From contig NZ_JAUFQO010000002.1 of assembly GCF_030409835.1 (NCBI RefSeq), positions 186,001 to 250,000 on the forward strand: 64,000 nucleotides of DNA. Reading direction: 5' to 3'. Origin of the DNA: Lutimonas halocynthiae (lineage in GTDB: Bacteria > Bacteroidota > Bacteroidia > Flavobacteriales > Flavobacteriaceae). Position 1 is the first letter of the stretch. Each line of letters starts with the position of its first letter. The translations under genes were made by a program, and so were the position numbers. Below the pieces are notes generated by a model that was not told where the DNA came from, did no database searches, and saw only the letters and a list, made by a program, of their open reading frames with translations. Shown here in pieces: positions 1 through 64,000 of the stretch.

Positions 1-1
1 A

Positions 2-598
2 GCCTATGGTATTTATGCCTGTAATGGTATACTTTTTAACCATGAATCTCCAATAAGAGGAGAAACTTTTGTAACCAGAAAGATCACAAGAGCCGCGGCA
101 AGAATTGCTTTGGGTTTGCAGGATAAGTTTTATCTCGGGAATCTAAATGCCCGTCGTGACTGGGGTCATGCCAAAGATTATGTACGTATGATGTGGATGA
201 TCTTACAGGCAGACGAAGCTGAAGATTGGGTTATCGCAACGGGTAAGACTACTTCAGTGCGTGATATGGTACGCATGAGTTTTAATGAATTGGGTATTAC
301 ACTTGATTTTGTAGGTGAAGGAGCTGAAGAAAAGGCTTATGTCAAGGCTTGTTCTCATCCTGATCATCAACTAGAAATCGGGAAAGAAGTTTTGTCAGTT
401 GACCCTAGCTATTACAGACCTACAGAAGTAGATTTACTTATAGGTGATACCACCAAGGCCCGAACCAAATTGGGCTGGGTGCCAGAATATGATTTAGAAG
501 CATTGGTCAAAGAAATGGTAGCCAGTGACCTGGATCTAATGAAAAAAGACCAGTATTTAAATCAAAACGGATATCAAACCTTAAACTATTACGAATAG
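2..598 (+). CDS. gmd: GDP-mannose 4,6-dehydratase, C-terminal part
   Basis: The first step from GDP-mannose to GDP-fucose: an NADP-dependent SDR enzyme forming GDP-4-keto-6-deoxymannose in the cytoplasm. The reading frame is already open at base 2, so the N-terminal half (Rossmann glycine motif and YxxxK) lies outside the window and 198 residues are seen. Diagnostic family segments are present: the [14 protein letters not shown] stretch, [16 protein letters not shown] (nucleotide-sugar binding) and [13 protein letters not shown] near the C-terminus. The fcl partner follows 460 bp downstream, separated only by a GxxExxY gene. Identification is firm; only the missing 5' part limits it. Confidence 0.95.
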
Positions 599-617
599 CA
601 TTTGACAATTAGGCTTG

Positions 618-1007
618 ATGGAAAGTAAACTCATATTTGAAGAAGAAAGTTATAAGATTCTAGGCGTGTGTATCGCCGTCCATAAAAAGATGGGCTCGGG
701 TTTTGAACAGGAAGTATATGAAGAGGTCTTGCAAAAAGAGTTTGTAAAACATGACATCCCCTTTGAAAAAAAGAAAAAGTTATCCCTTTATTATGAGGGA
801 GATCCTTTACAAAAATATTTTATAGCTGATTTTGTGTGTTATGATGCGATCATCCTTGACGTCAGGTCAATGAATTTTATTCATAACAATAGCAAACAGC
901 AGGTGGTTAATTATTTAAAGGCCACTAATTTTCAGCTGGGTTTCCTCATCAATTTTGGAGAACCGAGTTTAAAGTGGAAGCGGGTTATTCATACCGTTGA
1001 AGCTTGA
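618..1007 (+). CDS. GxxExxY family protein
   Basis: A 129-residue protein of the GxxExxY family, small proteins with a PD-(D/E)xK nuclease-like fold, often found inserted in polysaccharide loci of Bacteroidota; their role is not established. The family signature is seen as GSGFEQEVYEEVL (residues about 25-37), and the C-terminal QQVVNYLKAT segment is typical. Usually the strand before it reads ELKA, giving the ExK catalytic pair; here it reads DVRS, so the presumed active site looks altered. A TTG at 615 directly precedes the ATG at 618; the ATG is preferred. It sits between gmd and fcl, 17 bp after gmd. Confidence 0.8.
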   Translation: MESKLIFEEESYKILGVCIAVHKKMGSGFEQEVYEEVLQKEFVKHDIPFEKKKKLSLYYEGDPLQKYFIADFVCYDAIILDVRSMNFIHNNSKQQVVNYLKATNFQLGFLINFGEPSLKWKRVIHTVEA

Positions 1008-1058
1008 TCTGAAAGCCTATCCGTGTTATCTGCTTATTATTAGCGAAATTTAAAAAGA

Positions 1059-1994
1059 ATGAAAAAAGGCTTAAAAATTTATGTCGCCGGCCATAATGGT
1101 ATGGTAGGCTCAGCAGTATGGTGCGCTTTAGAAAAAGCCGGCTATACCAACCTGATCGGAAAAATAAGTACTGAACTTGACCTCCGTGACCAAAAAGCCG
1201 TACAGGCTTTTGTCGCCAAAGAAAAACCCCAAGCCATTATTGATGCAGCGGCCAAGGTTGGCGGTATCCTGGCAAACAGCCAGGACCAATACGGTTTTTT
1301 ACTTCAAAACCTACAGATACAGAACAACCTGATCCAGGCAGCTCATGAGCATGAGATTGCCAAATTCATCTTCCTGGGCAGTTCTTGCATTTATCCCAAA
1401 TTAGCTCCACAACCCCTTAAAGAAGAATACCTGTTGACTGGCCCTTTAGAGCCTACCAATGAGGGCTATGCTTTGGCCAAAATTGCAGGCATCAAACTAT
1501 GCCAGGCTATCAGGGAACAGCATCACAAAGACTTTGTCAGCCTGATGCCTACCAATTTATATGGTCCTAATGATAATTTTGACCTGCAATCATCGCATGT
1601 ATTACCGGCGATGATCAGAAAGTTTCATGAGGCCAAATTAAACAAACAGGCTCCTGTAAACCTTTGGGGCTCCGGCACACCAATGCGTGAATTTTTGCAC
1701 GTAGATGATATGGCTAAGGCCGTACTTTTTGCCTTGGAAAATAAATTACCCGAGCATTTGTATAATGTAGGTACAGGTACTGATGTAACCATCAAACGAC
1801 TGGCTGAGACCATTCAAAAAATTGTTGGTCATGAGGGTAAAATTCAGTGGGATAGTACAAAACCTGACGGAACGCCAAGGAAATTGTTGGATGTTACTAA
1901 GTTGAATGAGTTAGGCTGGAAGGCTGAAATTGGGTTGGAAGAAGGCGTCCTAATGACTTATAACTGGTTCCCTAAGAATAATCTAGGAATCTAA
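1059..1994 (+). CDS. fcl: GDP-L-fucose synthase
   Basis: An NADPH-dependent epimerase/reductase converting GDP-4-keto-6-deoxymannose to GDP-L-fucose, the second step after Gmd. At 311 residues it has the usual family length. Visible are the Rossmann motif AGHNGMVGS (residues 10-18), the active-site serine segment GSSCIYP (107-113) and the catalytic pair Tyr137/Lys141 in EGYALAK. The C-terminal EGVLMTYNWF helix is also typical. It is co-oriented with gmd and with the whole polysaccharide locus that follows, so the polymer or its repeat unit probably contains fucose. Confidence 0.95.
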   Translation: MKKGLKIYVAGHNGMVGSAVWCALEKAGYTNLIGKISTELDLRDQKAVQAFVAKEKPQAIIDAAAKVGGILANSQDQYGFLLQNLQIQNNLIQAAHEHEIAKFIFLGSSCIYPKLAPQPLKEEYLLTGPLEPTNEGYALAKIAGIKLCQAIREQHHKDFVSLMPTNLYGPNDNFDLQSSHVLPAMIRKFHEAKLNKQAPVNLWGSGTPMREFLHVDDMAKAVLFALENKLPEHLYNVGTGTDVTIKRLAETIQKIVGHEGKIQWDSTKPDGTPRKLLDVTKLNELGWKAEIGLEEGVLMTYNWFPKNNLGI

Positions 1995-2050
1995 ATAATT
2001 GAAAGACATCAGAATGTCAATACTAAATTTAAATTAGACAAAAATCACCT

Positions 2051-3406
2051 TTGGCAGATGTAAAAATATATATACAAAACTTTTTTAAAGGGAACGAACG
2101 TTCTGTAAAAGCAAAAAAAAATATTATTTATTCTTTATTTATTAAAGGAATAAGTATAGCTGTTGGGCTCGCCTTTGTACCGTTAATTCTTGACTATTTA
2201 GACCCGGAAAGATATGGTATATGGTTAACATTAAGTTCAATAATTGCATGGTTTTCTTTTTTTGACATTGGTCTAGGTAACGGTTTACGAAATAATCTTA
2301 CCGAAGCTATTGCTAATAATGATCATAAACTTGCAAAAACATACGTAAGTACAACTTATGCAATTTTAGGTGCAGTCCTTTTTGTTATTATTATATTATT
2401 TTTAATAGTAAACCCTTTATTAAATTGGCAAAATATACTAAATACTACAGTTGTTGAAACAAATGAACTAGCTATTGTGGCATTAATAGTTTTTGTATTC
2501 TTTATATTGAAATTTTTCTTTAGTTTAATTGGTACAATATTAAATGCAGACCAACGCCCTGCTATTAGTAATCTTTTTGGACCTTTGAGTAATTTGTTAT
2601 CTCTAATAATTATCTATATCCTTACAAAAATAACAAAAGGGTCATTAATTAATCTAGCTACTGTTTTAAGTGTTGTACCAGTAATAGTTCTTGTCATAGC
2701 AACTTTTGCCTTTTTTATAAAAGATTATAGAATTTATGCACCTTCCATTAAAAATGTTGATATATCTAAATCTAAAGATTTATTGGGCTTAGGGTTTAAA
2801 TTTTTTTATTTTCAAATTTCTTCGGTAATTTTTTTTTCTACTACTAATTTTTTAATTGCTCAATTTTCTAATCAGGAAACTGTTGCCGCATATAATATTG
2901 CTTTTAAATATTTATTTATGGTAAATATGATCTTTGGAATTATTCTAACTCCGTTTTGGTCTGCAGTAACCGACGCTTATGTAAGAGAAGATTTTATTTG
3001 GCTTAAAAACAGTTTAAGAAAATTAAATATATTATCTGGTGTAATGGTTATTGGTTTAGTTTTAGCCCTTATAATTAGCCCTTATATTTATCAATTATGG
3101 ATTGGTGAAAAACTAATAATTCCATTTTCATTAAGTTTAATAATTACATTATATTTAATTCAACAACTTATAATTGCTCCATTCTCAACCTTTATAAATG
3201 GTTTAGGCAAGCTTAAACTTGGATTATTTCTAATTTCAATTAAGCTATTTTTATTCTTTCCATTGGCATATTTTTTAGGCACTTATTATGGTGAGATTGG
3301 AATTGTCATGTCTATGCTCCTAATTCAAATACCATCACTAATTCAGGAACCTATTCAAGTTTTTAAAATTATTAATAATAGCGCATATGGTATATGGAAC
3401 AAATAA
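2051..3406 (+). CDS. wzx: Wzx-type polysaccharide flippase
   Basis: A 451-residue inner-membrane protein of the MATE-like polysaccharide transport family (Wzx/RfbX), expected to flip the lipid-linked repeat unit across the inner membrane. About twelve hydrophobic segments are spread over the whole length, starting near residue 25 (IIYSLFIKGISIAVGLAFVPLIL). The YGIWLTLSSIIAWFSFFDIGLGNGLRN stretch near residue 55 is the family's conserved N-terminal region. The only plausible start is a TTG at 2051; the next in-frame ATG lies deep inside the protein. Codon use is markedly more AT-rich than in gmd/fcl, marking the left edge of the variable block. The next gene begins 14 bp later. Confidence 0.88.
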   Translation: MADVKIYIQNFFKGNERSVKAKKNIIYSLFIKGISIAVGLAFVPLILDYLDPERYGIWLTLSSIIAWFSFFDIGLGNGLRNNLTEAIANNDHKLAKTYVSTTYAILGAVLFVIIILFLIVNPLLNWQNILNTTVVETNELAIVALIVFVFFILKFFFSLIGTILNADQRPAISNLFGPLSNLLSLIIIYILTKITKGSLINLATVLSVVPVIVLVIATFAFFIKDYRIYAPSIKNVDISKSKDLLGLGFKFFYFQISSVIFFSTTNFLIAQFSNQETVAAYNIAFKYLFMVNMIFGIILTPFWSAVTDAYVREDFIWLKNSLRKLNILSGVMVIGLVLALIISPYIYQLWIGEKLIIPFSLSLIITLYLIQQLIIAPFSTFINGLGKLKLGLFLISIKLFLFFPLAYFLGTYYGEIGIVMSMLLIQIPSLIQEPIQVFKIINNSAYGIWNK

Positions 3407-3419
3407 TGAAAAATCAAAA

Positions 3420-4682
3420 ATGAAAATACTTTGGTTTGCAAATACACCTTGCTCTGCATCTGAAAAACTAACACCTGGTCTTAACAGGGGCGGTTGGCTT
3501 TCTGCGTTAGAGCATGAATTGTCAAAAAAAGACAATTTAGAATTACATGTAGCTTTCTATTATTCAGAAAGCACAGAACCCTTTTTACATAATAATGTTT
3601 GGTTTTATCCAATTTTTCTAAAGAATAGTGGTTCGAAAATTCAACGTTACAAAGCACGTCTTTTAAAAAAGGATCATAACAATAATGCTGAAATTTCTCA
3701 ATTAATGGCAATTGTTGAACAAATAAATCCTGATGTTATTCATGTTCATGGAACAGAGAATAATTTTGGATTAGTTCAATATCATTCTACTATTCCAGTT
3801 GTGATTTCAATGCAAGGAATATTAAGCCCATATGTCGAGAAGTTCTATTCAGGAATACCATTTTATATTACTAGAAAATTAAATAGTCTAAGGAGCAAAA
3901 TTTTATTGCAATCAGCAAATTATGAATTTCAGAAGCTTAGAAAAAACTCTATCCGTGAACGTGAAATTTTAAGAATTTGTAAGAACATTATTGGGAGAAC
4001 TGATTGGGATGAAAGAGTAACCAGAATATTAGCTCAAAACAGTAATTATTTTGTTGGTCAGGAAATGCTCAGGCCCTCATTCTATGAGAAGATATGGCAA
4101 AAAACACAGTTTGAAAAAAAAATTCGTATTGTTACTGTTTCTAGCAATTCAGTTTACAAAGGTTTTGAAACCATAGTCAAAACCGCTAACATTCTCTCCA
4201 AGTATCGCGATTTTGACTTTGAATGGCAAGTGATTGGTTTAAATGAAAAAAGTGAGATAGTATTACTTACTCAAAAATGGTTAAAAATAAAACCCGAAAA
4301 TATTTGCATCAAATTATTTGGTGAAAAAAATGAAACTGAGATCGTAGATTTGCTTTTATCTGCAGATATCTATTGCCAAGTGAGCCACATTGAAAATAGT
4401 CCAAATAGCCTTTGCGAAGCTATGATTCTCGGATTGCCTTCGATTGCATCATTTGCTGGAGGAACCAATTCAATATTAGAAAATGGTAGAGAAGGAATTT
4501 TGGTTCAAGATGGTGATCCTTATTCTTTTGCAGGGGCAATTCAAGAGCTTTCAGCAGATTTTGAAAAATCAAGTCGCTATTCAAAAAATTCTCGAAACCG
4601 TGCGTATGAAAGGCATGATAAACAAAGAATTGTTATGGAATTAATAGACACCTATCAAACTATAATAAATCAGAAAATTTAG
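3420..4682 (+). CDS. Family 4 glycosyltransferase
   Basis: A 420-residue cytoplasmic glycosyltransferase with GT-B fold. The C-terminal GT4 domain (about residues 230-400) has the pattern FGEKNETEIVDLLLSADIYCQVS and ENSPNSLCEAMILGLPSIASFAGG, where the glutamate pair E-x7-E binds the nucleotide sugar. The start at 3420 (MKILWFANTPC) is typical of these enzymes; an in-frame ATG at 3387 would overlap wzx by 20 bp and add eleven unlikely residues. Donor and acceptor sugars cannot be read from sequence. It is followed directly by the polymerase gene (1-bp gap). Confidence 0.85.
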   Translation: MKILWFANTPCSASEKLTPGLNRGGWLSALEHELSKKDNLELHVAFYYSESTEPFLHNNVWFYPIFLKNSGSKIQRYKARLLKKDHNNNAEISQLMAIVEQINPDVIHVHGTENNFGLVQYHSTIPVVISMQGILSPYVEKFYSGIPFYITRKLNSLRSKILLQSANYEFQKLRKNSIREREILRICKNIIGRTDWDERVTRILAQNSNYFVGQEMLRPSFYEKIWQKTQFEKKIRIVTVSSNSVYKGFETIVKTANILSKYRDFDFEWQVIGLNEKSEIVLLTQKWLKIKPENICIKLFGEKNETEIVDLLLSADIYCQVSHIENSPNSLCEAMILGLPSIASFAGGTNSILENGREGILVQDGDPYSFAGAIQELSADFEKSSRYSKNSRNRAYERHDKQRIVMELIDTYQTIINQKI

Positions 4683-4683
4683 A

Positions 4684-6198
4684 ATGCTGAAAATTGACTT
4701 CCTAAGTTATAAAGCTATTGCCAAGTATTTAATTGTTTTTACAATGATTCTACTGGCGGGCACAGTTTTAAAAGATATAGTTGCCATATTATTTGTAAGT
4801 TTTATTATTTTTTTTGGAGTTACAAAAAATTTATATAAAGCACTTGAAGTATTTCTAATTTGGTTTTTTATTTATAATTTTTATTTAGGACAAGGTTTCT
4901 TATCTATTGGGATTATTTCAAAATATATTGCGAAACCTCCATTTTTACTATTTGTTATATTCATTTTTTTTTATAATAGAATTCCGTTGAAAGTATTAAA
5001 ATCACAATATCTTAAAACATGGATAGTTTTTTTATTTATTACATTATTAAGCGCCATACTTCATTCTCAATCACCCTTTGTAGTTGTTTCTCTAAGCTCA
5101 TTTTTCTTTTTATATTTGTTATTGAGGTCCAGTTTATTAAGTATCCGTCAATATCAAAATATTCTGAATCTATTCGTTGCAGCAGCTATTCTTCAGACAA
5201 TGGTATCATTTCTTCAGGTATCAGAATTAATTTCTCCTCCGTCAAAGATGATGGATGATGGTGGCGGCGGGCAGTATGAGTGGTTGGCCGGGTTAGATGA
5301 TGCCGCTAGTGGTACATTTGGCCCAGGAGCAGGCCATATTGTTTCATGGTATGCTGCATTAATGTCATTATTTCTTCTGATCACCTGGTCGATTACAAAA
5401 AATAAATCCTACCTAATATTAACAGCTATTATTTTCCTTCAGTTTGCAATGATCGATTCAAAAACAATAATGGGAGTAACTATTTTAATGTTAGGCTATT
5501 TATTTTTATTTCTATATAGAAAAAAAAACGTATTCAAATTGAATATCCAACGTTATTTCTTTTTTATACTAATTATAGCATTAAGTGGAATGGTTTTTTT
5601 TAAGGCTTGGAATACATATTATGAATACTATGGTGCTAAAACGGGAGGTTCAAGAACAAATCTTTCTGCAGTTTATGAAAATGAAGCTAAAGCATCAAAA
5701 GATTTGATCATAGCTAATATTGGAGATTGGGGTAAAATCCAAGGCTTCACTTATATTACTGAAGACTTCATCGCTACCGACCCTACGCAATTAATTTGGG
5801 GATATGGCATTCAGGGTTACACATTTAACGGAAAAATGGGATTTATTGAGAGTAAAGACACCCCTTTAATGCAGTTAAATAATTTAACTAGAAGTAGATC
5901 AGGGTTGATAGGACAGTTTGCAATGAGTGGATTGTTAGGATTTATTCTATTAATCACTGCTATTATTCAATGGTTCAGGTTAAACAACAAAAAAAATAGG
6001 AACAAATTTGATTTGCTGAAATCAAGTATGTTAAATATATATGTATCTTTTTCCATACTAGCAGCATTTCTATACCAAATTGATATAACTACTATTCCCA
6101 TTATTTCTTTTTTTGCAATCATTGCTATATACACAAAACTATCAGATTATAGTAATATGCAGCAATTTCTAATAATACATGAAAAAAATGCGCTATAG
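4684..6198 (+). CDS. wzy: O-antigen/exopolysaccharide polymerase, Wzy-like
   Basis: A 504-residue multispanning protein, with about eleven hydrophobic segments and one long periplasmic loop (about residues 305-405) between the last groups of helices. This is the architecture of Wzy polymerases and O-antigen ligases. Wzy proteins are poorly conserved, so the call rests on topology, length and position between glycosyltransferases and Wzx. It is expected to join repeat units at the periplasmic face. It overlaps the next gene by 20 bp, which indicates translational coupling. A ligase rather than a polymerase is possible, but no other polymerase candidate exists in the locus. Confidence 0.75.
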   Translation: MLKIDFLSYKAIAKYLIVFTMILLAGTVLKDIVAILFVSFIIFFGVTKNLYKALEVFLIWFFIYNFYLGQGFLSIGIISKYIAKPPFLLFVIFIFFYNRIPLKVLKSQYLKTWIVFLFITLLSAILHSQSPFVVVSLSSFFFLYLLLRSSLLSIRQYQNILNLFVAAAILQTMVSFLQVSELISPPSKMMDDGGGGQYEWLAGLDDAASGTFGPGAGHIVSWYAALMSLFLLITWSITKNKSYLILTAIIFLQFAMIDSKTIMGVTILMLGYLFLFLYRKKNVFKLNIQRYFFFILIIALSGMVFFKAWNTYYEYYGAKTGGSRTNLSAVYENEAKASKDLIIANIGDWGKIQGFTYITEDFIATDPTQLIWGYGIQGYTFNGKMGFIESKDTPLMQLNNLTRSRSGLIGQFAMSGLLGFILLITAIIQWFRLNNKKNRNKFDLLKSSMLNIYVSFSILAAFLYQIDITTIPIISFFAIIAIYTKLSDYSNMQQFLIIHEKNAL

Positions 6199-6778
6199 AA
6201 ATCTACAACATTCCATAAACATTGTAAGCAGAAGATTACATTTTTTCTGGGGTAAACGCAACTACATTTCTGCACTTTGGTGGGGTATAAAACTGGGAAA
6301 AGATTCAAAGTTTGATGGAAAATGTCATTTTGAAAAATTTCCGGATACCATAATAGAAATAGGAGATAATTGTGAGTTCAGATCCAGAAAAAATTCAAAT
6401 TTAATCGGTATAAATAGACCGTGCTCCATAAGTACTATGAATTCAAAATATCAGGCATCAGTTGAAATCGGGAATAATTGTGGTTTTAGCGGTACTGTGA
6501 TAGGAGCTTTTAAAAGTATTAAGATAGGAGCTAATGTAAAATGCGGGGCTAATACATTGATTACAGATGCCGATTGGCATCTTGATGATATTCGCAGTGG
6601 TGCACCTAAAGATGTAATTATTGGAGATAACGTATGGCTAGGAGAGGGGGCCAAAGTTTTAAAAGGAGTTACGATTGGCGAGAATAGTCTAATAGGAGCA
6701 GGTAGCGTTGTGACGAAGAGTATAGCCGCAAATGTAATAGCGGCAGGGAATCCATGTAAAGAATTAAGATCGCTGTGA
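6179..6778 (+). CDS. Hexapeptide-repeat acyltransferase
   Basis: A 199-residue left-handed beta-helix O- or N-acetyltransferase of the WbbJ/maltose acetyltransferase type. The isoleucine-rich hexapeptide pattern begins near residue 60 (IIEIGDNCEF) and recurs through VIIGDNVWLGEGAKVLKGVTIGENSLIGAGSVVTKSI near residues 140-185, ending with the typical AGNPCKELR tail. It probably acetylates a sugar of the exopolysaccharide with acetyl-CoA in the cytoplasm. The start at 6179 overlaps the polymerase gene; a second ATG at 6188 is equally possible. Confidence 0.85.
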   Translation: MKKMRYRNLQHSINIVSRRLHFFWGKRNYISALWWGIKLGKDSKFDGKCHFEKFPDTIIEIGDNCEFRSRKNSNLIGINRPCSISTMNSKYQASVEIGNNCGFSGTVIGAFKSIKIGANVKCGANTLITDADWHLDDIRSGAPKDVIIGDNVWLGEGAKVLKGVTIGENSLIGAGSVVTKSIAANVIAAGNPCKELRSL

Positions 6779-7905
6779 AAAATATTATATACATTGGTAA
6801 ATACACTTTGAATGAAAATTTTCTATCTGCAGGATCTAAAAGGGTTTTAAATCAGGTAAAGTATTTGCAAAATAAACACAACGTTTTTGTAATAACATTC
6901 TCTTCTTGGGGCTCAAGTTATAGTTTTAATTTAAATTTTCAGACGAATGAGCAGAAGAGCCTTTTTGATCTATTTCGTTACCCTATTTATTGGATCTCAT
7001 TTTTTTGGAATTTGATAAAAAGAAAGAAAAGTGAAAACTATTTACTTCTTGAGTCGAATGTTGAAATATATGCTGTATTTCCAGTTTTTTTTGCAAAACT
7101 GTTAGGGTATAAAATAATTCACGATGTTGTTGAAGATTTCTCCCACCAGTCCGATTTGTCCAGGAATCAAAAATTAAGTTTAACGATTGATAAATGGTTT
7201 AAAAAAAATATATCAAAATATTGCTCGGGAGTTATAGTTATTTCTGAAAATTTAGATAGAAAATATAAGCGATTTGACTTGCCTATTATAAAAATATATA
7301 ATTCTGTTGAGAAGCAAGATTATAATCATTTTATTTATCCAATTGAAACTTTTAATTTTTTCTATTCAGGAAGTTTTGGTCCAAAGGATGGGGTTTTAGA
7401 TCTTATAGAAGCTTTTAATTTACTTTCTAAAAAGACAGATAATATTCATCTTTATTTAACAGGCAAGGGGCATGGTCAATGTTTCAATGAATGTTTGGAT
7501 AAAATGGAAAATAATAAAAAAATTACATATATGGGGTTTCTTCCTGAAAATGAAATGATTTCATGTTTAAAAAAGTCGCATGTGTTATGCATTACTCGTT
7601 CAAATAGTGCTTTTGCAAATAATGGATTCCCATTTAAGCTTGCGGAATATTTGTCATTTGGTATTCCTGTATTAACAACAACAGTAAGTGATATACCTTT
7701 TCTTTTGAAAAACAATGAAAATGCCTTTTTTGCAGTACCTGAAAGTGTTAATTCAATTGCAGAAACTATGGAAAAGATCATTTTTAATTATGCAAAAGCT
7801 ATTGAAATTGGCAAGAGAGGAAGATTATTTTGTTTAGAAAATTTTTCAATTGAAAAAATTGGTTTAGAATTAGAGGGCTTTATGGAAAGAATTATTAGAA
7901 AATAA
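6775..7905 (+). CDS. Family 4 glycosyltransferase
   Basis: A 376-residue GT-B glycosyltransferase. The C-terminal domain carries FYSGSFGPKDGVLDLIEAFNLL (start of the GT4 domain, near residue 195) and a donor-site region SNSAFANNGFPFKLAEYLSFGIPVLTT near residue 280, in which FPFKLAEY replaces the usual E-x7-E spacing. Translation starts at a GTG whose bases overlap the previous stop codon (GTGA), a coupled arrangement. Substrate cannot be read. It is followed by a decayed acyltransferase, so this part of the locus has been rearranged. Confidence 0.85.
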   Translation: MKNIIYIGKYTLNENFLSAGSKRVLNQVKYLQNKHNVFVITFSSWGSSYSFNLNFQTNEQKSLFDLFRYPIYWISFFWNLIKRKKSENYLLLESNVEIYAVFPVFFAKLLGYKIIHDVVEDFSHQSDLSRNQKLSLTIDKWFKKNISKYCSGVIVISENLDRKYKRFDLPIIKIYNSVEKQDYNHFIYPIETFNFFYSGSFGPKDGVLDLIEAFNLLSKKTDNIHLYLTGKGHGQCFNECLDKMENNKKITYMGFLPENEMISCLKKSHVLCITRSNSAFANNGFPFKLAEYLSFGIPVLTTTVSDIPFLLKNNENAFFAVPESVNSIAETMEKIIFNYAKAIEIGKRGRLFCLENFSIEKIGLELEGFMERIIRK

Positions 7906-7929
7906 TAGGTTATTTAAGAGTCGAATTAT

Positions 7930-8398
7930 TTGAAAAATCATCTAAGAAATTCTCTATTGAGCAAGTGATTGATGAGTATAAAAAGCACTTTGTTATTGTT
8001 TAATCTGAATGGTCGATCAAATATTATAAGTTTTAACCAATGGTGTCAGTTTAGTGAAGGTGGAAATTTTTCTATTGTAATAATTGCTTTATTTGAAATG
8101 GGTGTAATTAGTAAAGGGAAGTTACTTTATACGGATAAAACAACATTTCTTATATCATAATTTCATCGATAAGGAATTAATTGCCTGATGGAGAAAGACT
8201 TTTACTCGTAGAAAAAGGAAATTCAGGAAGTATCTATTTATAGGTGAACACACAATTATTACAAAGCCAATAACAAATGTTGAATATTCTATAATTGCAG
8301 GAGTTTTAGTTGAAATAAAAGATATCCCTAAATGTGAAATTTAGGAGTGGCTACCAGAAAACTTTATCAAAAGAAAGAAATTTATCCCTAATTGTTTA
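7930..8398 (+). pseudogene. Decayed hexapeptide acyltransferase
   Basis: This 494-bp gap between two glycosyltransferase genes is not empty. Translating the + strand shows pieces of an acyltransferase spread over two frames with several stops. The N-terminal part, LMSIKSTLLLFNLNGR..., is open from about 7969 to 8160. After a frame change near 8170 come ELIA*WRKTFT, then FIGEHTIITKPIT, YSIIAGVLVEIKDIPKCEI and a stop where acyltransferases normally have WAGNPAK. The final FIKRKKFIPN matches the usual basic tail. I infer one frameshift plus at least three nonsense changes. The glycosyltransferase start at 8400 lies in the last codons of the dead gene. Confidence 0.72.
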
Positions 8399-8399
8399 C

Positions 8400-9443
8400 A
8401 TGAAAAAAGTACTAATTATTGTTCCAGAACTAAAAAAACCTGGAGGTGTTGCAGCATTATTTAACATTTTAAAAATTGAACAAAATTATTCAAATATTTC
8501 ATTGTTTATTTTAAGTAATAAGCTTCCTTTATTTTTGAGACTTCCAATGAAATATATCGAATTTATTATAAAAATTCAATCAGTTGGTTTAGTTCATTTA
8601 AATCCTTCTTTAAACAGAAAATCCTTCTTACGAGATTCTCTTTTTGCTTGGTTAACTTTATTATTCTCTAAAAAACTGGTTGTTTATTGGCATGGTTGGG
8701 ATGAAACCTATGAAAAAAAAATTATTAATAATGCATTTTTAAAATGGGTATTGAAAAGAACATTTCTAAAAGCTCAAGTGACTATTGTATTGGGAAAGTT
8801 ATTTAAAAGCAAACTTTGTAAATTTGGTTACAATAATAGAATTGTAATTGAAACAAATAGTGCAGAAAATAAATATATTATAAATCAACATCCAAAAAAT
8901 ATAAATAAATCTGAACTTATTAATCTACTTTTTTTATCAAGGCTTGAAAAGGTAAAAGGGGTTTATATTGCTATTGAGACTTTACGAATTTTAAATAGGA
9001 ACAAACAAAAATACAGGTTGTTAATAGCTGGAAGTGGAAAAGAAGAAGAAAAGATTAAGGTAATTATTGCAGACGACAAGTCTATTGAATGGGTAGGTTA
9101 TGTTACTGAAATTTCTAAGCATAATCTATTAGAAAGGTCAAATTTAATGTTTTTCCCTTCAGAACATCCAGAAGGGTTACCTCTAACTCTATTAGAAGGT
9201 ATGATGTATGGTTTACCAATTTTATCTAGACCAGTTGGTGGCATTCCAGATATCATAATAAATGGTGAAAATGGTTACCTTCTTGAAAGTTTAGAGCCTA
9301 AAGATTATGCTTCTAAAATTAAAGAACTAGTTGATTCCAATTATGAATACAATCGAATATCTGAAAATAATATTGAAAAAAGTAAAATATTTCACCCTGA
9401 AAATGTTAGGCTGAGACTAAATGCGATTTATGATCAAATATAA
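8400..9443 (+). CDS. Family 4 glycosyltransferase
   Basis: A 347-residue GT-B glycosyltransferase starting MKKVLIIVPELKKPGGVAAL, a classic GT4 N-terminus with the glycine-rich loop. The C-terminal half shows LFLSRLEKVKGVYIAIET, LLIAGSGKEEEKIK and SNLMFFPSEHPEGLPLTLLEGMMYGLPILSRPVGGIPDII, which holds the E-x7-E donor site. The frame is open upstream to 8334, but those codons belong to the decayed acyltransferase, so the ATG at 8400 is chosen. It overlaps the next gene by 23 bp. Sugar specificity is unknown. Confidence 0.88.
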   Translation: MKKVLIIVPELKKPGGVAALFNILKIEQNYSNISLFILSNKLPLFLRLPMKYIEFIIKIQSVGLVHLNPSLNRKSFLRDSLFAWLTLLFSKKLVVYWHGWDETYEKKIINNAFLKWVLKRTFLKAQVTIVLGKLFKSKLCKFGYNNRIVIETNSAENKYIINQHPKNINKSELINLLFLSRLEKVKGVYIAIETLRILNRNKQKYRLLIAGSGKEEEKIKVIIADDKSIEWVGYVTEISKHNLLERSNLMFFPSEHPEGLPLTLLEGMMYGLPILSRPVGGIPDIIINGENGYLLESLEPKDYASKIKELVDSNYEYNRISENNIEKSKIFHPENVRLRLNAIYDQI

Positions 9444-10602
9444 GCTACATTGTGAATTGGTTGATATAATTTCTTCATGTATTGCTCACATTGAGAAAAA
9501 GAGATATAAATCTTTCGATTTATTTGATGCATTAACTAGTTCTTGGATAAGTAATTTGACAAAAAAATATTCATTATTAAGAAGGATTGCTATTCAAATT
9601 AACGCAAAGTCTCCTATAAATTTACATTGGCTTGGGATGAAAAAAATGGTTCATACTAAGCTAGTATCAGATTTATTGTGGTATTTCTCCCTAAATAGAG
9701 ATAAGGACAAGAGCAGAAACTCATACAAACAGGTTCTTGAACTAAAAAATAAGGGAAATAATATGGTATGGGGTTTAAATTTTCCCTACACTTCACGTTT
9801 CATTAGTGCTGATTCAAATACGCCTAATATATATAATACAACTACAACAGGAATTTCCATCTGTGAATATATTAGTCAAAGTAATGACAAATTAGCAGGA
9901 AGTGTAGTACAAGAAATAATTGAATCACTTTTCACTGTATTTAAGTTTAAGGATGAAGGACATAAAGGATGGTTCTCCTATTACCCGGGTCAGAAAGCAC
10001 CAACATATAATGTCAATGCCTTAACAGCCTATTTTCTGTGTAAAGCTCATTATACTTTAAAATTTAAACTAGTTGATATTAAGATAATTAAACAGCTTAT
10101 ACAACTATTAATTGAAGAACAAAATGAAGATGGAAGCTGGTATTACTCGCGTCTCTCGAAAGGAAAATGGATTGACAGTTTTCATAGTGGATTTATTATT
10201 GAATCTTTAGCTTATGTTTATTCGCATGGTTATAAATCAGATGAACTTTATACTTGTTTAAAAAAAGCATGGAAGTTTTACATAATAAATATGTTTACCA
10301 AAGATGGCTTTCCAAAATACTTTATAGAAAGCGATAAATATCCGGTAGAAGCTCAGAATTGTGCCCAAGCCATTCAAACAATTGCAACTGTGGGCTTATG
10401 GTTAAAATGGAATGAAAAAGAATTGCTTGAAAAGGTTATTGAAAACACCATAAATGTTCTTTATGATAAAAAAGGATTTTTTTACTATAAGAAGGAAAGG
10501 AGCTTCCTATATAAACAATCATATCTTCGCTGGTCAACAAGCCCAATGTTAGTTGCGTTAAAATATTCAGAACTTTATCTATATCAAAATGATAATTCGT
10601 AA
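9421..10602 (+). CDS. Alpha/alpha-toroid protein of polysaccharide loci (VpsJ-like)
   Basis: A 393-residue soluble protein without signal peptide. The second half has helix pairs separated by aromatic, glycine-containing turns: [32 protein letters not shown] (about residues 235-270), [29 protein letters not shown] (about 295-325) and KGFFYYKKE (about 355). These resemble the (alpha/alpha)-barrel proteins called VpsJ or, wrongly, delta-aminolevulinate dehydratase in polysaccharide clusters. A role in modifying the glycan or its lipid-linked precursor is inferred only from fold and neighbours. It overlaps genes on both sides, so it is translated as part of the operon. Confidence 0.55.
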
Positions 10603-11113
10603 AATACTTTATTTTTTATACATCAGCTTATTCCGTTTTACGCCAGAGATATATCGACCTTATGCAATTATTACTCCACGATTAAGAAAGCTATTAGTTG
10701 AAGGATTCTTAAATAAATGTGGTAATGATGTGAGAGTAAAACGCAATGCAGACGTTTCAATGTTTATTGAATTAGGGAATAATTCAGAACTTGGGACAAA
10801 CTGCATTATTCAGTCCAATACAAAAATTGGTGATTATGTAATTATGGGCCCTGGCGTCCAGATATATACTAAAAATCATGGTTATCAAGATTTGGATATT
10901 CCTATTGCCCTCCAAGAAATTATTGACGAAAATGTAATTATTGGTGATGATGTTTGGATTGGTGCTAATGTTGTAATTACACCTGGTGTAAAAATTGGCA
11001 ATCATGTTATAATCGCAGCAGGCGGTGTAGTGACAAAAAACATACCTGATTTTGCTATAGTAGGCGGTGTACCAGCGAAAGTTATTAAATACAGAACAGA
11101 TGCAAAGAATTAA
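10589..11113 (+). CDS. Hexapeptide-repeat acyltransferase
   Basis: A 174-residue left-handed beta-helix acetyltransferase. The hexapeptide array starts near residue 55 ([31 protein letters not shown]); the central loop [10 protein letters not shown] supplies the catalytic histidine (KNHGY). The array ends with [54 protein letters not shown], the complete C-terminal signature. It probably acetylates a sugar hydroxyl or amino group of the repeat unit. It overlaps the upstream gene by 14 bp and the next acyltransferase by 14 bp. Confidence 0.9.
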
Positions 11114-11639
11114 GCTTCAGGTTTTCTATTTTCTAATAAAAGGATTTAATATTCTCCATTTTATCTTTTTACCTCTCTCTATCAGACACATTCTCTATGC
11201 GTTTGCAGGTTACAAAATTAGCTGGAAAACATCGGTGCAAAACGTTCGATTTTTTTCATTTGGAAAATTAAGAATAGGAACAAATTCAATCATTAATTCA
11301 GGTGTCTATCTTGATAATCGCCGGGGAATTGAGATTGGGAATCACGTAGTTGTTGCGCACAATAGCAAAATATATACTTTGGGGCACGATATCAACGATA
11401 GCCATTTTGTAACAAAAGGAAATTCCGTTAAACTTGAGGACTTCGTAATTGTATTTGCGAATGCCCTTATAATGCCTGGGGTAACAATCCATAAAGGAGC
11501 TGTTGTTCTTCCCGGCGCTGTTGTAACTAAGGATGTGCCAGCAATGACTGTAGTCGGGGGCAATCCGGCCAAAAAAGTTAAAGACAGAGCAAATCTTCAT
11601 ACAGAAAGAAAGGTTAAGCATTATTGGTTTTCAATTTAG
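11100..11639 (+). CDS. Hexapeptide-repeat acyltransferase
   Basis: A 179-residue acetyltransferase of the same superfamily as its upstream neighbour, but clearly different in sequence. The N-terminal helix ([35 protein letters not shown]) is followed by hexapeptides ([41 protein letters not shown], with the catalytic His in LGHD) and by [30 protein letters not shown]. The ATG at 11100, overlapping the previous gene by 14 bp, is preferred over an upstream GTG at 11067. Two consecutive acetyltransferases suggest acetylation at two positions or on two sugars. Confidence 0.88.
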
Positions 11640-11669
11640 GTTTTAGCATTAATAAAAAAATTATTAGCA

Positions 11670-13037
11670 ATGAATATTAGTATTTTCGGCTTAGGCTATG
11701 TAGGATGCGTTAGTTTAGGATGTTTAGCCCAAAATGGGCACACCGTTATAGGTGTAGATGTTAATCAAAATAAAGTTGATTTGATCAATAGGGGCAAGCC
11801 TACTATTATTGAAAAAGACATTGATAAAATTATTGCCGAACAACATCAAAAAGGCAGTATTATGGCGACAACAGTTGCTGCCGAAGCAGTTGAAAAAACT
11901 GACATAAGTATTATTGCAGTAGGCACACCCTCTACCCCGCAAGGGCATTTAAATCTCAAATATATATTTAACGTAGCAGAGAATATAGGGAAGGCAATGA
12001 GACACAAAGATGGAATGCACATTGTGGCTTTGCGCTCTACAGTTTTACCGGGTACTTGTGATCAAGTGGCTACAATTATTGCCGATGCTTCCGGGAAAAA
12101 ACGAAATGAAGGTTTTGCTATTGTTGATAATCCAGAGTTTTTGAGAGAAGGTAGCGCGGTTCAGGACTACTTTAATCCTCCATTAACCTTGATAGGTTCT
12201 GACAATAATGCTGCAGCTGAAAAGGTTGCCAAATTGTATAAAGCCTTACCCGGAGAACTCATAATCACTGATCTAAAGGTAGCTGAGATCATGAAATATG
12301 TAAATAATACCTTCCATGCACTTAAAATATCTTTTGCCAACGAGGTAGGAAATGTTTGCTCAGAGTTAGGAATAGATTCTCACGAAGTAATGGACATCTT
12401 TTGTAAGGATAAACAATTGAATATTTCAAATTATTATTTTAAACCAGGTTTTGCATATGGTGGATCATGTTTACCTAAAGATTTAAATGGATTTCAGACT
12501 TTGGCACATGATTTATATGTAAAAACACCGGTAGTGGATGGAATTGGTTTAACCAATGAGATCCAAATTGATCGTGCCGTTAAAATTATCCAGCAGTTTC
12601 CAAACAAAAAACTGGGCTTTTTAGGTTTAAGTTTTAAGGCTGGAACGGATGATTTAAGAAATAGCCCGGCCGTAAGGGTAGTTGAGGCACTTTTAGGGAA
12701 AGGCGCGGATATAAGTATTTATGATAAAAACATTAACCTGACTATGTTGACTGGAACAAATAAGGATTATATCGATTCACGTATTCCGCATTTATCGAAA
12801 TTATTGGTTGCTGACATTAAACAATTAGTAATGGAATCAGATGTTTTGATAGTAAACACGAATGAGGCAGAATTTAAAAGCATATTGGAAAATGTTAATG
12901 ATGATAAAACGATTATTGACTTTGTTCGAATAAATGATGACTTATTAGAGCAAAGCAATTACATAGGAATTAATTGGGGAACGACAAATATTGACAGTAA
13001 TAATTATGTGTCAAGTGAAGACACTGTTTTAAACTAA
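11670..13037 (+). CDS. algD: Nucleotide-sugar dehydrogenase, GDP-mannose 6-dehydrogenase type
   Basis: An NAD-dependent four-electron dehydrogenase, 455 residues, turning a nucleotide sugar into its uronic acid. The Rossmann motif is FGLGYVG (residues 6-12), the catalytic cysteine is Cys267 in GFAYGGSCLPKD, and the middle-domain Lys209/Asn213 segment reads MKYVNNTFHALK. Segments such as LRSTVLPGTCDQV, NPEFLREGSAVQDY and NISNYYFKPGFAYGGSCLPKD resemble GDP-mannose 6-dehydrogenase (AlgD) more than UDP-glucose dehydrogenase. With gmd in the locus, GDP-mannose is the natural substrate; UDP-ManNAc or UDP-Glc dehydrogenase remain possible. The product would make the polymer acidic. Confidence 0.8.
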   Translation: MNISIFGLGYVGCVSLGCLAQNGHTVIGVDVNQNKVDLINRGKPTIIEKDIDKIIAEQHQKGSIMATTVAAEAVEKTDISIIAVGTPSTPQGHLNLKYIFNVAENIGKAMRHKDGMHIVALRSTVLPGTCDQVATIIADASGKKRNEGFAIVDNPEFLREGSAVQDYFNPPLTLIGSDNNAAAEKVAKLYKALPGELIITDLKVAEIMKYVNNTFHALKISFANEVGNVCSELGIDSHEVMDIFCKDKQLNISNYYFKPGFAYGGSCLPKDLNGFQTLAHDLYVKTPVVDGIGLTNEIQIDRAVKIIQQFPNKKLGFLGLSFKAGTDDLRNSPAVRVVEALLGKGADISIYDKNINLTMLTGTNKDYIDSRIPHLSKLLVADIKQLVMESDVLIVNTNEAEFKSILENVNDDKTIIDFVRINDDLLEQSNYIGINWGTTNIDSNNYVSSEDTVLN

Positions 13038-13047
13038 ATAAGCTAGA

Positions 13048-14229
13048 ATGAAGCATCTTAAGGGTAAGCATATTTTATTTATTGTAGAAAATTTACCTGT
13101 CCCCTTTGATAGAAGGGTATGGCAAGAAGCAACCACTTTAAAAGAAAGTGGGATGGAAGTTAGCATCATCTGCCCTCAGATGAAAGGATATACAAAGTCT
13201 TTTGAAATATTAGAAGGCATAGAAATTTATCGTCACCCATTACCATTAGAAGCAAGAGGCGCTTTGGGTTATTTAGTTGAATATGGGGCAGCTATTTATT
13301 GGGAAATGAAACTTGCAAAAAAAATCTATAAAAAGAAACCCTTTGATGTTATTCATGGTTGTAATCCTCCTGATTTAATTTATTTGACAGCCAAAAGGTT
13401 TAAGAAATATGGTGTGAAATATGTTTTCGATCATCATGACATTAACCCTGAATTATACATCGCTAAATATGACAAGAAAGATTTTTTTTATAAGTTGATG
13501 ATCTATTTTGAACGGCAAACATTTAAACACGCCATTTCAAGCATCGCTACCAATGAATCGTATAAAAAAATTGCGATTGAACGAGGTGGCATGAAACCCG
13601 ATAAAGTTCAAGTAATTCGAAGTGGACCAAAGTTAGAAAGACTCAAATTACAGGAACCAAAAAATGAATTTAAAAAAGGACGTAAATATCTGTTGGGCTA
13701 TCTAGGGGTTATAGGTGAGCAGGAGGGTATTGATCTTTTGCTTGAAAGTATGAAGATGATTGTTCAAAAAAGACAAGATGTTCAACTAGCAATAGTTGGA
13801 GGTGGTTCTGATCTGGAATTGCTGAAGACAATGTCTGCTGAGAAAGGCTTGTCTGATTATGTAGATTTTTATGGAAGGGTCCCTGATAAGGTTTTGTTAG
13901 ACGTGCTCAACACAGCAGATGTTTGCGTGAATCCTGATAAGCCGACGGAGATGAATAATCTGAGTACCATGAATAAAATTATGGAATACATGGCACTTAA
14001 AAAACCTATAGTGCAATTTGATCTAAAGGAAGGTAAATATTCGGCACAAGATGCTTCTTTGTACGCTATTAATACGACAGATTTTGCCGAAAAAGTACTT
14101 CTTCTTCTTGATGATGTGCAATTGCGAAAAAAAATGGGAGAAGTAGGTTATTCAAGGGTCCTAAGCGAATTGTCATGGGAATATGAATCCAAAAAGTTAA
14201 TAGATTTTTACAATGGAATATTATCATGA
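13048..14229 (+). CDS. Family 4 glycosyltransferase
   Basis: A 393-residue GT-B glycosyltransferase. It begins ILFIVENLPVPFDRRVWQEATTL, the N-terminus of a GT4 subgroup common in Bacteroidota exopolysaccharide loci. Other family features are DVIHGCNPPDLIYL, FDHHDINPELY, YLLGYLGVIGEQEGIDLLLESM and the donor-site region NTADVCVNPDKPTEMNNLSTMNKIMEYMALKKPIVQFD. It lies 10 bp after the dehydrogenase gene and before the initiating transferase; it belongs to the GC-richer, more conserved right part of the locus. Sugar specificity is unknown. Confidence 0.88.
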   Translation: MKHLKGKHILFIVENLPVPFDRRVWQEATTLKESGMEVSIICPQMKGYTKSFEILEGIEIYRHPLPLEARGALGYLVEYGAAIYWEMKLAKKIYKKKPFDVIHGCNPPDLIYLTAKRFKKYGVKYVFDHHDINPELYIAKYDKKDFFYKLMIYFERQTFKHAISSIATNESYKKIAIERGGMKPDKVQVIRSGPKLERLKLQEPKNEFKKGRKYLLGYLGVIGEQEGIDLLLESMKMIVQKRQDVQLAIVGGGSDLELLKTMSAEKGLSDYVDFYGRVPDKVLLDVLNTADVCVNPDKPTEMNNLSTMNKIMEYMALKKPIVQFDLKEGKYSAQDASLYAINTTDFAEKVLLLLDDVQLRKKMGEVGYSRVLSELSWEYESKKLIDFYNGILS

Positions 14230-14307
14230 GTTACCTTAACTCCTTCATAAATGGACAGTATTTTTTAATATTTCAATTAGTTAAAATTCAACATACAGTT
14301 TTTATAC

Positions 14308-15699
14308 ATGCCTAAAGGCAAAGCCAAATACTTACCCATCCCTGCCATTTTTATTGATGTGGTACTGTTGTTCAATGCTTTTTTGACAGCTGATTACCTT
14401 GTTTTTGGAGGGACCTTTCCAGATCCAGTCTTTTATTATTGGTTGTTTTTGGGTTGGGTGGTCCTTTGGATTAGTATTGCATTGTTTTATAAATTATTTG
14501 ACCTGCCACGCATCTTATACCTAGACAAGATTGTAGCTAAAACCGTTTTTACAGTCGGTGTTTTTGCCATGGTGAGTGCCTCCTTGATCTATCTGGTCAC
14601 TGATTATAAATTTTCAAAGTCCTTTTTTGTAACCGCTATCTTGCTCTTCGGGTCCATGCTCGTAATGTGGCATAGTATGTTGGCAGTGATGTTTAAGGCC
14701 TATAGAAAAAGCGGCCATAATTTTAAAAATGTGGCCATTGTGGGTTTTAAACAACCAGTAGAAAGGCTGATCAACGAGGTATTGCTTAAGCCTGAAAACG
14801 GATTTCTAATTTCCGGTATCTATACAGATGAAAAACTACCATCTTCAATGCATGATTTTCATAAAGGAACAGAAGATAGCTTGATTAAAAGTGACTTAAC
14901 ATCGGAACTGGATGAATTGTTTATTGCCTTACCAGGAGAACAATCTGAGCTGATCAATGCGTATATGCGTTTTGCTGATAAGCATATGATCAGGGTACAT
15001 ATTCTGCCCAATTTTTCCAGCTATCTGAATCAGAATTTTGCTATGGATTACGTGTATAATGTGCCCCTCCTTAAATTGCGAAAAGAACCTTTAGAAAGCC
15101 TTTCCAACAGAATAGCTAAACGCCTGTTTGACTTGCTTTTTGCAATCATAGTACTTCTACTGATTGCCAGTTGGTTATTTCCTTTACTCGCCATATTGAT
15201 CAAAGCTGGGAGTAAAGGCCCTGTGTTTTTTAAGCAATTGCGCTCGGGCAGAGATGACAAGGCGTTTTATTGTTATAAGTTCAGGACCATGGCAGTCAAT
15301 CAGGATGCGGATAGCAGGATGGCTACCCAAGGGGATGCTAGGGTGACTAAATTAGGTAGTTTTTTAAGACGAAGCAGCCTGGATGAATTGCCCCAGTTTA
15401 TCAATGTGCTGTTTGATGAAATGTCAGTAGTAGGCCCCAGACCGCATATGCTGCAGCATACCGATAAATACCAGGAAAGCGTGGATAAGTATATGGTGAG
15501 GCATTATGCCAAACCGGGTATCACAGGGATGGCCCAGATCAATGGTTATCGGGGTGAGATCAAGAAAAAAGAAGATATAGAAAACAGGGCCAAAGCAGAT
15601 GTCTGGTATATCGAGAACTGGTCTGTGTTTTTAGATATCAAGATTATATTCAGAACAGTATGGCAGGTATTTTTCACCAAAGAAGAGAATGCTTTTTAA
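14308..15699 (+). CDS. wcaJ: Undecaprenyl-phosphate sugar phosphotransferase (WcaJ/WbaP type)
   Basis: The initiating enzyme: it places the first sugar-1-phosphate on undecaprenyl phosphate at the inner membrane. The 463-residue protein has four N-terminal transmembrane helices (up to about residue 135), a CoA-binding-like domain (about 140-250), and a C-terminal polyprenyl-phosphate transferase domain from KRLFDLLFAIIVLL (about residue 270). It carries KFRTM (about 325), SLDELPQFINVLFDEMSVVGPRPHM (about 355-380) and PGITGMAQINGYRGE. Glucose-1-phosphate or galactose-1-phosphate are the usual substrates. It is followed by the chain-length/export kinase, as is usual for the right end of such loci. 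Confidence 0.92.
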   Translation: MPKGKAKYLPIPAIFIDVVLLFNAFLTADYLVFGGTFPDPVFYYWLFLGWVVLWISIALFYKLFDLPRILYLDKIVAKTVFTVGVFAMVSASLIYLVTDYKFSKSFFVTAILLFGSMLVMWHSMLAVMFKAYRKSGHNFKNVAIVGFKQPVERLINEVLLKPENGFLISGIYTDEKLPSSMHDFHKGTEDSLIKSDLTSELDELFIALPGEQSELINAYMRFADKHMIRVHILPNFSSYLNQNFAMDYVYNVPLLKLRKEPLESLSNRIAKRLFDLLFAIIVLLLIASWLFPLLAILIKAGSKGPVFFKQLRSGRDDKAFYCYKFRTMAVNQDADSRMATQGDARVTKLGSFLRRSSLDELPQFINVLFDEMSVVGPRPHMLQHTDKYQESVDKYMVRHYAKPGITGMAQINGYRGEIKKKEDIENRAKADVWYIENWSVFLDIKIIFRTVWQVFFTKEENAF

Positions 15700-15739
15700 A
15701 AGTATAACATTAAGTATTAAAAAATAATAAGCAGAAAAG

Positions 15740-18097
15740 ATGCAAAAAGAAAACCCTTTAAACTATTTATTTTTAGAAGATGAGCCGGTAAATTACCGCG
15801 CCAGTATGGAGAAGTACCTGTTTCTTTGGAAATGGTTTGTGCTCGGGGTCATCATGGCCCTATTGGTAGCCTATGTTTACCTACGCTATACCCCGAATCA
15901 ATACGAAGTCAATGCAGCCATTTTAATAGATGACGAAGATAAGGGTGGTGGTATCGCCTCTGAACTAGAAGCCTTTAAAGATTTAGGTTTGATGGGAGAT
16001 TCCAAGACCTCTATCGATACTGAAATTGATGTTTTGACAACGCGTACCCTGATGCAACGGGTTGTTAAAGAACTAGGCATTAATGTTACCTACCATACCA
16101 TTGCAAAGGTGAGGGCAAGGGAAAAATACAAAGTTGGTAATCCATTTGTGATCAATTTTCTAGAAAAAGACACCGTTTTTTATAATCTGGATACCTCCTT
16201 TACCATAGTGGCCAAATCAGCCGAAGCCTATGAATTGCTTAGCGCAGAGAATGAATTTGTCAAAGAAGGATTGTTTGGTGAATTGATGGCGAGTGATTTT
16301 GGAGAAATCATCATTACCCCGTTGCATGTTGAAAACATCATTCCGGGAGAGGGTTCTATGATCAAAATAAGCCCGCTTAAGGCAGTGGCCAATGATTATT
16401 TGGAAAGGATCAACATTGAAACCAAAAGTAAAAAATCAAGTGTGCTGGTATTGACTTTGCAGGATGAGGTCAAGGTAAAGGCACAGGATATTTTAAACAA
16501 CCTGGTATTTCAGTATAATAAAGATGCCATTGATGATAAAAAGCTCATTGCTCAGAATACCGAAGATTTTATCAATAACAGGATAGAAGATATTTCAACT
16601 GAATTGACCTCTGTTGACCTAGGGGTGGAAACTTATAAAACAGACAATAAGTTGACAGATATTGAGTATGAAGCAGGTTTGACGCTGCAGTCTAACTCTG
16701 AACTCGAGAAAAAGATTGTTGACTTGACCTCCCAGCTCAAACTCATTGATTATGTACAAGATTATATGTCTAACAATCAAAATGAATTAATCCCCGCGAA
16801 TCTGGGTTTAAAAGACGAAACCACCAGCCAAAGCACGTTGAATTACAACCAGTTGTTATTAGAACGCAACCGTATCTTAACAGGGTCAAGTCAAATGAAC
16901 CCTACAGTGATTAATTTAGAGGCCCAGATCAACAACTTAAAAAGAAGTATTGACCAAAGTCTGGTCAATTTGCGTTCTTCATTAGCCTTTGAACTCAACG
17001 AGGCCCGCATCCAGGAAAATCGTTTAAATGCCAAAAGAGCAGAGGCGCCAAAACAGGAACGTGAGTTTCAGGATATAAAACGAAAACAACAGATCATTGA
17101 AACCCTGTATTTATATCTTTTGGAGAAACGTGAAGAGAATGCCATCAGCCTGGCAGTGACCTCCCCGAATGCCAAACTCATTGACATTGCTGATGGTAGC
17201 AGCAAACCCGTTGGGCCAAAGAAAAAAATGGTATTGGCGATTGCCATCATATTAGGCTTGGCGATTCCTTTTGTTATCATCTATATCAGGTCATTATTAG
17301 ACAATAAAATCCATACGGTAGAAGAGGTTGAAAAGGAAGTGCCTGCACCAATTTTGGGTGATATCCCAGCCACGGGCTCTGAGAAAAAGATCATCATTAC
17401 CGAGAAAGAAAACAATAACGTGGCAGAGGCCTTTAGGCTGCTTAGAACCAATGTAGGTTTTATGTTGCCTGTTAACAAAGATGGTGGAAAGAGCATTTTT
17501 GTGACATCGACTATTGGTGGTGAAGGAAAAACCTTTGTAGCACTGAACCTGGCACATGCTTTGACCCTGATCAATAAAAAAGTATTGATCATTGGCGCAG
17601 ATATCCGTAAACCAAAGATCTCAAAGTATTTGAATATCAACCCTAGCTCAGGGCTTACTAATTTCTTGATAGATCATGACATGCAAGTAGCTGATGTGAT
17701 TACCAATGCAAATGACAGCAAATTGGATGTGATCGCTTCAGGGCCCATTCCGCCCAACCCATCTGAACTATTGACCAACGGTCGTTTTGAAGAAGTACTT
17801 GAATATGGAAAGGCCAATTATGACTATGTGATCGTTGATACGGCACCAGTAAATATCGTTACAGACACCCTTTTAATTGGATCTCAGGCTGATTTGTTTG
17901 TCTATGTGGTTCGTGCCAATTATCTGGATAAACGCTTACTTTCTGTGCCTAAGAAAATGTTTGAAAGCAAACGATTACCGAACATGGCTGTATTGATCAA
18001 TGATACCAACTACGAGAAAAAGGGTTATGGTTATGGTTATAGTTATGGGTATGGGTATACTGAAACTAAAAAACCCTGGTGGAAGAAAGCGGGGTAG
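15740..18097 (+). CDS. wzc: Wzc-type tyrosine autokinase / chain-length regulator
   Basis: A 785-residue inner-membrane co-polymerase with fused bacterial tyrosine kinase domain. Order: N-terminal transmembrane helix (about residues 30-52) with Wzz domain, a long coiled-coil periplasmic region (about 270-470), a second membrane helix (about 495-515), and the kinase. Walker A is TIGGEGKT (about 590-597), Walker A' is IIGADIRKP (about 615) and Walker B is VIVDTAP (about 693). The C-terminus is a tyrosine cluster of alternating Gly-Tyr (residues about 760-775), the autophosphorylation tail. No Wza exporter or tyrosine phosphatase gene is in the window; they may lie upstream. Confidence 0.93.
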   Translation: MQKENPLNYLFLEDEPVNYRASMEKYLFLWKWFVLGVIMALLVAYVYLRYTPNQYEVNAAILIDDEDKGGGIASELEAFKDLGLMGDSKTSIDTEIDVLTTRTLMQRVVKELGINVTYHTIAKVRAREKYKVGNPFVINFLEKDTVFYNLDTSFTIVAKSAEAYELLSAENEFVKEGLFGELMASDFGEIIITPLHVENIIPGEGSMIKISPLKAVANDYLERINIETKSKKSSVLVLTLQDEVKVKAQDILNNLVFQYNKDAIDDKKLIAQNTEDFINNRIEDISTELTSVDLGVETYKTDNKLTDIEYEAGLTLQSNSELEKKIVDLTSQLKLIDYVQDYMSNNQNELIPANLGLKDETTSQSTLNYNQLLLERNRILTGSSQMNPTVINLEAQINNLKRSIDQSLVNLRSSLAFELNEARIQENRLNAKRAEAPKQEREFQDIKRKQQIIETLYLYLLEKREENAISLAVTSPNAKLIDIADGSSKPVGPKKKMVLAIAIILGLAIPFVIIYIRSLLDNKIHTVEEVEKEVPAPILGDIPATGSEKKIIITEKENNNVAEAFRLLRTNVGFMLPVNKDGGKSIFVTSTIGGEGKTFVALNLAHALTLINKKVLIIGADIRKPKISKYLNINPSSGLTNFLIDHDMQVADVITNANDSKLDVIASGPIPPNPSELLTNGRFEEVLEYGKANYDYVIVDTAPVNIVTDTLLIGSQADLFVYVVRANYLDKRLLSVPKKMFESKRLPNMAVLINDTNYEKKGYGYGYSYGYGYTETKKPWWKKAG

Positions 18098-18102
18098 GAT
18101 GG

Positions 18103-18130
18103 TTGGAGATTGGAGATTGGAGATTGAAGA
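18103..18130. repeat. Heptamer tandem repeat TTGGAGA
   Basis: Three exact copies of TTGGAGA followed by one TTGAAGA, six bases after the wzc stop codon. It lies outside the coding region, so changes in copy number would not alter Wzc. Confidence 0.8.
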
Positions 18131-18306
18131 TTGTCGAAGTCATCTCTCATTCCCTCATTCTCGCATTGATGAGATTGAATATCGAATATCGAACAAGGAA
18201 TTTCGAATGTTGAAGTACTCTACTAAACAACGATTTTTGTTTGTATCCTAAGCGGCCTATTTGAATTCTCGTCTTAGCTTCTGACTTATTTTAGGATGGA
18301 AGAGGA

Positions 18307-18336
18307 GCAGCCGTCAAGTGAAACGACTCAGGCTGC
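18307..18336. repeat. GCAGCC...GGCTGC inverted repeat
   Basis: Six-base perfect arms separated by 18 bases that contain a weaker inner pairing (GTC/GAC). There is no T-run, so it is not a standard terminator; it may be a remnant of a REP-like or mobile element. Confidence 0.4.
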
Positions 18337-18505
18337 GGCGGAGAAAATAAGGAGGTAAAGCTACAGAGAATTGAAATCAGCCTTGAATTTTTCGTTCTTT
18401 TGTTTCAAGACAAAAGGACAAAAAACAATATCTATATGTTAATATAGAAATCTGATCACTTCAAGTTGAAAAAGAAAACTCACAAATTACTACGCAAGAA
18501 AAAAA

Positions 18506-18865
18506 TTATCCCTTAAACCCGACCCCTACTAAAGTAACTTCAATACCTCTTTTATTAAACCGCTTATCCTTTGAAGCTTCTTCATCAATATAGATCACAG
18601 AATAGCCCTGATCGGCGGCTTTCTTTTGTAGTTCTTTCAAACAATTTCTTTTCACTTTAGACTTGGTACCAAAATTGAGGCTGGTTTTGATGGTCTCGGT
18701 CATCCTTTTGCCCATGGTCATATCTGCTACTTCACTCAGGTCATACACTACCTGCACTTCTTCCCACGATACTGTACTATTTTGATCTTTGGATGTTTGC
18801 GCCATGCCAGCGCCAAACGTCAATAAAAATATGATCAATACAGCGATTTTCTTTGTTATACCCAT
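18506..18865 (-). CDS. Small secreted protein of unknown function
   Basis: A 119-residue protein not recognised as a known family. The start at 18865 gives a good Sec signal peptide (MGITKKIAVLIIFLLTFGAGMAQ), whereas the longer open frame would add an unlikely phenylalanine- and isoleucine-rich extension. The mature part has the segment VVYDLSEVADMTMGKRMTETIKTSLNFGTKSKVKRNCLKELQKKAADQGYSVIYIDEEASKDKRFNKRGIEVTLVGVGFK. Its mixed helix/strand pattern and VIYIDEE strand recall small heavy-metal-associated or YbjQ-like folds, but this is only an impression. It stands alone, convergent with wzc. Confidence 0.7.
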   Translation of the reverse strand: MGITKKIAVLIIFLLTFGAGMAQTSKDQNSTVSWEEVQVVYDLSEVADMTMGKRMTETIKTSLNFGTKSKVKRNCLKELQKKAADQGYSVIYIDEEASKDKRFNKRGIEVTLVGVGFKG

Positions 18866-19093
18866 GATCTTAAATTTAATAGTTGAATTGATTCTTATAA
18901 AATTAATAAAAAAAAGAATAATAAAAAAGAATATCATATTATGTTAACATGAATTTGAGAATATGGTAAAAATGTGTTTAACGATAATAAGTGTTTGCGT
19001 GATGTATATCACAATAAGGGATCATGTGAAGTGATCCTTTTTTTTGCATTAATTCTATATATAATTAAACCTATCTACTTATTTTTGGTCTTA

Positions 19094-19101
19094 TAATTTT
19101 G
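19094..19101 (+). promoter_or_regulatory. Possible -7 box TAATTTTG
   Basis: Matches the Bacteroidota TAnnTTTG -7 element 24 bases before the PepSY-type gene start. No convincing -33 TTTG at the right distance was seen, so this is a weak call. Confidence 0.35.
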
Positions 19102-19124
19102 ACACATCAATACGCGCATTGACA

Positions 19125-19631
19125 ATGGGAAACACACAAAAAAATATGAGGATCTACCACCGTTATCTTGGGTTTTTCCTGGCTGGAATTATGGCAGTTT
19201 ATGCCTTGAGCGGTACCGTTTTAATTTTTAGGAATACTGACTTTCTAAAGAAAGACATTGCTAAAGAAAGACAGTTTGAGCCTGGGACAACTATTCAGGA
19301 AGTTGGAAAGGCTTTGAGAATAAAGAATTTTACGCCTACCAAAACAGAGGGTGACCTGGTTTATTTTAAAGAGGGTTCTTATAATTCTCAAACGGGTATG
19401 GCCAATTATACTAAAAAAGAATTGCCTTTTATTCTAGACAAAATGACCGCTATGCATAAGGCTACAACAGACAAACCTTTGTTTTTTCTGAACATCTTTT
19501 TTGGGGCATCCTTATTGTTTTTTGTCATCTCTTCTTTTTGGATGTTTCTGCCCAAAACAAGTATTTTTAAAAAAGGAATGTATTTTACATTAGCAGGTCT
19601 TATCTTAGCCTTGCTAATGATTTTTATATGA
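19125..19631 (+). CDS. PepSY-associated membrane protein
   Basis: A 168-residue inner-membrane protein. Helix 1 is IYHRYLGFFLAGIMAVYALSGTVLIF, the conserved opening of PepSY-associated TM proteins. It is followed by a short extracytoplasmic domain (about residues 45-110) and two helices at the C-terminus (LFFLNIFFGASLLFFVISSFWMFL and GMYFTLAGLILALLMIFI). Such proteins are usually linked with iron uptake or redox chains, but this one is short and its role is unknown. The ATG at 19125 is preferred to a TTG two codons earlier. Its stop codon overlaps the next gene's ATG, so the two are co-translated. Confidence 0.75.
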   Translation: MGNTQKNMRIYHRYLGFFLAGIMAVYALSGTVLIFRNTDFLKKDIAKERQFEPGTTIQEVGKALRIKNFTPTKTEGDLVYFKEGSYNSQTGMANYTKKELPFILDKMTAMHKATTDKPLFFLNIFFGASLLFFVISSFWMFLPKTSIFKKGMYFTLAGLILALLMIFI

Positions 19632-21925
19632 TTAATTCTTTCGGGAGCCGAAGTATAAAACACCTTATTCAAGCCAATAAAACTGACAGTTTTAGATGCT
19701 ATAAGCCTTTTTATTTGCGAACTAATTTCGCTGTCATTAAAGGCATTTCCTTATTATGCCTGGTGCTTCTAATGCAAACTTCATTTGCACAACAAAAAGA
19801 GGTTCATGTAAAATGGGTCGAAGAGGAAATCATCCTGGATGGCGCTTTGAATGAAACGGCCTGGCAATCAACTGATGCAGCGACTGATTTTTGGCAATAT
19901 TTTCCTACTGACACACTCTTAAGTACTGCTCAAACCGAGATCAAAATGCTTTTTGACAAGAAGTATTTGTATGTAGGGATCAAGGTATATTCACAAGGAG
20001 ACGATTATGTAGTGCCTTCCCTAAAAAGGGATTTTTCGGCCCGAGCCAATGATAATATCAGCATGATGTTCGATACCTATCGTGACGGAAACAATGCCTT
20101 TATGTTTGGCACCAATCCAGAAGGAGTTCAACGAGAAGCATTGATATCTGGGGGTGGGGCAGAGCGAAAAGATTTCAGGTCAACCTGGGACGTAAAATGG
20201 CAAAATGTTTCAAAGAAATACAAGGGTTATTATATCGCAGAAATCAAGATCCCTTTGGCCTCGTTTAAATTTAGGGATCAGGAAACACGGTGGCGCTTTA
20301 CTGCCTACAGATTTGACACCCAATCAAATGAATGGAGTACCTGGGGCAACACCCCTCAAAACCAATCGTTGATGAGTCTGGCCTTTATGGGAAACATGAT
20401 TTTTGAAAGGCCTTTGGATAAAGTTAAAACCCAATTTGCTTTGATTCCGTATGTTTCAGGCAACGTTTCGAGAGATTTTGATGTGGGCGAAACCAGTACC
20501 GATTTTTCGATAGGGGGTGATGCCAAGATCCCTATTGGGAATAGTTTAAACCTCGACTTGACGGTGAATCCGGATTTTTCACAGGTAGAAGTGGATGAGT
20601 TGGTGGTGAACCTGACTCGTTTTGAGGTGTTTTTGCCCGAAAAGCGTCAATTCTTTATTGACAATGCGGATCTGTTTTCAGACTTTGGAAGCCTTGGTGC
20701 TGCCAATCCTTTCTTTTCACGTAGAATCGGAATCGCCGAAGACCTTGAAGAAAACACCATTGAGAACAGCATCATTGCAGGGGCCAGATTGAGCGGAAAG
20801 ATCAATAATAATTTACGGATTGGCGTATTGAATATACAAACGGCTGAGGATGCCGCCAATGAGATACCTACCAATAATAATACTGTGATTGCTGTGCAGC
20901 AAAAAGTCTTTAGCCGGTCAAACATTGGATTCGTTTTTGTAAACAGGCAGGTGACTAGCATGTCAGATTTTGTTGAAGAAGCAGAAGAATACAACCGGGT
21001 AATCGGTCTGGATTTTAACCTGCGGAGTGAGGACAATAAATGGTCAGGTAAGTATTATTTGCATAAGTCATTTGCACCCGAGGCAGGCGACAAAGACATG
21101 TCTTCAGGCGGCTTTGTAGAATACAATACCAGAGACTGGAAATTTAATTTGAGCAGCATTTATGTGGGTGATGATTTTCAGGCTGACCTGGGTTATATCA
21201 GACGTAATGATATTGTGACGGTTGACCCCACGGCAACAAGGATTTTTTATCCCACAGGTTCAAAGATCAATACCCATGTGATTGAAGTCAGAGCTTCATC
21301 TACGTGGAGCCCTGAACTTGATTTTAAATATACCGATGGTATGGTTGATCTGGAATACCAGATACAATTCAGAAACCAGACAGGTATTGAGATGGCGCTG
21401 AATCATCGCTATACCTATCTGCTTGAAGATTTTGACCCTACGGGGTCTGATGAAGGGGAACCCTTACCAGCCTTTAGTGAGTATACGTACAGCAAGTTTG
21501 ATTTCACCTATGAATCTGACAGAAGAAAGGCCTTTTCTTATACAGCCAGAACAGACCTGGGGCAATTTTTTAATGGCTACCGCTATTCTTTGACCAGTGA
21601 TTTTCGTTTGAGAATACAACCTTATTTTACGGCTTCTTTTAGGTCGAGTGTGAATTATATTGACCTGCCTGATCCGTATCCCACAGAAACAATTTGGTTT
21701 GTTGGGCCCAAGTTTGAATTTACCTTTACCAAAAACCTGTTTTGGTCAACCTTTATCCAGTTCAATAGTCAGGATGAAGATTTTAGTATTAATTCACGCT
21801 TGCAATGGCGTTTTAGACCGCTTTCAGATTTATATGTGGTCTATAACGATAATTACAAAACAACGCCTTTTGCACCCGGTACAAGGGCTTTAATCGTTAA
21901 GTTTACCTATTGGATTAATATTTGA
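19628..21925 (+). CDS. DUF5916 outer-membrane protein with CBM9-like domain
   Basis: A 765-residue protein. A CBM9-like domain (about residues 60-240: LDGALNETAWQSTDAATDFWQY, then KIPLASFKFRD) is followed by the DUF5916 region, rich in amphipathic strands and ending in an aromatic C-terminus (IVKFTYWINI). This is a beta-barrel-like architecture placed in the outer membrane. FLPEKRQFFIDNADLF and FFSRRIGI are family hallmarks. The signal sequence (ISLLCLVLLMQTSFAQ) lies about 40 residues after the annotated ATG, so the real start may be an internal TTG near 19714. The ATG overlaps the upstream stop codon by four bases. Function is not established for the family. Confidence 0.82.
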   Translation: MINSFGSRSIKHLIQANKTDSFRCYKPFYLRTNFAVIKGISLLCLVLLMQTSFAQQKEVHVKWVEEEIILDGALNETAWQSTDAATDFWQYFPTDTLLSTAQTEIKMLFDKKYLYVGIKVYSQGDDYVVPSLKRDFSARANDNISMMFDTYRDGNNAFMFGTNPEGVQREALISGGGAERKDFRSTWDVKWQNVSKKYKGYYIAEIKIPLASFKFRDQETRWRFTAYRFDTQSNEWSTWGNTPQNQSLMSLAFMGNMIFERPLDKVKTQFALIPYVSGNVSRDFDVGETSTDFSIGGDAKIPIGNSLNLDLTVNPDFSQVEVDELVVNLTRFEVFLPEKRQFFIDNADLFSDFGSLGAANPFFSRRIGIAEDLEENTIENSIIAGARLSGKINNNLRIGVLNIQTAEDAANEIPTNNNTVIAVQQKVFSRSNIGFVFVNRQVTSMSDFVEEAEEYNRVIGLDFNLRSEDNKWSGKYYLHKSFAPEAGDKDMSSGGFVEYNTRDWKFNLSSIYVGDDFQADLGYIRRNDIVTVDPTATRIFYPTGSKINTHVIEVRASSTWSPELDFKYTDGMVDLEYQIQFRNQTGIEMALNHRYTYLLEDFDPTGSDEGEPLPAFSEYTYSKFDFTYESDRRKAFSYTARTDLGQFFNGYRYSLTSDFRLRIQPYFTASFRSSVNYIDLPDPYPTETIWFVGPKFEFTFTKNLFWSTFIQFNSQDEDFSINSRLQWRFRPLSDLYVVYNDNYKTTPFAPGTRALIVKFTYWINI

Positions 21926-21943
21926 GAATATTAAAAAAGACAA

Positions 21944-21978
21944 TAAAAAAACCCGGATGATGATCACCCGGGTTTTTC
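21944..21978. terminator. Rho-independent terminator, bidirectional
   Basis: A perfect ACCCGG/CCGGGT stem with a short loop, flanked by an A-run on the left and TTTTT on the right. It can end the + strand DUF5916 transcript and also the - strand small membrane protein gene that stops at 21997. Confidence 0.9.
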
Positions 21979-21996
21979 TTAGTTATGCCTTAGTAA

Positions 21997-22128
21997 TTAT
22001 TTACTCAAAACTTTCAAGCCTTTTTCGTCAACCACATCGATTGTCTTGCTCATCAAGAAAAATGGAAGTGAAATAATGAGAATAAGTCCTACAAACATCG
22101 CTAGCATTAATTCTAAAATATTTATCAT
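21997..22128 (-). CDS. Small membrane protein, 43 residues
   Basis: A short open frame with ATG at 22128 and TAA at 21997. It encodes one hydrophobic helix (residues about 3-26, ILELMLAMFVGLILIISL) followed by a charged tail (SKTIDVVDEKGLKVLSK). The case for a real gene rests on context: a consensus -7 promoter box lies 20 bases upstream and a strong terminator lies 20 bases after the stop. Function is unknown; single-pass peptides like this often attach to larger membrane complexes. Confidence 0.65.
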   Translation of the reverse strand: MINILELMLAMFVGLILIISLPFFLMSKTIDVVDEKGLKVLSK

Positions 22129-22147
22129 TGGATTTGTTTGTATTTTG

Positions 22148-22155
22148 CAAAGATA
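22148..22155 (-). promoter_or_regulatory. -7 promoter box TATCTTTG for the 43-residue protein
   Basis: On the - strand it reads TATCTTTGC, a full match to the TAnnTTTG element of Bacteroidota sigma factor. It gives a leader of roughly 12-15 bases before the ATG at 22128. The -33 element is less clear (a TTTT run lies at about the right distance). Confidence 0.6.
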
Positions 22156-22316
22156 CAATTTTAACCATTAGGTTAAAACGCTAATATTTAGGTGTTTACA
22201 ATTTGGTCACATAAAAGAGGTTTGCCTAAAAAGTAAAAGAAAGTCTGTATATCAACAGATTATCATGAGTGAATTGTTATATTTATAGGGTATCAATTTG
22301 ACCAAATCTAATCACT

Positions 22317-23609
22317 ATGAAAAATTACTTTTTTACCCTGCTATTTTTGGCTGCCGGCTTTCAGTTGGCTGTTGCTCAAACCGAAGTATTTGAAGACCAG
22401 TTGTTTCTATTACCGGATGTTATCTTTACAAAAATAGAAACCGCTAAGGATTATGAATCTTCTTATGAACTGAAGATCAAACAACCCTTAGATCATTCAG
22501 ATGTATCAAAAGGATTTTTTTACCAAAGAGCATTTTTGTCTCACAAAGGGGATGACCGGCCAACGGTGATTATTACCCAGGGATACAGCAGAACCGCAAA
22601 TAGAATTGGTGAACTTGCTGAATTCCTTGGAGCCAATCAAATCGATGTAGAACATCGCTATTTTGGTGAAAGCATGCCTGATTCATTAGATTATAATTAC
22701 CTGAATTTAAAACAAGCTACAGCTGACCTGCATCATATCAGACAAGTTTTTGGAGAAATCTACACTGGTAAATGGGTAAGCACCGGAATTTCTAAAGGAG
22801 GGGCAACTACCATCTTTTACAGATATTATTATCCTGATGATGTGGATGTGAGTGTGCCTTATGTGGCACCTATCAATAGAGAAGTTGAAGATCAACGTCT
22901 CTATACCTTTCTTGACACAATAGGTTCTGATGAATGCAGAGAAAAGATCAAATCTTTTCAATTGCAAGTTTTGTCAAATAGAGAAAAAGTGTTGCCACTG
23001 CTCAAGTTTTACAGCCTGGGAGCAAAGGTTGATTATACCTATCACACTTTGGAGGAGGCTTTTGAATATACCGTGCTTGAATATCCTTTTTCTTTTTGGC
23101 AATATGGCAAAGATTGCGATGCCATTCCTGCTGAAAGCGCCTCAGTTGACGAAATGGTGACCTATCTGTTGTCTATTACTGATATTTCTTTTTTCGGGGA
23201 TAAGATAATTGAGACCTATGCATCTCATTATTACCAATCTGCTCAAGAAATGGGTTATTATGGCTATGAGACAAAAGAGTTTGAAGGGCATCTGATTGCC
23301 CTGCCTAATGATGAGAACCCTCAGGCCACTTTTGTTCCGAACAAAATGGATATAAACTTTGACGGGCAACTTTTAAAGGATGCTAATGACTGGCTCGAAA
23401 AAGGAGTTGATAGAATGATCTATATCAATGGAGCGCTGGATACTTGGTCAGCAACTGCCGTTCCTGAAAGTGAAAAAGGAGATGCTGAATGGTTTTTTAT
23501 GGAAGGGAAGCACCACGGTACTGCCCGGATAAAGAATATGACAGCAGCCGAAAAAGAAAGATTTACAGCTGCAATGGAAAAATGGCTTTCAATGGAGATT
23601 GCTGAATAA
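22317..23609 (+). CDS. Secreted S37-type tripeptidyl aminopeptidase
   Basis: A 430-residue serine peptidase with a signal peptide (MKNYFFTLLFLAAGFQLAVAQ). The fold is alpha/beta hydrolase. The nucleophile is Ser158 in GISKGG, preceded by IDVEHRYFGES (residues about 110-120), a signature of the PF05576/S37 tripeptidyl aminopeptidases. The C-terminal ALDTWSATA and GKHHGTARI supply the probable acid and histidine residues. It should release tripeptides or other short peptides from N-termini in the periplasm or outside. It is followed by another alpha/beta hydrolase 20 bp later, so the two probably form an operon. Confidence 0.85.
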   Translation: MKNYFFTLLFLAAGFQLAVAQTEVFEDQLFLLPDVIFTKIETAKDYESSYELKIKQPLDHSDVSKGFFYQRAFLSHKGDDRPTVIITQGYSRTANRIGELAEFLGANQIDVEHRYFGESMPDSLDYNYLNLKQATADLHHIRQVFGEIYTGKWVSTGISKGGATTIFYRYYYPDDVDVSVPYVAPINREVEDQRLYTFLDTIGSDECREKIKSFQLQVLSNREKVLPLLKFYSLGAKVDYTYHTLEEAFEYTVLEYPFSFWQYGKDCDAIPAESASVDEMVTYLLSITDISFFGDKIIETYASHYYQSAQEMGYYGYETKEFEGHLIALPNDENPQATFVPNKMDINFDGQLLKDANDWLEKGVDRMIYINGALDTWSATAVPESEKGDAEWFFMEGKHHGTARIKNMTAAEKERFTAAMEKWLSMEIAE

Positions 23610-23629
23610 TACTCGAGGAAACGACTTGA

Positions 23630-24610
23630 ATGTCTCAGCCAATAAACAAAAAGCTGCCAACTATGAAGGGCCTAGTCAAGATTTTAAAACGCGTTATTTT
23701 ATCACTGCTACTAATTGCATTGGTGATAAGTGTCTTATTTGGCTATCGTGATATGCCCTTCGATGAATTAAAATCAAAATACGCTCCTGTTTCCTCTAGG
23801 TTTATGCCTTTGGATGGTATGGACGTGCATTTTCGTGATGAGGGAAATAAGACAGATTCAATACCAATTGTATTGATTCATGGAACCGGTTCAAGTTTGC
23901 ACACTTTTGATGATTGGGCTGCCAATTTAAAGGAGGATTACAGGGTAATACGAATGGATCTTCCGGCTTACGGACTAACGGGTCCGTTTCCGGACAGGAA
24001 TTATTCAATTGATAATTATGTTATTTTTATAAAGAATTTTTTAGCCTCCTTAGGGATAAAAAAATGCAGGCTGGCAGGAAATTCTTTAGGCGGAAATATA
24101 GCCTGGAACTTTACATTGCAATACCCTGATATGGTGGATAAGCTGATCTTAATCGATGCAGCGGGTTACCCGGCAAGTTCGAAGAGTATTCCCATTGCTT
24201 TTAAAATTGCCCGAATTCCTGTTTTAAACAATATGTTTACCTACATTTCACCCCGATTTATTGTTGAATCCAGCGTTAAAAATGTGTATGCTGACAAAAG
24301 CAAAGTAACAGACATAATCGTTGACAGATACTTCGAGCTTAGCTTAAGAGAAGGAAATCGTCAGGCTTTTGTTGACAGATTATCTTTTTATGATAAAGTA
24401 AATGCACATCTTAAGATCAAGAACATTCAACAGCCTACGCTTGTACTTTGGGGCGCCGAAGATTTATTGATTCCTATTGAAAAAGCCAATCTTTTTCACG
24501 AAGATTTACCCAATGATACGCTGGTAATCATTAAGAACTCAGGGCATATCCCCATGGAGGAAAGCCCGATGGAAAGTTTAAAAGCATTGCGATCATTCTT
24601 AAAAGATTAG
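23630..24610 (+). CDS. Alpha/beta hydrolase, membrane-anchored
   Basis: A 326-residue hydrolase with one N-terminal membrane helix (VILSLLLIALVISVLFGY), so the catalytic domain probably faces the periplasm. Visible are the oxyanion HGTGSS (about residue 85), the nucleophile elbow GNSLGG (about 151-156), LVLWGAEDLLIP with the acid residue (about 270) and the histidine in NSGHIPMEE (about 304). The start at 23630 has a GAGGAAA ribosome site 15 bases upstream; an ATG at 23663 is an alternative. Substrate unknown; haloalkane dehalogenase/esterase-like. Confidence 0.82.
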   Translation: MSQPINKKLPTMKGLVKILKRVILSLLLIALVISVLFGYRDMPFDELKSKYAPVSSRFMPLDGMDVHFRDEGNKTDSIPIVLIHGTGSSLHTFDDWAANLKEDYRVIRMDLPAYGLTGPFPDRNYSIDNYVIFIKNFLASLGIKKCRLAGNSLGGNIAWNFTLQYPDMVDKLILIDAAGYPASSKSIPIAFKIARIPVLNNMFTYISPRFIVESSVKNVYADKSKVTDIIVDRYFELSLREGNRQAFVDRLSFYDKVNAHLKIKNIQQPTLVLWGAEDLLIPIEKANLFHEDLPNDTLVIIKNSGHIPMEESPMESLKALRSFLKD

Positions 24611-24665
24611 GAATCTCATCAGTAGGCATATTTAGCCCTTGATCATAATTAAACAAGGGCTTTAA

Positions 24666-25850
24666 TTAAGCCTGATCCCAGTATACAACCTTATTGGTAT
24701 CCATGGCATCCAAAGACAGTTGAACCGCTTTGGCGGCATTGGCGCCAGTGTGCACATTTGAAATAGGCATCTTGTTGTTTAAGATATTATCTCGAAAATC
24801 GACTAAAGCCTGTTTGCTAGGGTCAATATGCGATACTTTAATAGCACTTCCTTTACCTTGCATTTGAGGATAGGCTGTGGCCCCCGAAACACCATCAACA
24901 TTAGCTAATTCTTTTGAAGTTCCTTTTTCGTAATAAATCCAGGCCTTGTCATAGTCTAATAAAATAGTGCCTTGATCACCATATACTTTTATCTGATAAT
25001 CGCCCAAGGCATTTGAGGTAAGACATCTAAATGTGGCTTTTACGCCGCTGGGATATTCGTAAATCAAATGGATATTATCATAGGTTTCTCTGCCGTCTTT
25101 CCAGTAATTTACGCCTCCTGTTCCCATAATTTTATTTGGATTTTCTCCTAACACCCAATTGACAAAATCTATTTGATGAGAACTTAATTCTGCCGCTAAG
25201 CCACCTGAGTATTCTCTGTACATTCTCCAGTTGATAGCGCGTTCTAAAGCAGGGTCTGGCACTGTGCGTCTCCAATCACCATTTCGGTTCCATTGACATT
25301 CAAAAGAAATAACTTTCCCTATTTCTCCATCTTTTATCAGATCAACTACATGAGCATACAACCTTGAACTATGGTATTGATGACCTGTTTGAAATATCAT
25401 GTCACTTGTAGAAGCTTTTTGAACCAATGCCTCAATTCCGGAAAGCCCTTTGGCCATGGTTTTTTCACAATAAACATGCTTGCCGGCGTCTAAGGCATCG
25501 ATGGCAATTTTTGAATGGGTATTAAAAGGCGTTGCGATTAAAACCGCATCGATGTCTTTATTGTCGAGTAATTTTTGGTATTCGGTATAGGCATCAACTT
25601 GTTTTTCAGATTTTGCGACCCCTTCTGCCAGTCTAAATGGCAATACATCACAACAGGCTGTGATGTCAAGGCCGTCAATTTGGTTTAAAAATGGAATCAT
25701 TCCGCCGCCTCTTGAACCTGTTCCGATAACACCTATATTGATCTTGTCATTGGCTCCAAAGGCAGTAGATGCAGCCATCAAACCAGATGTTCCGGCTAAT
25801 AAGCCTGTAGACAACAAGCCACTTTTTACAATAAATCCTCTTCTTTGCAT
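24666..25850 (-). CDS. Gfo/Idh/MocA oxidoreductase with Tat signal
   Basis: A 394-residue NAD(P)-dependent sugar oxidoreductase. The N-terminus (MQRRGFIVKSGLLSTGLLAG) has a twin-arginine-like motif and a hydrophobic stretch, so it is probably exported to the periplasm with its cofactor. The Rossmann motif is INIGVIGTGSRGGG (about residues 36-49). The usual EKP signature reads CEKTMAKG (about 128), and NWRMYREYSGGLAAELSSHQIDFVNWVLGE is the conserved C-terminal-domain segment. It is the last gene of the uronate operon, beside a second paralogue and a DUF1080 protein; all three could act on 3-keto-glycosides. Confidence 0.85.
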   Translation of the reverse strand: MQRRGFIVKSGLLSTGLLAGTSGLMAASTAFGANDKINIGVIGTGSRGGGMIPFLNQIDGLDITACCDVLPFRLAEGVAKSEKQVDAYTEYQKLLDNKDIDAVLIATPFNTHSKIAIDALDAGKHVYCEKTMAKGLSGIEALVQKASTSDMIFQTGHQYHSSRLYAHVVDLIKDGEIGKVISFECQWNRNGDWRRTVPDPALERAINWRMYREYSGGLAAELSSHQIDFVNWVLGENPNKIMGTGGVNYWKDGRETYDNIHLIYEYPSGVKATFRCLTSNALGDYQIKVYGDQGTILLDYDKAWIYYEKGTSKELANVDGVSGATAYPQMQGKGSAIKVSHIDPSKQALVDFRDNILNNKMPISNVHTGANAAKAVQLSLDAMDTNKVVYWDQA

Positions 25851-25860
25851 AAGTATCTAA

Positions 25861-27204
25861 TTACAATTTTGGCTCCCAACCTGATTCGTAGGTACGTGAC
25901 CATAAATTCATTCCCTCTCTATCAAAAATGTGACCCGTCTTAGCATTAATATCAAAAGGCTTCCCGATTCTTGAAGCGATATTGGCATAATGGGTCATGG
26001 CCTGACTTGTTGCGCCCTGTTGGATAGGAGAAGTCAAGGTTTCTTTACCTCGAATGGTCTCAAAAAAGTTAACGCTGTGTCTGGTGGTCAGGTCGCCGCC
26101 GCCGCCAAGAGCAACGCCTCCTTCTGAGCCGCTTGATTGACTGTTTTTTATTGATTCTCCTTTTAGATTAAAGATTTCATAGCCTCCACGATCAACCATG
26201 ACAGATCCTTCAGAGCCATAGATTATGGTTCCGCGTCCTTTCCCATATTTATTGTAACCATTTCTGCTTTGACCATCCCATTCGATAACCTGCTTGTCAG
26301 CAAATGTGAAGCGTGCTTCCATCGAATCATACATATCCCAGCCATCATTGAGGTATTGGTTTTTTCCTGACCTGACATCTACATGCTCAGGTAATTCAAC
26401 ACCCAATGCCCAGCGCGCCACGTCTAATTCATGAGTGGCATTATTGCCCATTTCAGCTGTTCCAAAGTCCCAGCCATACCAATGCCAGTTATAATCCCAA
26501 GTATCATGCATATATGGTTTTCTGGGGGATGGTCCTTGAAAAAGATCCCAATCCAAACCTTCTGGTGAGGCAGCTGCAACTGGCATAGGCACTTCGCCTC
26601 TCGAATTGATATAAAAAGCAGTGGCCTTATAGGTTTTCCCTATTATTCCGTTTTGAATTTCTTTGATAATTTCTGTTGTTTCAACAGACGATCTCTGCTG
26701 ATTTCCCATTTGAACCACTTTCTTGTATTGCTCCTGGGCAGCCATTATCATTTGGTTTTCATGCATGTTATGCGAACAAGGTTTTTCCAAATAAACGTGT
26801 TTCCCGGCCTGCATAGCCATAATAGCTCCTGGTGTATGCCAATGATCAGGTGTTGCCATAAAAACGGCGTCTACGTCTTTATCGTTTAAGATGATGCGAA
26901 TGTCATTTTCTAGAGCAATTTTATAGTTTACATCTTTACCGAAATCGGCAGCTGCCTTATCGCGTTGACTTTTCATTACATCACATAAGTACAACAACTT
27001 CACATTATTATCCTTGTTGATGATGGGTGCTTTATAGGCTGGATAACGCCTTCCCAAGCCTTGAATGGCAATATTGATACGTTCATTGGCACCAATGATA
27101 TTTGAATAGCTTTTGGCTGACATGGCATTGACTGTGCTTCCCAGCGCAACGCCTACAGTTCCTAAGGCTGCTTTTTTAATAAAATCTCTTCTGTCTTTAC
27201 TCAT
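25861..27204 (-). CDS. Gfo/Idh/MocA oxidoreductase with Tat signal
   Basis: A 447-residue paralogue of its downstream neighbour. The N-terminus MSKDRRDFIKKAALGTVGVALGSTV is a clear Tat signal (RRDFIK). The nucleotide motif is INIAIQGLGRRYP, the catalytic EKP is intact (YLEKPCSHN, about residue 143), and ATPDHWHTPGAI precedes it. GWDFGTAEMGNNATHELDVARWALG is the substrate-domain signature. Such periplasmic enzymes oxidise or reduce sugar glycosides. The 10-bp gap to the next gene and 7-bp gap to the DUF1080 gene indicate one transcript. Confidence 0.87.
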   Translation of the reverse strand: MSKDRRDFIKKAALGTVGVALGSTVNAMSAKSYSNIIGANERINIAIQGLGRRYPAYKAPIINKDNNVKLLYLCDVMKSQRDKAAADFGKDVNYKIALENDIRIILNDKDVDAVFMATPDHWHTPGAIMAMQAGKHVYLEKPCSHNMHENQMIMAAQEQYKKVVQMGNQQRSSVETTEIIKEIQNGIIGKTYKATAFYINSRGEVPMPVAAASPEGLDWDLFQGPSPRKPYMHDTWDYNWHWYGWDFGTAEMGNNATHELDVARWALGVELPEHVDVRSGKNQYLNDGWDMYDSMEARFTFADKQVIEWDGQSRNGYNKYGKGRGTIIYGSEGSVMVDRGGYEIFNLKGESIKNSQSSGSEGGVALGGGGDLTTRHSVNFFETIRGKETLTSPIQQGATSQAMTHYANIASRIGKPFDINAKTGHIFDREGMNLWSRTYESGWEPKL

Positions 27205-27211
27205 GATATGT

Positions 27212-28594
27212 TTATTTTAATGAACGGATCTTAATATTTCTAAAGGATACAAAATCTCCATGATCTTGTAATAGTATTCTTCCCTGGTCTGCTTCTCCAA
27301 AGTTTGGCCATTTTTCATATTTACTTTCTTTTACAAGTTGCAAATATTCAGGGCTTTTGCGCTCATATTCCAGTACTTTTCTGCCATTTAACCAATGCTC
27401 AACATGGTTATTCTTTGAAACAATTCTGGCTTGATTCCATTCTCCGATAGGGTTTACAACTTTTGCAGGATCTGCCTGAATTAAGTCATATAGTGAGCCT
27501 ACTGTTCTGCTGCCTTCATGGTTTCCTAATTTGGCATCTGGATGTTTTTCATCATCTAAAATTTGAAACTCTAAGCCGATAGAAGAACCGGCACCTTTAT
27601 TGATTTCAGTATCGACATAATACTTGATACCACTGTTGGCCACTTCGGTAATTTTAAAATCAAGTTTCAATTCAAAATCGCTATACAAGTCAGTCGTTAC
27701 AATGTCTCCTCCTGCTTCAGATTCACCGCCACCTGATGCTAAAACAGAAAGTACACCATCATTTATTTCCCATCCAGATGTCGGGAAAGTTTCTAATTTA
27801 GCACCTTTCCAACCAGCTGTTGTTTTGCCATCCCAAAGTAATGTCCATCCTTCTTCAGCTTCTTTACCGAACAAATTGTTTTGTGTAATAACCGGATCTA
27901 AGTTTATTTTTTGACTGTACTGTTGTACATTTTCTGTAATAATTTTAATATCCTTCCAGATCACTTGAGTCCCTTCTTTTTCTTTGTCATCGCCAATGTC
28001 ATGTACTTGAAAACCAAAGAATCCGCTTGAATCCATATCATCGATCAAATAAGCAGCGGGCACGCCGTTGATCCAAGTTTTGATCGTATCTCCAATGGCT
28101 TCAATTCTATAATTGTTCCAGTCGTTTTGTTTAAATGCTTTTTGAGCGGCTGGGTTATTTGATAAGGTATGCAGCCATTTTCTTCTTTTTTCATCATAAA
28201 TACCGGCACTCCAGGCTCTATCTGACGGGTCTATTTCAACCTGGTAGCCATGTACAATGCCATCGCGATAGGAAGGAATACTGTGGCTTCTGATTTGAAT
28301 TCCTGAGTTTAATTTAGAATCTACTTTGTAGTCTAGTTCCAAAATAAAATCTCCATACATTTTATCAGAGATTAAAAAAGTGTTGGGTGTGTTTAGGGTT
28401 GAGGTTCCTGTAATGACCCCATCAGCGATGCTATACGTGGCATTCCCGCCTGTAATTGACCATCCATCCAATGAGTTTTCGTCAAATAGTTTTATCCACG
28501 GTGTATTGTCTTTCTTGGCTTGGGTACAGGCCGCAAAACTTAGAAGTATGGTGAGAACGAACGATGATAGAATGATATTTTTATATGCTTTCAT
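27212..28594 (-). CDS. Double DUF1080 (3-keto-disaccharide hydrolase-like) lipoprotein
   Basis: A 460-residue lipoprotein (signal peptide ending LLSFAAC, lipobox cysteine near residue 23) with two DUF1080/PF06439 concanavalin-like domains. Domain 1 is about residues 32-215 (WIKLFDENSLDGWSITGG ... FGFQVHDIGDDKEKEGTQVIWKDIKI) and domain 2 about 248-460 (GWTLLWDGKTTAGWKGA ... GRILLQDHGDFVSFRNIKIRS). Members of this family have been linked to hydrolysis of 3-keto glycosides made by Gfo/Idh-type oxidoreductases, and two such enzymes follow. Cell-surface or periplasmic location is inferred from the lipobox. Confidence 0.87.
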   Translation of the reverse strand: MKAYKNIILSSFVLTILLSFAACTQAKKDNTPWIKLFDENSLDGWSITGGNATYSIADGVITGTSTLNTPNTFLISDKMYGDFILELDYKVDSKLNSGIQIRSHSIPSYRDGIVHGYQVEIDPSDRAWSAGIYDEKRRKWLHTLSNNPAAQKAFKQNDWNNYRIEAIGDTIKTWINGVPAAYLIDDMDSSGFFGFQVHDIGDDKEKEGTQVIWKDIKIITENVQQYSQKINLDPVITQNNLFGKEAEEGWTLLWDGKTTAGWKGAKLETFPTSGWEINDGVLSVLASGGGESEAGGDIVTTDLYSDFELKLDFKITEVANSGIKYYVDTEINKGAGSSIGLEFQILDDEKHPDAKLGNHEGSRTVGSLYDLIQADPAKVVNPIGEWNQARIVSKNNHVEHWLNGRKVLEYERKSPEYLQLVKESKYEKWPNFGEADQGRILLQDHGDFVSFRNIKIRSLK

Positions 28595-28656
28595 TTTATA
28601 TATAATTGATAATTATTAGTCTTATTTTCTAGTTTTCATTGACACAAATCCATTTT

Positions 28657-29964
28657 TTATAAATTAAATAATCTTGGTAAAAACATTGATATTTCTGGTA
28701 TATAACTTATCAGCATTAATACGATTACCATGATGGCCAAAAATGGCAACAGAGGTTTGATGACCTGCGTTACTGAAACTTTAGCAACGCCACTTCCTAC
28801 AAAGAGCAAGGTTCCTACCGGTGGGGTACAAATTCCAATACAAAGATTGAGTACGATAATGATTCCAAAGTGCACCGGATCCATACCTAGTGTTGTCACC
28901 ACAGGTAAAAAAATCGGTGTAAAGATTAATACAGCCGGCGTCATATCCATAAAAGTTCCAACAATGAGTAAAATAATATTAATGGCTAAAAAGATGGCAA
29001 ACTTATTATTGAGCTGCTCCAGTAAAAATGTGCTGATCATTTCTGGAATTCCTTCAAAAGAAAACAACCATGACATGGCCATAGACGTACATATTAAGAA
29101 CATCACTACGGCGGTTGTTTTGGCGCTTGATAACAAGACTTCAGGAAAGTCTTTGGTTTTCATGTCGCCATAGATCAAGGATAATACAGCTGAATATAAA
29201 ACGGCAATTACGGAGGCTTCTGTAGCAGTAAAAATTCCTGCAACGATACCGCCAACCACAATGACCAGTAATAATAAACTAAAAAATGCCTTTCGAAAAT
29301 AAGTCCATATTTCAAAGAAAGTGGCCCTTCTTCCTTTGGCATAACCCCTGCTAATGGCAATAAAAGCGATATAGCCCATGATGGCAAGCCCTAATAAGAT
29401 TCCCGGTAGATAACCAGCAATAAATAGCGCTGCTACAGACGCAGTTCCACCACTAGCCAAAGCATATATGATGAGAATATTGCTCGGTGGAATCAACAAG
29501 CCTGTTGTAGAGGAGGTGATGTTTACAGAGGCGCTGAAAGTTCGCGGGTATCCTTCTTCTTCCATACGGTCAGTCATAATAGATCCAATGGCAGAAGCGG
29601 CTGCCAGGGCAGAGCCTGAAATAGCACCAAAAAGCATGGATGCCAGCACGTTGACATAGGCCAATCCACCAGGAAGGCTGGCTACCAGAGATTTGGCAAA
29701 ATTTATTAATCGATTGGCAATGCCTCCTCGTTTCATGATCTCACCTGCCAGAATAAAGAATGGAATGGCCAGTAAAGCGAAACTATCTATTCCAGTTGTC
29801 ATGCGCTGGGCAATAGTAGTTAAACCAGGCATTTTATCAATATTCAGCAATAAACTTAAGGTAGTGGCAATTCCGATACTGTAAGCAACCGGTACTTTTA
29901 GTAATAAAAGCGTAAAGAAACTCACAAACAAAACGATGATACTTAAGACTTCTATACTCATCAT
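28657..29964 (-). CDS. dctM: TRAP transporter large permease
   Basis: A 435-residue inner-membrane subunit of a tripartite ATP-independent transporter; it drives uptake with a sodium gradient. Twelve or more helices are visible. Family features are KVPVAYSIGIATTLSLL, SFALLAIPFFILAGEIMKRGGIANRLINFA (about residues 63-93), GAISGSALAAASAIGSIM and the C-terminal NLCIGICTPPVGTLLFVGSGVAKV. It overlaps the small permease gene by four bases, with two ATG codons in a row at its start. The operon context points to a hexuronate as substrate. Confidence 0.93.
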   Translation of the reverse strand: MMSIEVLSIIVLFVSFFTLLLLKVPVAYSIGIATTLSLLLNIDKMPGLTTIAQRMTTGIDSFALLAIPFFILAGEIMKRGGIANRLINFAKSLVASLPGGLAYVNVLASMLFGAISGSALAAASAIGSIMTDRMEEEGYPRTFSASVNITSSTTGLLIPPSNILIIYALASGGTASVAALFIAGYLPGILLGLAIMGYIAFIAISRGYAKGRRATFFEIWTYFRKAFFSLLLLVIVVGGIVAGIFTATEASVIAVLYSAVLSLIYGDMKTKDFPEVLLSSAKTTAVVMFLICTSMAMSWLFSFEGIPEMISTFLLEQLNNKFAIFLAINIILLIVGTFMDMTPAVLIFTPIFLPVVTTLGMDPVHFGIIIVLNLCIGICTPPVGTLLFVGSGVAKVSVTQVIKPLLPFLAIMVIVLMLISYIPEISMFLPRLFNL

Positions 29965-30455
29965 ACATTATAGATTTTACTTGAGTATATACTTGAAATA
30001 TGGTAGATCGAATAGCACATGATGAGCAAACCGCTAAAAGGCATTATGGCGTACACATAGCCTAGTGGTATTCGGAGCGTTCCTGATAATTGTTCTAAAT
30101 GCAAGGTGGTATAGACCAGATTAAAGCCACCAATTACCATCACAAACAGCGCAAAAAGAAAAATAAGCACTTCAATTAATATCGATGCTTTTCTTTTATT
30201 GGGTTCAGAGAATTTTTGATATAAAAAATCCATTGAAAGGTGTTCCCTTTTCCCGTTTAAGTAAGCGGCACCTAAAATGGTTAGCCAAATCAATGAAAAC
30301 CTTGCGAATTCTTCTGTCCATGAAAATGAGCCACCCAATATATATCGTGAGAAGACTTGAAACAGCACATCCAAAACTAAAAGAGCAAATATTGATATCA
30401 ATAAGAACTCAAGAAATCGATTTACTTTATTAAAAATAAGCTCAGAGGTTTTCAT
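29961..30455 (-). CDS. dctQ: TRAP transporter small permease
   Basis: A 164-residue four-helix inner-membrane subunit. The DctQ signature is seen in FQVFSRYILGGSFSWTEEFARFSLIWLTILGAAYLNGKREHLSMDFL (about residues 30-77). It pairs with DctM, whose gene overlaps its end by four bases, and with the binding protein encoded 2 bp upstream. Function and substrate follow those of the complete transporter. Confidence 0.92.
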   Translation of the reverse strand: MKTSELIFNKVNRFLEFLLISIFALLVLDVLFQVFSRYILGGSFSWTEEFARFSLIWLTILGAAYLNGKREHLSMDFLYQKFSEPNKRKASILIEVLIFLFALFVMVIGGFNLVYTTLHLEQLSGTLRIPLGYVYAIMPFSGLLIMCYSIYHISSIYSSKIYNV

Positions 30456-30457
30456 GA

Positions 30458-31432
30458 TTATTGATTTTTAATTTGATTCACAATGGGAGCCATTTCTGGA
30501 TATTTTATGACAAAATCTTGTACTACAGATTTTGATTTTTCACTAAATAAAGCTTTATCCGGAATAATGATTTCTACGCCTGCTTCTTTTGCAATTCTCA
30601 TCGATTCATCTACTGACTCATTCCAAAATTTCTTTTGGGCCTGAGCAGAAGCGTCTGCCGCATCCTGCACCCATATTTTTTCTTCCTCAGATAATTTATC
30701 CCAATATTTGGTTCCGATTAAAAGAACATCCGGCACAAAGGAATGCTGATCTAAAGTATAGTATTTACTTATTTCATAATGATTGGACGACACAAAAGAT
30801 GGCGGGTTATTTTCTGCACCGTCTACAACACCTTGTTGCATTGCAGTATACAATTCACTATAAGATAGAGGCGTTGCTGAACCGCCCATAGAATTTACCA
30901 TATTAATAGCCATTTGGTTATTCATCACCCTGATTTTAAGCCCTTTCAGATCATCAGGTGTTCTAATAGCTTTTTCACTGGTATAAAAACTTCTGCTGCC
31001 TGCATCGTAATAACAAAGTCCACGCAACCAGAATTTACTTCCTTTCTCCAGGATGGATTTACCAATTGCTCCTTCTAAAACATCGAAAAGATGCTGCTTT
31101 TCTCTAAACAAATACGGAATCCCTAAAATGTTATATTCGGGTACAAAATTCGATAGGGTTGCAGCACTTACCTTCGTTGCGGCCACACTCCCGATTTGCA
31201 ATAATTCCAAAACCTCTCTCTCCGAACCCAATTGTCCGTCAGGAAAAATTTTAACTTTTAAAGCGCCCTTTGAATTATTTTCCAAAGCCTTTTGGAATTC
31301 TAATATTCCTAAATGAACAGGATGGGTTTGGGGTAAATTATGTGCCAAATTCAACACTTTGGTACTTGACTCCTTTTTACAGGATGCCAAGGCAAAAATC
31401 AAGCAGAATATGGTAATTAAATTATACTTCAT
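30458..31432 (-). CDS. dctP: TRAP transporter substrate-binding protein
   Basis: A 324-residue binding protein with a lipoprotein signal (IFCLIFALASCKKES), so it is tethered in the periplasm. Typical DctP features: NLPQTHPVHLGILEFQKAL, VKIFPDGQLGSEREVLELLQIGSV (about residues 60-83), LKGLKIRVMNNQMAINMVNSMGGSATPLSYSELYTAMQQGVVDGAENNPPSF (about 163-215; the Arg in KIRVM contacts the substrate carboxylate). It overlaps the uronate isomerase gene by four bases, which strongly suggests a uronate ligand such as glucuronate or galacturonate. Confidence 0.93.
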   Translation of the reverse strand: MKYNLITIFCLIFALASCKKESSTKVLNLAHNLPQTHPVHLGILEFQKALENNSKGALKVKIFPDGQLGSEREVLELLQIGSVAATKVSAATLSNFVPEYNILGIPYLFREKQHLFDVLEGAIGKSILEKGSKFWLRGLCYYDAGSRSFYTSEKAIRTPDDLKGLKIRVMNNQMAINMVNSMGGSATPLSYSELYTAMQQGVVDGAENNPPSFVSSNHYEISKYYTLDQHSFVPDVLLIGTKYWDKLSEEEKIWVQDAADASAQAQKKFWNESVDESMRIAKEAGVEIIIPDKALFSEKSKSVVQDFVIKYPEMAPIVNQIKNQ

Positions 31433-32844
31433 GTCTGTTTAAAATCAAAATACGCCAGCGCATTATTGTAACATATATCCTGGATCATTTTTCCGATAAA
31501 AGGAATATCATTTGGGACCAGCCCACTATTTATATCTTCAGCCATCATATTGCATAAGATTCTTCTAAAATACTCATGTCTGGGAAAGGACAAAAAGCTG
31601 CGGCTATCTGTTAACATGCCAACAAACCTGCTTAACAAGCCTACATTTGATAGGGTCTCCAGTTGTTTTTCCATGCCGTCTTTTTGGTCTAAAAACCACC
31701 AGGCAGAGCCCCATTGCATTTTCCCGGGTATGCCACCTTCGCTATAATTTCCCATCATCGTTGCAAAAACTTCATTCTGAGATGGATTCAAATTATAGGT
31801 AATGGTTTTACTAAGACATTCTTCAGCATCAAGTCTGTCAAAGAATTTTGACATCGCTGCTCCATGACCAAAATCTCCAATTGAATCACAACCAGAATCT
31901 GCTCCAATTTGCTTGAGCAAACGGCTATTATTGTTTCTTAAGGCTCCTAAATGAAATTGCTGTACCCAACCTTTAGCGTGATACATTTTACATAAATTAT
32001 ATAAAATGCATGAAGCGTATAAACTCGCTTCTTCTGTTGTGATATTCTCACCGCCTAGACGTCTTTTTAAAACGATATCGGCTTCTTCTAAGGTGAAATC
32101 ATCCGCATAAATACGCTCCAGGCCATAATCTGATAGGCGACACCCATTGTTGTCAAAGTAATCAACCCTGCTTTGAATAGCATTTAATAAATCATCTATG
32201 TTTTCAATGGAAGATCCAACACAAGTCTCCATTTTTTTTAAGTAATTCAAGAAAGTATCACTTTCAACTGAAATCAAAGCGTCTGGTCTAAAAGTAGGGT
32301 ATAACTTCGTGAAAATGTTTTGTTTTGCTATTTGTTGATGGTATTCAAGATTATCTATCGGATCATCTGTAGTACAAACCACCTCAACGTTCATGTCTTT
32401 TAAAAGATCAGCAGGCGTTTTTGTAGCCAAAACTTGATTCGCTTTTTTATAAACTTCTTCTGAGGTTGACGATTGAAGAATGGTGTCGATATCAAAATAC
32501 CTTTTTAACTCTAATTGCGTCCAATGAAACAAGGGGTTTCTTAAAGTATACGGAACGGTCTCCGCCCACTTGTCAAATTTTTCTTTTTTTGTTGCCTTTC
32601 CGGTAATGAATTGTTCATCAATACCATTGGCTCTCATGCCGCGCCATTTGTAATGATCTCCACTTAACCAGGCGTCTGTAATATTACCAATGGCTTTGTT
32701 TTCTGCTATCTGCTTTGCCGATAAATGGTTGTGATAGTCAATGATAGGCATGTCTTTTGCATACTGGTGATACAAAGTTTCCGCCTCCTTTGAATAGAGT
32801 AGAAAATTATCGGTAATGAATGTATTTGAATTTATCTGGCTCAT
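31429..32844 (-). CDS. uxaC: Uronate isomerase
   Basis: A 471-residue amidohydrolase-fold enzyme isomerising D-glucuronate to D-fructuronate (and D-galacturonate to D-tagaturonate) in the cytoplasm. Visible family features: MPIIDYHNHLSAKQIAENKAIGNITDAWLSGDHYKWRGMRANG near the N-terminus (metal ligands in DYHNHL), TDDPIDNLEYH (about residue 165), WVQQFHLGALRNNN (about 295) and the C-terminal MLTDSRSFLSFPRHEYFRRILC. It shares one base with the mannonate dehydratase stop/start, so the catabolic genes are tightly coupled. Confidence 0.95.
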   Translation of the reverse strand: MSQINSNTFITDNFLLYSKEAETLYHQYAKDMPIIDYHNHLSAKQIAENKAIGNITDAWLSGDHYKWRGMRANGIDEQFITGKATKKEKFDKWAETVPYTLRNPLFHWTQLELKRYFDIDTILQSSTSEEVYKKANQVLATKTPADLLKDMNVEVVCTTDDPIDNLEYHQQIAKQNIFTKLYPTFRPDALISVESDTFLNYLKKMETCVGSSIENIDDLLNAIQSRVDYFDNNGCRLSDYGLERIYADDFTLEEADIVLKRRLGGENITTEEASLYASCILYNLCKMYHAKGWVQQFHLGALRNNNSRLLKQIGADSGCDSIGDFGHGAAMSKFFDRLDAEECLSKTITYNLNPSQNEVFATMMGNYSEGGIPGKMQWGSAWWFLDQKDGMEKQLETLSNVGLLSRFVGMLTDSRSFLSFPRHEYFRRILCNMMAEDINSGLVPNDIPFIGKMIQDICYNNALAYFDFKQT

Positions 32845-34034
32845 TATTTTAAACTTCTGGCGATTCCGAATTCCAATCCTCTTAATTCTGCTAAACCCCT
32901 GAGTCTTCCAATTCCTGAATAGCCGGGGTTGGTTTTTTTATGCAGGTCATCTAACATTTGATGCCCGTGATCAGGTCTCATCGGCATTCTCAGGTCTGTT
33001 CTTCCTGAAGCTAGTCGTTTTCTTTGTTCTATGATCAAGGCTTTCATCACGCCAAACATATCGACGTTACCTTCTAAATGATTTGCCTCATAAAAGTTGC
33101 CGAAATCATCCCTTTGGGTACTTCTCAAATGGATAAAATGAATTCTATGTCCTAATCGTTCAACCATGCCAGGCAAGTCATTATCAGCTCTGACTCCAAA
33201 TGAGCCTGTACAGAATGTCAAGCCATTATTAGGGCTGTCAACGGCTTTGTATAATTCTTCAATGTCTTTTTCAGTGCTCACTACTCTCGGTAGCCCTAAG
33301 ATAGGGAATGGTGGATCGTCAGGATGGATACACATTAAAACACCTGCTTTCTCAGCAACTGGAATAATTTGTTCTAAAAAATAGAATAGGTGTTCCTTTA
33401 ATTCTTTTGTACCGATAGCATTGTAGGTTGCTAGAATGGTATTGAATTCTTCAAGTGTATAACCTTCTTCTGCCCCAGGTAGTCCGGCAATGATATTTTT
33501 GATCAACAATTTCTTGTCGTCTTCGCTCATGGCTTTGTGCATTGTTGTAGCGCTCTCAATTTGCTGCTTCGTATAGCTTTCAGCAGCGCCTGGTCTTTGC
33601 AATAGAAAGACTTCAAATACCGTGAATGCTGTCGCATCAAAACGCAAGGCTCTGGAGCCATCTGCTACCTCATAATTCAAACTTGTACGGGTCCAGTCTA
33701 GCACGGGCATAAAATTATAACAGATCGTGTCAATCCCGCAATGGCCTAAATTCGAAATAGTTTGTTTGTAATGATTGATATAGCTGTTGAAATCACCAGC
33801 TTGTGTTTTGATATCCTCATGAATAGGAACGCTTTCAACCACTGACCATGTCAGGCCTGCGTTTTCAATCGTTTCTTTGCGCTTTTTTATTTCTTCGACA
33901 GGCCAAACTTCACCATTAGGAATGTGATGCAAGGCAGAAACGATTCCGGTTGCACCGGCTTGTTTGATATCTGAAAGAGAAACGGGGTCATTCGGACCAT
34001 ACCATCTCCATGTATTTTCTAGACTGATACTCAT
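32844..34034 (-). CDS. uxuA: Mannonate dehydratase
   Basis: A 396-residue TIM-barrel enzyme that dehydrates D-mannonate to 2-keto-3-deoxygluconate. Diagnostic segments: [44 protein letters not shown] at the N-terminus, [18 protein letters not shown] (about residue 118), [21 protein letters not shown] (about 228) and the C-terminal [14 protein letters not shown] with metal-binding aspartate/histidine. It acts after the SDR reductase encoded just upstream. KDG kinase and aldolase genes are not in the window. Confidence 0.95.
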
Positions 34035-34049
34035 GCTATTCTGTTTATT

Positions 34050-34877
34050 TTATACGCCACTAAATGCACTAAATCCACCATCAATTGGGATGACAACCCC
34101 TGTTACAAATGAAGCACCTTCGCCACATAACCATAAAGTTGTACCAATTAAATCTTCGGGCTCACCGAATTTACCCATAGGTGTTTGTTCAATGATTGTA
34201 TTACCTCGTGGCGTTAATTTACCATCTTCAGTAGTTAAAAGCGTTCTGTTTTGGTCGGTTAAAAAGAAACCTGGGGCTAAAGCATTTACACGAATTCCTA
34301 CTTTTGAAAAATGCACGGCCAACCATTGTGTAAAATTCGAAACCGCAGCTTTCGCACCGCTGTAAGCCGGTATTTTAGTCAAAGGTGTAAAAGCATTCAT
34401 TGACGAAATGTTTAGAATACTACAGCCTTCTTTACCAACCATATCTTTGGCAAAAACCTGTGTGGGAAGCAAGGTGCCAATAAAGTTCAGGTCAAATACA
34501 AATTTGATTCCACCCGGGTCAAGGTCGAAAAAGGTTTTAAAGCCTTCTTCGGTATTTAAGAGATCCTCTTCTTGTAAATGAGGGTTTGATGTAGTCCCTA
34601 AAGGATGATTGCCGCCTGCGCCATTGATTAATATATCGCAAGAACCTAAGCGTTCATTCACTTCTTTCTTGGCCTGGATTAAAGAATCCTTTTCCAAGAC
34701 ATTGGCAGCAACAGCGATAGCCGTGCCACCACTAGCATTAATTTCTGACGCAACCTTATTTGCAGCCTCAATTCTTAAATCAAAAATGGCAATTTTATGG
34801 CCTTCCGCTGCAAGAGCTTTTGCCAAGGTGCTGCACAAGACACCGCCGGCACCTGTTAAAACGATTACTTTGCTCAT
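34050..34877 (-). CDS. D-mannonate oxidoreductase (fructuronate reductase), SDR type
   Basis: A 275-residue short-chain dehydrogenase with the role of UxuB but a different fold: it reduces fructuronate to mannonate. The cofactor motif is TGAGGVLCSTLAKAL (residues about 8-22), NGAGG lies near 90, and the catalytic serine and YxxxK are in NISSMNAFTPLTKIPAYSGAKAAV (about 150-172). The insert LLNTEEGFKTFFDLDPGGIKFVFDLNF is typical of the mannonate-linked group. ATG at 34877 is chosen; a TTG five codons earlier is weaker. It is the first gene of the operon, about 90 bases after the promoter. Confidence 0.88.
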   Translation of the reverse strand: MSKVIVLTGAGGVLCSTLAKALAAEGHKIAIFDLRIEAANKVASEINASGGTAIAVAANVLEKDSLIQAKKEVNERLGSCDILINGAGGNHPLGTTSNPHLQEEDLLNTEEGFKTFFDLDPGGIKFVFDLNFIGTLLPTQVFAKDMVGKEGCSILNISSMNAFTPLTKIPAYSGAKAAVSNFTQWLAVHFSKVGIRVNALAPGFFLTDQNRTLLTTEDGKLTPRGNTIIEQTPMGKFGEPEDLIGTTLWLCGEGASFVTGVVIPIDGGFSAFSGV

Positions 34878-34965
34878 AGTTTTATTATTCAAGGTGTTCC
34901 ATATTTTTTATTTGATTTTCCTGCTCGTACAAGTAAAAATAATGCAATAAAAAACAGGTATAATC

Positions 34966-34973
34966 CAAATGTA
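34966..34973 (-). promoter_or_regulatory. -7 promoter box TACATTTG of the uronate operon
   Basis: A full match to TAnnTTTG on the - strand, about 90 bases before the first operon gene. The operator-like dyad lies nine bases upstream, between the -7 and -33 positions, where a bound repressor would block transcription. Confidence 0.65.
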
Positions 34974-34981
34974 GTAAAATA

Positions 34982-34999
34982 TTCGTGTACGCACACGAA
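34982..34999. promoter_or_regulatory. LacI-family operator candidate
   Basis: The 18-bp dyad TTCGTGTAC|GCACACGAA has eight of nine matching pairs and a central CG, the usual form of LacI/PurR-family operators. It lies in the divergent region between the uronate operon and the LacI-type regulator gene, next to the -7 box. No second copy was noticed in the window. Confidence 0.7.
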
Positions 35000-35110
35000 A
35001 AATTAAATATTTTCCATAAATTGCTTGCTTAAAATGTTACTTTTTAAGAATCAGTTCTTGTTTACTTACATTTTGAGAATAAATAAAAGCACAAATAAGT
35101 CTAAGGATAT

Positions 35111-36187
35111 ATGATCACTATCAAAAGTATTGCTAAGGAGGCTAATGTTTCAGAAGGAACGGTGGATAGGGTGCTTCATGATAGGGGAGGTGTTTCTAAA
35201 AAGACTGAGGAGCGCGTCAAGAAGATTCTTAAAAAGCATAACTTTAAAGTAAACCCCGTTGCAAGAGCCCTTGCAATGAAGAATAAATTCAATCTTTTAA
35301 CCTTGATGCCTAATTATGATAGGGATAATTTATTCTGGAAATCTCCTTATTTAGGAATTTTGGAAGCCAGCGCTGAGGTTAAAAATTACGGCGTAACGGT
35401 CATTAATTATTTTTTCGATCAGTTTGATTCTGATTCATATCTAAATCAATTTGAAGCCTTAATGGATGCGAAGCCATCGGCCGTTGTGATTGTTCCCACT
35501 TTTGCTAAAGAAACGAAGCAGATTGTTGACCGATTGGAAAAACTGGAAATTCCATATCTGTTTTTTAATATTGATTTGGAAGGCTTTGATAATATTTCAT
35601 TTATTGGCCAGGATTCTTATATGGGTGGTTATGTGGCAGGAAAGTTAATGCATCTGAGTTTAGGCGATCAGACTTCTTCTCTAATTGTCCAATCAAGGCT
35701 AAACGTGAATAATTACTATGCGATATCAAAAAGAATCGAAGGGTTTAATGACTATTTTAAAAAGAACAAGATTAAAAATGAGTGCATGACATTAAGTATT
35801 GACAACCTTAATGATGCGGCCTATACCAAAGAAAAAATTAATTCCTTTTTGGAGCAACATGATTCCATCAAAGGCATATTCGTGCCATCAAGTAGGATAT
35901 CGACAATTGTTGAAGCCATTAAAGACAGCTCTCTCAAGAAATGCCAACTTATAGGCTTTGATAATACGGAGCAAAACATCCAGTGTTTGGAAAATGACAG
36001 CGTTTCATTTTTAATTTCTCAAAAGCCGTTTGAACAAGGTTATGAATCTATTCGATTAATGACCGACTTTTTAGTGAAGCACAAAAAACCCGCTGATAAA
36101 ATATATTCACCGATCGATATTCTTACCAAAGAAAATGCCAGATATAACGAGCGAAACGAGAGAGAATTTCAGCATAATGATAATTAA
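35111..36187 (+). CDS. LacI-family transcriptional regulator of the uronate operon
   Basis: A 358-residue regulator. The N-terminal helix-turn-helix reads TIKSIAKEANVSEGTVDRVLHDRGGVSKKTEERVKKILKKHNFKVNPVARAL (residues 3-55), followed by a periplasmic-binding-protein-like effector domain (about 60-345; FNLLTLMPNYDRDNLFWKSPYLGI, then IGQDSYMGGYVAGKLM). The family often has TVSRVL in the recognition helix; here it is TVDRVL. It is divergent from the uronate operon and is inferred to repress it until a uronate or pathway intermediate binds. The effector is unknown. Confidence 0.9.
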   Translation: MITIKSIAKEANVSEGTVDRVLHDRGGVSKKTEERVKKILKKHNFKVNPVARALAMKNKFNLLTLMPNYDRDNLFWKSPYLGILEASAEVKNYGVTVINYFFDQFDSDSYLNQFEALMDAKPSAVVIVPTFAKETKQIVDRLEKLEIPYLFFNIDLEGFDNISFIGQDSYMGGYVAGKLMHLSLGDQTSSLIVQSRLNVNNYYAISKRIEGFNDYFKKNKIKNECMTLSIDNLNDAAYTKEKINSFLEQHDSIKGIFVPSSRISTIVEAIKDSSLKKCQLIGFDNTEQNIQCLENDSVSFLISQKPFEQGYESIRLMTDFLVKHKKPADKIYSPIDILTKENARYNERNEREFQHNDN

Positions 36188-36299
36188 GTCAGAAGATCAG
36201 GAAGTTATAAGGTCACTGGATTACTAAGGCATTGGATGATTAGATCATTAGATCAAAAGGCTATTATATCATGGATAAAACGGAGTGAGGGGGTAGTTT

Positions 36300-36392
36300 C
36301 CCATCACCTCACCTCCGATCACCTCACTTGCGATCACCTCGGAGGTGAACCCTTCACCTCCGAAGCCTTCGGAAGTGAACCCTTCGCGTCCG
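36300..36392. repeat. GC-rich nested hairpins between convergent genes
   Basis: Between the LacI regulator (ends 36187) and the diiron protein gene (ends 36417). The words GATCACCTC and GTGAACCCTTC recur. Three overlapping perfect inverted repeats are visible: TCACCTC-G-GAGGTGA (36334-36348), GGAGGTGAA-CCC-TTCACCTCC (36341-36361) and CCGAAG-C-CTTCGG (36360-36372). There is no T-run, so it is not a classical terminator. The open frames crossing it have low complexity and are not called. Confidence 0.75.
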
Positions 36393-36416
36393 ATAAAAAA
36401 GGACTACAAATTGTTT

Positions 36417-37148
36417 TTAATTAGGTTCACCGCCCCAAAGGTCTTTCATTACGATATTGAGGTCTCTAAGGGCCTTGCTGCAGTCTCCGTTAAAAGAAGA
36501 TCCGTGCATCGTTGCAAGCGTTTTCGGTTTAAGGTCTGCCAAGGAGTAAAGTAATTTGGGTGTTCGGGTAGTATAGGGCGCATATTCCATTAAAGGCCCC
36601 TTTTCATAATCAAGCAATGAACTTTTATGCGAACCCAAAATGTCTTTATCAGTAATGTCGTCGGCAGGTCCGTTTTGATGAAATAAATCAGAACAAAGCA
36701 AGGTTCCATTGGTTTCTTCAAACATTACCCCGGCATCCCAACCGTGAGGTAAATGCGGCGTTTTGATAAAACGATAGTTATGTTTTCCTGTATTTAAAAC
36801 AGTATTATCTGCCATTGCATGTGCCGGCCTAATTGCAAAATCTCCCATATTTACCATAGCGCCTACTTCGCTGCAAACTGCTGTAGCATTAGGCGCTACT
36901 TGCAGCCATTCATTAAGCGCTCCGCACTCATCTACTTCAAAATGACTAAATCCGATCCACATGAGTTTTGATGGAGAAATTATTTTACTAACTGCTTCGA
37001 GCAAAACTGGAAACATTTGTTTCATACCTGCATGGTATAACATTGGTTCATCATCCTTAATTAAAAAGTGATTGAATTGCAGATTAAAATCTGGAACAAA
37101 TATTGAAATTCGGTAAACATCTGGGGCAATTTCTGATACATTAACCAT
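36417..37148 (-). CDS. Stand-alone diiron metallo-beta-lactamase-fold protein (ODP type)
   Basis: A 243-residue protein matching the diiron domain of flavodiiron proteins, but with no flavodoxin domain. The ligand set appears complete: His69, Glu71 and Asp73 in FSHFEVDECG, a histidine in the TPHLPHGWD segment (His132 or His135), Asp154 in LLCSDLF and His215 in TMHGSSF. The position after Asp73, often His, is Glu. Such proteins bind oxygen or reduce O2 or NO with a separate electron donor, or act as oxygen sensors. No reductase or rubredoxin is nearby. Its upstream region is a copy of the repeat module found through the accessory region. Confidence 0.75.
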   Translation of the reverse strand: MVNVSEIAPDVYRISIFVPDFNLQFNHFLIKDDEPMLYHAGMKQMFPVLLEAVSKIISPSKLMWIGFSHFEVDECGALNEWLQVAPNATAVCSEVGAMVNMGDFAIRPAHAMADNTVLNTGKHNYRFIKTPHLPHGWDAGVMFEETNGTLLCSDLFHQNGPADDITDKDILGSHKSSLLDYEKGPLMEYAPYTTRTPKLLYSLADLKPKTLATMHGSSFNGDCSKALRDLNIVMKDLWGGEPN

Positions 37149-37250
37149 AATAGTAAGTTTTTCTTAGTGGATGAAAATTATTTCTTTTTACGGATTTCTA
37201 TTTGGAAGAGGACCATAGTTTTAGTCATTGAATACTAAATATAGTATGAA

Positions 37251-37372
37251 TACCATCATCAGAAAAATGGTATAGGACGAACAGTATTATATTATTTCCG
37301 AAAGTGCTTAAATATTTACCGAGTGGTATAAATGCAATGAGAAATAAGTGCTTATTTGTAGAGTGGGGGAGT
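37251..37372. repeat. Accessory-region repeat module, copy 1
   Basis: Starts with a 22-base TACC-N14-GGTA dyad, continues through TTTCCGAAAGTGCTTAAATA and a degenerate GAGAAATAAGTGC stretch, and ends at GAGTGGGGGAGTAAA before a terminator. The first 100 bases closely match copy 12 (49480-49590), upstream of the C39-like gene. Confidence 0.7.
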
Positions 37373-37408
37373 AAAAAACCCCTTCAAGAATGAATCTCAA
37401 AGGGGGTA
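37373..37408 (-). terminator. Terminator for the 37462-37890 lipoprotein gene
   Basis: Stem ACCCCTT/AAGGGGGT around a 15-base loop, with a T-run on the - strand side. The same loop words (CAAGAATGAATCTC) recur in the terminator at 39181-39212. Confidence 0.7.
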
Positions 37409-37461
37409 AATATGGGAAATTGTTTTATTATTTTTATGTATCAAATTCTAAATTTTCCATG

Positions 37462-37890
37462 TTATATATTTTCAACAACAGGGACTTCAATAGTTAAGAA
37501 CATATCTTGCCCATCATCATCTTCCCCTTGATAAAATTTAAATATATAAGGTTCTTTCTGCAGCACTTGTACTGGAATTGAGAATGTAGTTTCTGTAATA
37601 TTTAAAGTACACGGAACACCATCATCTACATGTGCAATAGGGTAAATAAGCCTTGAAGTTCCTTCATAGAAGTAATCGTATTGATTATAGAAAAAATAAC
37701 AACTATTTGGTAACTCTATGGTAACATTAATTCGATAGGTCTGCCCGTAAATAAATTCATCTGGAACTTCAGCGCTTTTAGTACCTATATATTCTAAATG
37801 GTAGTCGTGGTAGTCATCGTCGTCGCTACATGATGCTAGCGTTACCGAAAAGGCAACAATTAAAATTAGTAAATACTTGAAATTTTTCAT
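37462..37890 (-). CDS. Lipoprotein of unknown function
   Basis: A 142-residue lipoprotein. The start at 37890 gives MKNFKYLLILIVAFSVTLASCSDDDD, a clean SPII signal with an acidic stretch after the cysteine, the usual surface-export signal context in Bacteroidota. The longer open frame adds eight unlikely residues. The mature part looks all-beta (IYGQTYRINVTIELPNSCYFFYNQYDYFYEG ... FLTIEVPVVENI). No family was recognised. It is bounded by its own terminator and repeat copies. Confidence 0.65.
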   Translation of the reverse strand: MKNFKYLLILIVAFSVTLASCSDDDDYHDYHLEYIGTKSAEVPDEFIYGQTYRINVTIELPNSCYFFYNQYDYFYEGTSRLIYPIAHVDDGVPCTLNITETTFSIPVQVLQKEPYIFKFYQGEDDDGQDMFLTIEVPVVENI

Positions 37891-37967
37891 CTTATCTCTT
37901 TTAAGTTTCCACAAATTTATACTTCTGTATTTGATATGTAGACGACTTCACTTGTCGTATCAGGCAG

Positions 37968-38014
37968 GCTTCAAGAAGAAATACGTACTAATTTATGAGA
38001 GTTGAGGTCAAAAG
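37968..38014. repeat. Accessory-region repeat module, copy 2 (short)
   Basis: The CTTCAAGAAGAAATACGTAC core (coding LQEEIRTN in the + frame) followed by a diverged GAGTTGAGGTCAAAAG, ending at the terminator of the next - strand gene. Confidence 0.7.
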
Positions 38015-38045
38015 AAAACCCCGAATGATGATTCAAACGGGGTTC
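38015..38045 (-). terminator. Terminator for the 38065-38406 gene
   Basis: AACCCCG/CGGGGTT stem around a GAATGATGATTCAAA-type loop, with T's following on the - strand. The loop sequence recurs at 38520, 39767 and 41358. Confidence 0.8.
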
Positions 38046-38064
38046 TCAGTTAGATAGGGTTTTA

Positions 38065-38406
38065 TTATTCGATATAATATAAAACTTTACTTGATTTCCT
38101 TGTTTCTGTATAATATTCGTTTAACTCGATATCAAATGTATTATTTGAATATTTACGTAATTTTAACGTGGTTTCTATTTCACCTTCTTTTTCCGGAATA
38201 CCGATAATATATGAGTGTATAATGGAATCCCGTGTTTTATTAGTTTGTATAACTACCGAATCTTTTACGGTGAAATAACAATCTTCTATATGTGCTTCCT
38301 GTTCAAACGATGGTGTCACTACCATATGTTCAAATGATGTGTAGTTCTTTTGTGAATATGATATCATACCGAATATCATAAACAAGGGTATAACTATTTT
38401 TTTCAT
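38065..38406 (-). CDS. Small secreted protein of unknown function
   Basis: A 113-residue protein with a Sec signal (MKKIVIPLFMIFGMISYSQ); the start at 38406 is chosen because the longer frame adds a charged 14-residue extension in front of it. The mature part is beta-rich (CYFTVKDSVVIQTNKTRDSIIHSYIIGIPEKEGEIETTLKLRKYSNNTFDIELNEYY). No family was recognised. It has a terminator 20 bp after its stop and repeat copies on both sides. Confidence 0.62.
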   Translation of the reverse strand: MKKIVIPLFMIFGMISYSQKNYTSFEHMVVTPSFEQEAHIEDCYFTVKDSVVIQTNKTRDSIIHSYIIGIPEKEGEIETTLKLRKYSNNTFDIELNEYYTETRKSSKVLYYIE

Positions 38407-38506
38407 TTTTGATAATCCTTTGTCAAATCTAAAAAAATTATACTTCAACTATACTGATTAAAATCATGTAGTTAGAATACAAATTTCTAAGGATTAGGAT
38501 ATTGTA

Positions 38507-38544
38507 TTGGGTAGTGGAATGAAAAACCCGAATGATGATTCAAG
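38507..38544. repeat. Accessory-region repeat module, copy 3 (tail only)
   Basis: The tail GGGTAGTGGAATGAAAAACC followed by CGAATGATGATTCAAG; the right arm of the terminator stem is missing, so this copy is broken. Confidence 0.7.
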
Positions 38545-38623
38545 TCAATCAATCCCCTGACCGAACTCATTGCAGTTAAAATCAGAATCATGGAAATTTA
38601 TCGATAAGGAGATTCAATTAAAA

Positions 38624-39046
38624 ATGAATAAAAGAAATAAATATTTTCATTTCAGTATTTTGCTCATTACCTTATTGATATGCAGTTCTTGTGGACGTCA
38701 ATTGGTCATACCATACACCACTGATTCAAATGGAGGCGCTCAAATATTTCTAAAACCCATTAAACCAACCAACAGAACTTTTATCACAATTAACGACAGT
38801 CTTATAGTCAATAAAAAATTTATTAAATCAGTCACAATTGACCATCTTCCTCCTGGGATTTATAACATTAATTACGCTTCAGATGTTAATACTATGATTG
38901 CCAAATTAGACACAACAATGACTATTGAAGTAGCGGGTCATAAGGAAATATCAAAAATCATCGATGTGCCATCATACAACACCTGGTATTATATATCCAA
39001 TCTTTTAATTGGTTTACTTTTTATTGTACCATTCTTATTCATATAA
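38624..39046 (+). CDS. Lipoprotein with C-terminal membrane helix, unknown function
   Basis: A 140-residue protein. ATG 38624 gives MNKRNKYFHFSILLITLLICSSCGRQ, an SPII lipoprotein signal. The middle (about residues 30-110) resembles a PEGA-like beta-sandwich with KPTNRTFITINDSLIVNKKFIKSVTIDHLPPGIYNINY. The C-terminus is a membrane helix (WYYISNLLIGLLFIVPFLFI), an odd combination with a lipid anchor. The upstream in-frame extension to 38570 is unlikely. It is one of few + strand genes in the accessory region. Confidence 0.6.
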   Translation: MNKRNKYFHFSILLITLLICSSCGRQLVIPYTTDSNGGAQIFLKPIKPTNRTFITINDSLIVNKKFIKSVTIDHLPPGIYNINYASDVNTMIAKLDTTMTIEVAGHKEISKIIDVPSYNTWYYISNLLIGLLFIVPFLFI

Positions 39047-39106
39047 ATTTTAAAATAATAGATTATATAAGAATATGCTATTAACGATTTTCAGTAATAG
39101 TTAGTC

Positions 39107-39180
39107 TCAGGAAATAAGCAATTTACCCTGTTGAGGGTATGGAGATATGCGTGCTTATGATTGGGAGTGGTGGAAATCAA
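39107..39180. repeat. Accessory-region repeat module, copy 4
   Basis: Contains the 16-base dyad at 39124-39139, a diverged middle and the tail GGGAGTGGTGGAAATCAAAA, and runs into the terminator at 39181. Confidence 0.7.
39124..39139. promoter_or_regulatory. 16-base dyad TACCCTG-TT-GAGGGTA
   Basis: A 7-2-7 arrangement like NarL-type response-regulator sites. An identical dyad lies at 51452-51467. No gene start lies in the matching position here, so it is an orphan copy carried by the repeat. Confidence 0.5.
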
Positions 39181-39212
39181 AAAACCCTTCAAGAATGAAT
39201 CTCAAAGGGAGT
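39181..39212 (-). terminator. Terminator for the 28-residue peptide gene
   Basis: CCCTT/AAGGG stem with the same loop as the terminator at 37373-37408 and a T-run on the - strand, about 50 bases after the stop at 39260. Confidence 0.6.
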
Positions 39213-39259
39213 AAATATGGGAAATTGTAGTTGTTCTTGAATAGATTGTGTAAAAAGTT

Positions 39260-39346
39260 TTACCCGAAAGTTCTCAAAAAGATAAGTGTGAAAGTTATTA
39301 GGGTGAATAAGATAAATGTTCCGAATATTCTAATTTTTGTTTTCAT
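39260..39346 (-). CDS. Possible 28-residue membrane peptide
   Basis: ATG at 39346, stop at 39260. The peptide is one hydrophobic helix (residues about 7-24, IFGTFILFTLITFTLIFL) ending RTFG. Support comes from its terminator 50 bases downstream and from a similar short helix-ending-in-FG protein at 41059-41199 set between the same repeat copies. No ribosome site is obvious, which is common in this phylum. A chance open frame cannot be excluded. Confidence 0.4.
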   Translation of the reverse strand: MKTKIRIFGTFILFTLITFTLIFLRTFG

Positions 39347-39430
39347 TGTGTGTTTATTTAACTTATATAAAGTTAATGCCACTTCAATGATAATCATGCG
39401 ACATCTGATGTCCTGATCTCATAAGGTTTG

Positions 39431-39528
39431 TGTTAAGGTGTTAGAGTGGTGGAATGAATAAACCCGAATGATGCTTAAATCCAGAAATAATGGAATGGAT
39501 GCTGGATAATGTTCATTTGTGGTCATAA
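39431..39528. repeat. Accessory-region repeat module, copy 5
   Basis: GAGTGGTGGAATGAATAAAC tail followed by a second unit whose + frame reads PEIMEWMLDNVHLWS and stop, matching the STPEIRKWMRENVHLWE ending of other copies. It abuts the hairpin at 39527. Confidence 0.75.
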
Positions 39529-39563
39529 AAAAAAGGATACGTTTTGAAGCGCATCCTTTTTTA
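39527..39563. terminator. Strong bidirectional hairpin terminator
   Basis: AAAAAGGAT/ATCCTTTTT stem of more than ten pairs with flanking A- and T-runs. No intact gene ends beside it; it probably belonged to a lost gene. The region 39347-39806 otherwise holds repeat copies only. Confidence 0.75.
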
Positions 39564-39649
39564 TATCAGCTGATAAAACAGCTTCTTAATCATAGCATCA
39601 AACTAAACTGATTTCTGGTTATAATATTGCATCTAAAAGAAAAAAACCT

Positions 39650-39758
39650 GCGTTCTGAAACGTATCGTCGAAGGATTCAAGAATTAGCAGATCTTTATGA
39701 GGCTTCAATTCAAGAAATAAGGAAATTGGTGTATTAAAATTTTTGGGAGTGGTGGAAT
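39650..39758. repeat. Accessory-region repeat module, copy 6, with HTH-like remnant
   Basis: The + frame reads RSETYRRRIQELADLYEASIQEIRKLVY then stop, a helix-turn-helix-like segment. It is followed by NFWEWWNEKPE across the tail GGGAGTGGTGGAATGAAAAA. One of the clearest copies of the coding remnant. Confidence 0.75.
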
Positions 39759-39788
39759 GAAAAACCCGAATGATGATTCACTCGGGCT
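39759..39788 (-). terminator. Terminator for the DUF6090 gene
   Basis: CCCGA/TCGGG stem, loop ATGATGATTCAC, T-run on the - strand, about 20 bases after the stop at 39807. The left arm also codes the NEKPE end of the repeat's + strand peptide remnant. Confidence 0.8.
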
Positions 39789-39806
39789 AAAGGCATTACG
39801 ACCCAC

Positions 39807-40826
39807 TTATTCTATTTTTTCAAATTCCAAGATTAATTCATCATGGCTTACGAATTTGTAACCCATAATTTTTTTATTGTGGTCTCTTTTGAAAATAATA
39901 TATGCATTGGGAGCTTGATCAATACCAAACGTATCTCTGGCAATCTGAAAAACATTGAACGTTTGCTCTTCGTCAATATAAATATTATACTTATCAGTTG
40001 TAACATTCCCATAATATGGCGGTTCTGAATTTAATTGTTTATAAATGCCAACGTACTTTTTTAATGTGTCAGTATCATGAATTGAATTCAATATATGATC
40101 TGGCAGTTCCATTTTTCTTCCTGTAATTTTAGATAAATCAGCATATATAACACTTGCATCACTTTTATACTCTAAATATTTAAAATTAAACAAAAGCGTC
40201 TCAAAAAAGCCAACACTATTTTTATAAAATGGGTCGTTTACGTAATACTCCTTCATTTCTGCTGTCAACCCTTGTCTTGTTTTATAAGCCCATTTTTTAT
40301 TTTCTCCTAATTCTCTTATATTTTTTAAAACTTCATTTTCAAGTACTTCATTAAACTTTTCAATATTGTTTTTTTTCTCGATATATAAATTCTTTAACTT
40401 ATCGACTACAGCTTTATGTGAAGGCTTAATATAATCTATGTTGTTCATCAATTTGTTGAAACCATTGGCATGAATATCAAATGGTTCATTGTTATAGGTT
40501 AAATAAGATAAATGTTTATTTTTTGAATAATCCTCTATTGTCAGTCTGTCATTGACCACTAAATAAATTATTGAATCCTTTTCTTTATACCATATCAATA
40601 TTTCATCCAATCTTAATATATCTTTTGAAAGATCCTCTTGAATTTCAATAAATATATTGTTCAATTTCTCCTCATTCTTCTTCCCCTCATTCCAATTATT
40701 AATCTGCAATGCAATGAGTATCCCAATAACCACCAGTACAATTTCTCCTATAGCATATCTAGCATACTTTAAAGGTTTGTTATCATCTGCCATTTTTTTA
40801 CGGATTTTTCTGAAGAAAGGAATCAT
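39807..40826 (-). CDS. DUF6090 family membrane protein
   Basis: A 339-residue protein. The N-terminus MIPFFRKIRKKMADDNKPLKYARYAIGEIVLVVIGILIALQINNWNEGKK is the DUF6090 signature: amphipathic basic helix, single membrane helix (about residues 27-43) and the QINNWNE motif. The rest is a helical extracytoplasmic part (LSKDILRLDEILIWYKEKDSIIY) plus a C-terminal beta-rich extension (about 265-339) absent from the shorter paralogue at 52417-53178. Function of the family is unknown; copies are often amplified in Flavobacteriia. Confidence 0.82.
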   Translation of the reverse strand: MIPFFRKIRKKMADDNKPLKYARYAIGEIVLVVIGILIALQINNWNEGKKNEEKLNNIFIEIQEDLSKDILRLDEILIWYKEKDSIIYLVVNDRLTIEDYSKNKHLSYLTYNNEPFDIHANGFNKLMNNIDYIKPSHKAVVDKLKNLYIEKKNNIEKFNEVLENEVLKNIRELGENKKWAYKTRQGLTAEMKEYYVNDPFYKNSVGFFETLLFNFKYLEYKSDASVIYADLSKITGRKMELPDHILNSIHDTDTLKKYVGIYKQLNSEPPYYGNVTTDKYNIYIDEEQTFNVFQIARDTFGIDQAPNAYIIFKRDHNKKIMGYKFVSHDELILEFEKIE

Positions 40827-40885
40827 AAGTTCAGTTGTTGAAGTCTCAATATAGGCTTAATACTATTGGCAAATGAATCTTAAAG

Positions 40886-40985
40886 GACCAATGATGGTAA
40901 ATAACTTTCGAAAGCACCTAAATATTTACCAGAGGAAGAACATTAAGAAGAAATACGGGCTAATGTTTGGTAATGGTGGGCAAAA
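40886..40985. repeat. Accessory-region repeat module, copy 7
   Basis: GACCAATGATGGTAA (degenerate dyad), TTTCGAAAGCACCTAAATAT, AAGAAGAAATACGGGCTAAT and GGTAATGGTGGGC in module order, ending at the terminator of the 46-residue protein gene. Confidence 0.75.
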
Positions 40986-41017
40986 GAAAAACCCGAATGA
41001 AACGAATCATTGGGGTT
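40986..41017 (-). terminator. Terminator for the 46-residue protein gene
   Basis: AACCCGAATGA pairs with TCATTGGGGTT (one mismatch) around a short loop, with a run of T's on the - strand. About 40 bases after the stop at 41059. Confidence 0.8.
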
Positions 41018-41058
41018 GTGAATTACTAATTTAATCGGAAGATATTAAATGATTGACG

Positions 41059-41199
41059 CTAACCGAATAAAATTACTAAGGTTGTTGATACAGAAATTAA
41101 AACCATTAAGATGTAAAGAAATTTTTCACCTTCTAGTAATTTTACAATTTTAGTCGATTTGTCATTAGTTGATTCATTCTTTGGAACTGATGTTATCAT
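41059..41199 (-). CDS. Small C-terminally anchored protein, 46 residues
   Basis: ATG at 41199, TAG at 41059. A polar, lysine-rich N-terminus (SVPKNESTNDKSTKIVKLLEGEK) is followed by one membrane helix at the very C-terminus (FLYILMVLISVSTTLVILFG), so it is likely tail-anchored. It has a strong terminator and repeat copies on both sides, the same setting as larger genes of this region. Not recognised as a known family; it resembles in layout the 28-residue peptide at 39260-39346. Confidence 0.6.
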   Translation of the reverse strand: MITSVPKNESTNDKSTKIVKLLEGEKFLYILMVLISVSTTLVILFG

Positions 41200-41287
41200 G
41201 ATAATAAGATTTTAAGAGGATAAAGTTATTCTTCTTCAACAAAACAAATTATGACAAATATCACGGAATGAATAACTTACTCTAAAT

Positions 41288-41370
41288 AGGGTATGTAAAA
41301 CATGAGAACTTTAAGAGGTTATGTGCTAATGTGTGGGAGTGGTGGGATGAAAAGGATGATGATTCAGATC
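41288..41370. repeat. Accessory-region repeat module, copy 8
   Basis: GGGTA half-dyad, ACTTTAAGAGGTTATGTGCTAATG and the tail GGGAGTGGTGGGATGAAAAG followed by GATGATGATTCAG; it ends before the 41382-41756 gene stop and here lacks a terminator stem. Confidence 0.7.
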
Positions 41371-41381
41371 GGATATGACCA

Positions 41382-41756
41382 TCATTTTTTCTTTTTGCCA
41401 ATGGCCATGCCAATAAATCCACCGATTATGGATAATGTCCAGATGCCAATAAAAATAATCCATAAATAAGATGTCCAAAAACTTTGTTCACCGGTAATTG
41501 GAAATATTCCAGCCGCGTTACAAATAAGTACAGTATATAAAAAGCTTTTGGGATAATGTATAGATATCAAGAAGCTAGCCGTAATTACGAAAACACCGTA
41601 TAGGCTGTACGCAATATATGAACCCATTTCACCGCCAAACCCAAATCCATCTATCATTAAATGTGCAAAAATGAAAATAAGAAAAAAGGAAATTATCGCG
41701 GTTGAAATAGAAAATACCCAAGCGGGTTCTCCGGCAAATTTTGACTTTTTTTTCAT
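41382..41756 (-). CDS. Four-helix membrane protein of unknown function
   Basis: A 124-residue protein with four hydrophobic segments (about residues 12-34, 44-63, 70-90, 95-118), starting MKKKSKFAGEPAWVFSISTAIISFFLIFIFAHLMI and ending in a lysine cluster. No catalytic motif or family is recognised. It is flanked by repeat copy 8 downstream and by the large esterase/TSP3 gene upstream, about 105 bp away. Confidence 0.65.
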   Translation of the reverse strand: MKKKSKFAGEPAWVFSISTAIISFFLIFIFAHLMIDGFGFGGEMGSYIAYSLYGVFVITASFLISIHYPKSFLYTVLICNAAGIFPITGEQSFWTSYLWIIFIGIWTLSIIGGFIGMAIGKKKK

Positions 41757-41862
41757 AATTCAAATTTTGAATTATTAAATTTTGGGAATAGAATAAAGTT
41801 ATTGATTAAAAGATTAAGATTCAAGAAAACCTCATATTCCGTTATGGCGAAATCTTGGATTT

Positions 41863-44800
41863 TTATTTTTTAATTAACCTTCTAACAACCGATCCTTTTT
41901 CTGAATATATTTTTATAATGTACATTCCTTTTGTTAAATTATCAGTTTGAACCTGTTCAAAACCTGAATCAATTTCAATAATCTTTATTCCTAAGTAAGA
42001 GTATATTTCAACCTTTTCTATTAGAATGCTTTCTGATTGAATAGACAAACTATTTGAAACGGGGTTTGGATAGAATTTAATTGACTTGTCCAATTTCTGA
42101 TCCTCAATACCTAAAGTTTGTGATTCAGAGCAACCTTCTGGGTTAACTGCAGTATTTGCTAAGGTTCCAGGGCACTGATCCGTATCATTCATCACGCCGT
42201 CATTGTCGTCATCCAATTGAGAATCGGAACAACCATTGCCATCTACAGAATTACCATTAGGAGTATTTGCACATTGATCAACATTATTCATCACGCCATC
42301 ATTGTCGTCATCTAGCTGACTATCTGAACAACCATTAGCGTTAACATTTTCACCAGTAGGAGTATTAGGGCAAGTATCAATATTATCATTGACTCCATCA
42401 TTATCTGTATCTAATTGTGATGTGCTGCACCCATTAGAATTCACTGATTCGCCATTTGGAGTATTTGCACATTGATCAACATTATTCATCACGCCATCAT
42501 TGTCGTCATCTAGTTGACTATCTGAACAACCATTAGCATTAACAGTTTCACCAGCAGGAGTATTAGGACAGGTGTCAATATTATCATTGACTCCATCATT
42601 ATCTGTATCTAATTGTGATATGCTGCACCCATTAGAATTCACCGATTCGCCATTTGGAGTATTTGCACATTGATCAACATTATTCATCACGCCATCATTG
42701 TCGTCATCTAGTTGACTATCTGAACAACCATTAGCGTTAACATTTTCACCAGTAGGAGTATTAGGGCAAGTATCAATATTATCATTAACTCCATCATTAT
42801 CTGTATCTAATTGTGATGTGCTGCACCCATTAGAATTCACTGATTCGCCATTTGGAGTATTTGCACATTGATCAACATTATTCATCACGCCATCATTGTC
42901 GTCATCTAGCTGACTATCTGAACAACCATTTGAATTAACAGTTTCACCAGTAGGAGTATTAGGGCAAGTATCAATATTATCATTGACTGCATCATTATCT
43001 GAATCTAATTGTGAGCTGCTACACCCATTAGAATTCACTGATTCGCCATTTGGAGTATTTGCACATTGATCAACATTATTCATCACACCATCATTGTCGT
43101 CATCTAGTTGACTATCTGAACAACCATTAGCATTAACAATTTCACCACTAGGAGTGTTCTGACACAAGTCATTATTATCATTCACTCCATCAATATCGCT
43201 ATCCAATTGTGATGTGCTGCATCCACTTGAATTCACTGATTCGCCATTTGGAGTATTTGCACATTGATCAACATTATTCATCATGCCATCATTGTCGTCA
43301 TCTAGTTGACTATCTGAACAACCATTAGCATTAACAATTTCACCGCTAGGAGTGTTCTGACACAAGTCATTATTATCATTCACTCCATCAATATCGCTAT
43401 CCAATTGTGATGTGCTGCATCCACTTGAATTCACTGATTCGCCATTTGGAGTATTTGCACATTGATCAACATTATTCATAACGCCATCATTGTCGTCATC
43501 TAGTTGACTATCTGAACAACCACTTGAATTAACTGTTTGGTCAGCAGGAGTATTAGGACAGGTGTCAATATTATCATTGACTCCATCATTATCTGTATCT
43601 AATTGTGATGTGCTGCATCCATTCGAATTCACTGATTCGCCATTTGGAGTATTTGCACATTGATCAACATTATTCATCACTCCATCATTGTCGTCATCTA
43701 GTTGACTATCTGAACAACCGTTTGAATTAACAGTCTCTCCCGCTGGAGTATCAGGGCAGATATCATTATCGTCGTTCACACCATCATTGTCGGTATCGAT
43801 CGCCAAAGGAGCATCTTCTATGGGAAACTTATTAAAACTAACCAATTCGAGATTTTTTGTATTAGTGATATAATTACCACTATTAACTATGGATTTTGAA
43901 AACCCCAAATGACTGATAGATGCATTGGGTCCTGGATAGTCAGAGAGCTTAATGACAATATTATTTCCTGAAACTTGAATATCAGTTATAGTAGAGGAGC
44001 CAGCATTTTCTATTTTAAAATTTTCGACTGGATTATTCATTACCAAGCCAGAGGCATCTGTTTCTAATATTAGTGTTTTATCGTCTAACAAATAGCTATT
44101 CGTGATCATTGGCGTTTCTATGTCTGACTCATTTAATCCATTATAAAAATCTCTTTTGACAAGTTTGTAAATTCTTTTCGCAAATTCTTCATATCCTCCT
44201 GTAAATCCAAAATGACAATCAATATTTCCATTGGGTGGGCTATAAATTAATGCAGCAGTTTGCATGATATGAACCTTTGTATCGTTTACAGCCAGTCTTC
44301 GTTGTGCTTCCTTGATTTCCATCAAACTTGAGGTACCACATGCACTTTTAGATTGAAAAATATAATATTCTTTTATACTGGGGTAATCTTCTTGCCAATC
44401 TGCCTTTAAACTTAGAAAAGCATTATAATATTCATCAGTAGATTGCGCCCAATCCGCTTCTCCTTGAGACCAAAACAAGGCCCGAACATTATTTTTCAGT
44501 CCGGTTTCATTCAAACGTATTAATAAACGGTTGTAATTATTTTTGGTAATTGGCTGGTCTTCAGGGGCATTTTTTAAAAAAAAATTAATAGGTCTAGCTG
44601 CTCTGGCTCCATTAAAAATGGCAATTGGAACTTGTTCTGCATCTAATATCATTTTCCCCAATTTCAAGCCCCACTGTCCAACAAAACCTGGTATCCATTC
44701 CCCTTCATTTCCAGTAGGTGAGCCATCTCCAAGTGCTTGATTCCAAATCATTTGCCTTAGTAATCCATCACCACCAATTGCGCTTGCAAAAGTTCTAATA

Positions 44801-45309
44801 AAATTATTCTGGTTTGCATTTGCACTTTCGTTAGGAGGATTCTGCATAAATGCAACCGCATTAGATTGCCCTTGAATGATATAAACATCTCCAGCTACTA
44901 CTTCATTTCCAGTTCCTTCAGGTAGCGGTATTGCCGTTCTTACATTGCCGACTTTCCCATATACCTTGAAGGAATAATTTGTAAGCTCAGCCTTGATATA
45001 GATTTTAATACTAAATGAAGCCGTGTTGCCCCCGTCATAATCCAGAGCTTGAACTTCTGAACTAATTTGATTTACATCATCATTCTTAAAAATTGCGACC
45101 TCTATTGCATCGTAATTGGAACTTGAGCCTGATTTATCAACAAATCCTCCAATTACCACCTCTCCAAGATTAGTAGTCAAATCTCTGGCTACTAATTCTT
45201 TATCTAATGGAATTGTCTCGATAGATACTTGACCTACCATAATAAATGGCAAGAACAAAATGAATAATGCAAGAATTGTTTTTATTCTTGAGGGTGTCAA
45301 TTTTATCAT
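41863..45309 (-). CDS. Secreted esterase-like protein with 17 TSP3 repeats and T9SS signal
   Basis: An 1148-residue cell-surface or secreted protein. After a signal peptide (ILALFILFLPFIMVGQ), residues about 120-390 form a SASA/SGNH sialate-O-acetylesterase-like domain: GDVYIIQGQSNAVAF (nucleophile Ser in GQSN), ARAARPINFFLK, LFWSQGEADW (oxyanion block) and IDCHFGFTGGYEEFA (His block). A beta domain follows (about 400-490). Then come 17 thrombospondin type 3-like calcium-binding units of 33 residues (about 503-1063), and a C-terminal T9SS type A sorting domain (IKFYPNPVSNSLSIQS ... GMYIIKI). It may deacetylate glycans outside the cell. Confidence 0.9.
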   Translation of the reverse strand: MIKLTPSRIKTILALFILFLPFIMVGQVSIETIPLDKELVARDLTTNLGEVVIGGFVDKSGSSSNYDAIEVAIFKNDDVNQISSEVQALDYDGGNTASFSIKIYIKAELTNYSFKVYGKVGNVRTAIPLPEGTGNEVVAGDVYIIQGQSNAVAFMQNPPNESANANQNNFIRTFASAIGGDGLLRQMIWNQALGDGSPTGNEGEWIPGFVGQWGLKLGKMILDAEQVPIAIFNGARAARPINFFLKNAPEDQPITKNNYNRLLIRLNETGLKNNVRALFWSQGEADWAQSTDEYYNAFLSLKADWQEDYPSIKEYYIFQSKSACGTSSLMEIKEAQRRLAVNDTKVHIMQTAALIYSPPNGNIDCHFGFTGGYEEFAKRIYKLVKRDFYNGLNESDIETPMITNSYLLDDKTLILETDASGLVMNNPVENFKIENAGSSTITDIQVSGNNIVIKLSDYPGPNASISHLGFSKSIVNSGNYITNTKNLELVSFNKFPIEDAPLAIDTDNDGVNDDNDICPDTPAGETVNSNGCSDSQLDDDNDGVMNNVDQCANTPNGESVNSNGCSTSQLDTDNDGVNDNIDTCPNTPADQTVNSSGCSDSQLDDDNDGVMNNVDQCANTPNGESVNSSGCSTSQLDSDIDGVNDNNDLCQNTPSGEIVNANGCSDSQLDDDNDGMMNNVDQCANTPNGESVNSSGCSTSQLDSDIDGVNDNNDLCQNTPSGEIVNANGCSDSQLDDDNDGVMNNVDQCANTPNGESVNSNGCSSSQLDSDNDAVNDNIDTCPNTPTGETVNSNGCSDSQLDDDNDGVMNNVDQCANTPNGESVNSNGCSTSQLDTDNDGVNDNIDTCPNTPTGENVNANGCSDSQLDDDNDGVMNNVDQCANTPNGESVNSNGCSISQLDTDNDGVNDNIDTCPNTPAGETVNANGCSDSQLDDDNDGVMNNVDQCANTPNGESVNSNGCSTSQLDTDNDGVNDNIDTCPNTPTGENVNANGCSDSQLDDDNDGVMNNVDQCANTPNGNSVDGNGCSDSQLDDDNDGVMNDTDQCPGTLANTAVNPEGCSESQTLGIEDQKLDKSIKFYPNPVSNSLSIQSESILIEKVEIYSYLGIKIIEIDSGFEQVQTDNLTKGMYIIKIYSEKGSVVRRLIKK
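42116..43801 (-). repeat. TSP3 tandem repeat, 99-bp unit, 198-bp higher-order period
   Basis: Seventeen 33-codon units, nearly all ending GCSxSQL. Two unit types alternate: a conserved DDDNDGVMNNVDQCANTP type and a more variable DTDNDGVNDNIDTCPNTP type, so the true period is 198 bp. Units 5 and 7 are identical to each other, showing recent unequal exchange. Confidence 0.92.
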
Positions 45310-45510
45310 AACAATTGATTTTCTAAAACAAATCTGTCAATAAAAAAACTGATTTTTCTTGACTAGTAATGTTGAAAATTAATTTAGCATATTATAAATT
45401 TACCAAAAAAAATCGAATAGAGAATCACTCAATTTTGATGTATTCATCCATATTATGTTTAATTTATTCTCTCTATTTTAATTTTTTTTCTTCATCTTGA
45501 TACAATCCTT
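45310..45510. other. Upstream region of the esterase/TSP3 gene
   Basis: About 200 AT-rich bases without gene or repeat module; an AATAGAGA/TCTCTATT pair lies about 50 bases apart (45415-45478). No clear promoter box was assigned. Confidence 0.4.
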
Positions 45511-45695
45511 AATGGTGGTTCTGCTAATCAAGCTTTTACCCACGATAATTCGGAAGTGGACATCTACTACCTAAATCTATTTTCAATGTAAAAAGTGCCG
45601 AATGATAGGGCCTTAAATTGCAAAATCTGTATGATGCTTCAACTCCTGAAATCCAAGAATTGATGCGGGAGAATGTTGACGGATATTTTGATTAG
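45511..45695. repeat. Accessory-region repeat module, copy 9 (long, type A)
   Basis: Long form: GGTGGTTCTGCTAATCA, TTTTACCCACGATAATTCGG, GTGGACATCTACTACCTAAA, then a + frame reading LYDASTPEIQELMRENVDGYFD and stop. It ends 12 bases before the stop codon of the lipoprotein gene at 45708, the same junction as at 53960/53988. Confidence 0.8.
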
Positions 45696-45707
45696 ACAAA
45701 CTTTTTT

Positions 45708-46358
45708 TTAGCCGCAATTTAATTCCTCGACAGCCTCATCACGTTCAGTCTCTAATCGTTGAATTTCTATTTCCAACATTTGAGTAAGAACTCTAGACTT
45801 ATCCTCATTTTCATCTATAATTTTTTTATTTTCTTTGAACCAATCTAAAAATTGACTAGCAAGTTCCTCTGTTTTAATGCCTCCTGCCGAAAATAGCTTA
45901 ACAATGCCTTCTGCCAATTCTAAATCTAAAAGCCTTGTTGCATCCCTCCATTCTTGACTTTCTGTATCTGAAGTGTTCATGAGTTCATCAATTTTGACCC
46001 CCATTTCTTCCTCCCATAAGAATAGCTTTTCCTCTAATGCTTCTGCATCTCCTCCCTCTGATTCAAAGCTAACTTTTAGTTGATCTAGTTGTACAGAATA
46101 ATTCTCCCAAAAATTTATAGTTTCCATTATTAGCGGCTCTGATTCTAAATACTCCAATTCACGAGCCTCTTCTATCATATTGTTATATTCATTTATGATA
46201 CTAGCCGTATTTGTAGCACATTCCAAAGCTTCTTCGCTAAATTCAATATCACCTATTCCAATTCCTCCTCCTGCGCCATGCCTTCCGTCAATCCCTTCCC
46301 CACCGCAGCCAGAGAATAAAAGTAATATAACCAGCGACCTTAGTAATATTTTCAGCAT
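45708..46358 (-). CDS. Coiled-coil lipoprotein, paralogue A
   Basis: A 216-residue SPII lipoprotein (LVILLLFSGCGGEG) with glycine-rich linker, then an acidic, almost fully helical body (ECATNTASIINEYNNMIEEARELEYLE ... IEIQRLETERDEAVEELNCG) with heptad patterns. The conserved Cys near residue 42 and the cysteine in the final LNCG may pair. A close paralogue lies at 53988-54647; the two agree over most of the mature part but differ in the linker. Function unknown. A TACC-N8-GGTA dyad lies 64 bases upstream of the start. Confidence 0.75.
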   Translation of the reverse strand: MLKILLRSLVILLLFSGCGGEGIDGRHGAGGGIGIGDIEFSEEALECATNTASIINEYNNMIEEARELEYLESEPLIMETINFWENYSVQLDQLKVSFESEGGDAEALEEKLFLWEEEMGVKIDELMNTSDTESQEWRDATRLLDLELAEGIVKLFSAGGIKTEELASQFLDWFKENKKIIDENEDKSRVLTQMLEIEIQRLETERDEAVEELNCG

Positions 46359-46421
46359 AATAGTTGATTGATTAGCATAAGTAATAATAAAATATATTTA
46401 TTCCAAATTACATACCAAAAA

Positions 46422-46437
46422 TACCCTCATCATGGTA
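46422..46437. promoter_or_regulatory. 16-base dyad TACCCTC-AT-CATGGTA
   Basis: 64 bases upstream of lipoprotein paralogue A. Read on the - strand the dyad runs into TTTTTGG, then 19 bases, then TATATTTTA, a fair -33/-7 pair, so the dyad would sit just upstream of -33, a typical activator position. Confidence 0.5.
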
Positions 46438-46650
46438 TATGCTAATGTGCGGAAGTAATGGTTCTGCTAATCTCCCTTTTACCCACGATAATTCCGAAGT
46501 GAAAATCTACTACCTAAATCTATTTTAAAGCCAAGAAGTAGCGAATAGTGCTGCTGAGAATGGGAAGGCCTATATGAAGCTTCTACTCCAGAATTAAGCA
46601 AATTGGTGTATTATTATTTTTGGTTGTGGTGGAATGAAAAACCATTAACT
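46438..46650. repeat. Accessory-region repeat module, copy 10 (long, type B)
   Basis: Begins directly after the dyad at 46422-46437. Contains GCTAATGTGCGGAAG, TTTTACCCACGATAATTCCG, ATCTACTACCTAAATC and a + frame reading EGLYEASTPELSKLVYYYFWLWWNEKPLT. The following 130 bp up to the DUF418 gene hold only AT-rich spacer. Confidence 0.8.
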
Positions 46651-46782
46651 TAAACTACTATATTTCCAGGAAAAAGATATAAAAGCCATTTGTATCAAGC
46701 CTTCACAGGTCTTGAGTTTTAATTAAAATATAATAGTATATTCGTTCGTTAAATAAATTTCAAAGCCTAATCTATACTTAAA

Positions 46783-48042
46783 ATGAACTCACCGGTACAA
46801 CTCAATGAGCGAATCGGCTCTCTAGATTTTATTCGTGGAATTGCAATACTTGGAATTCTTGCAATGAACATTGCTCATTTCAGCTATCCATTTTTTGGTG
46901 CATTCAATCCCTATGTGTATGGGTTTGATTCTGAAACAGACTCTCTTGTACGTTTTCTAACTTATGTCTTTTTCGATCAAAAAATGATGGGACTTTTCAC
47001 TATACTTTTTGGTGCTGGTTTTTACCTTTTTATAGATCGCTTAGACAAGAAGCAACTGGGTTTGAAAGTTATAGATATCTATACCAAGCGTCTATTATGG
47101 CTATTTATCTTTGGAGTAATACATGCTTATTTTATATGGCCTGGAGATGTGTTATACCATTATGCTATTTTAGCCTTTTTCCTATTTCCATTCCGAACAT
47201 GGAAAGTTAAAAATTTAATTTATCTGGTAGTATTCCTTTTAATTATACAGTTGTCAAATAGTTTAATTATTCATAATCGAACAGTAAACCAATATAAAGA
47301 ATACCGTACCTCCTTGGCCATTCAGGGTGATGAGAGAGTGGCTAAAGATAGTACCATTATTAAAGCATGGGAGAAAAGAGTAATACTGAAAACCAAAGAA
47401 GATTATGAAAAAGAGACAGCATTAAGAAAAGGAAATTATATCGATAACTTTAAGGCAAACACAAGCTTTCAGGAAGTACATAAGGGGAAATTGTTTTACT
47501 CTTCTATCCTCTTTCGAAACTTAATGATGATGATCATTGGTCTCATTTTTATTAAAACCGGAGTCTTTTCAAATTATAAAATTTGGAGGTATTATTGGCC
47601 ATTTACCATAGTCGCCATGCTGCTTGGGATTGGCTTATGTGCTACTTATTCCTATTATGACACTTATTTATATACTATGCCTGTAAGACCACTAGCGGGA
47701 GTATTGAGTTTACGAGTAGGGCCCATGGTTCTATCCATAGGATATCTACTCTTGTTTAACGGCTTGTTTCAAAAATTCTTTGCTCGTCTAAAGTTCAGAC
47801 CATTTAGCAGCGTTGGTAAAATGGCATTTACCAATTATATCATGCAGTCTGTTATTTGCGTGATTGTATTCTTCGGATTTGGTTTTAATCATTTTGATCA
47901 ATACAACCGTACCGAGTTATGGATTATTGTTATAGCAATTTGGGTATTCCAAATCATACTGAGCTTACTATGGCTTAAAAATCATAAATATGGCCCACTT
48001 GAGTGGTTATGGAGGCGATTGACCTATGGCAAACAAGTTTAA
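46783..48042 (+). CDS. DUF418 family membrane protein
   Basis: A 419-residue inner-membrane protein with about ten helices. The N-terminus ERIGSLDFIRGIAILGILAMNIAHFSYP and the C-terminal FSSVGKMAFTNYIMQSVICVIVFFGFGF ... YGPLEWLWRRLTYGK are the DUF418 (YeiB-like) signatures. Family members are thought to be transporters or acyltransferase-like membrane enzymes, with no proven role. It is a + strand gene in a mostly - strand region and has no partner; the repeat module lies on both sides. Confidence 0.88.
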   Translation: MNSPVQLNERIGSLDFIRGIAILGILAMNIAHFSYPFFGAFNPYVYGFDSETDSLVRFLTYVFFDQKMMGLFTILFGAGFYLFIDRLDKKQLGLKVIDIYTKRLLWLFIFGVIHAYFIWPGDVLYHYAILAFFLFPFRTWKVKNLIYLVVFLLIIQLSNSLIIHNRTVNQYKEYRTSLAIQGDERVAKDSTIIKAWEKRVILKTKEDYEKETALRKGNYIDNFKANTSFQEVHKGKLFYSSILFRNLMMMIIGLIFIKTGVFSNYKIWRYYWPFTIVAMLLGIGLCATYSYYDTYLYTMPVRPLAGVLSLRVGPMVLSIGYLLLFNGLFQKFFARLKFRPFSSVGKMAFTNYIMQSVICVIVFFGFGFNHFDQYNRTELWIIVIAIWVFQIILSLLWLKNHKYGPLEWLWRRLTYGKQV

Positions 48043-48154
48043 TTTTAAATAAAGCACATGATTTTTAAAACAATGAAATCCAAAATAATAACATTAATTT
48101 AACTAAAAATAGTTAAGATAATTACTACTCAGAATTTCCAATTCTTCCATAACT

Positions 48155-48319
48155 TTAGCTCATGGTAAAGAGACGATTGATTTGTACTGTGAATATGAGG
48201 AGCTAAACGATACATATATTAATGGTCTGTCTTTGCAAGAACTATGCGACTACGATAATAATCACCCAGAACTTCAAGAAGAAATACGTGCTAACAATTG
48301 GGAGTGGCGGAATGGATAA
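48155..48319 (+). pseudogene. Best-preserved coding remnant of the repeat (HTH-like peptide), copy 11
   Basis: An open + frame with no ATG, running from about 48137 to a TAA at 48319. It contains KETIDLYCEYEELNDTYINGLSLQELCDYDNN and then HPELQEEIRANNWEWRNG. The second half aligns with the remnants in other repeat copies (GLxIQELxxLY, EIRxNVxEWWNEKPE). It shows that the repeat once coded a protein longer than the repeat itself. Whether it is a decayed gene or a gene with a non-standard start is open. Confidence 0.55.
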
Positions 48320-48400
48320 CTAATCACATCCTAATGACCAAGCAGAAGTATCATCCTTTGAACAATCTGACACATTGTTGTCAAGTTGAGATTCATTTAC
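48320..48400 (-). pseudogene. Remnant of a TSP3-like protein end
   Basis: A - strand frame of 26 residues, VNESQLDNNVSDCSKDDTSAWSLGCD, with its stop codon overlapping the end of copy 11. ESQLD and the terminal GCD recall the TSP3 units of the 41863-45309 protein (GCSESQ, SQLDDDNDGV). Too short for certainty. Confidence 0.3.
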
Positions 48401-48419
48401 TTATATACAAGTCATTCTC

Positions 48420-49433
48420 TTAAATTCCATATTTATGAATAATTTTTGCAGGATCAATGCCAATAGGGCTTTTAGAACTCTCTCTTGAAACAATTATGGC
48501 ATAATCCCACCAATTATTGGTTGCCTTATCAAGATCACTAAAACGATAATACCTGTCATTACCTTTTAATGAATTAACATTATAATTAGCACCAATGCTA
48601 TAAGAATCATATACTTCAAAGAATAACTCATTATCAACTAACTTGTAGCCTTTTAAAATTATAAAATGACCCCATCCTAGATTTTGAGTGTCATAAAACT
48701 TATCAATATGCCATAGCCGATTACTTTGATAACGGATATAATACATATCTAAATTCAGTATTATGATATTTCCTTTTTCAAGCTCATTAATTAGTGAATC
48801 AGAACTATCTAACGCTATGATAGAATTATTTACAGAATATTTATTCAAGTAATTAGTAATGTCTTCATTCCACCACCAGCCTCCAGAAGATCTATAAGTA
48901 TTTCTCGCATCTTCAGGACTTTCTGAAAATTGTTTATTATACCATTTTATAGCCATCGTTACCGTCGTTGGGCCGCAATTAAATAGACTATGTTTGCCCG
49001 TCCCCAATTGATCCATATACCAATCATAATCTACATTATTACTAATTCCTTTCTTTAGTTCCCGACCTAAGCCCCAACTTCTTATTTCCGTTAATATTGG
49101 CAATTGTATATCTTTATGAGCAGTAACATAGGTTTGCCCATCATATACAGTATGACTTATACCAATTGTTTTAGATTCATTTAAGGCAGGAAGTTTAAAA
49201 TTCGCATCTTTCTTTTTCGAATCGTTAATGGAAATTATTTCAGATTCAGATTTCCAGTCATACGATAGAATGGCATTATCAGGATTTTTTCTTGAACTTA
49301 TAAGGTAATAAGAATCTATCCTATCACTAATTTCAAAGTCTGCAATGGGTGGATGGTTTATTATTTCATTATCTTCTGAGCAAGAAAATGTTAAATATAA
49401 AACCACATACAACAAAAAAGTATTTCGATACAC
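48420..49433 (-). CDS. C39-like cysteine peptidase lipoprotein
   Basis: A 337-residue SPII lipoprotein (LLYVVLYLTFSCSEDNE). Residues about 28-110 look like a PKD/Ig-like domain (HPPIADFEISDRIDSYYLIS ... TVYDGQTYVTAHKDI). The papain-like C39_2 peptidase domain follows, with the nucleophile Cys in FNCGPTTVTMAIKW (about residue 153), His in WGHFIILKGY and Asp in VYDSYS. It could cleave peptides at the cell surface or process a partner protein; no candidate substrate is adjacent. The upstream region is repeat copy 12. Confidence 0.78.
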   Translation of the reverse strand: MYRNTFLLYVVLYLTFSCSEDNEIINHPPIADFEISDRIDSYYLISSRKNPDNAILSYDWKSESEIISINDSKKKDANFKLPALNESKTIGISHTVYDGQTYVTAHKDIQLPILTEIRSWGLGRELKKGISNNVDYDWYMDQLGTGKHSLFNCGPTTVTMAIKWYNKQFSESPEDARNTYRSSGGWWWNEDITNYLNKYSVNNSIIALDSSDSLINELEKGNIIILNLDMYYIRYQSNRLWHIDKFYDTQNLGWGHFIILKGYKLVDNELFFEVYDSYSIGANYNVNSLKGNDRYYRFSDLDKATNNWWDYAIIVSRESSKSPIGIDPAKIIHKYGI

Positions 49434-49479
49434 AGGCGGAATTATTATAAGAATAATAATAACATAAATATAGTATTAA

Positions 49480-49585
49480 TACCCTTGGCAGAAGAATGGT
49501 TTAGGACGAAAAGTATTATATAGTTTCCGAAAGCACTTAAATACTTGCCGAAAGCTACAAGAAGAAATACGTGCCAATGTGAAAG
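49480..49585. repeat. Accessory-region repeat module, copy 12
   Basis: TACC-N14-GGTT dyad, TAGGACGAAAAGTATTATAT, TTTCCGAAAGCACTTAAATA and ACAAGAAGAAATACGTGCCA; its + frame reads KLQEEIRANVKEW. It matches copy 1 closely. Its right end is joined exactly to the NAD kinase fragment. Confidence 0.75.
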
Positions 49586-49846
49586 AGTGGACACTAAAAT
49601 TCCATCGCAGGATAAATGATCTAAAGCCAACTGCCCGTCTACTTTTATTTTTAAAATCGCACTTTGGGCCGAATATCTCAGTACCGACACCTCATTAAAT
49701 GCCTTATATACTTCTTTTTTTCTCTAGGTGTTTGTCGCATCCATTGTAATGGGGCACAAAAATATATCCTGTGAGTTTTTAATTCTTTCTAATAAATTTT
49801 CTTCTTTGAACTCATTTAATAAGAAACCGATAGTGCCCCTATTCAT
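49586..49846 (-). pseudogene. nadK: NAD kinase fragment of alphaproteobacterial type
   Basis: The - strand codes MNRGTIGFLLNEFKEENLLERIKNSQDIFLCPITMDATNT, a TAG stop, then RKKEVYKAFNEVSVLRYSAQSAILKIKVDGQLALDHLSCDGILVST. This is the central part of NAD kinase: the YGMNRGSVGFLMNE, AxNEVSLLRQ and CDGVLVATPAGSTAYN regions. The wording (NEVSxLR.S.QxAxLKI.VDG, CDG) is that of alphaproteobacterial NadK rather than the Bacteroidota enzyme. The N-terminal GGDG motif and the C-terminal domain are missing. One end abuts a terminator, the other the repeat module. Not functional. Confidence 0.75.
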
Positions 49847-49850
49847 AATA

Positions 49851-49888
49851 TAGAAAAACCGAATTAAAATTTTAATTCGGTTTTTTAC
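49851..49888. terminator. Near-perfect palindromic terminator
   Basis: AAAACCGAATTAAAA/TTTTAATTCGGTTTT, a stem of about 15 pairs without a real loop, with A- and T-runs at both ends. It ends the 49902-50438 transcript on the - strand. Confidence 0.9.
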
Positions 49889-49901
49889 AAGGAGAAAATT
49901 T

Positions 49902-50438
49902 TTATGATTTTCGCCGAGAATAACTTTCAATTTCGCATGAACCCGACTCATGAATGTTTCCGATCACATCGTAAGTTTTAGAATCATTAGAATTTATGAT
50001 GTTGATAGTGATGGCACCAGATACTCGACGTGTCTGTCTGTTGATTTCCAGACGCCCTTCTAAATTAATTGACTCCGAATGTACGGTGGTCAACATACCT
50101 CCAAATCTCTGAACGATAAAGTCATTATTTTCGGTAGAGCTAAACGAACAGCTGTAAACAAAAATGGTGTTATCAGTTGAAACTTCTAGGTTTCCATATT
50201 TTCCTAGAACTCCATTTATGGTAGAGTTATCTTTGATTAAATACGTGACGTCGCCAACTTCAGGGCAGGAAGTAATACTGGTGCCATCAGATTGCGAAAT
50301 ATTCAATTCGAACATTTGTGAACCAATAACATCTGGTGTGGTAACAAAGTCATTTTGTATGGTAATAAAGTCATCATCATTATCATTAGAACAACTGAAG
50401 ATCAAAATTAAGAACGAAAGTAGGATTGCTTTTTTCAT
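49902..50438 (-). CDS. Lipoprotein of unknown function
   Basis: A 178-residue SPII lipoprotein; ATG 50438 gives MKKAILLSFLILIFSCSNDNDDD with an acidic run after the cysteine. The frame extends 17 residues further up, but that part is not signal-like. The mature protein looks beta-rich (TVHSESINLEGRLEINRQTRRVSGAITINIINSNDSKTYDVIGNIHESGSCEIE). No family was recognised. A palindromic terminator lies 15 bp after its stop. Confidence 0.65.
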   Translation of the reverse strand: MKKAILLSFLILIFSCSNDNDDDFITIQNDFVTTPDVIGSQMFELNISQSDGTSITSCPEVGDVTYLIKDNSTINGVLGKYGNLEVSTDNTIFVYSCSFSSTENNDFIVQRFGGMLTTVHSESINLEGRLEINRQTRRVSGAITINIINSNDSKTYDVIGNIHESGSCEIESYSRRKS

Positions 50439-50489
50439 GGTGAGGGAATTAAAAAATTGGTTAAAATTTAATGTTTTGTTGAATTGCAC

Positions 50490-50724
50490 TTAACCAGTTT
50501 AGGCTCTTTAACGCCTCTCCTTTTAATTAATGTTAACTGAAATGAATCTCGAAAACTTATTTTGTTTGCTCAATATGAATAGCGATTTCATTTTGAATTA
50601 TAAGTTCTTCATCAGATGGGATACAACCAAAAAAATGCAATAAATGGTGGGTAGTAATAATTTAAGTTTCCATAATAAAGGGATTTAACCTTTAAGTTAT
50701 TTAACTATATGTTTTATCCCAAAC
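50490..50724. other. Gene-free AT-rich spacer
   Basis: Upstream of the lipoprotein gene and before repeat copy 13. No gene, hairpin or promoter was assigned with confidence. Confidence 0.4.
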
Positions 50725-50868
50725 GAGTTAGGACGAATACTACAAATTATTGTCCAAGTGTAGAGGAATATTTACCGAACTAAGTTCAACGAAACTGATC
50801 TAATGCGATAAACTTCAGAAATAAGGAAATTGCTGTATTATTATTTTTGGGAGTGGTGGAATGAAAAC
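50725..50868. repeat. Accessory-region repeat module, copy 13
   Basis: GTTAGGACGAATACTACAAA, GAATATTTACCGAAC, then a + frame SEIRKLLYYYFWEWWNENPLPIK across the tail TTGGGAGTGGTGGAATGAAA, running into the next gene's terminator. Confidence 0.75.
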
Positions 50869-50894
50869 CCCCTACCGATTAAGTAAGGGATTAT
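50869..50894 (-). terminator. Weak terminator for the 50897 gene
   Basis: CCCTAC/GTAAGGG stem with one bulge and a T-rich - strand flank, overlapping the end of the gene. Confidence 0.5.
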
Positions 50895-50896
50895 TT

Positions 50897-51313
50897 TTAT
50901 TTTTTTGTAAACACTGTAATTGTTCCATCCTCACCTGTTAAAGTAAGTTTATTACCAGAAACAACATAACTATTAATTCCAGAAATAACGTACTTATCAT
51001 TATCAGATTCCTCGTCAAATGTTATTGTCAATGTACCCATTAGAACGTGATATTTAAAACGATTCGTAATATAACCGACTTTCTCACTAATCATATTTAT
51101 ACCATTCCTATCTATACTGCCAGTTTGGTTTGTTTTGAAAATTGTTGTGGTTTCCCATTTTAAACTAGGGTCCGGTGGTATTTTATTTAGTCCAGAACTT
51201 GTCGATGATTGTTGTACCCATGTGCCTGCTACACTTCCAAATTCATCCTCGACACAAGATACAGAAAGCATGACAGCCATAACCATAATTAAAATATACT
51301 TCATTTTTCTCAT
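50897..51313 (-). CDS. Lipocalin-like lipoprotein
   Basis: A 138-residue SPII lipoprotein (MRKMKYILIMVMAVMLSVSCVEDE). The mature part begins GSVAGTWVQQSS and continues with short beta-strands ending YVVSGNKLTLTGEDGTITVFTKK, the pattern of small lipocalin-like or DUF5004/DUF5640-type proteins in Bacteroidota. Starts at 51304 (MKYIL) or 51337 are also possible. A full TATCTTTG -7 box and a 16-base dyad lie upstream. Ligand unknown. Confidence 0.7.
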   Translation of the reverse strand: MRKMKYILIMVMAVMLSVSCVEDEFGSVAGTWVQQSSTSSGLNKIPPDPSLKWETTTIFKTNQTGSIDRNGINMISEKVGYITNRFKYHVLMGTLTITFDEESDNDKYVISGINSYVVSGNKLTLTGEDGTITVFTKK

Positions 51314-51396
51314 AATATCATTTAAAATAGCTTTCAAAAATAGCTTCTATAGATTGTATTTAATTACGGTTTCTAGTAATCTGATAAAATTTTCCC

Positions 51397-51404
51397 CAAA
51401 GATA
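51397..51404 (-). promoter_or_regulatory. -7 promoter box TATCTTTG
   Basis: Full match to TAnnTTTG on the - strand, about 84 bases before the lipocalin-like gene. The 16-base dyad is centred about 55 bases further upstream. Confidence 0.5.
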
Positions 51405-51451
51405 TATTAAGCAAAATCTTAAACCATGAGAATTATCAACCTATTGGTTTT

Positions 51452-51467
51452 TACCCTGTTGAGGGTA
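51452..51467. promoter_or_regulatory. 16-base dyad TACCCTG-TT-GAGGGTA
   Basis: Perfect except for the central bases; same sequence as 39124-39139. Lies upstream of the -7 box of the lipocalin-like gene, in an activator-like position. Confidence 0.5.
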
Positions 51468-51521
51468 TGGGGTTAGGTAGCCTGAGCCACATTAAAGTGG
51501 GCTTATTTTGAGAAGTATTTG

Positions 51522-52091
51522 TTAAAAAGGTGGTGGGGGATTAGAGTCGTCTGGAGTAATTTCACATAATTTCAAACTATCAACATTCACTTTTGATTTT
51601 ACCCACTTGCTTGTCCAGTAGTAATATCCATGAGCATTTCCTGTATAACCCTTCTGAATTAGTGTGTCATTTCGAATATGGAGAAAAATCTGATCTTGAT
51701 CGGGGCCGTTGATATTTTTTTGTTGGATTTCAAGATAGTCCTCGGTATTTGAACCGATACTTATTTCGAAAAAATCACCAAACAACATTATTGAATAACA
51801 GTTGTGACTTGGAACAACTGAACCCCATCGGGAAAAAATTTTATTTGGGGCCCTTAGTATTCTCATAAAAACCTTTCTTTCTGGAGGTGAAACATCTATT
51901 CTTTCCCAAACACTCATGTCATATTTTTGAAGAAACATTATTGGCTCACCATCTTCCTCCGTTGGTTCGCTATCTTCTTCACTTGGCTCACTATTTTCTT
52001 CACTTGATTCGTTGTCTACTTCCAATTCAAATAAAGTGCAGGAAGTTAAATTTAGACTGAATACAAGTAAAATGAATAATGCCTTTTTCAT
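51522..52091 (-). CDS. Lipoprotein with acidic repeat linker
   Basis: A 189-residue SPII lipoprotein (MKKALFILLVFSLNLTSC). After the lipid anchor comes an acidic low-complexity linker built of SEE(N/D)SEP / TEEDGEP units (about residues 28-50), then a globular domain with several Trp/Tyr (WERIDVSPPERKVFMRILRAPNKIFSRWGS ... YYYWTSKWVKSKVNVDSLKLC). It ends in a proline run (NPPPPF). No family was recognised. The linker suggests surface display. A dyad lies 78 bases upstream of its start. Confidence 0.65.
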   Translation of the reverse strand: MKKALFILLVFSLNLTSCTLFELEVDNESSEENSEPSEEDSEPTEEDGEPIMFLQKYDMSVWERIDVSPPERKVFMRILRAPNKIFSRWGSVVPSHNCYSIMLFGDFFEISIGSNTEDYLEIQQKNINGPDQDQIFLHIRNDTLIQKGYTGNAHGYYYWTSKWVKSKVNVDSLKLCEITPDDSNPPPPF

Positions 52092-52168
52092 AGTGCAAAT
52101 TAAATCGAAATCAAATGTAAATATGTTTTAGAAAACTATGATACGGATAACCACAATTCAATAAAAAA

Positions 52169-52184
52169 TACCCTGATGAAGGTA
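52169..52184. promoter_or_regulatory. 16-base dyad TACCCTG-AT-GAAGGTA
   Basis: 78 bases upstream of the acidic-linker lipoprotein gene, directly joined to long repeat copy 15 on its other side. Confidence 0.5.
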
Positions 52185-52400
52185 CGTGTTAATGTATAGG
52201 ACCGGCGGTTCCACTAATCGCCCTTTTAACGACAATAATTCTAAAGTGGACATCTACTACCTAAATCTATTTTAAATGCAAAAAGTGTCGAATGGCAGCA
52301 GCTTAATTTAAAAAATGAGAATGATGCTTCAACTTGAGAAGTAAGGAAATGGATGCGGGAGAATGTTCATTTATGGGAATGCCCCCTACGAACTAAGCTA
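52185..52400. repeat. Accessory-region repeat module, copy 15 (long, type C)
   Basis: Same order as the copies at 45511 and 46438: GGCGGTTCCACTAATCGCCC, GTGGACATCTACTACCTAAA, then a + frame ending EVRKWMRENVHLWE-like (AGTAAGGAAATGGATGCGGG). Ends in a decayed CCCTA/TAGGG stem just before the DUF6090 pseudogene. Confidence 0.8.
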
Positions 52401-52416
52401 GGGCTAAATGAAATGA

Positions 52417-53178
52417 TCACTTAAAGATATGCGAAATATCCGAGTAACTGTTTTCATTTGGGTTGTTTAGTATCTTCAAAACTTCTCTTGTTCGCACTAA
52501 TCCATAATGCGCTCCATCTTTGTTACTATGCATCATTCCACTATTCACTTTTACTAAGTTATAATATGTTCTCAAGAATTTTACTTCGTCAAATTTTTCT
52601 TTCTGCTTGCTATAGAAAAGGCTTGTCTTATCTTCCATAAACAAAAAATTAAATTCAACACTCCATAATGACTCTGAAAACTCTTGATTGTCTAGAAGTC
52701 TTGATGAATTTCTTTCCCTAATAGCATAAAAATCCATCAACATCACCAAATGATCTTCTTGAAACAAATCAATATCCCCTGTTGACAACAATTAATTAAA
52801 AGTTGAATTATGCAATTCCTCCATTGGATAAGTAGGATACCACTCCATGGATGTTACTATTTCTATGATTGAGTCTATTGTTGCATTTGGCTTATCAATT
52901 TGCCTTTCAGTTTTTCTCCAGGCTCTAATACCTTTTTCGCAAGAAGCAATATAATTGTTCAGATTTATAGTATCTCTTGCTAAATCATGATTGAGTCTCT
53001 GAATATATACCTCCTTTTTTAAATCATTTTTCCTTTGCTCATTCCAATAGTTGATCTGAATCGCAATCAGTATTCCCAGAACTACTAAAACAACCTCCCC
53101 AATAGCATATTTAAAATACTTGAATGATTTGTTGCTAGTAATAAGGTCATGACGGATTTTGCGGAAGAAATGAAGCAT
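52417..53178 (-). pseudogene. DUF6090 gene interrupted by one in-frame stop
   Basis: Paralogue of the 39807-40826 gene. The N-terminal 128 residues (MLHFFRKIRHDLITSNKSFKYFKYAIGEVVLVVLGILIAIQINYWNEQRK ...) carry the full DUF6090 signature. At 52792-52794 a TAA interrupts the frame, which continues without shift for another 124 residues. The context HNSTFN-stop-LLSTGDIDLF suggests a GAA to TAA change in a typical NELLSTGDI segment. The second half could not start well by itself. Either a recent pseudogene or a sequencing error. Confidence 0.78.
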
Positions 53179-53282
53179 CTGTATAAAAGTTAAATTACAA
53201 GACTATCACTTTAGATAATTAATTCCATTGACAATGGTCAGTACTTCTATTGATTATGGTCAACTTGAGTCACATGAAATTC

Positions 53283-53345
53283 CCTTCAGAAATAAGGAAA
53301 CCGCTGTATTATTATTTTCGGGAGTGGTGGAATGAAAAACCCCAT
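53283..53345. repeat. Accessory-region repeat module, copy 16
   Basis: + frame SEIRKPLYYYFREWWNEKPHSIM across CGGGAGTGGTGGAATGAAAA; lies between divergent genes, so here it cannot serve as a 3' end. Confidence 0.75.
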
Positions 53346-53421
53346 TCGATTATGAACAGGTGTCAAACTCAAGGCACACGTAAACATTAATTCATATCTT
53401 TAGTGATATTAACCAGAACAA

Positions 53422-53799
53422 ATGAAAAATCTCCTTCTACTTGCTTTTATACTTTTAGTTAGTACAGTTCAAGCCCAATGGACTAAAGCAGATTTTGAGA
53501 AGATTTTTAAAGAATATGATTATAAGAAGAGTCCCTATTTTGAAGAGTATCATTTTCATTTAAAGGGTGATGTTCCTGAGGATTATAAATATAATTGGTG
53601 GGAAACTAACAAGCGACCAGAATTAAGAGATAAAAGCATACTCATTTACATTGAAGATACACAAATTATGATTTTGTATGAGGATATAATCGACTTAGAA
53701 TACTTTATCTCTGATTTTCAACGCATCAAAGGTGAAGTATATAATAGAGGTCTTTGGCAACTAAATCTAAAAATAAGAGTTCGGAAAAGAAATCCATAA
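53422..53799 (+). CDS. Small secreted protein of unknown function
   Basis: A 125-residue protein with a Sec signal (MKNLLLLAFILLVSTVQAQ). The mature part has many aromatic and acidic residues (WTKADFEKIFKEYDYKKSPYFEEYHFHLKGDVPEDYKYNWWETNK) and a predicted strand/helix end (SILIYIEDTQIMILYEDIIDLEYFISDF). No family was recognised. A TATCTTTA box about 30 bases before the ATG may be the promoter. It is one of the few + strand genes of the accessory region. Confidence 0.62.
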   Translation: MKNLLLLAFILLVSTVQAQWTKADFEKIFKEYDYKKSPYFEEYHFHLKGDVPEDYKYNWWETNKRPELRDKSILIYIEDTQIMILYEDIIDLEYFISDFQRIKGEVYNRGLWQLNLKIRVRKRNP

Positions 53800-53866
53800 A
53801 AAACTCCCCACTAATAGCAAGGATTTCCCTTACCAAAAAGTCAATATCAGTTTCTACCTTTGACCT

Positions 53867-53962
53867 ATGGTAGAAATGCAAGGACTTACGATACAAGAAT
53901 TAGCCGATCTATATCACGCTTAACCTTCAGAAATAAGGAAATGGATGCGGGAGAATGTTGGG
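53867..53962. repeat. Accessory-region repeat module, copy 17, with ATG-started HTH remnant
   Basis: The + frame starts at an ATG: MVEMQGLTIQELADLYHA, stop, PSEIRKWMRENVGSGF. GLTIQELADLY...SEIRKWMREN has the spacing of a helix-turn-helix. It ends 26 bases before the stop codon of lipoprotein paralogue B. Confidence 0.75.
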
Positions 53963-53987
53963 AGTGGTTTTATTAGGATTAACTTTT

Positions 53988-54647
53988 TTAACTGCAGTTT
54001 AAAGCTTCAACAGCCTGATCACGTTCTATCTCTAATCGTTGAATTTCTATATCCAACATTTGAGAAAGAGCTATCAACTTATCCTCATTTTCGTCTAAAA
54101 TTTTTTTATTTTCTTTGAACCAGTCTAAAAATTGACTGGCAAGTTCTTTTGTTTCAATGCCTCCTTCCGAAAATAGTTTAACAATGCCTTCTACCAATTC
54201 TAAATCTAAAAGCCTTGTTGCATCTCTCCATTCTTGACTTTCTATATCTGAAGCGTTCACGAGTTCATCAATTTTGACCATCATCTCTTCATTCCATAAG
54301 AATAGCTTTTCCTCTAATACTTCTATATCTCCGCCTTCTGATTCAAAGGAAACTTTTAGTTGATCTAGTTTCACAGAATAATTCTCCCAAATATTAAAAG
54401 CTTCCATTAGCGGGTCTTCTTCTAAATATGACAATTCACGAGCCTCTTCTATCATATTGTTGTATTCATTTATGATACTATCCGTATTTGTAGCACATTC
54501 TAAAACTTCTTCGCTAATTTCAATATCAGAAAAGTCAATACCATAGCCTAGTTCAATATAGCCTAAATCGTCAAAAATTGGGCCGTCATCACCACAACCA
54601 GACAATAATAATGTAATAGCTAACAATCCTAGTAATTTCTTAATCAT
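53988..54647 (-). CDS. Coiled-coil lipoprotein, paralogue B
   Basis: A 219-residue SPII lipoprotein (LLGLLAITLLLSGCGDDGP), the close paralogue of the gene at 45708-46358. From ECATNTDSIINEYNNMIEEAREL to the final ALNCS the two can be aligned with few changes and almost no gaps; only the linker after the lipobox differs. It is helical, acidic and rich in heptads. The downstream junction with the repeat and the upstream dyad are also shared, so the unit was duplicated with its flanks. Function unknown. Confidence 0.75.
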   Translation of the reverse strand: MIKKLLGLLAITLLLSGCGDDGPIFDDLGYIELGYGIDFSDIEISEEVLECATNTDSIINEYNNMIEEARELSYLEEDPLMEAFNIWENYSVKLDQLKVSFESEGGDIEVLEEKLFLWNEEMMVKIDELVNASDIESQEWRDATRLLDLELVEGIVKLFSEGGIETKELASQFLDWFKENKKILDENEDKLIALSQMLDIEIQRLEIERDQAVEALNCS

Positions 54648-54712
54648 AACAGTTGTTTAATTTATGCGTAGATACATGAATTAAATATTTATTCAAAATT
54701 TCAAGGCAAATA

Positions 54713-54728
54713 TACCCTCTACACGGTA
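54713..54728. promoter_or_regulatory. 16-base dyad TACCCTC-TA-CACGGTA
   Basis: 66 bases upstream of lipoprotein paralogue B, the same position as the dyad in front of paralogue A (64 bases). On the - strand it runs into TATATTTG and, 19 bases later, TATTTAAT. Confidence 0.5.
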
Positions 54729-54960
54729 TAGAACTTCAAGAAGAAATAAGTGCTAATGTCCGGGAGTGGTGGTTCTAATAATCACACTTTTACCCCCGAT
54801 AAATCTGAAGTGGACACCTACTGCCTAAATCTATTTTAAAGCCAAAAAGTGGCGCATGGCAGCACCTTAAATTGAGAAAATCGAATGATGCTTCACATTC
54901 AGAAATACGCAAATTTCTGTATCATTATTTTTGGGAGTGGTGAAATGAGCAGTAATGATA
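54729..54960. repeat. Accessory-region repeat module, copy 18 (long, type D)
   Basis: The most complete copy: CTTCAAGAAGAAATAAGTGC (LQEEISANVREWW), TTTTACCCCCGATAAATCTG, GTGGACACCTACTGCC, then HSEIRKFLYHYFWEW in the + frame and a last GGGAGTGGTGAAATGAGC tail. Confidence 0.8.
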
Positions 54961-54980
54961 CTTCAGTTCCCATAAGGCCA

Positions 54981-55268
54981 CTATTTTTTTAAAATCTTAT
55001 CTATTGCCACTGCTAAATCGAAATCTTTCTTCGTTAGTCCATCCGCGTCATGAGTATTGAGCGCAATATTCACTTTGTTATATACATTTTTCCAATTTGG
55101 ATGATGGCCCGACTTTTCAGCGACCAAGGCCACAGCTGTCATAAAAGAAAAGGCCTCAATAAAATTTTTAAAGAGAATTTCACGATGGATAAATTTTCCT
55201 TTTAATAGCCAGGCCTGGTCAATGAGGCCCATACTGCTTTGAATTTCTTCTTCGTTTAATTTGGTCAT
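54981..55268 (-). CDS. phhB: 4a-hydroxytetrahydrobiopterin dehydratase (pterin carbinolamine dehydratase)
   Basis: A 95-residue enzyme that recycles the 4a-hydroxy-pterin cofactor used by aromatic amino acid hydroxylases. The signature is complete: [37 protein letters not shown] (about residues 51-87), with the catalytic His-His-Pro and the second His in THDADGLT. It has no hydroxylase neighbour. It is the right-most gene flanked by repeat copies, and unlike the others it is a core metabolic gene, so the array may have grown up against it. Confidence 0.92.
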
Positions 55269-55857
55269 GGTCTTTATGTTTTATGCATTTTTTTAGAATG
55301 CTTATTTAGAGCAAGTTAAATTAATAAAAAGGAATATATAACAAATAGATCACTATTAATATCCTGGTCTGTCTTTTAGAGTGAAACAATAGTGCAGAAG
55401 TAAGGAAATGGATGCATGAGCTTGTTCATTTGTGGGAATGAAAAATCCAGATGATAGATCAAGTCTATTCAATTCCATTTTGAAAAGGAAAACCACATAT
55501 TTCGCTAGAGCGAAATCTCCATTTTTATTTGGAGGAATTTAGACGAGTTATTTAGATTGAATTTAAATACATGTACTATTGATAAATACCCATTATCGCT
55601 ATTTGGTATTTTCAGTTTTATTAGTTATTTCGAGATCCAAAAACACGCTATTTTGTCTATGAAAAAAATCAAACTAAAAAAGTAATTAATGGCTGGAATG
55701 TATAATAAATTTAACCGGAATAAAATCATCACCTAAACGTTTTAAACAATTAATAAAGAGTATTATTTTTTTATTTATAGGGATTTATACTTTATGAAGA
55801 AGTGATATATATCAGGGAAAGTTTAATTCACAAACTATAGTTTAGTAAAAATAAAAA
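55269..55857. other. Long spacer with repeat copy 19 and a palindrome
   Basis: About 590 bp. It holds repeat copy 19 (55385-55465; + frame SAEVRKWMHELVHLWE), a perfect TTTCGCT-AG-AGCGAAA palindrome near 55509-55526 whose surroundings resemble 41825-41862, and a TACC-N14-GGTA dyad at 55587-55608. The rest is AT-rich without a credible gene. Confidence 0.6.
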
Positions 55858-55866
55858 TTGCATTAT

Positions 55867-57087
55867 ATGAAAAGAATATCACTGATAATCTTCATTTGGG
55901 TTGCCTTATATCAAAACATTTATTCGCAAAACGACTTCCGAAAAGGTTATATAATAACCAATGAAAAAGACACCATAAATGGGCTTGTTGACTACAGAGA
56001 AGGTAACACAAAATATAAAACTTGTTATTTCAAGTTAGATGAAAATGAGGATTTAACTAATTATGATTCGAATCAAATACTGGGTTACAGATATATAGAT
56101 GACAAGGTTTTTGTATCTAAAGAAGTAACAAAAGAAAATAATGCAAAAGGAAACGGTTTCTTTGAAATTTTGACCAGAGGTAATGTTTTGCTTTATAGGT
56201 ACTTTGGCACATTCTATATTCAGAAAGAAGATGAAAAGCTTCATGAATTAACAAATGAGCCTGTAAAATATTATATTGATGGGAAAGAATATATAAAAAA
56301 TTCCAATAGACATATTGCAGTTTTATCTTATCTATTATCAGACTGTCCGAGTATTAAAGATAAAATTAGCAAAGTTAAGTATAGCGAAAGACAACTGACA
56401 GAACTAATTGAAGCTTACAATAAATGTAGCGGTCAAGCGAGCATTTCATTTAAAGAGGGAAAACCTTGGTTTAAAACTCACTTTGGATTATCTATCGGAT
56501 ATAATTTCTCTAAACTAAATTTTTCTTCGGACCTTAACAACACAGAATATTTAACGAGCGGTTTTGACTATGCTAATTCAATTATGCCGGGTTTATATTT
56601 TGATTTTTTATCGCCTCGAATTCATGAAAGGATAGCTGTTCATGTCGGATTAGCATATCTATCTTCAACTTACACATCCAATAGTAAAATAGAATCATAT
56701 ACTAATGAAAGGAATTATATAACAATGGACTTAGAACAACTTAAAATACCGTTAGGTTTTAAGTATGTATTCTCCGAAAAAAATATTACGCCATATATAA
56801 ATTTAGGTATTTCAAGTACTATCATTTTAGAATCTTCCTTTAGTTGGATTCAAGAACTAGAAAATAATAATGTTGTACAAACTTATGATAGGGAGTCTAT
56901 TTTTATTGACGATAATCAACTTGGCTTTTGGGGTGGAATTGGTATTAAGAAATCGATTAAGAATAAGTTAAGTGGATTTATTGAAATGCGTTACGAAAGA
57001 ACGTCTGGTGTTTCAATTAATATCGCTGATTCATCTTTGCACGATAATATAACAAATTTTCAAATTTTAATAGGTTTAAGTTATTAA
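55867..57087 (+). CDS. Outer-membrane beta-barrel protein (PorT-like fold)
   Basis: A 406-residue secreted protein with Sec signal (MKRISLIIFIWVALYQNIYSQ); the ATG at 55867 is preferred over a TTG three codons earlier. Residues about 22-190 form an unknown N-terminal domain (GYIITNEKDTINGLVDYREGNTKYKTCYFK). From about 205 on there is an eight-strand barrel of the outer membrane protein beta-brl_2/PorT type (FGLSIGYNFSKLNFSS ... GFWGGIGIKKSIKNKLSGFIEMRYERTSG ... NFQILIGLSY) with an aromatic last residue. It is followed after one base by the TIG/kelch lipoprotein, so the two probably work together. Confidence 0.8.
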   Translation: MKRISLIIFIWVALYQNIYSQNDFRKGYIITNEKDTINGLVDYREGNTKYKTCYFKLDENEDLTNYDSNQILGYRYIDDKVFVSKEVTKENNAKGNGFFEILTRGNVLLYRYFGTFYIQKEDEKLHELTNEPVKYYIDGKEYIKNSNRHIAVLSYLLSDCPSIKDKISKVKYSERQLTELIEAYNKCSGQASISFKEGKPWFKTHFGLSIGYNFSKLNFSSDLNNTEYLTSGFDYANSIMPGLYFDFLSPRIHERIAVHVGLAYLSSTYTSNSKIESYTNERNYITMDLEQLKIPLGFKYVFSEKNITPYINLGISSTIILESSFSWIQELENNNVVQTYDRESIFIDDNQLGFWGGIGIKKSIKNKLSGFIEMRYERTSGVSINIADSSLHDNITNFQILIGLSY

Positions 57088-57088
57088 T

Positions 57089-59125
57089 ATGGTCTTTCAA
57101 AAATTACTAAAAATCGCATCAATTATAATAATCTTGTTAATCTCTGTAAAGTGTATTGATGATGAAATAATTCAAACAGAATATCCAAGAGTACAAACCT
57201 TAGAAGCAAATAGGATAACAGAATCGGGGGCAGTACTTAATGCTGAAATAATTTATCAGGGAAATCAAGAAATAATTGAATATGGTTTTGTTTGGGATCA
57301 AGAAGAGAACCCAACAATTGAATCTTCTGAAAAAAGGATTATCGCTGACAAAATAACAACTGGAGGATTTTCAGCTCAAGTTGAAACCACATTGAAAGAG
57401 AATAAAATTTATTATGTCAGAGCATATGCAAAAAACAATGAATACTTGGTTTATGGAATAAATACTGCGTTCTTTAGTTTAGGAAGTGAAGCTGCAAATA
57501 TTGAAGATTTTTACCCAAAAACAGGTAACTGGGGAGATACAATTATTTTAAAAGGAAGACATTTTAGTTATTTATCTAATAATAATCATGTACTATTTAA
57601 AGATATTTCTTCAAAAGTTATAAGTAGTTCAGATACCACTATAACCTGCATTGTTCCAGATGGAATTAATGATGAAAATGTTTCTATTTATTTAAATGTT
57701 GCAAATCAGCAGGCTGTAGCTAAAAATAAATTTGAACTAACTGTACCTGAAATTCAATCATTTTACCCAATGAAAGCAACTTTTGGGGATACCATTGAGT
57801 TTATTGGTAAAAATTTTAGTGCAGTAAATGAGAAGAACATTATAAGTTTTAATGAACATCAGGCCGAAGTAATATCATCTTCAAAAACGAAACTATCAGT
57901 CATTGTACCAACATCTGTAAATACCCATCAAAGTAAAGTAAGACTAACTCTAAATTTAAAATCAAGTTCAGCCGAAGAATTGTTTGAGGTACTTGCACCG
58001 AAAATATTTAAGGTATCTCCTGAGTCAGGGTCATCCAACACATTAATAAAGATAACAGGTGATAATTTTAATCCAGATAAGATTGGTGATACAATCAGTT
58101 TCGAAAAAAATTATGGAGAAGTGGTTGAGGCGAGTAAAAAAGAGATGACTGTAAGAATTCCATTTGGAACCTATACAAATAGATTTATTAAAGTTGGCGT
58201 AACAGTTGCCGGTCAAACGACATATGATTCATCTTTGTTTACCTTAGAAGAACCATGGATAAAAAGAGAGAATGTCCAATCTGATGTTGTAAACAGATAC
58301 AGAGCAACCTCTTTCTCATTATTAAATAATGCTTATGTTGGTTTGGGTTCTCATTCTCGGAATAATTTAAGTAATCTTTCTAATGATTTTTATAAATATG
58401 ATCCAATCCAGAATTCATGGCTTAAAATTTCAGATTTTCCGGGAACCGGATTGTCGCTAGCCACTAGTTTTACAATTGGTAATTATGCATATGTCGGAAC
58501 AGGCAGGAGTTCGTCAGGAAATACGAATGAATTTTGGAGATATGACCCGGCATCTGATTCTTGGAAACAAATTGAAAGCTTTCCCTATGCAGTTTCTGCT
58601 GCAAAAGGATTTTCAATTGATGGAAGGGGATATGTATTCATAGAGAATTATAGTGATAATTTATGGAGCTATGACCCATCAATTGATAAATGGACTAAAA
58701 TGCCAGGATTGGATTTCGATATAGGGGGAGGTGATTATACTATTAATAAAGGATTTGTAGTTGAAGGTAAAATTTACATTGCCATGAGCAGAAACCAATC
58801 CTATACCCATTTATTCGAATTTGATACAGAAACCCAACAATGGACCAAGAAATCTGGCTTAGATTATTCTGGGGCGTATGGGAATTATATGGGAGCTGGA
58901 TTTTCTATTGATAATGTTGGTTATATTATGGGTGAAAAAAGTGTTTACGAATACAATTATCTATCAGATTCTTGGAAAGAATTGAGTGATTTCCCTATAG
59001 TAGATTATTATTATTATTACCCTACGTCGTTTGTATTAGATGGAAAAGCCTATTATGGTACTGGCAGTTACGAGCCTAGTGCCTATGAACCAAGTTTTTG
59101 GGAATATGACCCAAATTATGAATAA
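57089..59125 (+). CDS. TIG and kelch domain lipoprotein
   Basis: A 678-residue SPII lipoprotein (IIIILLISVKCIDDE). A fibronectin-like domain (about residues 33-130: VQTLEANRITESGAVLNAEI ... YYVRAYAKNNEYLVYG) is followed by three IPT/TIG domains (about 135-215, 217-297, 302-385; FYPKTGNWGDTIILKGRHFS, FYPMKATFGDTIEFIGKNFS, VSPESGSSNTLIKITGDNFN). A six-bladed kelch propeller fills the rest (about 400-678; NDFYKYDPIQNSWLKISDFP, NEFWRYDPASDSWKQIESFP, NLWSYDPSIDKWTKM). It is surface adhesin- or binding-protein-like, encoded with a barrel protein. Confidence 0.87.
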   Translation: MVFQKLLKIASIIIILLISVKCIDDEIIQTEYPRVQTLEANRITESGAVLNAEIIYQGNQEIIEYGFVWDQEENPTIESSEKRIIADKITTGGFSAQVETTLKENKIYYVRAYAKNNEYLVYGINTAFFSLGSEAANIEDFYPKTGNWGDTIILKGRHFSYLSNNNHVLFKDISSKVISSSDTTITCIVPDGINDENVSIYLNVANQQAVAKNKFELTVPEIQSFYPMKATFGDTIEFIGKNFSAVNEKNIISFNEHQAEVISSSKTKLSVIVPTSVNTHQSKVRLTLNLKSSSAEELFEVLAPKIFKVSPESGSSNTLIKITGDNFNPDKIGDTISFEKNYGEVVEASKKEMTVRIPFGTYTNRFIKVGVTVAGQTTYDSSLFTLEEPWIKRENVQSDVVNRYRATSFSLLNNAYVGLGSHSRNNLSNLSNDFYKYDPIQNSWLKISDFPGTGLSLATSFTIGNYAYVGTGRSSSGNTNEFWRYDPASDSWKQIESFPYAVSAAKGFSIDGRGYVFIENYSDNLWSYDPSIDKWTKMPGLDFDIGGGDYTINKGFVVEGKIYIAMSRNQSYTHLFEFDTETQQWTKKSGLDYSGAYGNYMGAGFSIDNVGYIMGEKSVYEYNYLSDSWKELSDFPIVDYYYYYPTSFVLDGKAYYGTGSYEPSAYEPSFWEYDPNYE

Positions 59126-59210
59126 GGTGATTAACAATAGTTTGATTATAAAGATTTAGAATATATCAAATGAAATAGTTAGTTTTCAACTTGATTATTT
59201 CATGATCTTT

Positions 59211-59341
59211 AGAACTCAAAATTCCGAGTAAAAGCTGCAATTTTGAATTTACTGTTTTGACATTCAGAATTCGATATTTGGGAAAGGATTACTTGACAGT
59301 GATCCATAGAACTCAAAATTCCGAGTAAAAGCTGCAATTTT
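59211..59341. repeat. 34-bp exact direct repeat
   Basis: Two identical 34-base copies at 59211-59244 and 59308-59341, beginning AGAACTCAAAATTCCGAGTA. They lie 97 bp apart between the TIG/kelch gene and the tRNA. Confidence 0.85.
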
Positions 59342-59350
59342 CAATTGCTT

Positions 59351-59414
59351 AAGCTTTTTCCATTTCATTTCTTTTTCGAATAAAATTCGAAACGTTCTGA
59401 AATGAAAAAAGCTT
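59351..59414. repeat. Long imperfect inverted repeat
   Basis: AAGCTTTTTCCATTTCATTT on the left pairs with GAAATGAAAAAAGCTT on the right (59399-59414). A TTCGAAT/ATTCGAA inner hairpin is nested. The right arm overlaps the next terminator stem, so alternative foldings compete. Confidence 0.65.
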
Positions 59415-59438
59415 AGCACAATGTGCTAAGCTTTTACT
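59404..59438 (-). terminator. Terminator after the tRNA 3'-end copy
   Basis: AAGCTTAGCACA/TGTGCTAAGCTT stem with a three-base loop and T-runs on both sides. It follows a partial duplicate of the tRNA end, as the functional terminator at 59510-59549 follows the real tRNA. Confidence 0.8.
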
Positions 59439-59439
59439 C

Positions 59440-59458
59440 TTGTGACCTCGACTGGATT
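59440..59458 (-). repeat. Duplicate of the tRNA-Arg 3' end
   Basis: GTGACCTCGACTGGATT (17 bases), identical to 59556-59572 at the 3' end of the tRNA gene, without the rest of a tRNA. It is either an attachment-site remnant of an integrated element or what is left of a second tandem tRNA. Confidence 0.7.
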
Positions 59459-59509
59459 GCCTTAGGCCTTCCAGACAAAGCTCCGCTTTGAAAATCAAAA
59501 AGTCGCAAA

Positions 59510-59549
59510 ATCAAAAAAGCAAGCTTTATGATTTAGCTTGCTTTTTGAT
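59510..59549 (-). terminator. Terminator of tRNA-Arg
   Basis: AAAGCAAGCT/AGCTTGCTTT stem with a nine-base loop and T-run on the - strand, directly after the tRNA 3' end. Confidence 0.8.
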
Positions 59550-59556
59550 TTATTCG

Positions 59557-59630
59557 TGACCTCGACTGGATTCAAACCAGTAACCTCTTGAGCCGTAATC
59601 AAGTGCGCTATTCAGTTGCGCCACGAGGCC
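59557..59630 (-). tRNA. tRNA-Arg (anticodon ACG)
   Basis: A 74-base cloverleaf on the - strand. The acceptor stem is GGCCTCG/CGAGGTC, the D-arm holds GCGCAACTGAATAGCGC, the anticodon stem CTTGA/TCAAG encloses TTACGGC with anticodon ACG, and the T-arm is CTGGTTTGAATCCAG. The discriminator base is A and CCA is not encoded. ACG (read as ICG after deamination) decodes CGN arginine codons. Its 3' end faces the accessory region. Confidence 0.93.
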
Positions 59631-59692
59631 TTATTGATTAGGGCTGCAAATATATTTCTTTTTTGCAGAATAGAAAATATATATATAAAAAA

Positions 59693-59938
59693 TTAAATAC
59701 CCATTTGTTCCTTAAAAGATTCGAGGATTGGGAGGGCTTTTTCTTTGTCTTCTTCGAAGATAAAAAGTTCAACTTGCGAGGGGGAACCCCCGTAAAAACC
59801 TGACCTCATACCTGATTGGAAGTTGTTTTTAATCATTGAAGGAATTTCTTGTTCATCCAAGTCAATTTGAAGTCGTTGAATTTCAATTAGTGAACCCGTA
59901 AAAAATCTGGTGTGTTTTGATTGATCATCCATAGTCAT
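59693..59938 (-). CDS. DUF2007 family small protein
   Basis: An 81-residue cytoplasmic protein of the DUF2007/PF09413 'putative signal transducing protein' family: FFTGSLIEIQRLQIDLDEQEIPSMIKNNFQSG followed by VELFIFEEDKEKALPILESF (beta-alpha-beta-beta-alpha order). The family folds like a PII/ACT-type domain and has no established role. Start at 59938; a second ATG lies two codons later. It is followed upstream by a 50-residue gene on the same strand, 26 bases away. Confidence 0.85.
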   Translation of the reverse strand: MTMDDQSKHTRFFTGSLIEIQRLQIDLDEQEIPSMIKNNFQSGMRSGFYGGSPSQVELFIFEEDKEKALPILESFKEQMGI

Positions 59939-59964
59939 ACGTTTTCTTAAAGATACGAAAAAAT

Positions 59965-60117
59965 CTAGTCAAGACTGTTTTTCGTTACAAAATATCGCCA
60001 GCCAATCAATGCCATTTGCCATTTTTTAGCCTTGCTCATATCTACTTCTTGCTTACCCATACTTGGTAAAAGAATTTTGTTCGTCTTGGCGAGTAATTTA
60101 AATACTTGTTTCTTCAT
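59965..60117 (-). CDS. Conserved-looking 50-residue protein
   Basis: ATG at 60117, TAG at 59965. The product is basic (MKKQVFKLLAKTNKILLPSM, then GKQEVDMSKAKKWQMALIGWRYFVTKNSLD). To my recollection short proteins of this kind in Flavobacteriia are often filed, doubtfully, as 'SsrA-binding protein'; it is far too short to be SmpB. The consensus box TATTTTTG at 60122-60129 ends five bases before the ATG, which suggests a leaderless or nearly leaderless mRNA. It probably shares a transcript with the DUF2007 gene. Confidence 0.68.
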   Translation of the reverse strand: MKKQVFKLLAKTNKILLPSMGKQEVDMSKAKKWQMALIGWRYFVTKNSLD

Positions 60118-60121
60118 ATTG

Positions 60122-60129
60122 CAAAAATA
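60122..60129 (-). promoter_or_regulatory. -7 promoter box TATTTTTG
   Basis: Full TAnnTTTG match on the - strand only five bases before the ATG of the 50-residue protein gene. Confidence 0.5.
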
Positions 60130-60130
60130 A

Positions 60131-60163
60131 AAAATCACCTTGATTAAGGCGATTTTTTATTCT
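60131..60163 (-). terminator. Terminator of the blaI-blaR1 operon
   Basis: AAAAAATC.CCTT/AAGG.GATTTTTT stem with a four-base loop, 17 bases after the BlaR1 stop codon; symmetrical and probably active in both directions. Confidence 0.85.
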
Positions 60164-60179
60164 TTTGTTTTGTGTGTGT

Positions 60180-61889
60180 TTATTTTTTGGTCTTGATCAC
60201 CACAACGCCATCCTTAGCTTTTTCACCATATTTTTCAACAGCCATTTCACCTTTGTACACATTGATTGTTTCAATGGTCTTAGGGTCGATATCTTCTAAG
60301 CTCCCGTTTTCCATTTCTTTTCCATCCACAATCATAAGTGGCTGCTCTCCGTCATCACTGATAAACATCATTTTGTTTTCACTCTTATGAACATCTCCGG
60401 ATGTCTCCACTATAATGTCTACATCTTCACTGTCCTTGTGAATCTTTTTGACAATAACCGTTTTTTCTCCATCTTGCATTTCGTCAACTTCAATGATTTG
60501 AACCGTTCTTACTTTGGTGGAATCACCAGATTCAGAAACCCAAACATTCTTAGAATGAGGTCCGTGTATTTCCTCCGTTACTTTTTGGCCATTTACAATT
60601 TTGACATGTGTTTCGTCACCATTGTTAGATACCCAAACATAATTCCCATCAGATTTTTTTGAACCATTAGCGCTCTTTACAACAAAAACATTCTCTTCAC
60701 CATCTTTATGCGCGGATTTAACAAACACATTGTGTTCTTCCATCCCTTCCAGATTTCCTACAGCTAAGGCACCTTTATCATCAAACTTGATGCTAATTGG
60801 TTTGATAGGAGCAGAGCCCATTTGCTCGAGTTGGGTTTTGTTATTTTGCTTGTTTGATACTGATATTTGAATAGCAACGATTTCTTTGTTGTCATTGTAT
60901 TTCAGTTTCTTGTAACCAAGGGTGATTCCCTTTTTTAGTAGATTAGATTTTAAGGCCTCAAGATCGCTTTTTTGGAAATCTTTAGTGATAACCTCTACTT
61001 CTAGTTCTGTACGCCATTCAACTTTTTCTTCTGTTTTTTGTTGGGCAATCACTTTGGTGTTAAAAGTAAATACAAAAGCGATGAGTACAGGTATGATAAA
61101 AATAAACTTAAAGTACATCATGTTGTTGGATTTGTCTTTGTGTAACATTTTGATTCTTTTTTTAATTAATGAGTTATAAAAATTACTTGTTAATGCGAGT
61201 GAATAGTTCGGAGTAACCGTCTTCAGTAATAAATACTGGTAAGACTCCTTGTTATTGTGAATACTATGCGCTTTCTCGTCTGCTATAAATTCCAGGTTTT
61301 TCTGAACTTCTTTGTGATACATCCAGGAAAGCGGATTGACCCAGTTAAAAATGATGAGTAATTGCCCTAACAGGATGTCAAAGCTGTGAAATTGAGAAGC
61401 GTGAACTTTTTCATGCGCTATGATCTGATCTAGTTCAGCATCACTAAATCCATCTTTGGGATAAATAATATAGTTAAAGAATGAAAAAGGGCTGGTAGAT
61501 GCATCGGCTTCTATAAACACGTAACCATTGCGTTTCGTTTTTTGATATTTTAAGATAAAACGTAACAATGAACCTAGCTGCAATAAAAATCTAATTCCAA
61601 AAAATAAGACGCCCAATGCGTAAACACCTAAAATTAATGTTTCTAAGTCTAAACCTGGTGAATTTTCAACAGCAGCAACTTCAACGCTTGAAGCAGTCAT
61701 TTGACTGACCCAAACATTTTCTAAATAAACATATTCCGGTATTATTATTAAAGGGAGTATAAGTGCTGTAATGATGCCTATCAGGAAATATCCTCGAATC
61801 ATATTAAAGAAGGTTTCCTTTTCAAGAAATAACTTGTAAAAAATAAAGAACAAGCCGAGAATAGCTGAGAACTTGATAAAATATTCCAT
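60180..61889 (-). CDS. BlaR1-type M56 metallopeptidase sensor
   Basis: A 569-residue membrane protein. Four N-terminal helices surround a cytoplasmic zinc peptidase domain with HEKVH (HExxH, about residue 157) in DQIIAHEKVHASQFHSFDILL, and ILIFNWVNPLSWMYHKEVQKNLEFIADE supplies the third ligand. A further helix (YFKFIFIIPVLIAFVFTFNTKV, about 262-283) leads to a periplasmic region instead of a penicillin-binding domain. Its end is PKTIETINVYKGEMAVEKYGEKAKDGVVVIKTKK, which resembles the plug motif of SusC/TonB-dependent receptors. It probably cleaves the BlaI repressor on a signal, encoded just upstream. Confidence 0.88.
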   Translation of the reverse strand: MEYFIKFSAILGLFFIFYKLFLEKETFFNMIRGYFLIGIITALILPLIIIPEYVYLENVWVSQMTASSVEVAAVENSPGLDLETLILGVYALGVLFFGIRFLLQLGSLLRFILKYQKTKRNGYVFIEADASTSPFSFFNYIIYPKDGFSDAELDQIIAHEKVHASQFHSFDILLGQLLIIFNWVNPLSWMYHKEVQKNLEFIADEKAHSIHNNKESYQYLLLKTVTPNYSLALTSNFYNSLIKKRIKMLHKDKSNNMMYFKFIFIIPVLIAFVFTFNTKVIAQQKTEEKVEWRTELEVEVITKDFQKSDLEALKSNLLKKGITLGYKKLKYNDNKEIVAIQISVSNKQNNKTQLEQMGSAPIKPISIKFDDKGALAVGNLEGMEEHNVFVKSAHKDGEENVFVVKSANGSKKSDGNYVWVSNNGDETHVKIVNGQKVTEEIHGPHSKNVWVSESGDSTKVRTVQIIEVDEMQDGEKTVIVKKIHKDSEDVDIIVETSGDVHKSENKMMFISDDGEQPLMIVDGKEMENGSLEDIDPKTIETINVYKGEMAVEKYGEKAKDGVVVIKTKK

Positions 61890-61893
61890 ATTC

Positions 61894-62265
61894 TTATGAT
61901 TGCTTTTTTTGATTTTTTTCTATGATAGAGATAATCTCCTTCAATTCACTTACACTGATCTTATCTTCTTTGGCAAAGAAAGACACTACATTTTTATAAG
62001 AATCCTCAAAATAATGCTGTATCGTTTTATGCATAAAGGTCTTTTTATATTCCTCCTTGCTTACAACGGGGTAGTATTGGTGGGTCTTACCAAAGGCATT
62101 ATGACTTATAAAACCTTTCTCTTCCATATTTCTAATAACCGTTGAGATGGTGTTATAATGAGGTTTAGGTTCAGGCAGCTCGGCAACTACTTCCTTTACA
62201 AAAGCTTGTTTAAGTTTCCATAAAACCCTCATGATCTCTTCTTCTTTGTTGGTAAGTTTCTCCAT
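61894..62265 (-). CDS. blaI: BlaI/MecI/CopY-family repressor
   Basis: A 123-residue winged-helix repressor: LTNKEEEIMRVLWKLKQAFVKEVVAELPEPKPHYNTISTVIRNMEEKGFISHNAFGKTHQYYPVVSKEEY (residues about 4-74), followed by a dimerisation region (FFAKEDKISVSELKEIISIIEKNQ). It forms a four-bp-spaced operon with the BlaR1-type peptidase, which is expected to cleave it. A TAGTT/AACTA dyad upstream of its -7 box is a likely autoregulatory site. Target genes beyond this operon are unknown; beta-lactam resistance is not implied. Confidence 0.9.
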   Translation of the reverse strand: MEKLTNKEEEIMRVLWKLKQAFVKEVVAELPEPKPHYNTISTVIRNMEEKGFISHNAFGKTHQYYPVVSKEEYKKTFMHKTIQHYFEDSYKNVVSFFAKEDKISVSELKEIISIIEKNQKKQS

Positions 62266-62284
62266 ATAAAAAATATTGATGTGT

Positions 62285-62292
62285 CAAATATA
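62285..62292 (-). promoter_or_regulatory. -7 promoter box TATATTTG of blaI
   Basis: Full TAnnTTTG match on the - strand, 20 bases upstream of the blaI start. Confidence 0.55.
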
Positions 62293-62303
62293 AACTAATA
62301 TTA

Positions 62304-62317
62304 TAGTTGTATAACTA
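62304..62317. promoter_or_regulatory. BlaI operator candidate TAGTT-GTAT-AACTA
   Basis: Perfect five-base arms, 12 bases upstream of the -7 box, containing the GTA/TAC words typical of BlaI/MecI sites. A further TAGTTAT half-site lies at 62324-62330. Confidence 0.55.
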
Positions 62318-62500
62318 AAAAAATAGTTATTTAACAAAAAATTAATAAAGTCTTGTAAGTACCTTCTGGCAGGGCGATGTGATGATAATGATGTTTGAAT
62401 GCTCCTTGCCTGGTTAAGTGTGAAATAAAGTAGTATTCATACGCTTACTTTTTTACTACTCTCAAATCTATGACCTATATTAGCGAAAATTTTGTTCTGA

Positions 62501-63433
62501 ATGAATTATCTATTCATACTTGCTGGATTCACCCTTTTAATTATGGGTGGTAACTGGCTGTTAAAGGCAGCTGTTTCTTTGTCTCTTAGATTGAAAATTC
62601 CAAAAATAGTCATCGGTATGACAGTGGTTTCTTTTGCCACATCAATGCCAGAGTTGATCGTTAGCTTGAAAGCAGCTATGCATGGGCATGCAGACATAGC
62701 GCTAGGTAATGTCATTGGTTCAAATATTGCTAATTTAGGTTTTGTCTTAGCCATCGTTATTATGGTTAGTACGATTAAAGTAGAAAAAAGTTTTTATATA
62801 ACAGATTGGCCAGTAATGATGTTGTCATCTGTATTGCTATATGTATTTCTGGCTTTTGACGGACAAATACAAAGGTGGGAAGGCTTTGTTATGTTCATAA
62901 CACTAGTTCTCATTCTGATCTATTTATTCAAATATCAAAAAGTAGCAGTTATTGACGAAATGCCAGAGGACGATGTTGAATACCCTCTTTATAAATCGCT
63001 GTTTTTTTTAGTATTAGGAGGCGTTGGACTATGGGCAGGGTCTGGACTACTTATTAAAGGATCCGTAAACCTGGCTACTGAATTTGGTGTGAGCGAAAGG
63101 ATTATTGGGATAACCATCATTTCTATCGGGACAAGTATTCCTGAACTGGCAGCATCTTTAGTAGCGATTATGCGAAAGGAAAAGGCCATTTCTTTGGGAA
63201 ACCTATTAGGGTCAAATATGTTTAATATTTTAGCGGTTCTTGGCATTACTTCTATGGTTACGCCGATTTCAGCCAACGATCAAGGCTTGATAGATTTTGA
63301 TCTCATTTGGATGCTTGTACTGTCTCTAAGTATCTTTCCCCTGGTCTTTACACCTGGAAGGATGAGATTATCCTGGGGAGAAGGATTAATTCTCTTGGGT
63401 TCATATGTTATATTTATCAGTATGGTGGTCTAA
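62501..63433 (+). CDS. Calcium/sodium antiporter (YrbG family)
   Basis: A 310-residue inner-membrane cation exchanger with ten helices in two inverted Na_Ca_ex repeats. The alpha-repeats are visible: VSFATSMPELIVSLKAAMHGHADIALGNVIGSNIANLG (about residues 43-80) and ISIGTSIPELAASLVAIMRKEKAISLGNLLGSNMFNILAVLG (about 206-247), with the ion-binding Glu in MPEL and IPEL. A short acidic cytoplasmic loop (DEMPEDDVEYP, about 150) separates them. It stands alone between blaI and glnA and has its own terminator. Confidence 0.93.
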   Translation: MNYLFILAGFTLLIMGGNWLLKAAVSLSLRLKIPKIVIGMTVVSFATSMPELIVSLKAAMHGHADIALGNVIGSNIANLGFVLAIVIMVSTIKVEKSFYITDWPVMMLSSVLLYVFLAFDGQIQRWEGFVMFITLVLILIYLFKYQKVAVIDEMPEDDVEYPLYKSLFFLVLGGVGLWAGSGLLIKGSVNLATEFGVSERIIGITIISIGTSIPELAASLVAIMRKEKAISLGNLLGSNMFNILAVLGITSMVTPISANDQGLIDFDLIWMLVLSLSIFPLVFTPGRMRLSWGEGLILLGSYVIFISMVV

Positions 63434-63434
63434 A

Positions 63435-63472
63435 AAAAAATGCCCTCTTAAAAAGAAGGCATTTCATATAAA
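63435..63472. terminator. Terminator between antiporter and glnA
   Basis: AAATGCC/GGCATTT outer stem with inner TCTT/AAGA pairing, A- and T-rich flanks; lies between two convergent genes and can serve both. Confidence 0.85.
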
Positions 63473-63490
63473 TCAATAAATTTTTATCAA

Positions 63491-64000
63491 TTATAATTTA
63501 GCAGATTTAACCGTTTGGATAATTCTACCGGCAATCTTATAAGGATCACCATTTGAAGCTGGTCTACGGTCTTCTAACCAACCTTTCCAACCGTTCTCAA
63601 CAGTAATAATAGGAATACGAATTGAAGCTCCTCTATCAGATACACCATAACTGAAGTCAGAAACATGAGCTGTTTCGTGCAATCCAGTTAATCTTTCATC
63701 ATTAAATGCTCCATATACGCCAATGTGCTCAGAAGTTACAGGCCTGAAAGCTTCACAAATTTTCTCATAAATTTCTTTAGAACCACATGTTCTTAAAGTA
63801 GTGTTAGAGAAGTTTGCATGCATACCAGAACCGTTCCAGTCACCTTTTACTGGTTTAGGGTGCAATTCAATATAGTAACCGTAACTTTCAGTTAGTCTGT
63901 TTAATAAGTAACGCGCAATCCAGATCTCATCTCCGGCTTTTTTAGCTCCTTGTGCAAAAAGTTGAAATTCCCATTGTCCAGGTGCAACTTCTTGATTGAT
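63491..64000 (-). CDS. glnA: Glutamine synthetase, C-terminal part
   Basis: Forms glutamine from glutamate, ammonia and ATP. The frame stays open to the right edge of the window, so only the last 169 residues are seen; the N-terminal beta-grasp domain and start are outside. Visible: INQEVAPGQWEFQLFAQGAKKAGDEIWIARYLLNRL (ammonium/glutamate site region), LHPKPVKGDWNGSGMHANFS (the ATP-binding GSGMH), FNDERLTGLHETAHVSDFSYGVSDRGASIRIP with the catalytic arginines, and EDRRPASNGDPYKI. The wording is that of the short GSII (eukaryotic-like) type. Confidence 0.93.
   Translation of the reverse strand: MNQEVAPGQWEFQLFAQGAKKAGDEIWIARYLLNRLTESYGYYIELHPKPVKGDWNGSGMHANFSNTTLRTCGSKEIYEKICEAFRPVTSEHIGVYGAFNDERLTGLHETAHVSDFSYGVSDRGASIRIPIITVENGWKGWLEDRRPASNGDPYKIAGRIIQTVKSAKL

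What the first reader, a model, noticed from the sequence alone, without database searches (positions are those of the whole stretch)
37251..55465. A repeat-built, cassette-like gene array of about 18 kb
Seen: nearly every gap between genes from 37.3 to 55.5 kb holds a copy, whole or partial, of one degenerate module. Its recurring words are CTTCAAGAAGAAATACGTGC, TTTTACCCACGATAATTCGG, GTGGACATCTACTACCTAAA, AGGAAATGGATGCGGGAGAA and GGGAGTGGTGGAATGAAAAA. I count about 18 copies, four of them long (45511, 46438, 52185, 54729), and I saw none in 1-36 kb or after 56 kb. The module usually runs from the upstream dyad of one - strand gene to the terminator of the next. Inference: the short lipoprotein and membrane genes were added or copied as units with this module at their edges, an accretion system without a visible integrase or attC site.
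Basis: partly seen in the sequence, partly recalled or inferred. Interest (0 to 1): 0.82.

Follow-up and report, generated by a model that had tools for sequence, protein, structure and literature searches.

The report
Shuffled gene array beside transfer RNA
Next to a transfer-RNA gene, a marine bacterium and its sister species keep a row of small accessory genes whose connecting DNA pieces stay recognisable while the genes between them are swapped, which hints at how such bacteria collect and exchange new genes.

Summary
The repeat is real. Pieces of it lie in 16 of 17 gaps between 37.1 and 55.9 kb and nowhere else in the window; a reversed-sequence control gave 1 hit against 99. It is not one module but a mosaic of head pieces (toward a gene's start) and tail pieces (toward the next gene's stop and terminator), on the strand opposite most array genes. 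In the own genome 30 of 30 hits at E<=0.001 fall in two clusters, beside tRNA-Arg(acg) and tRNA-Ser. Related pieces were found at 16 loci, all in the genus Lutimonas; 11 have a tRNA or tmRNA nearby. At orthologous spots the ends stay while the gene changes: one head precedes a cyclase in one species and a DUF6090 gene in another; one DUF6090 gene keeps its head and first ~145 nt in three species but not the remainder. Best reading: a tRNA-anchored accessory island in which shared gene ends serve as homology for exchanging ORFs, with integrases present in relatives' islands. Part of the module descends from a tiny gene that is intact elsewhere. New variant of a known kind; the mechanism is inferred.

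The parts
37149..55857 (.). module-bearing array: short lipoprotein, membrane and other accessory genes, mostly on the - strand, with module pieces in 16 of 17 gaps
37238..37390 (+). head C + tail T1, upstream of the ODP-family metallo-beta-lactamase-fold gene 36417-37148 (-)
37963..38032 (+). tail T1
38500..38542 (+). tail remnant (T1/T3)
39120..39199 (+). head B remnant (hairpin TACCCTGTTGAGGGTA) + tail T1
39430..39533 (+). tail T1 + T2 remnant, in a gap that holds three tails in a row (gene loss between them is inferred)
39672..39771 (+). end of head A (weak, E 9e-3) + tail T3, next to the stop of DUF6090 gene 39807-40826 (-)
39763..39788 (-). intrinsic-terminator-like hairpin at the tail edge, on the strand of the array genes
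39807..40826 (-). DUF6090 gene (conserved ~140-nt 5' anchor, variable remainder)
40848..41004 (+). head C + tail T1; head C starts 22 nt upstream of the DUF6090 ATG
41301..41370 (+). tail T1, 12 nt from the stop of 41382-41756 (-)
45512..45684 (+). long copy: head D + tail T2
45708..46358 (-). lipoprotein-like gene, duplicate of 53988-54647 (84.2% identical)
46455..46646 (+). long copy: head D + tail T3
48266..48337 (+). tail T1, with an LQEL-type coding-like piece from 48233
49467..49591 (+). head C + tail T1 remnant, upstream of the C39-peptidase-like gene 48420-49433 (-)
50725..50875 (+). head C remnant (weak, E 8e-3) + tail T3
51414..51469 (+). head B without a tail
52202..52388 (+). long copy: head D + tail T2, upstream of 51522-52091 (-)
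53273..53347 (+). tail T3
53783..53968 (+). head A + tail T2: copy with an internal stop of a ~41-aa ORF that is open in G013 and G014
53988..54647 (-). duplicate of 45708-46358
54729..54953 (+). long copy: tail T1 + head D + tail T3
55383..55451 (+). last tail (T2) before the tRNA side
59442..59458 (+). 17-nt direct repeat of the tRNA-Arg 3' end (att-like)
59556..59630 (-). tRNA-Arg(acg), the anchor of the island; 59556-59572 is the second att-like copy

Best explanation
A tRNA-Arg-anchored accessory island of Lutimonas in which neighbouring transcription units share their ends. An array gene has a head (promoter region; for DUF6090 genes also the first ~140 nt of the ORF) and a tail (sequence after the stop, often with a terminator). 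The ends are alike between unrelated genes, so they offer homology at which incoming or neighbouring ORFs can be exchanged, lost or duplicated, while integrative elements add new array segments next to the tRNA 3' end. SHOWN: confinement, mosaic ends, different genes at fixed ends in orthologous spots, tRNA att-like repeats, an integrase in a sister species' island at this locus. INFERRED: that homologous recombination through the shared ends does the exchanging, that the heads are promoters, that integrases delivered the window island. The tails and head A derive at least in part from copies of a tiny (~40-85 aa) gene read opposite to the array genes; the window copies look decayed.
For: Confinement: 30 of 30 own-genome hits at E<=0.001 lie in C12:225.5-241.4k (19) and C8:136.5-144.6k (11). 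Ends: 27 of 45 tails lie within 60 nt of an opposite-strand gene's stop, against mean 9.2 and maximum 18 in 2000 random placements. 12 of 15 C heads lie within 125 nt upstream of an opposite-strand gene: 8 DUF6090 genes, an ODP beta-lactamase-fold gene, a C39-like gene, a cyclase, and a gene with only a DUF6090-like start. Terminator-like hairpins: 18 found in 37-56 kb, 7.9 (sd 2.5) in shuffles; four on the - strand sit at tail edges. Exchange: G011 564.4k / G013 91.2k share head C and a 95%-identical flank but carry a cyclase or a DUF6090 gene; G011, G013 and G017 share 1.8 kb at 91.6-93.8% that stops at the same point 141-149 nt into a DUF6090 ORF; 32 DUF6090-type starts are on average 56-76% identical over the first 140 nt and about 30% from +220. 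D spacers of two unrelated genes: 77.7%; of a true duplicate whose genes are 84.2% identical: 70.2%. Site: direct repeats of the tRNA 3' end in three genomes; a tyrosine recombinase 0.2 kb inside the nearest repeat in G011.
Against: No strain pair differing by one event was available; comparisons are between species, so the route (homologous, illegitimate or site-specific) is not seen. In example 3 the 3' joint of the moved ORF lies where the two tails differ, so tail homology does not explain it, and the sequence upstream of its ATG differs too. Not every D pair fits: 46455 against 52202 is only 65.3%. 15 of 45 tails are farther than 60 nt from an opposite-strand stop and 3 face + genes. Five of 16 module loci have no tRNA in the fetched stretch. 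No integrase and no far-end att-like repeat were found at the window array.
Confidence: 0.55

Rival explanations
1. Ordinary birth and death: one gene plus spacer was tandemly duplicated many times, the genes diverged beyond recognition and the spacers kept a trace.
For: One duplicate pair with spacers exists (45708/53988); DUF6090 genes and an LRR-containing family occur in several copies.
Against: In that pair the genes (84.2%) are more alike than the spacers (72.9%; head D alone 70.2%), while the D spacers of two genes that do not match each other by blastp are 77.7% alike. The C head is kept while the gene differs at an orthologous spot.
Confidence: 0.15
2. The module is a working element in its own right: a regulatory region or tiny gene that each array gene needs (for example a divergently read ~40-aa regulator or antitoxin-like partner), kept by selection.
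For: Three intact tiny ORFs show fewer amino-acid changes than random placement of the same changes (three pairs, fractions 0.0005-0.001); several C-head columns are invariant in 15 copies.
Against: The window copy at 53783 has a stop and other pieces carry stops. The codon test on pooled pieces is weak (T4 12 of 300 shuffles reach it, T23 6 of 300 with an equal signal on the other strand, head A 30 of 300, the rest 38 or more). The other ORF pair is not significant (0.064). No Rfam match and no Pfam family over its cut-off.
Confidence: 0.2
3. Site-specific cassette system (integron-like or rAID-like) whose recombinase acts on the module itself.
For: Mostly co-oriented short genes and conserved intergenic motifs, and tyrosine recombinases in two sister islands; rAID is defined by such features (PMC12247911, passages).
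Against: No integron integrase over cut-off, 0 attC-like pairs in 17 gaps by a simple pattern, no recombinase at the window array, joints at several places rather than one.
Confidence: 0.08
4. A short transposable element (MITE-like) that inserted between genes.
For: Many similar copies in gaps.
Against: Confined to two clusters of the genome, one orientation per region (89 hits on one strand, 0 on the other, in 11 regions turned to module orientation), internal mosaic, placed at gene ends.
Confidence: 0.02

Closest known systems
[quoted passage not shown]
   Same: Array of short, largely co-oriented genes with conserved intergenic motifs; tyrosine recombinases in sister islands (rAID definition seen in passages of PMC12247911).
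   Different: No recombinase at the window array; no immunity domain among the window proteins scanned by Pfam; pieces are mosaic; the array sits beside a tRNA gene.
Additive flexible genomic islands
   Same: Gene cassettes that vary in presence and number, linked to integrases or transposases (as described in passages of PMC4033161). That such islands often use tRNA genes is recalled; the word tRNA does not occur in that paper's text.
   Different: Shared spacer ends between unrelated genes are not part of that description; they point to exchange inside the island as well.
DUF6090 (PF19578) genes of Flavobacteriaceae
   Same: Window 39807-40826 is a member (49.7 bits, cut-off 23.5); many DUF6090-type genes fill the orthologous islands.
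   Different: Most array genes of the window are not DUF6090. No paper in the held library uses the name.
Integron cassette arrays
   Same: Rows of small unrelated genes with recurring intergenic sequence.
   Different: No integron integrase over cut-off and no attC-like pairs by a simple pattern; pieces at both gene ends, not a single 3' site.

Membership tests
rAID | tyrosine recombinase beside the array | tested here: not met
   Nearest Phage_integrase hit in the own genome is C12:281.65k, about 36 kb beyond the tRNA. In sister islands: G011 met; G013 tmRNA island has Phage_int_SAM_5 over cut-off but Phage_integrase just below (24.9 against 27.1)
rAID | co-oriented short genes of about 100-300 codons | tested here: inconclusive
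   Most window array genes are on the - strand and short, but 38570, 46783 and 53422 are +, and 41863-45309 is 1148 aa
rAID | conserved intergenic motifs | tested here: met
   16 of 17 gaps hold a piece of this genus's own motifs; the rAID motifs themselves were not available for comparison
rAID | orphan immunity genes | tested here: inconclusive
   No immunity domain by Pfam in 14 proteins of the array and its edges; not all array ORFs were scanned; function untested
integron | IntI-type integrase | tested here: not met
   TIGR02249 over cut-off in 0 of 1 genome; below-cut-off matches are other tyrosine recombinases, and the 14 control genomes match below cut-off too
integron | attC sites | tested here: not met
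   0 R''/R' pairs in 17 gaps by a simple pattern; shuffles mean 0.52; no attC covariance model was available
tRNA-anchored genomic island | abuts a tRNA with direct repeats of its 3' end | tested here: met
   tRNA-Arg(acg) 59556-59630, repeat at 59442; the far-end repeat was not found in the window
tRNA-anchored genomic island | content differs between relatives at the same locus | tested here: met
   G000, G011, G012, G013 and G017 at the same tRNA
DUF6090 | PF19578 match over cut-off | tested here: met
   window 39807-40826
MITE-like element | dispersal over the genome, either orientation | tested here: not met
MITE-like element | target-site duplications and empty sites | not tested
   not looked for

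The most novel reading that the evidence does not exclude
The shared heads, tails and DUF6090 5' anchor are a dedicated exchange frame: a modular 'socket' in which promoters, membrane anchors, variable protein parts and terminators are reassorted between islands at several tRNA genes, with a tiny divergently read gene as part of the frame, giving fast turnover of surface proteins without an integron.
Probability: 0.15. Interest if true: 0.82.

Novelty: new variant of a known kind. Interest (0 to 1): 0.56.

Why it matters
How a rAID array acquires its genes is described as not yet clear in PMC12247911 (passage). Here orthologous islands of several Lutimonas genomes show ends that stay while ORFs change, with joints mapped to within a few nucleotides. 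That makes the question testable by resequencing one genus, and it suggests that shared promoter-side and terminator-side sequence, not only integrases, can drive gene turnover in accessory islands.

Tried and rejected
Module as known RNA: no Rfam match up to E 0.5 in 37-56 kb. Module as phage or plasmid piece: no megablast match of 45.5-55 kb in plasmids; only weak tblastn matches (E 1 to 6) of the tiny peptide in phages; 0 viral contigs with the T4 core pattern. Module outside the genus: the exact T4 core in genome contigs gave 5 stretches, 4 in Lutimonas saemankumensis and 1 in a Flavobacteriaceae MAG (the own genome may be left out there). Of 60 relatives searched with one copy, 5 matched, the own genome included; of the others one is in another genus (G047, 37 nt, E 0.005) and was not followed. 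Of 199 family genomes 5 matched with the 706-nt query: own, G011 and three of other genera with 31-42-nt matches, two inside genes that I would call murI-like and exonuclease-like by eye and one between ORFs. One search scored only 2 first-look candidates per genome and at most 25, so counts are lower bounds and weak copies elsewhere could be missed. Tiny ORF as protein: 35 of 119 relatives matched at E<=1, but the strong ones are own genome, G011, G013 and G014, 15 of 299 family genomes matched, own and G013 clearly, and 13 of other genera weakly (E 6e-4 to 0.01), 12 of these in ORFs of 661-713 aa; not followed. Whole module as coding: weak. The likeness of the C-head edge (AATATA, reverse complement TATATT) to the Bacteroidetes -7 box is recalled, not tested; the sigma-70-type scan found no excess (106 against 100.1 in shuffles).
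Full report
WHAT IS THERE. The window is G000:C12:186001-250000. Between 37.1 and 55.9 kb lie short lipoprotein, membrane and other accessory genes, mostly on the - strand. Recurrent DNA lies in 16 of 17 gaps. Exact-word search against shuffles, repeat finding and own-genome BLAST with one copy agree. Seven piece profiles gave 99 hits at E<=0.1 in 484 kb of held sequence and 1 in the same sequence reversed. Window copies served as seeds, so the window count itself is partly circular.

ANATOMY. The pieces are of two kinds. Heads (A, B, C, D) lie toward the start of an opposite-strand gene; tails (T1, T2/T3, T4) lie toward the stop of the next one. Of 45 non-overlapping tails in 11 regions, 27 end within 60 nt of an opposite-strand stop, 15 are farther and 3 face a + gene; random placement in gaps of the same regions gives mean 9.2, maximum 18 in 2000 runs. 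Of 15 C heads, 12 lie within 125 nt upstream of an opposite-strand gene, 1 is farther, 1 follows a + gene and 1 had no complete left gene in the stretch. Heads A fit this less well: of 7, 2 lie within 125 nt of an opposite-strand start, 2 are farther, 3 follow + genes. In one search, at E<=0.01, all 89 hits in 11 regions (turned so that modules read +) lie on one strand; searched alone, the window has 1 of 37 hits on the other strand, a 22-nt B hairpin. Terminator-like hairpins on the array-gene strand sit at tail edges at 37405, 39209, 39788 and 53360. C heads keep an invariant AATATA at the gene-proximal edge in 15 copies.

MOSAIC. Heads and tails combine in many ways: C-T1, C-T3, C-T4, D-T2, D-T3, B-T1, B-T4, A-T2, A-T4. 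The same head serves unrelated genes: C precedes DUF6090 genes, an ODP beta-lactamase-fold gene, a C39-like gene, a cyclase, and in G012 a gene with only a DUF6090-like start. The six D-spacer pairs are 65.3, 70.2, 74.4, 77.7, 78.5 and 78.5% identical. The true gene duplicate (45708/53988, genes 84.2% identical) has 70.2%; the D spacers of the two unrelated genes have 77.7% between them, though one of them has only 65.3% to the first duplicate. This argues against the unrelated genes being old copies of each other that merely diverged.

WHERE ELSE. A 706-nt query of eight joined pieces hit 7 of 22 genus genomes at E<=0.001: own 30, G013 19, G011 12, G014 5, G017 3, G012 1, G010 1. I dropped the G010 hit, 36 nt inside a gene. 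Own hits are confined to this island (19) and C8:136.5-144.6k (11), which also holds an AbiH gene and an HSDR_N gene. The remaining hits form 16 loci. Eleven have a tRNA or tmRNA in the stretch fetched: tRNA-Arg(acg) in G000, G011, G012, G013, G017; tRNA-Arg(tcg) in G011, G013, G014, G017; tRNA-Ser in G000; tmRNA in G013 (for G011, G013 and G017 the acg tRNA rests on DNA match and sequence, not on ARAGORN). Five do not: G011 393k and 1789k, G013 C5, and two contigs of G014. How often a random locus would lie near a tRNA was not computed.

SAME LOCUS IN SISTERS. DNA from tRNA-Arg(acg) through the DUF2007 gene matches in G011, G012, G013 and G017. The tRNA 3' end is directly repeated in the window (59442, 59556; no shuffle of 100 has two matches), in G011 (580604, 580767, 601124) and in G017 (271007, 271189). 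In G011 the repeats at 580767 and 601124 enclose a segment with a tyrosine recombinase and an HTH_17 protein. In the window no far-end repeat and no integrase were found.

GENES CHANGE, ENDS STAY. (1) G011 564.4k and G013 91.2k share head C and a 95%-identical flank with a 345-aa gene; the gene behind the head is a cyclase in one and DUF6090 in the other, and homology fades in the 5' untranslated part. (2) Around G011 578.2-580.05k, G013 87.88-86.06k and G017 266.64-268.49k, 1.8 kb is 91.6-93.8% identical and breaks at the same place, 141-149 nt into a DUF6090 ORF; beyond it no nucleotide match was found, and the G011 and G017 proteins align poorly. (3) One DUF6090 ORF is 92.6% identical in G011 and G013 from ATG to about 8 nt past the stop, but the flanking heads and tails differ. 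Over 32 DUF6090-type starts (one with an early stop), mean identity is 56-76% up to +139 and about 30% from +220. Rapid divergence of the remainder of the ORF is an alternative for (2), but the drop from above 90% to none is abrupt.

TINY GENE. Where head A is well kept, it leads into a tiny ORF. Three 40-codon copies (two in C8, one in G011) differ by 12-15 residues where random placement of the same changes gives 17.9-21.9 (fractions 0.0005-0.001); a second pair (G013, G014) is not significant (9 against 11.9; 0.064). The window copy at 53783 has a stop. Codon tests on the pooled pieces are weak. I conclude that part of the module is the remains of a small gene family of unknown function; a selected role is a rival, not a result.

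MECHANISM. Shown: confined, mosaic, end-anchored repeats; different ORFs at fixed ends between species; att-like repeats in three genomes and an integrase at the same locus in one sister. Inferred: homologous recombination through shared heads and the DUF6090 anchor, gene loss leaving tails behind (39047-39806), and repeated integration at the tRNA. Against: the 3' joint in example 3 lies where tails differ, and no single recent event was seen.

KNOWN KINDS. It works most like rAID arrays (definition seen in passages of PMC12247911) and additive flexible islands (passages of PMC4033161), but it fails the rAID recombinase criterion at this locus and both integron criteria tested. Searches of the held library for DUF6090 (0 papers), for Lutimonas with genomic island (0 papers) and for Flavobacteri with intergenic repeat, gene cassette and tRNA-Arg (2 papers, neither about this by title and abstract start) found nothing describing it; the lists were seen as listings only, apart from the two papers named.

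Noticed in passing
window 42169-43868: About fifteen tandem 99-nt units inside the 1148-aa gene 41863-45309 (SASA esterase domain, thrombospondin type 3 repeats, Por secretion tail).
   Followed up: partly
window 52417-53178: A DUF6090-type gene split into two adjacent open frames, looking like a broken copy.
   Followed up: no
L019 (G000:C8:130000-149999) 5696-16462: Second own-genome island with module pieces beside tRNA-Ser(tga), carrying AbiH and HSDR_N genes and two intact tiny ORFs.
   Followed up: partly
L056 2983-4182 (G012): Gene whose first residues resemble DUF6090 and then continue as a lipoprotein, behind a C head: a possible chimera.
   Followed up: no
L052 605-783 (G011:C1:580604-580783): A 171-nt stretch between two tRNA-Arg 3'-end repeats is 100% identical to G013 at its tRNA, while the flank beyond the tRNA is 87% identical.
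   Followed up: partly
L168-L176, L178-L180 (other Flavobacteriaceae genera): The tiny ORF shows weak similarity (E 6e-4 to 0.01) to part of 661-713-aa ORFs in 12 genomes of other genera: perhaps chance with one conserved protein, perhaps a distant relative.
   Followed up: no
window 59203-59346: Two 47-nt copies, 94% identical, starting 97 nt apart, just before the att-like repeats.
   Followed up: no
window 36324-36378: 26-nt inverted repeat (81% complementary, 3 nt apart) between a LacI-type regulator gene (label by eye) and the beta-lactamase-fold gene.
   Followed up: no
L163 11042-11208 (G011:C1:636k): C head joined to what reads like an internal DUF6090 remnant, near tRNA-Arg(tcg): a scar-like joint.
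   Followed up: partly
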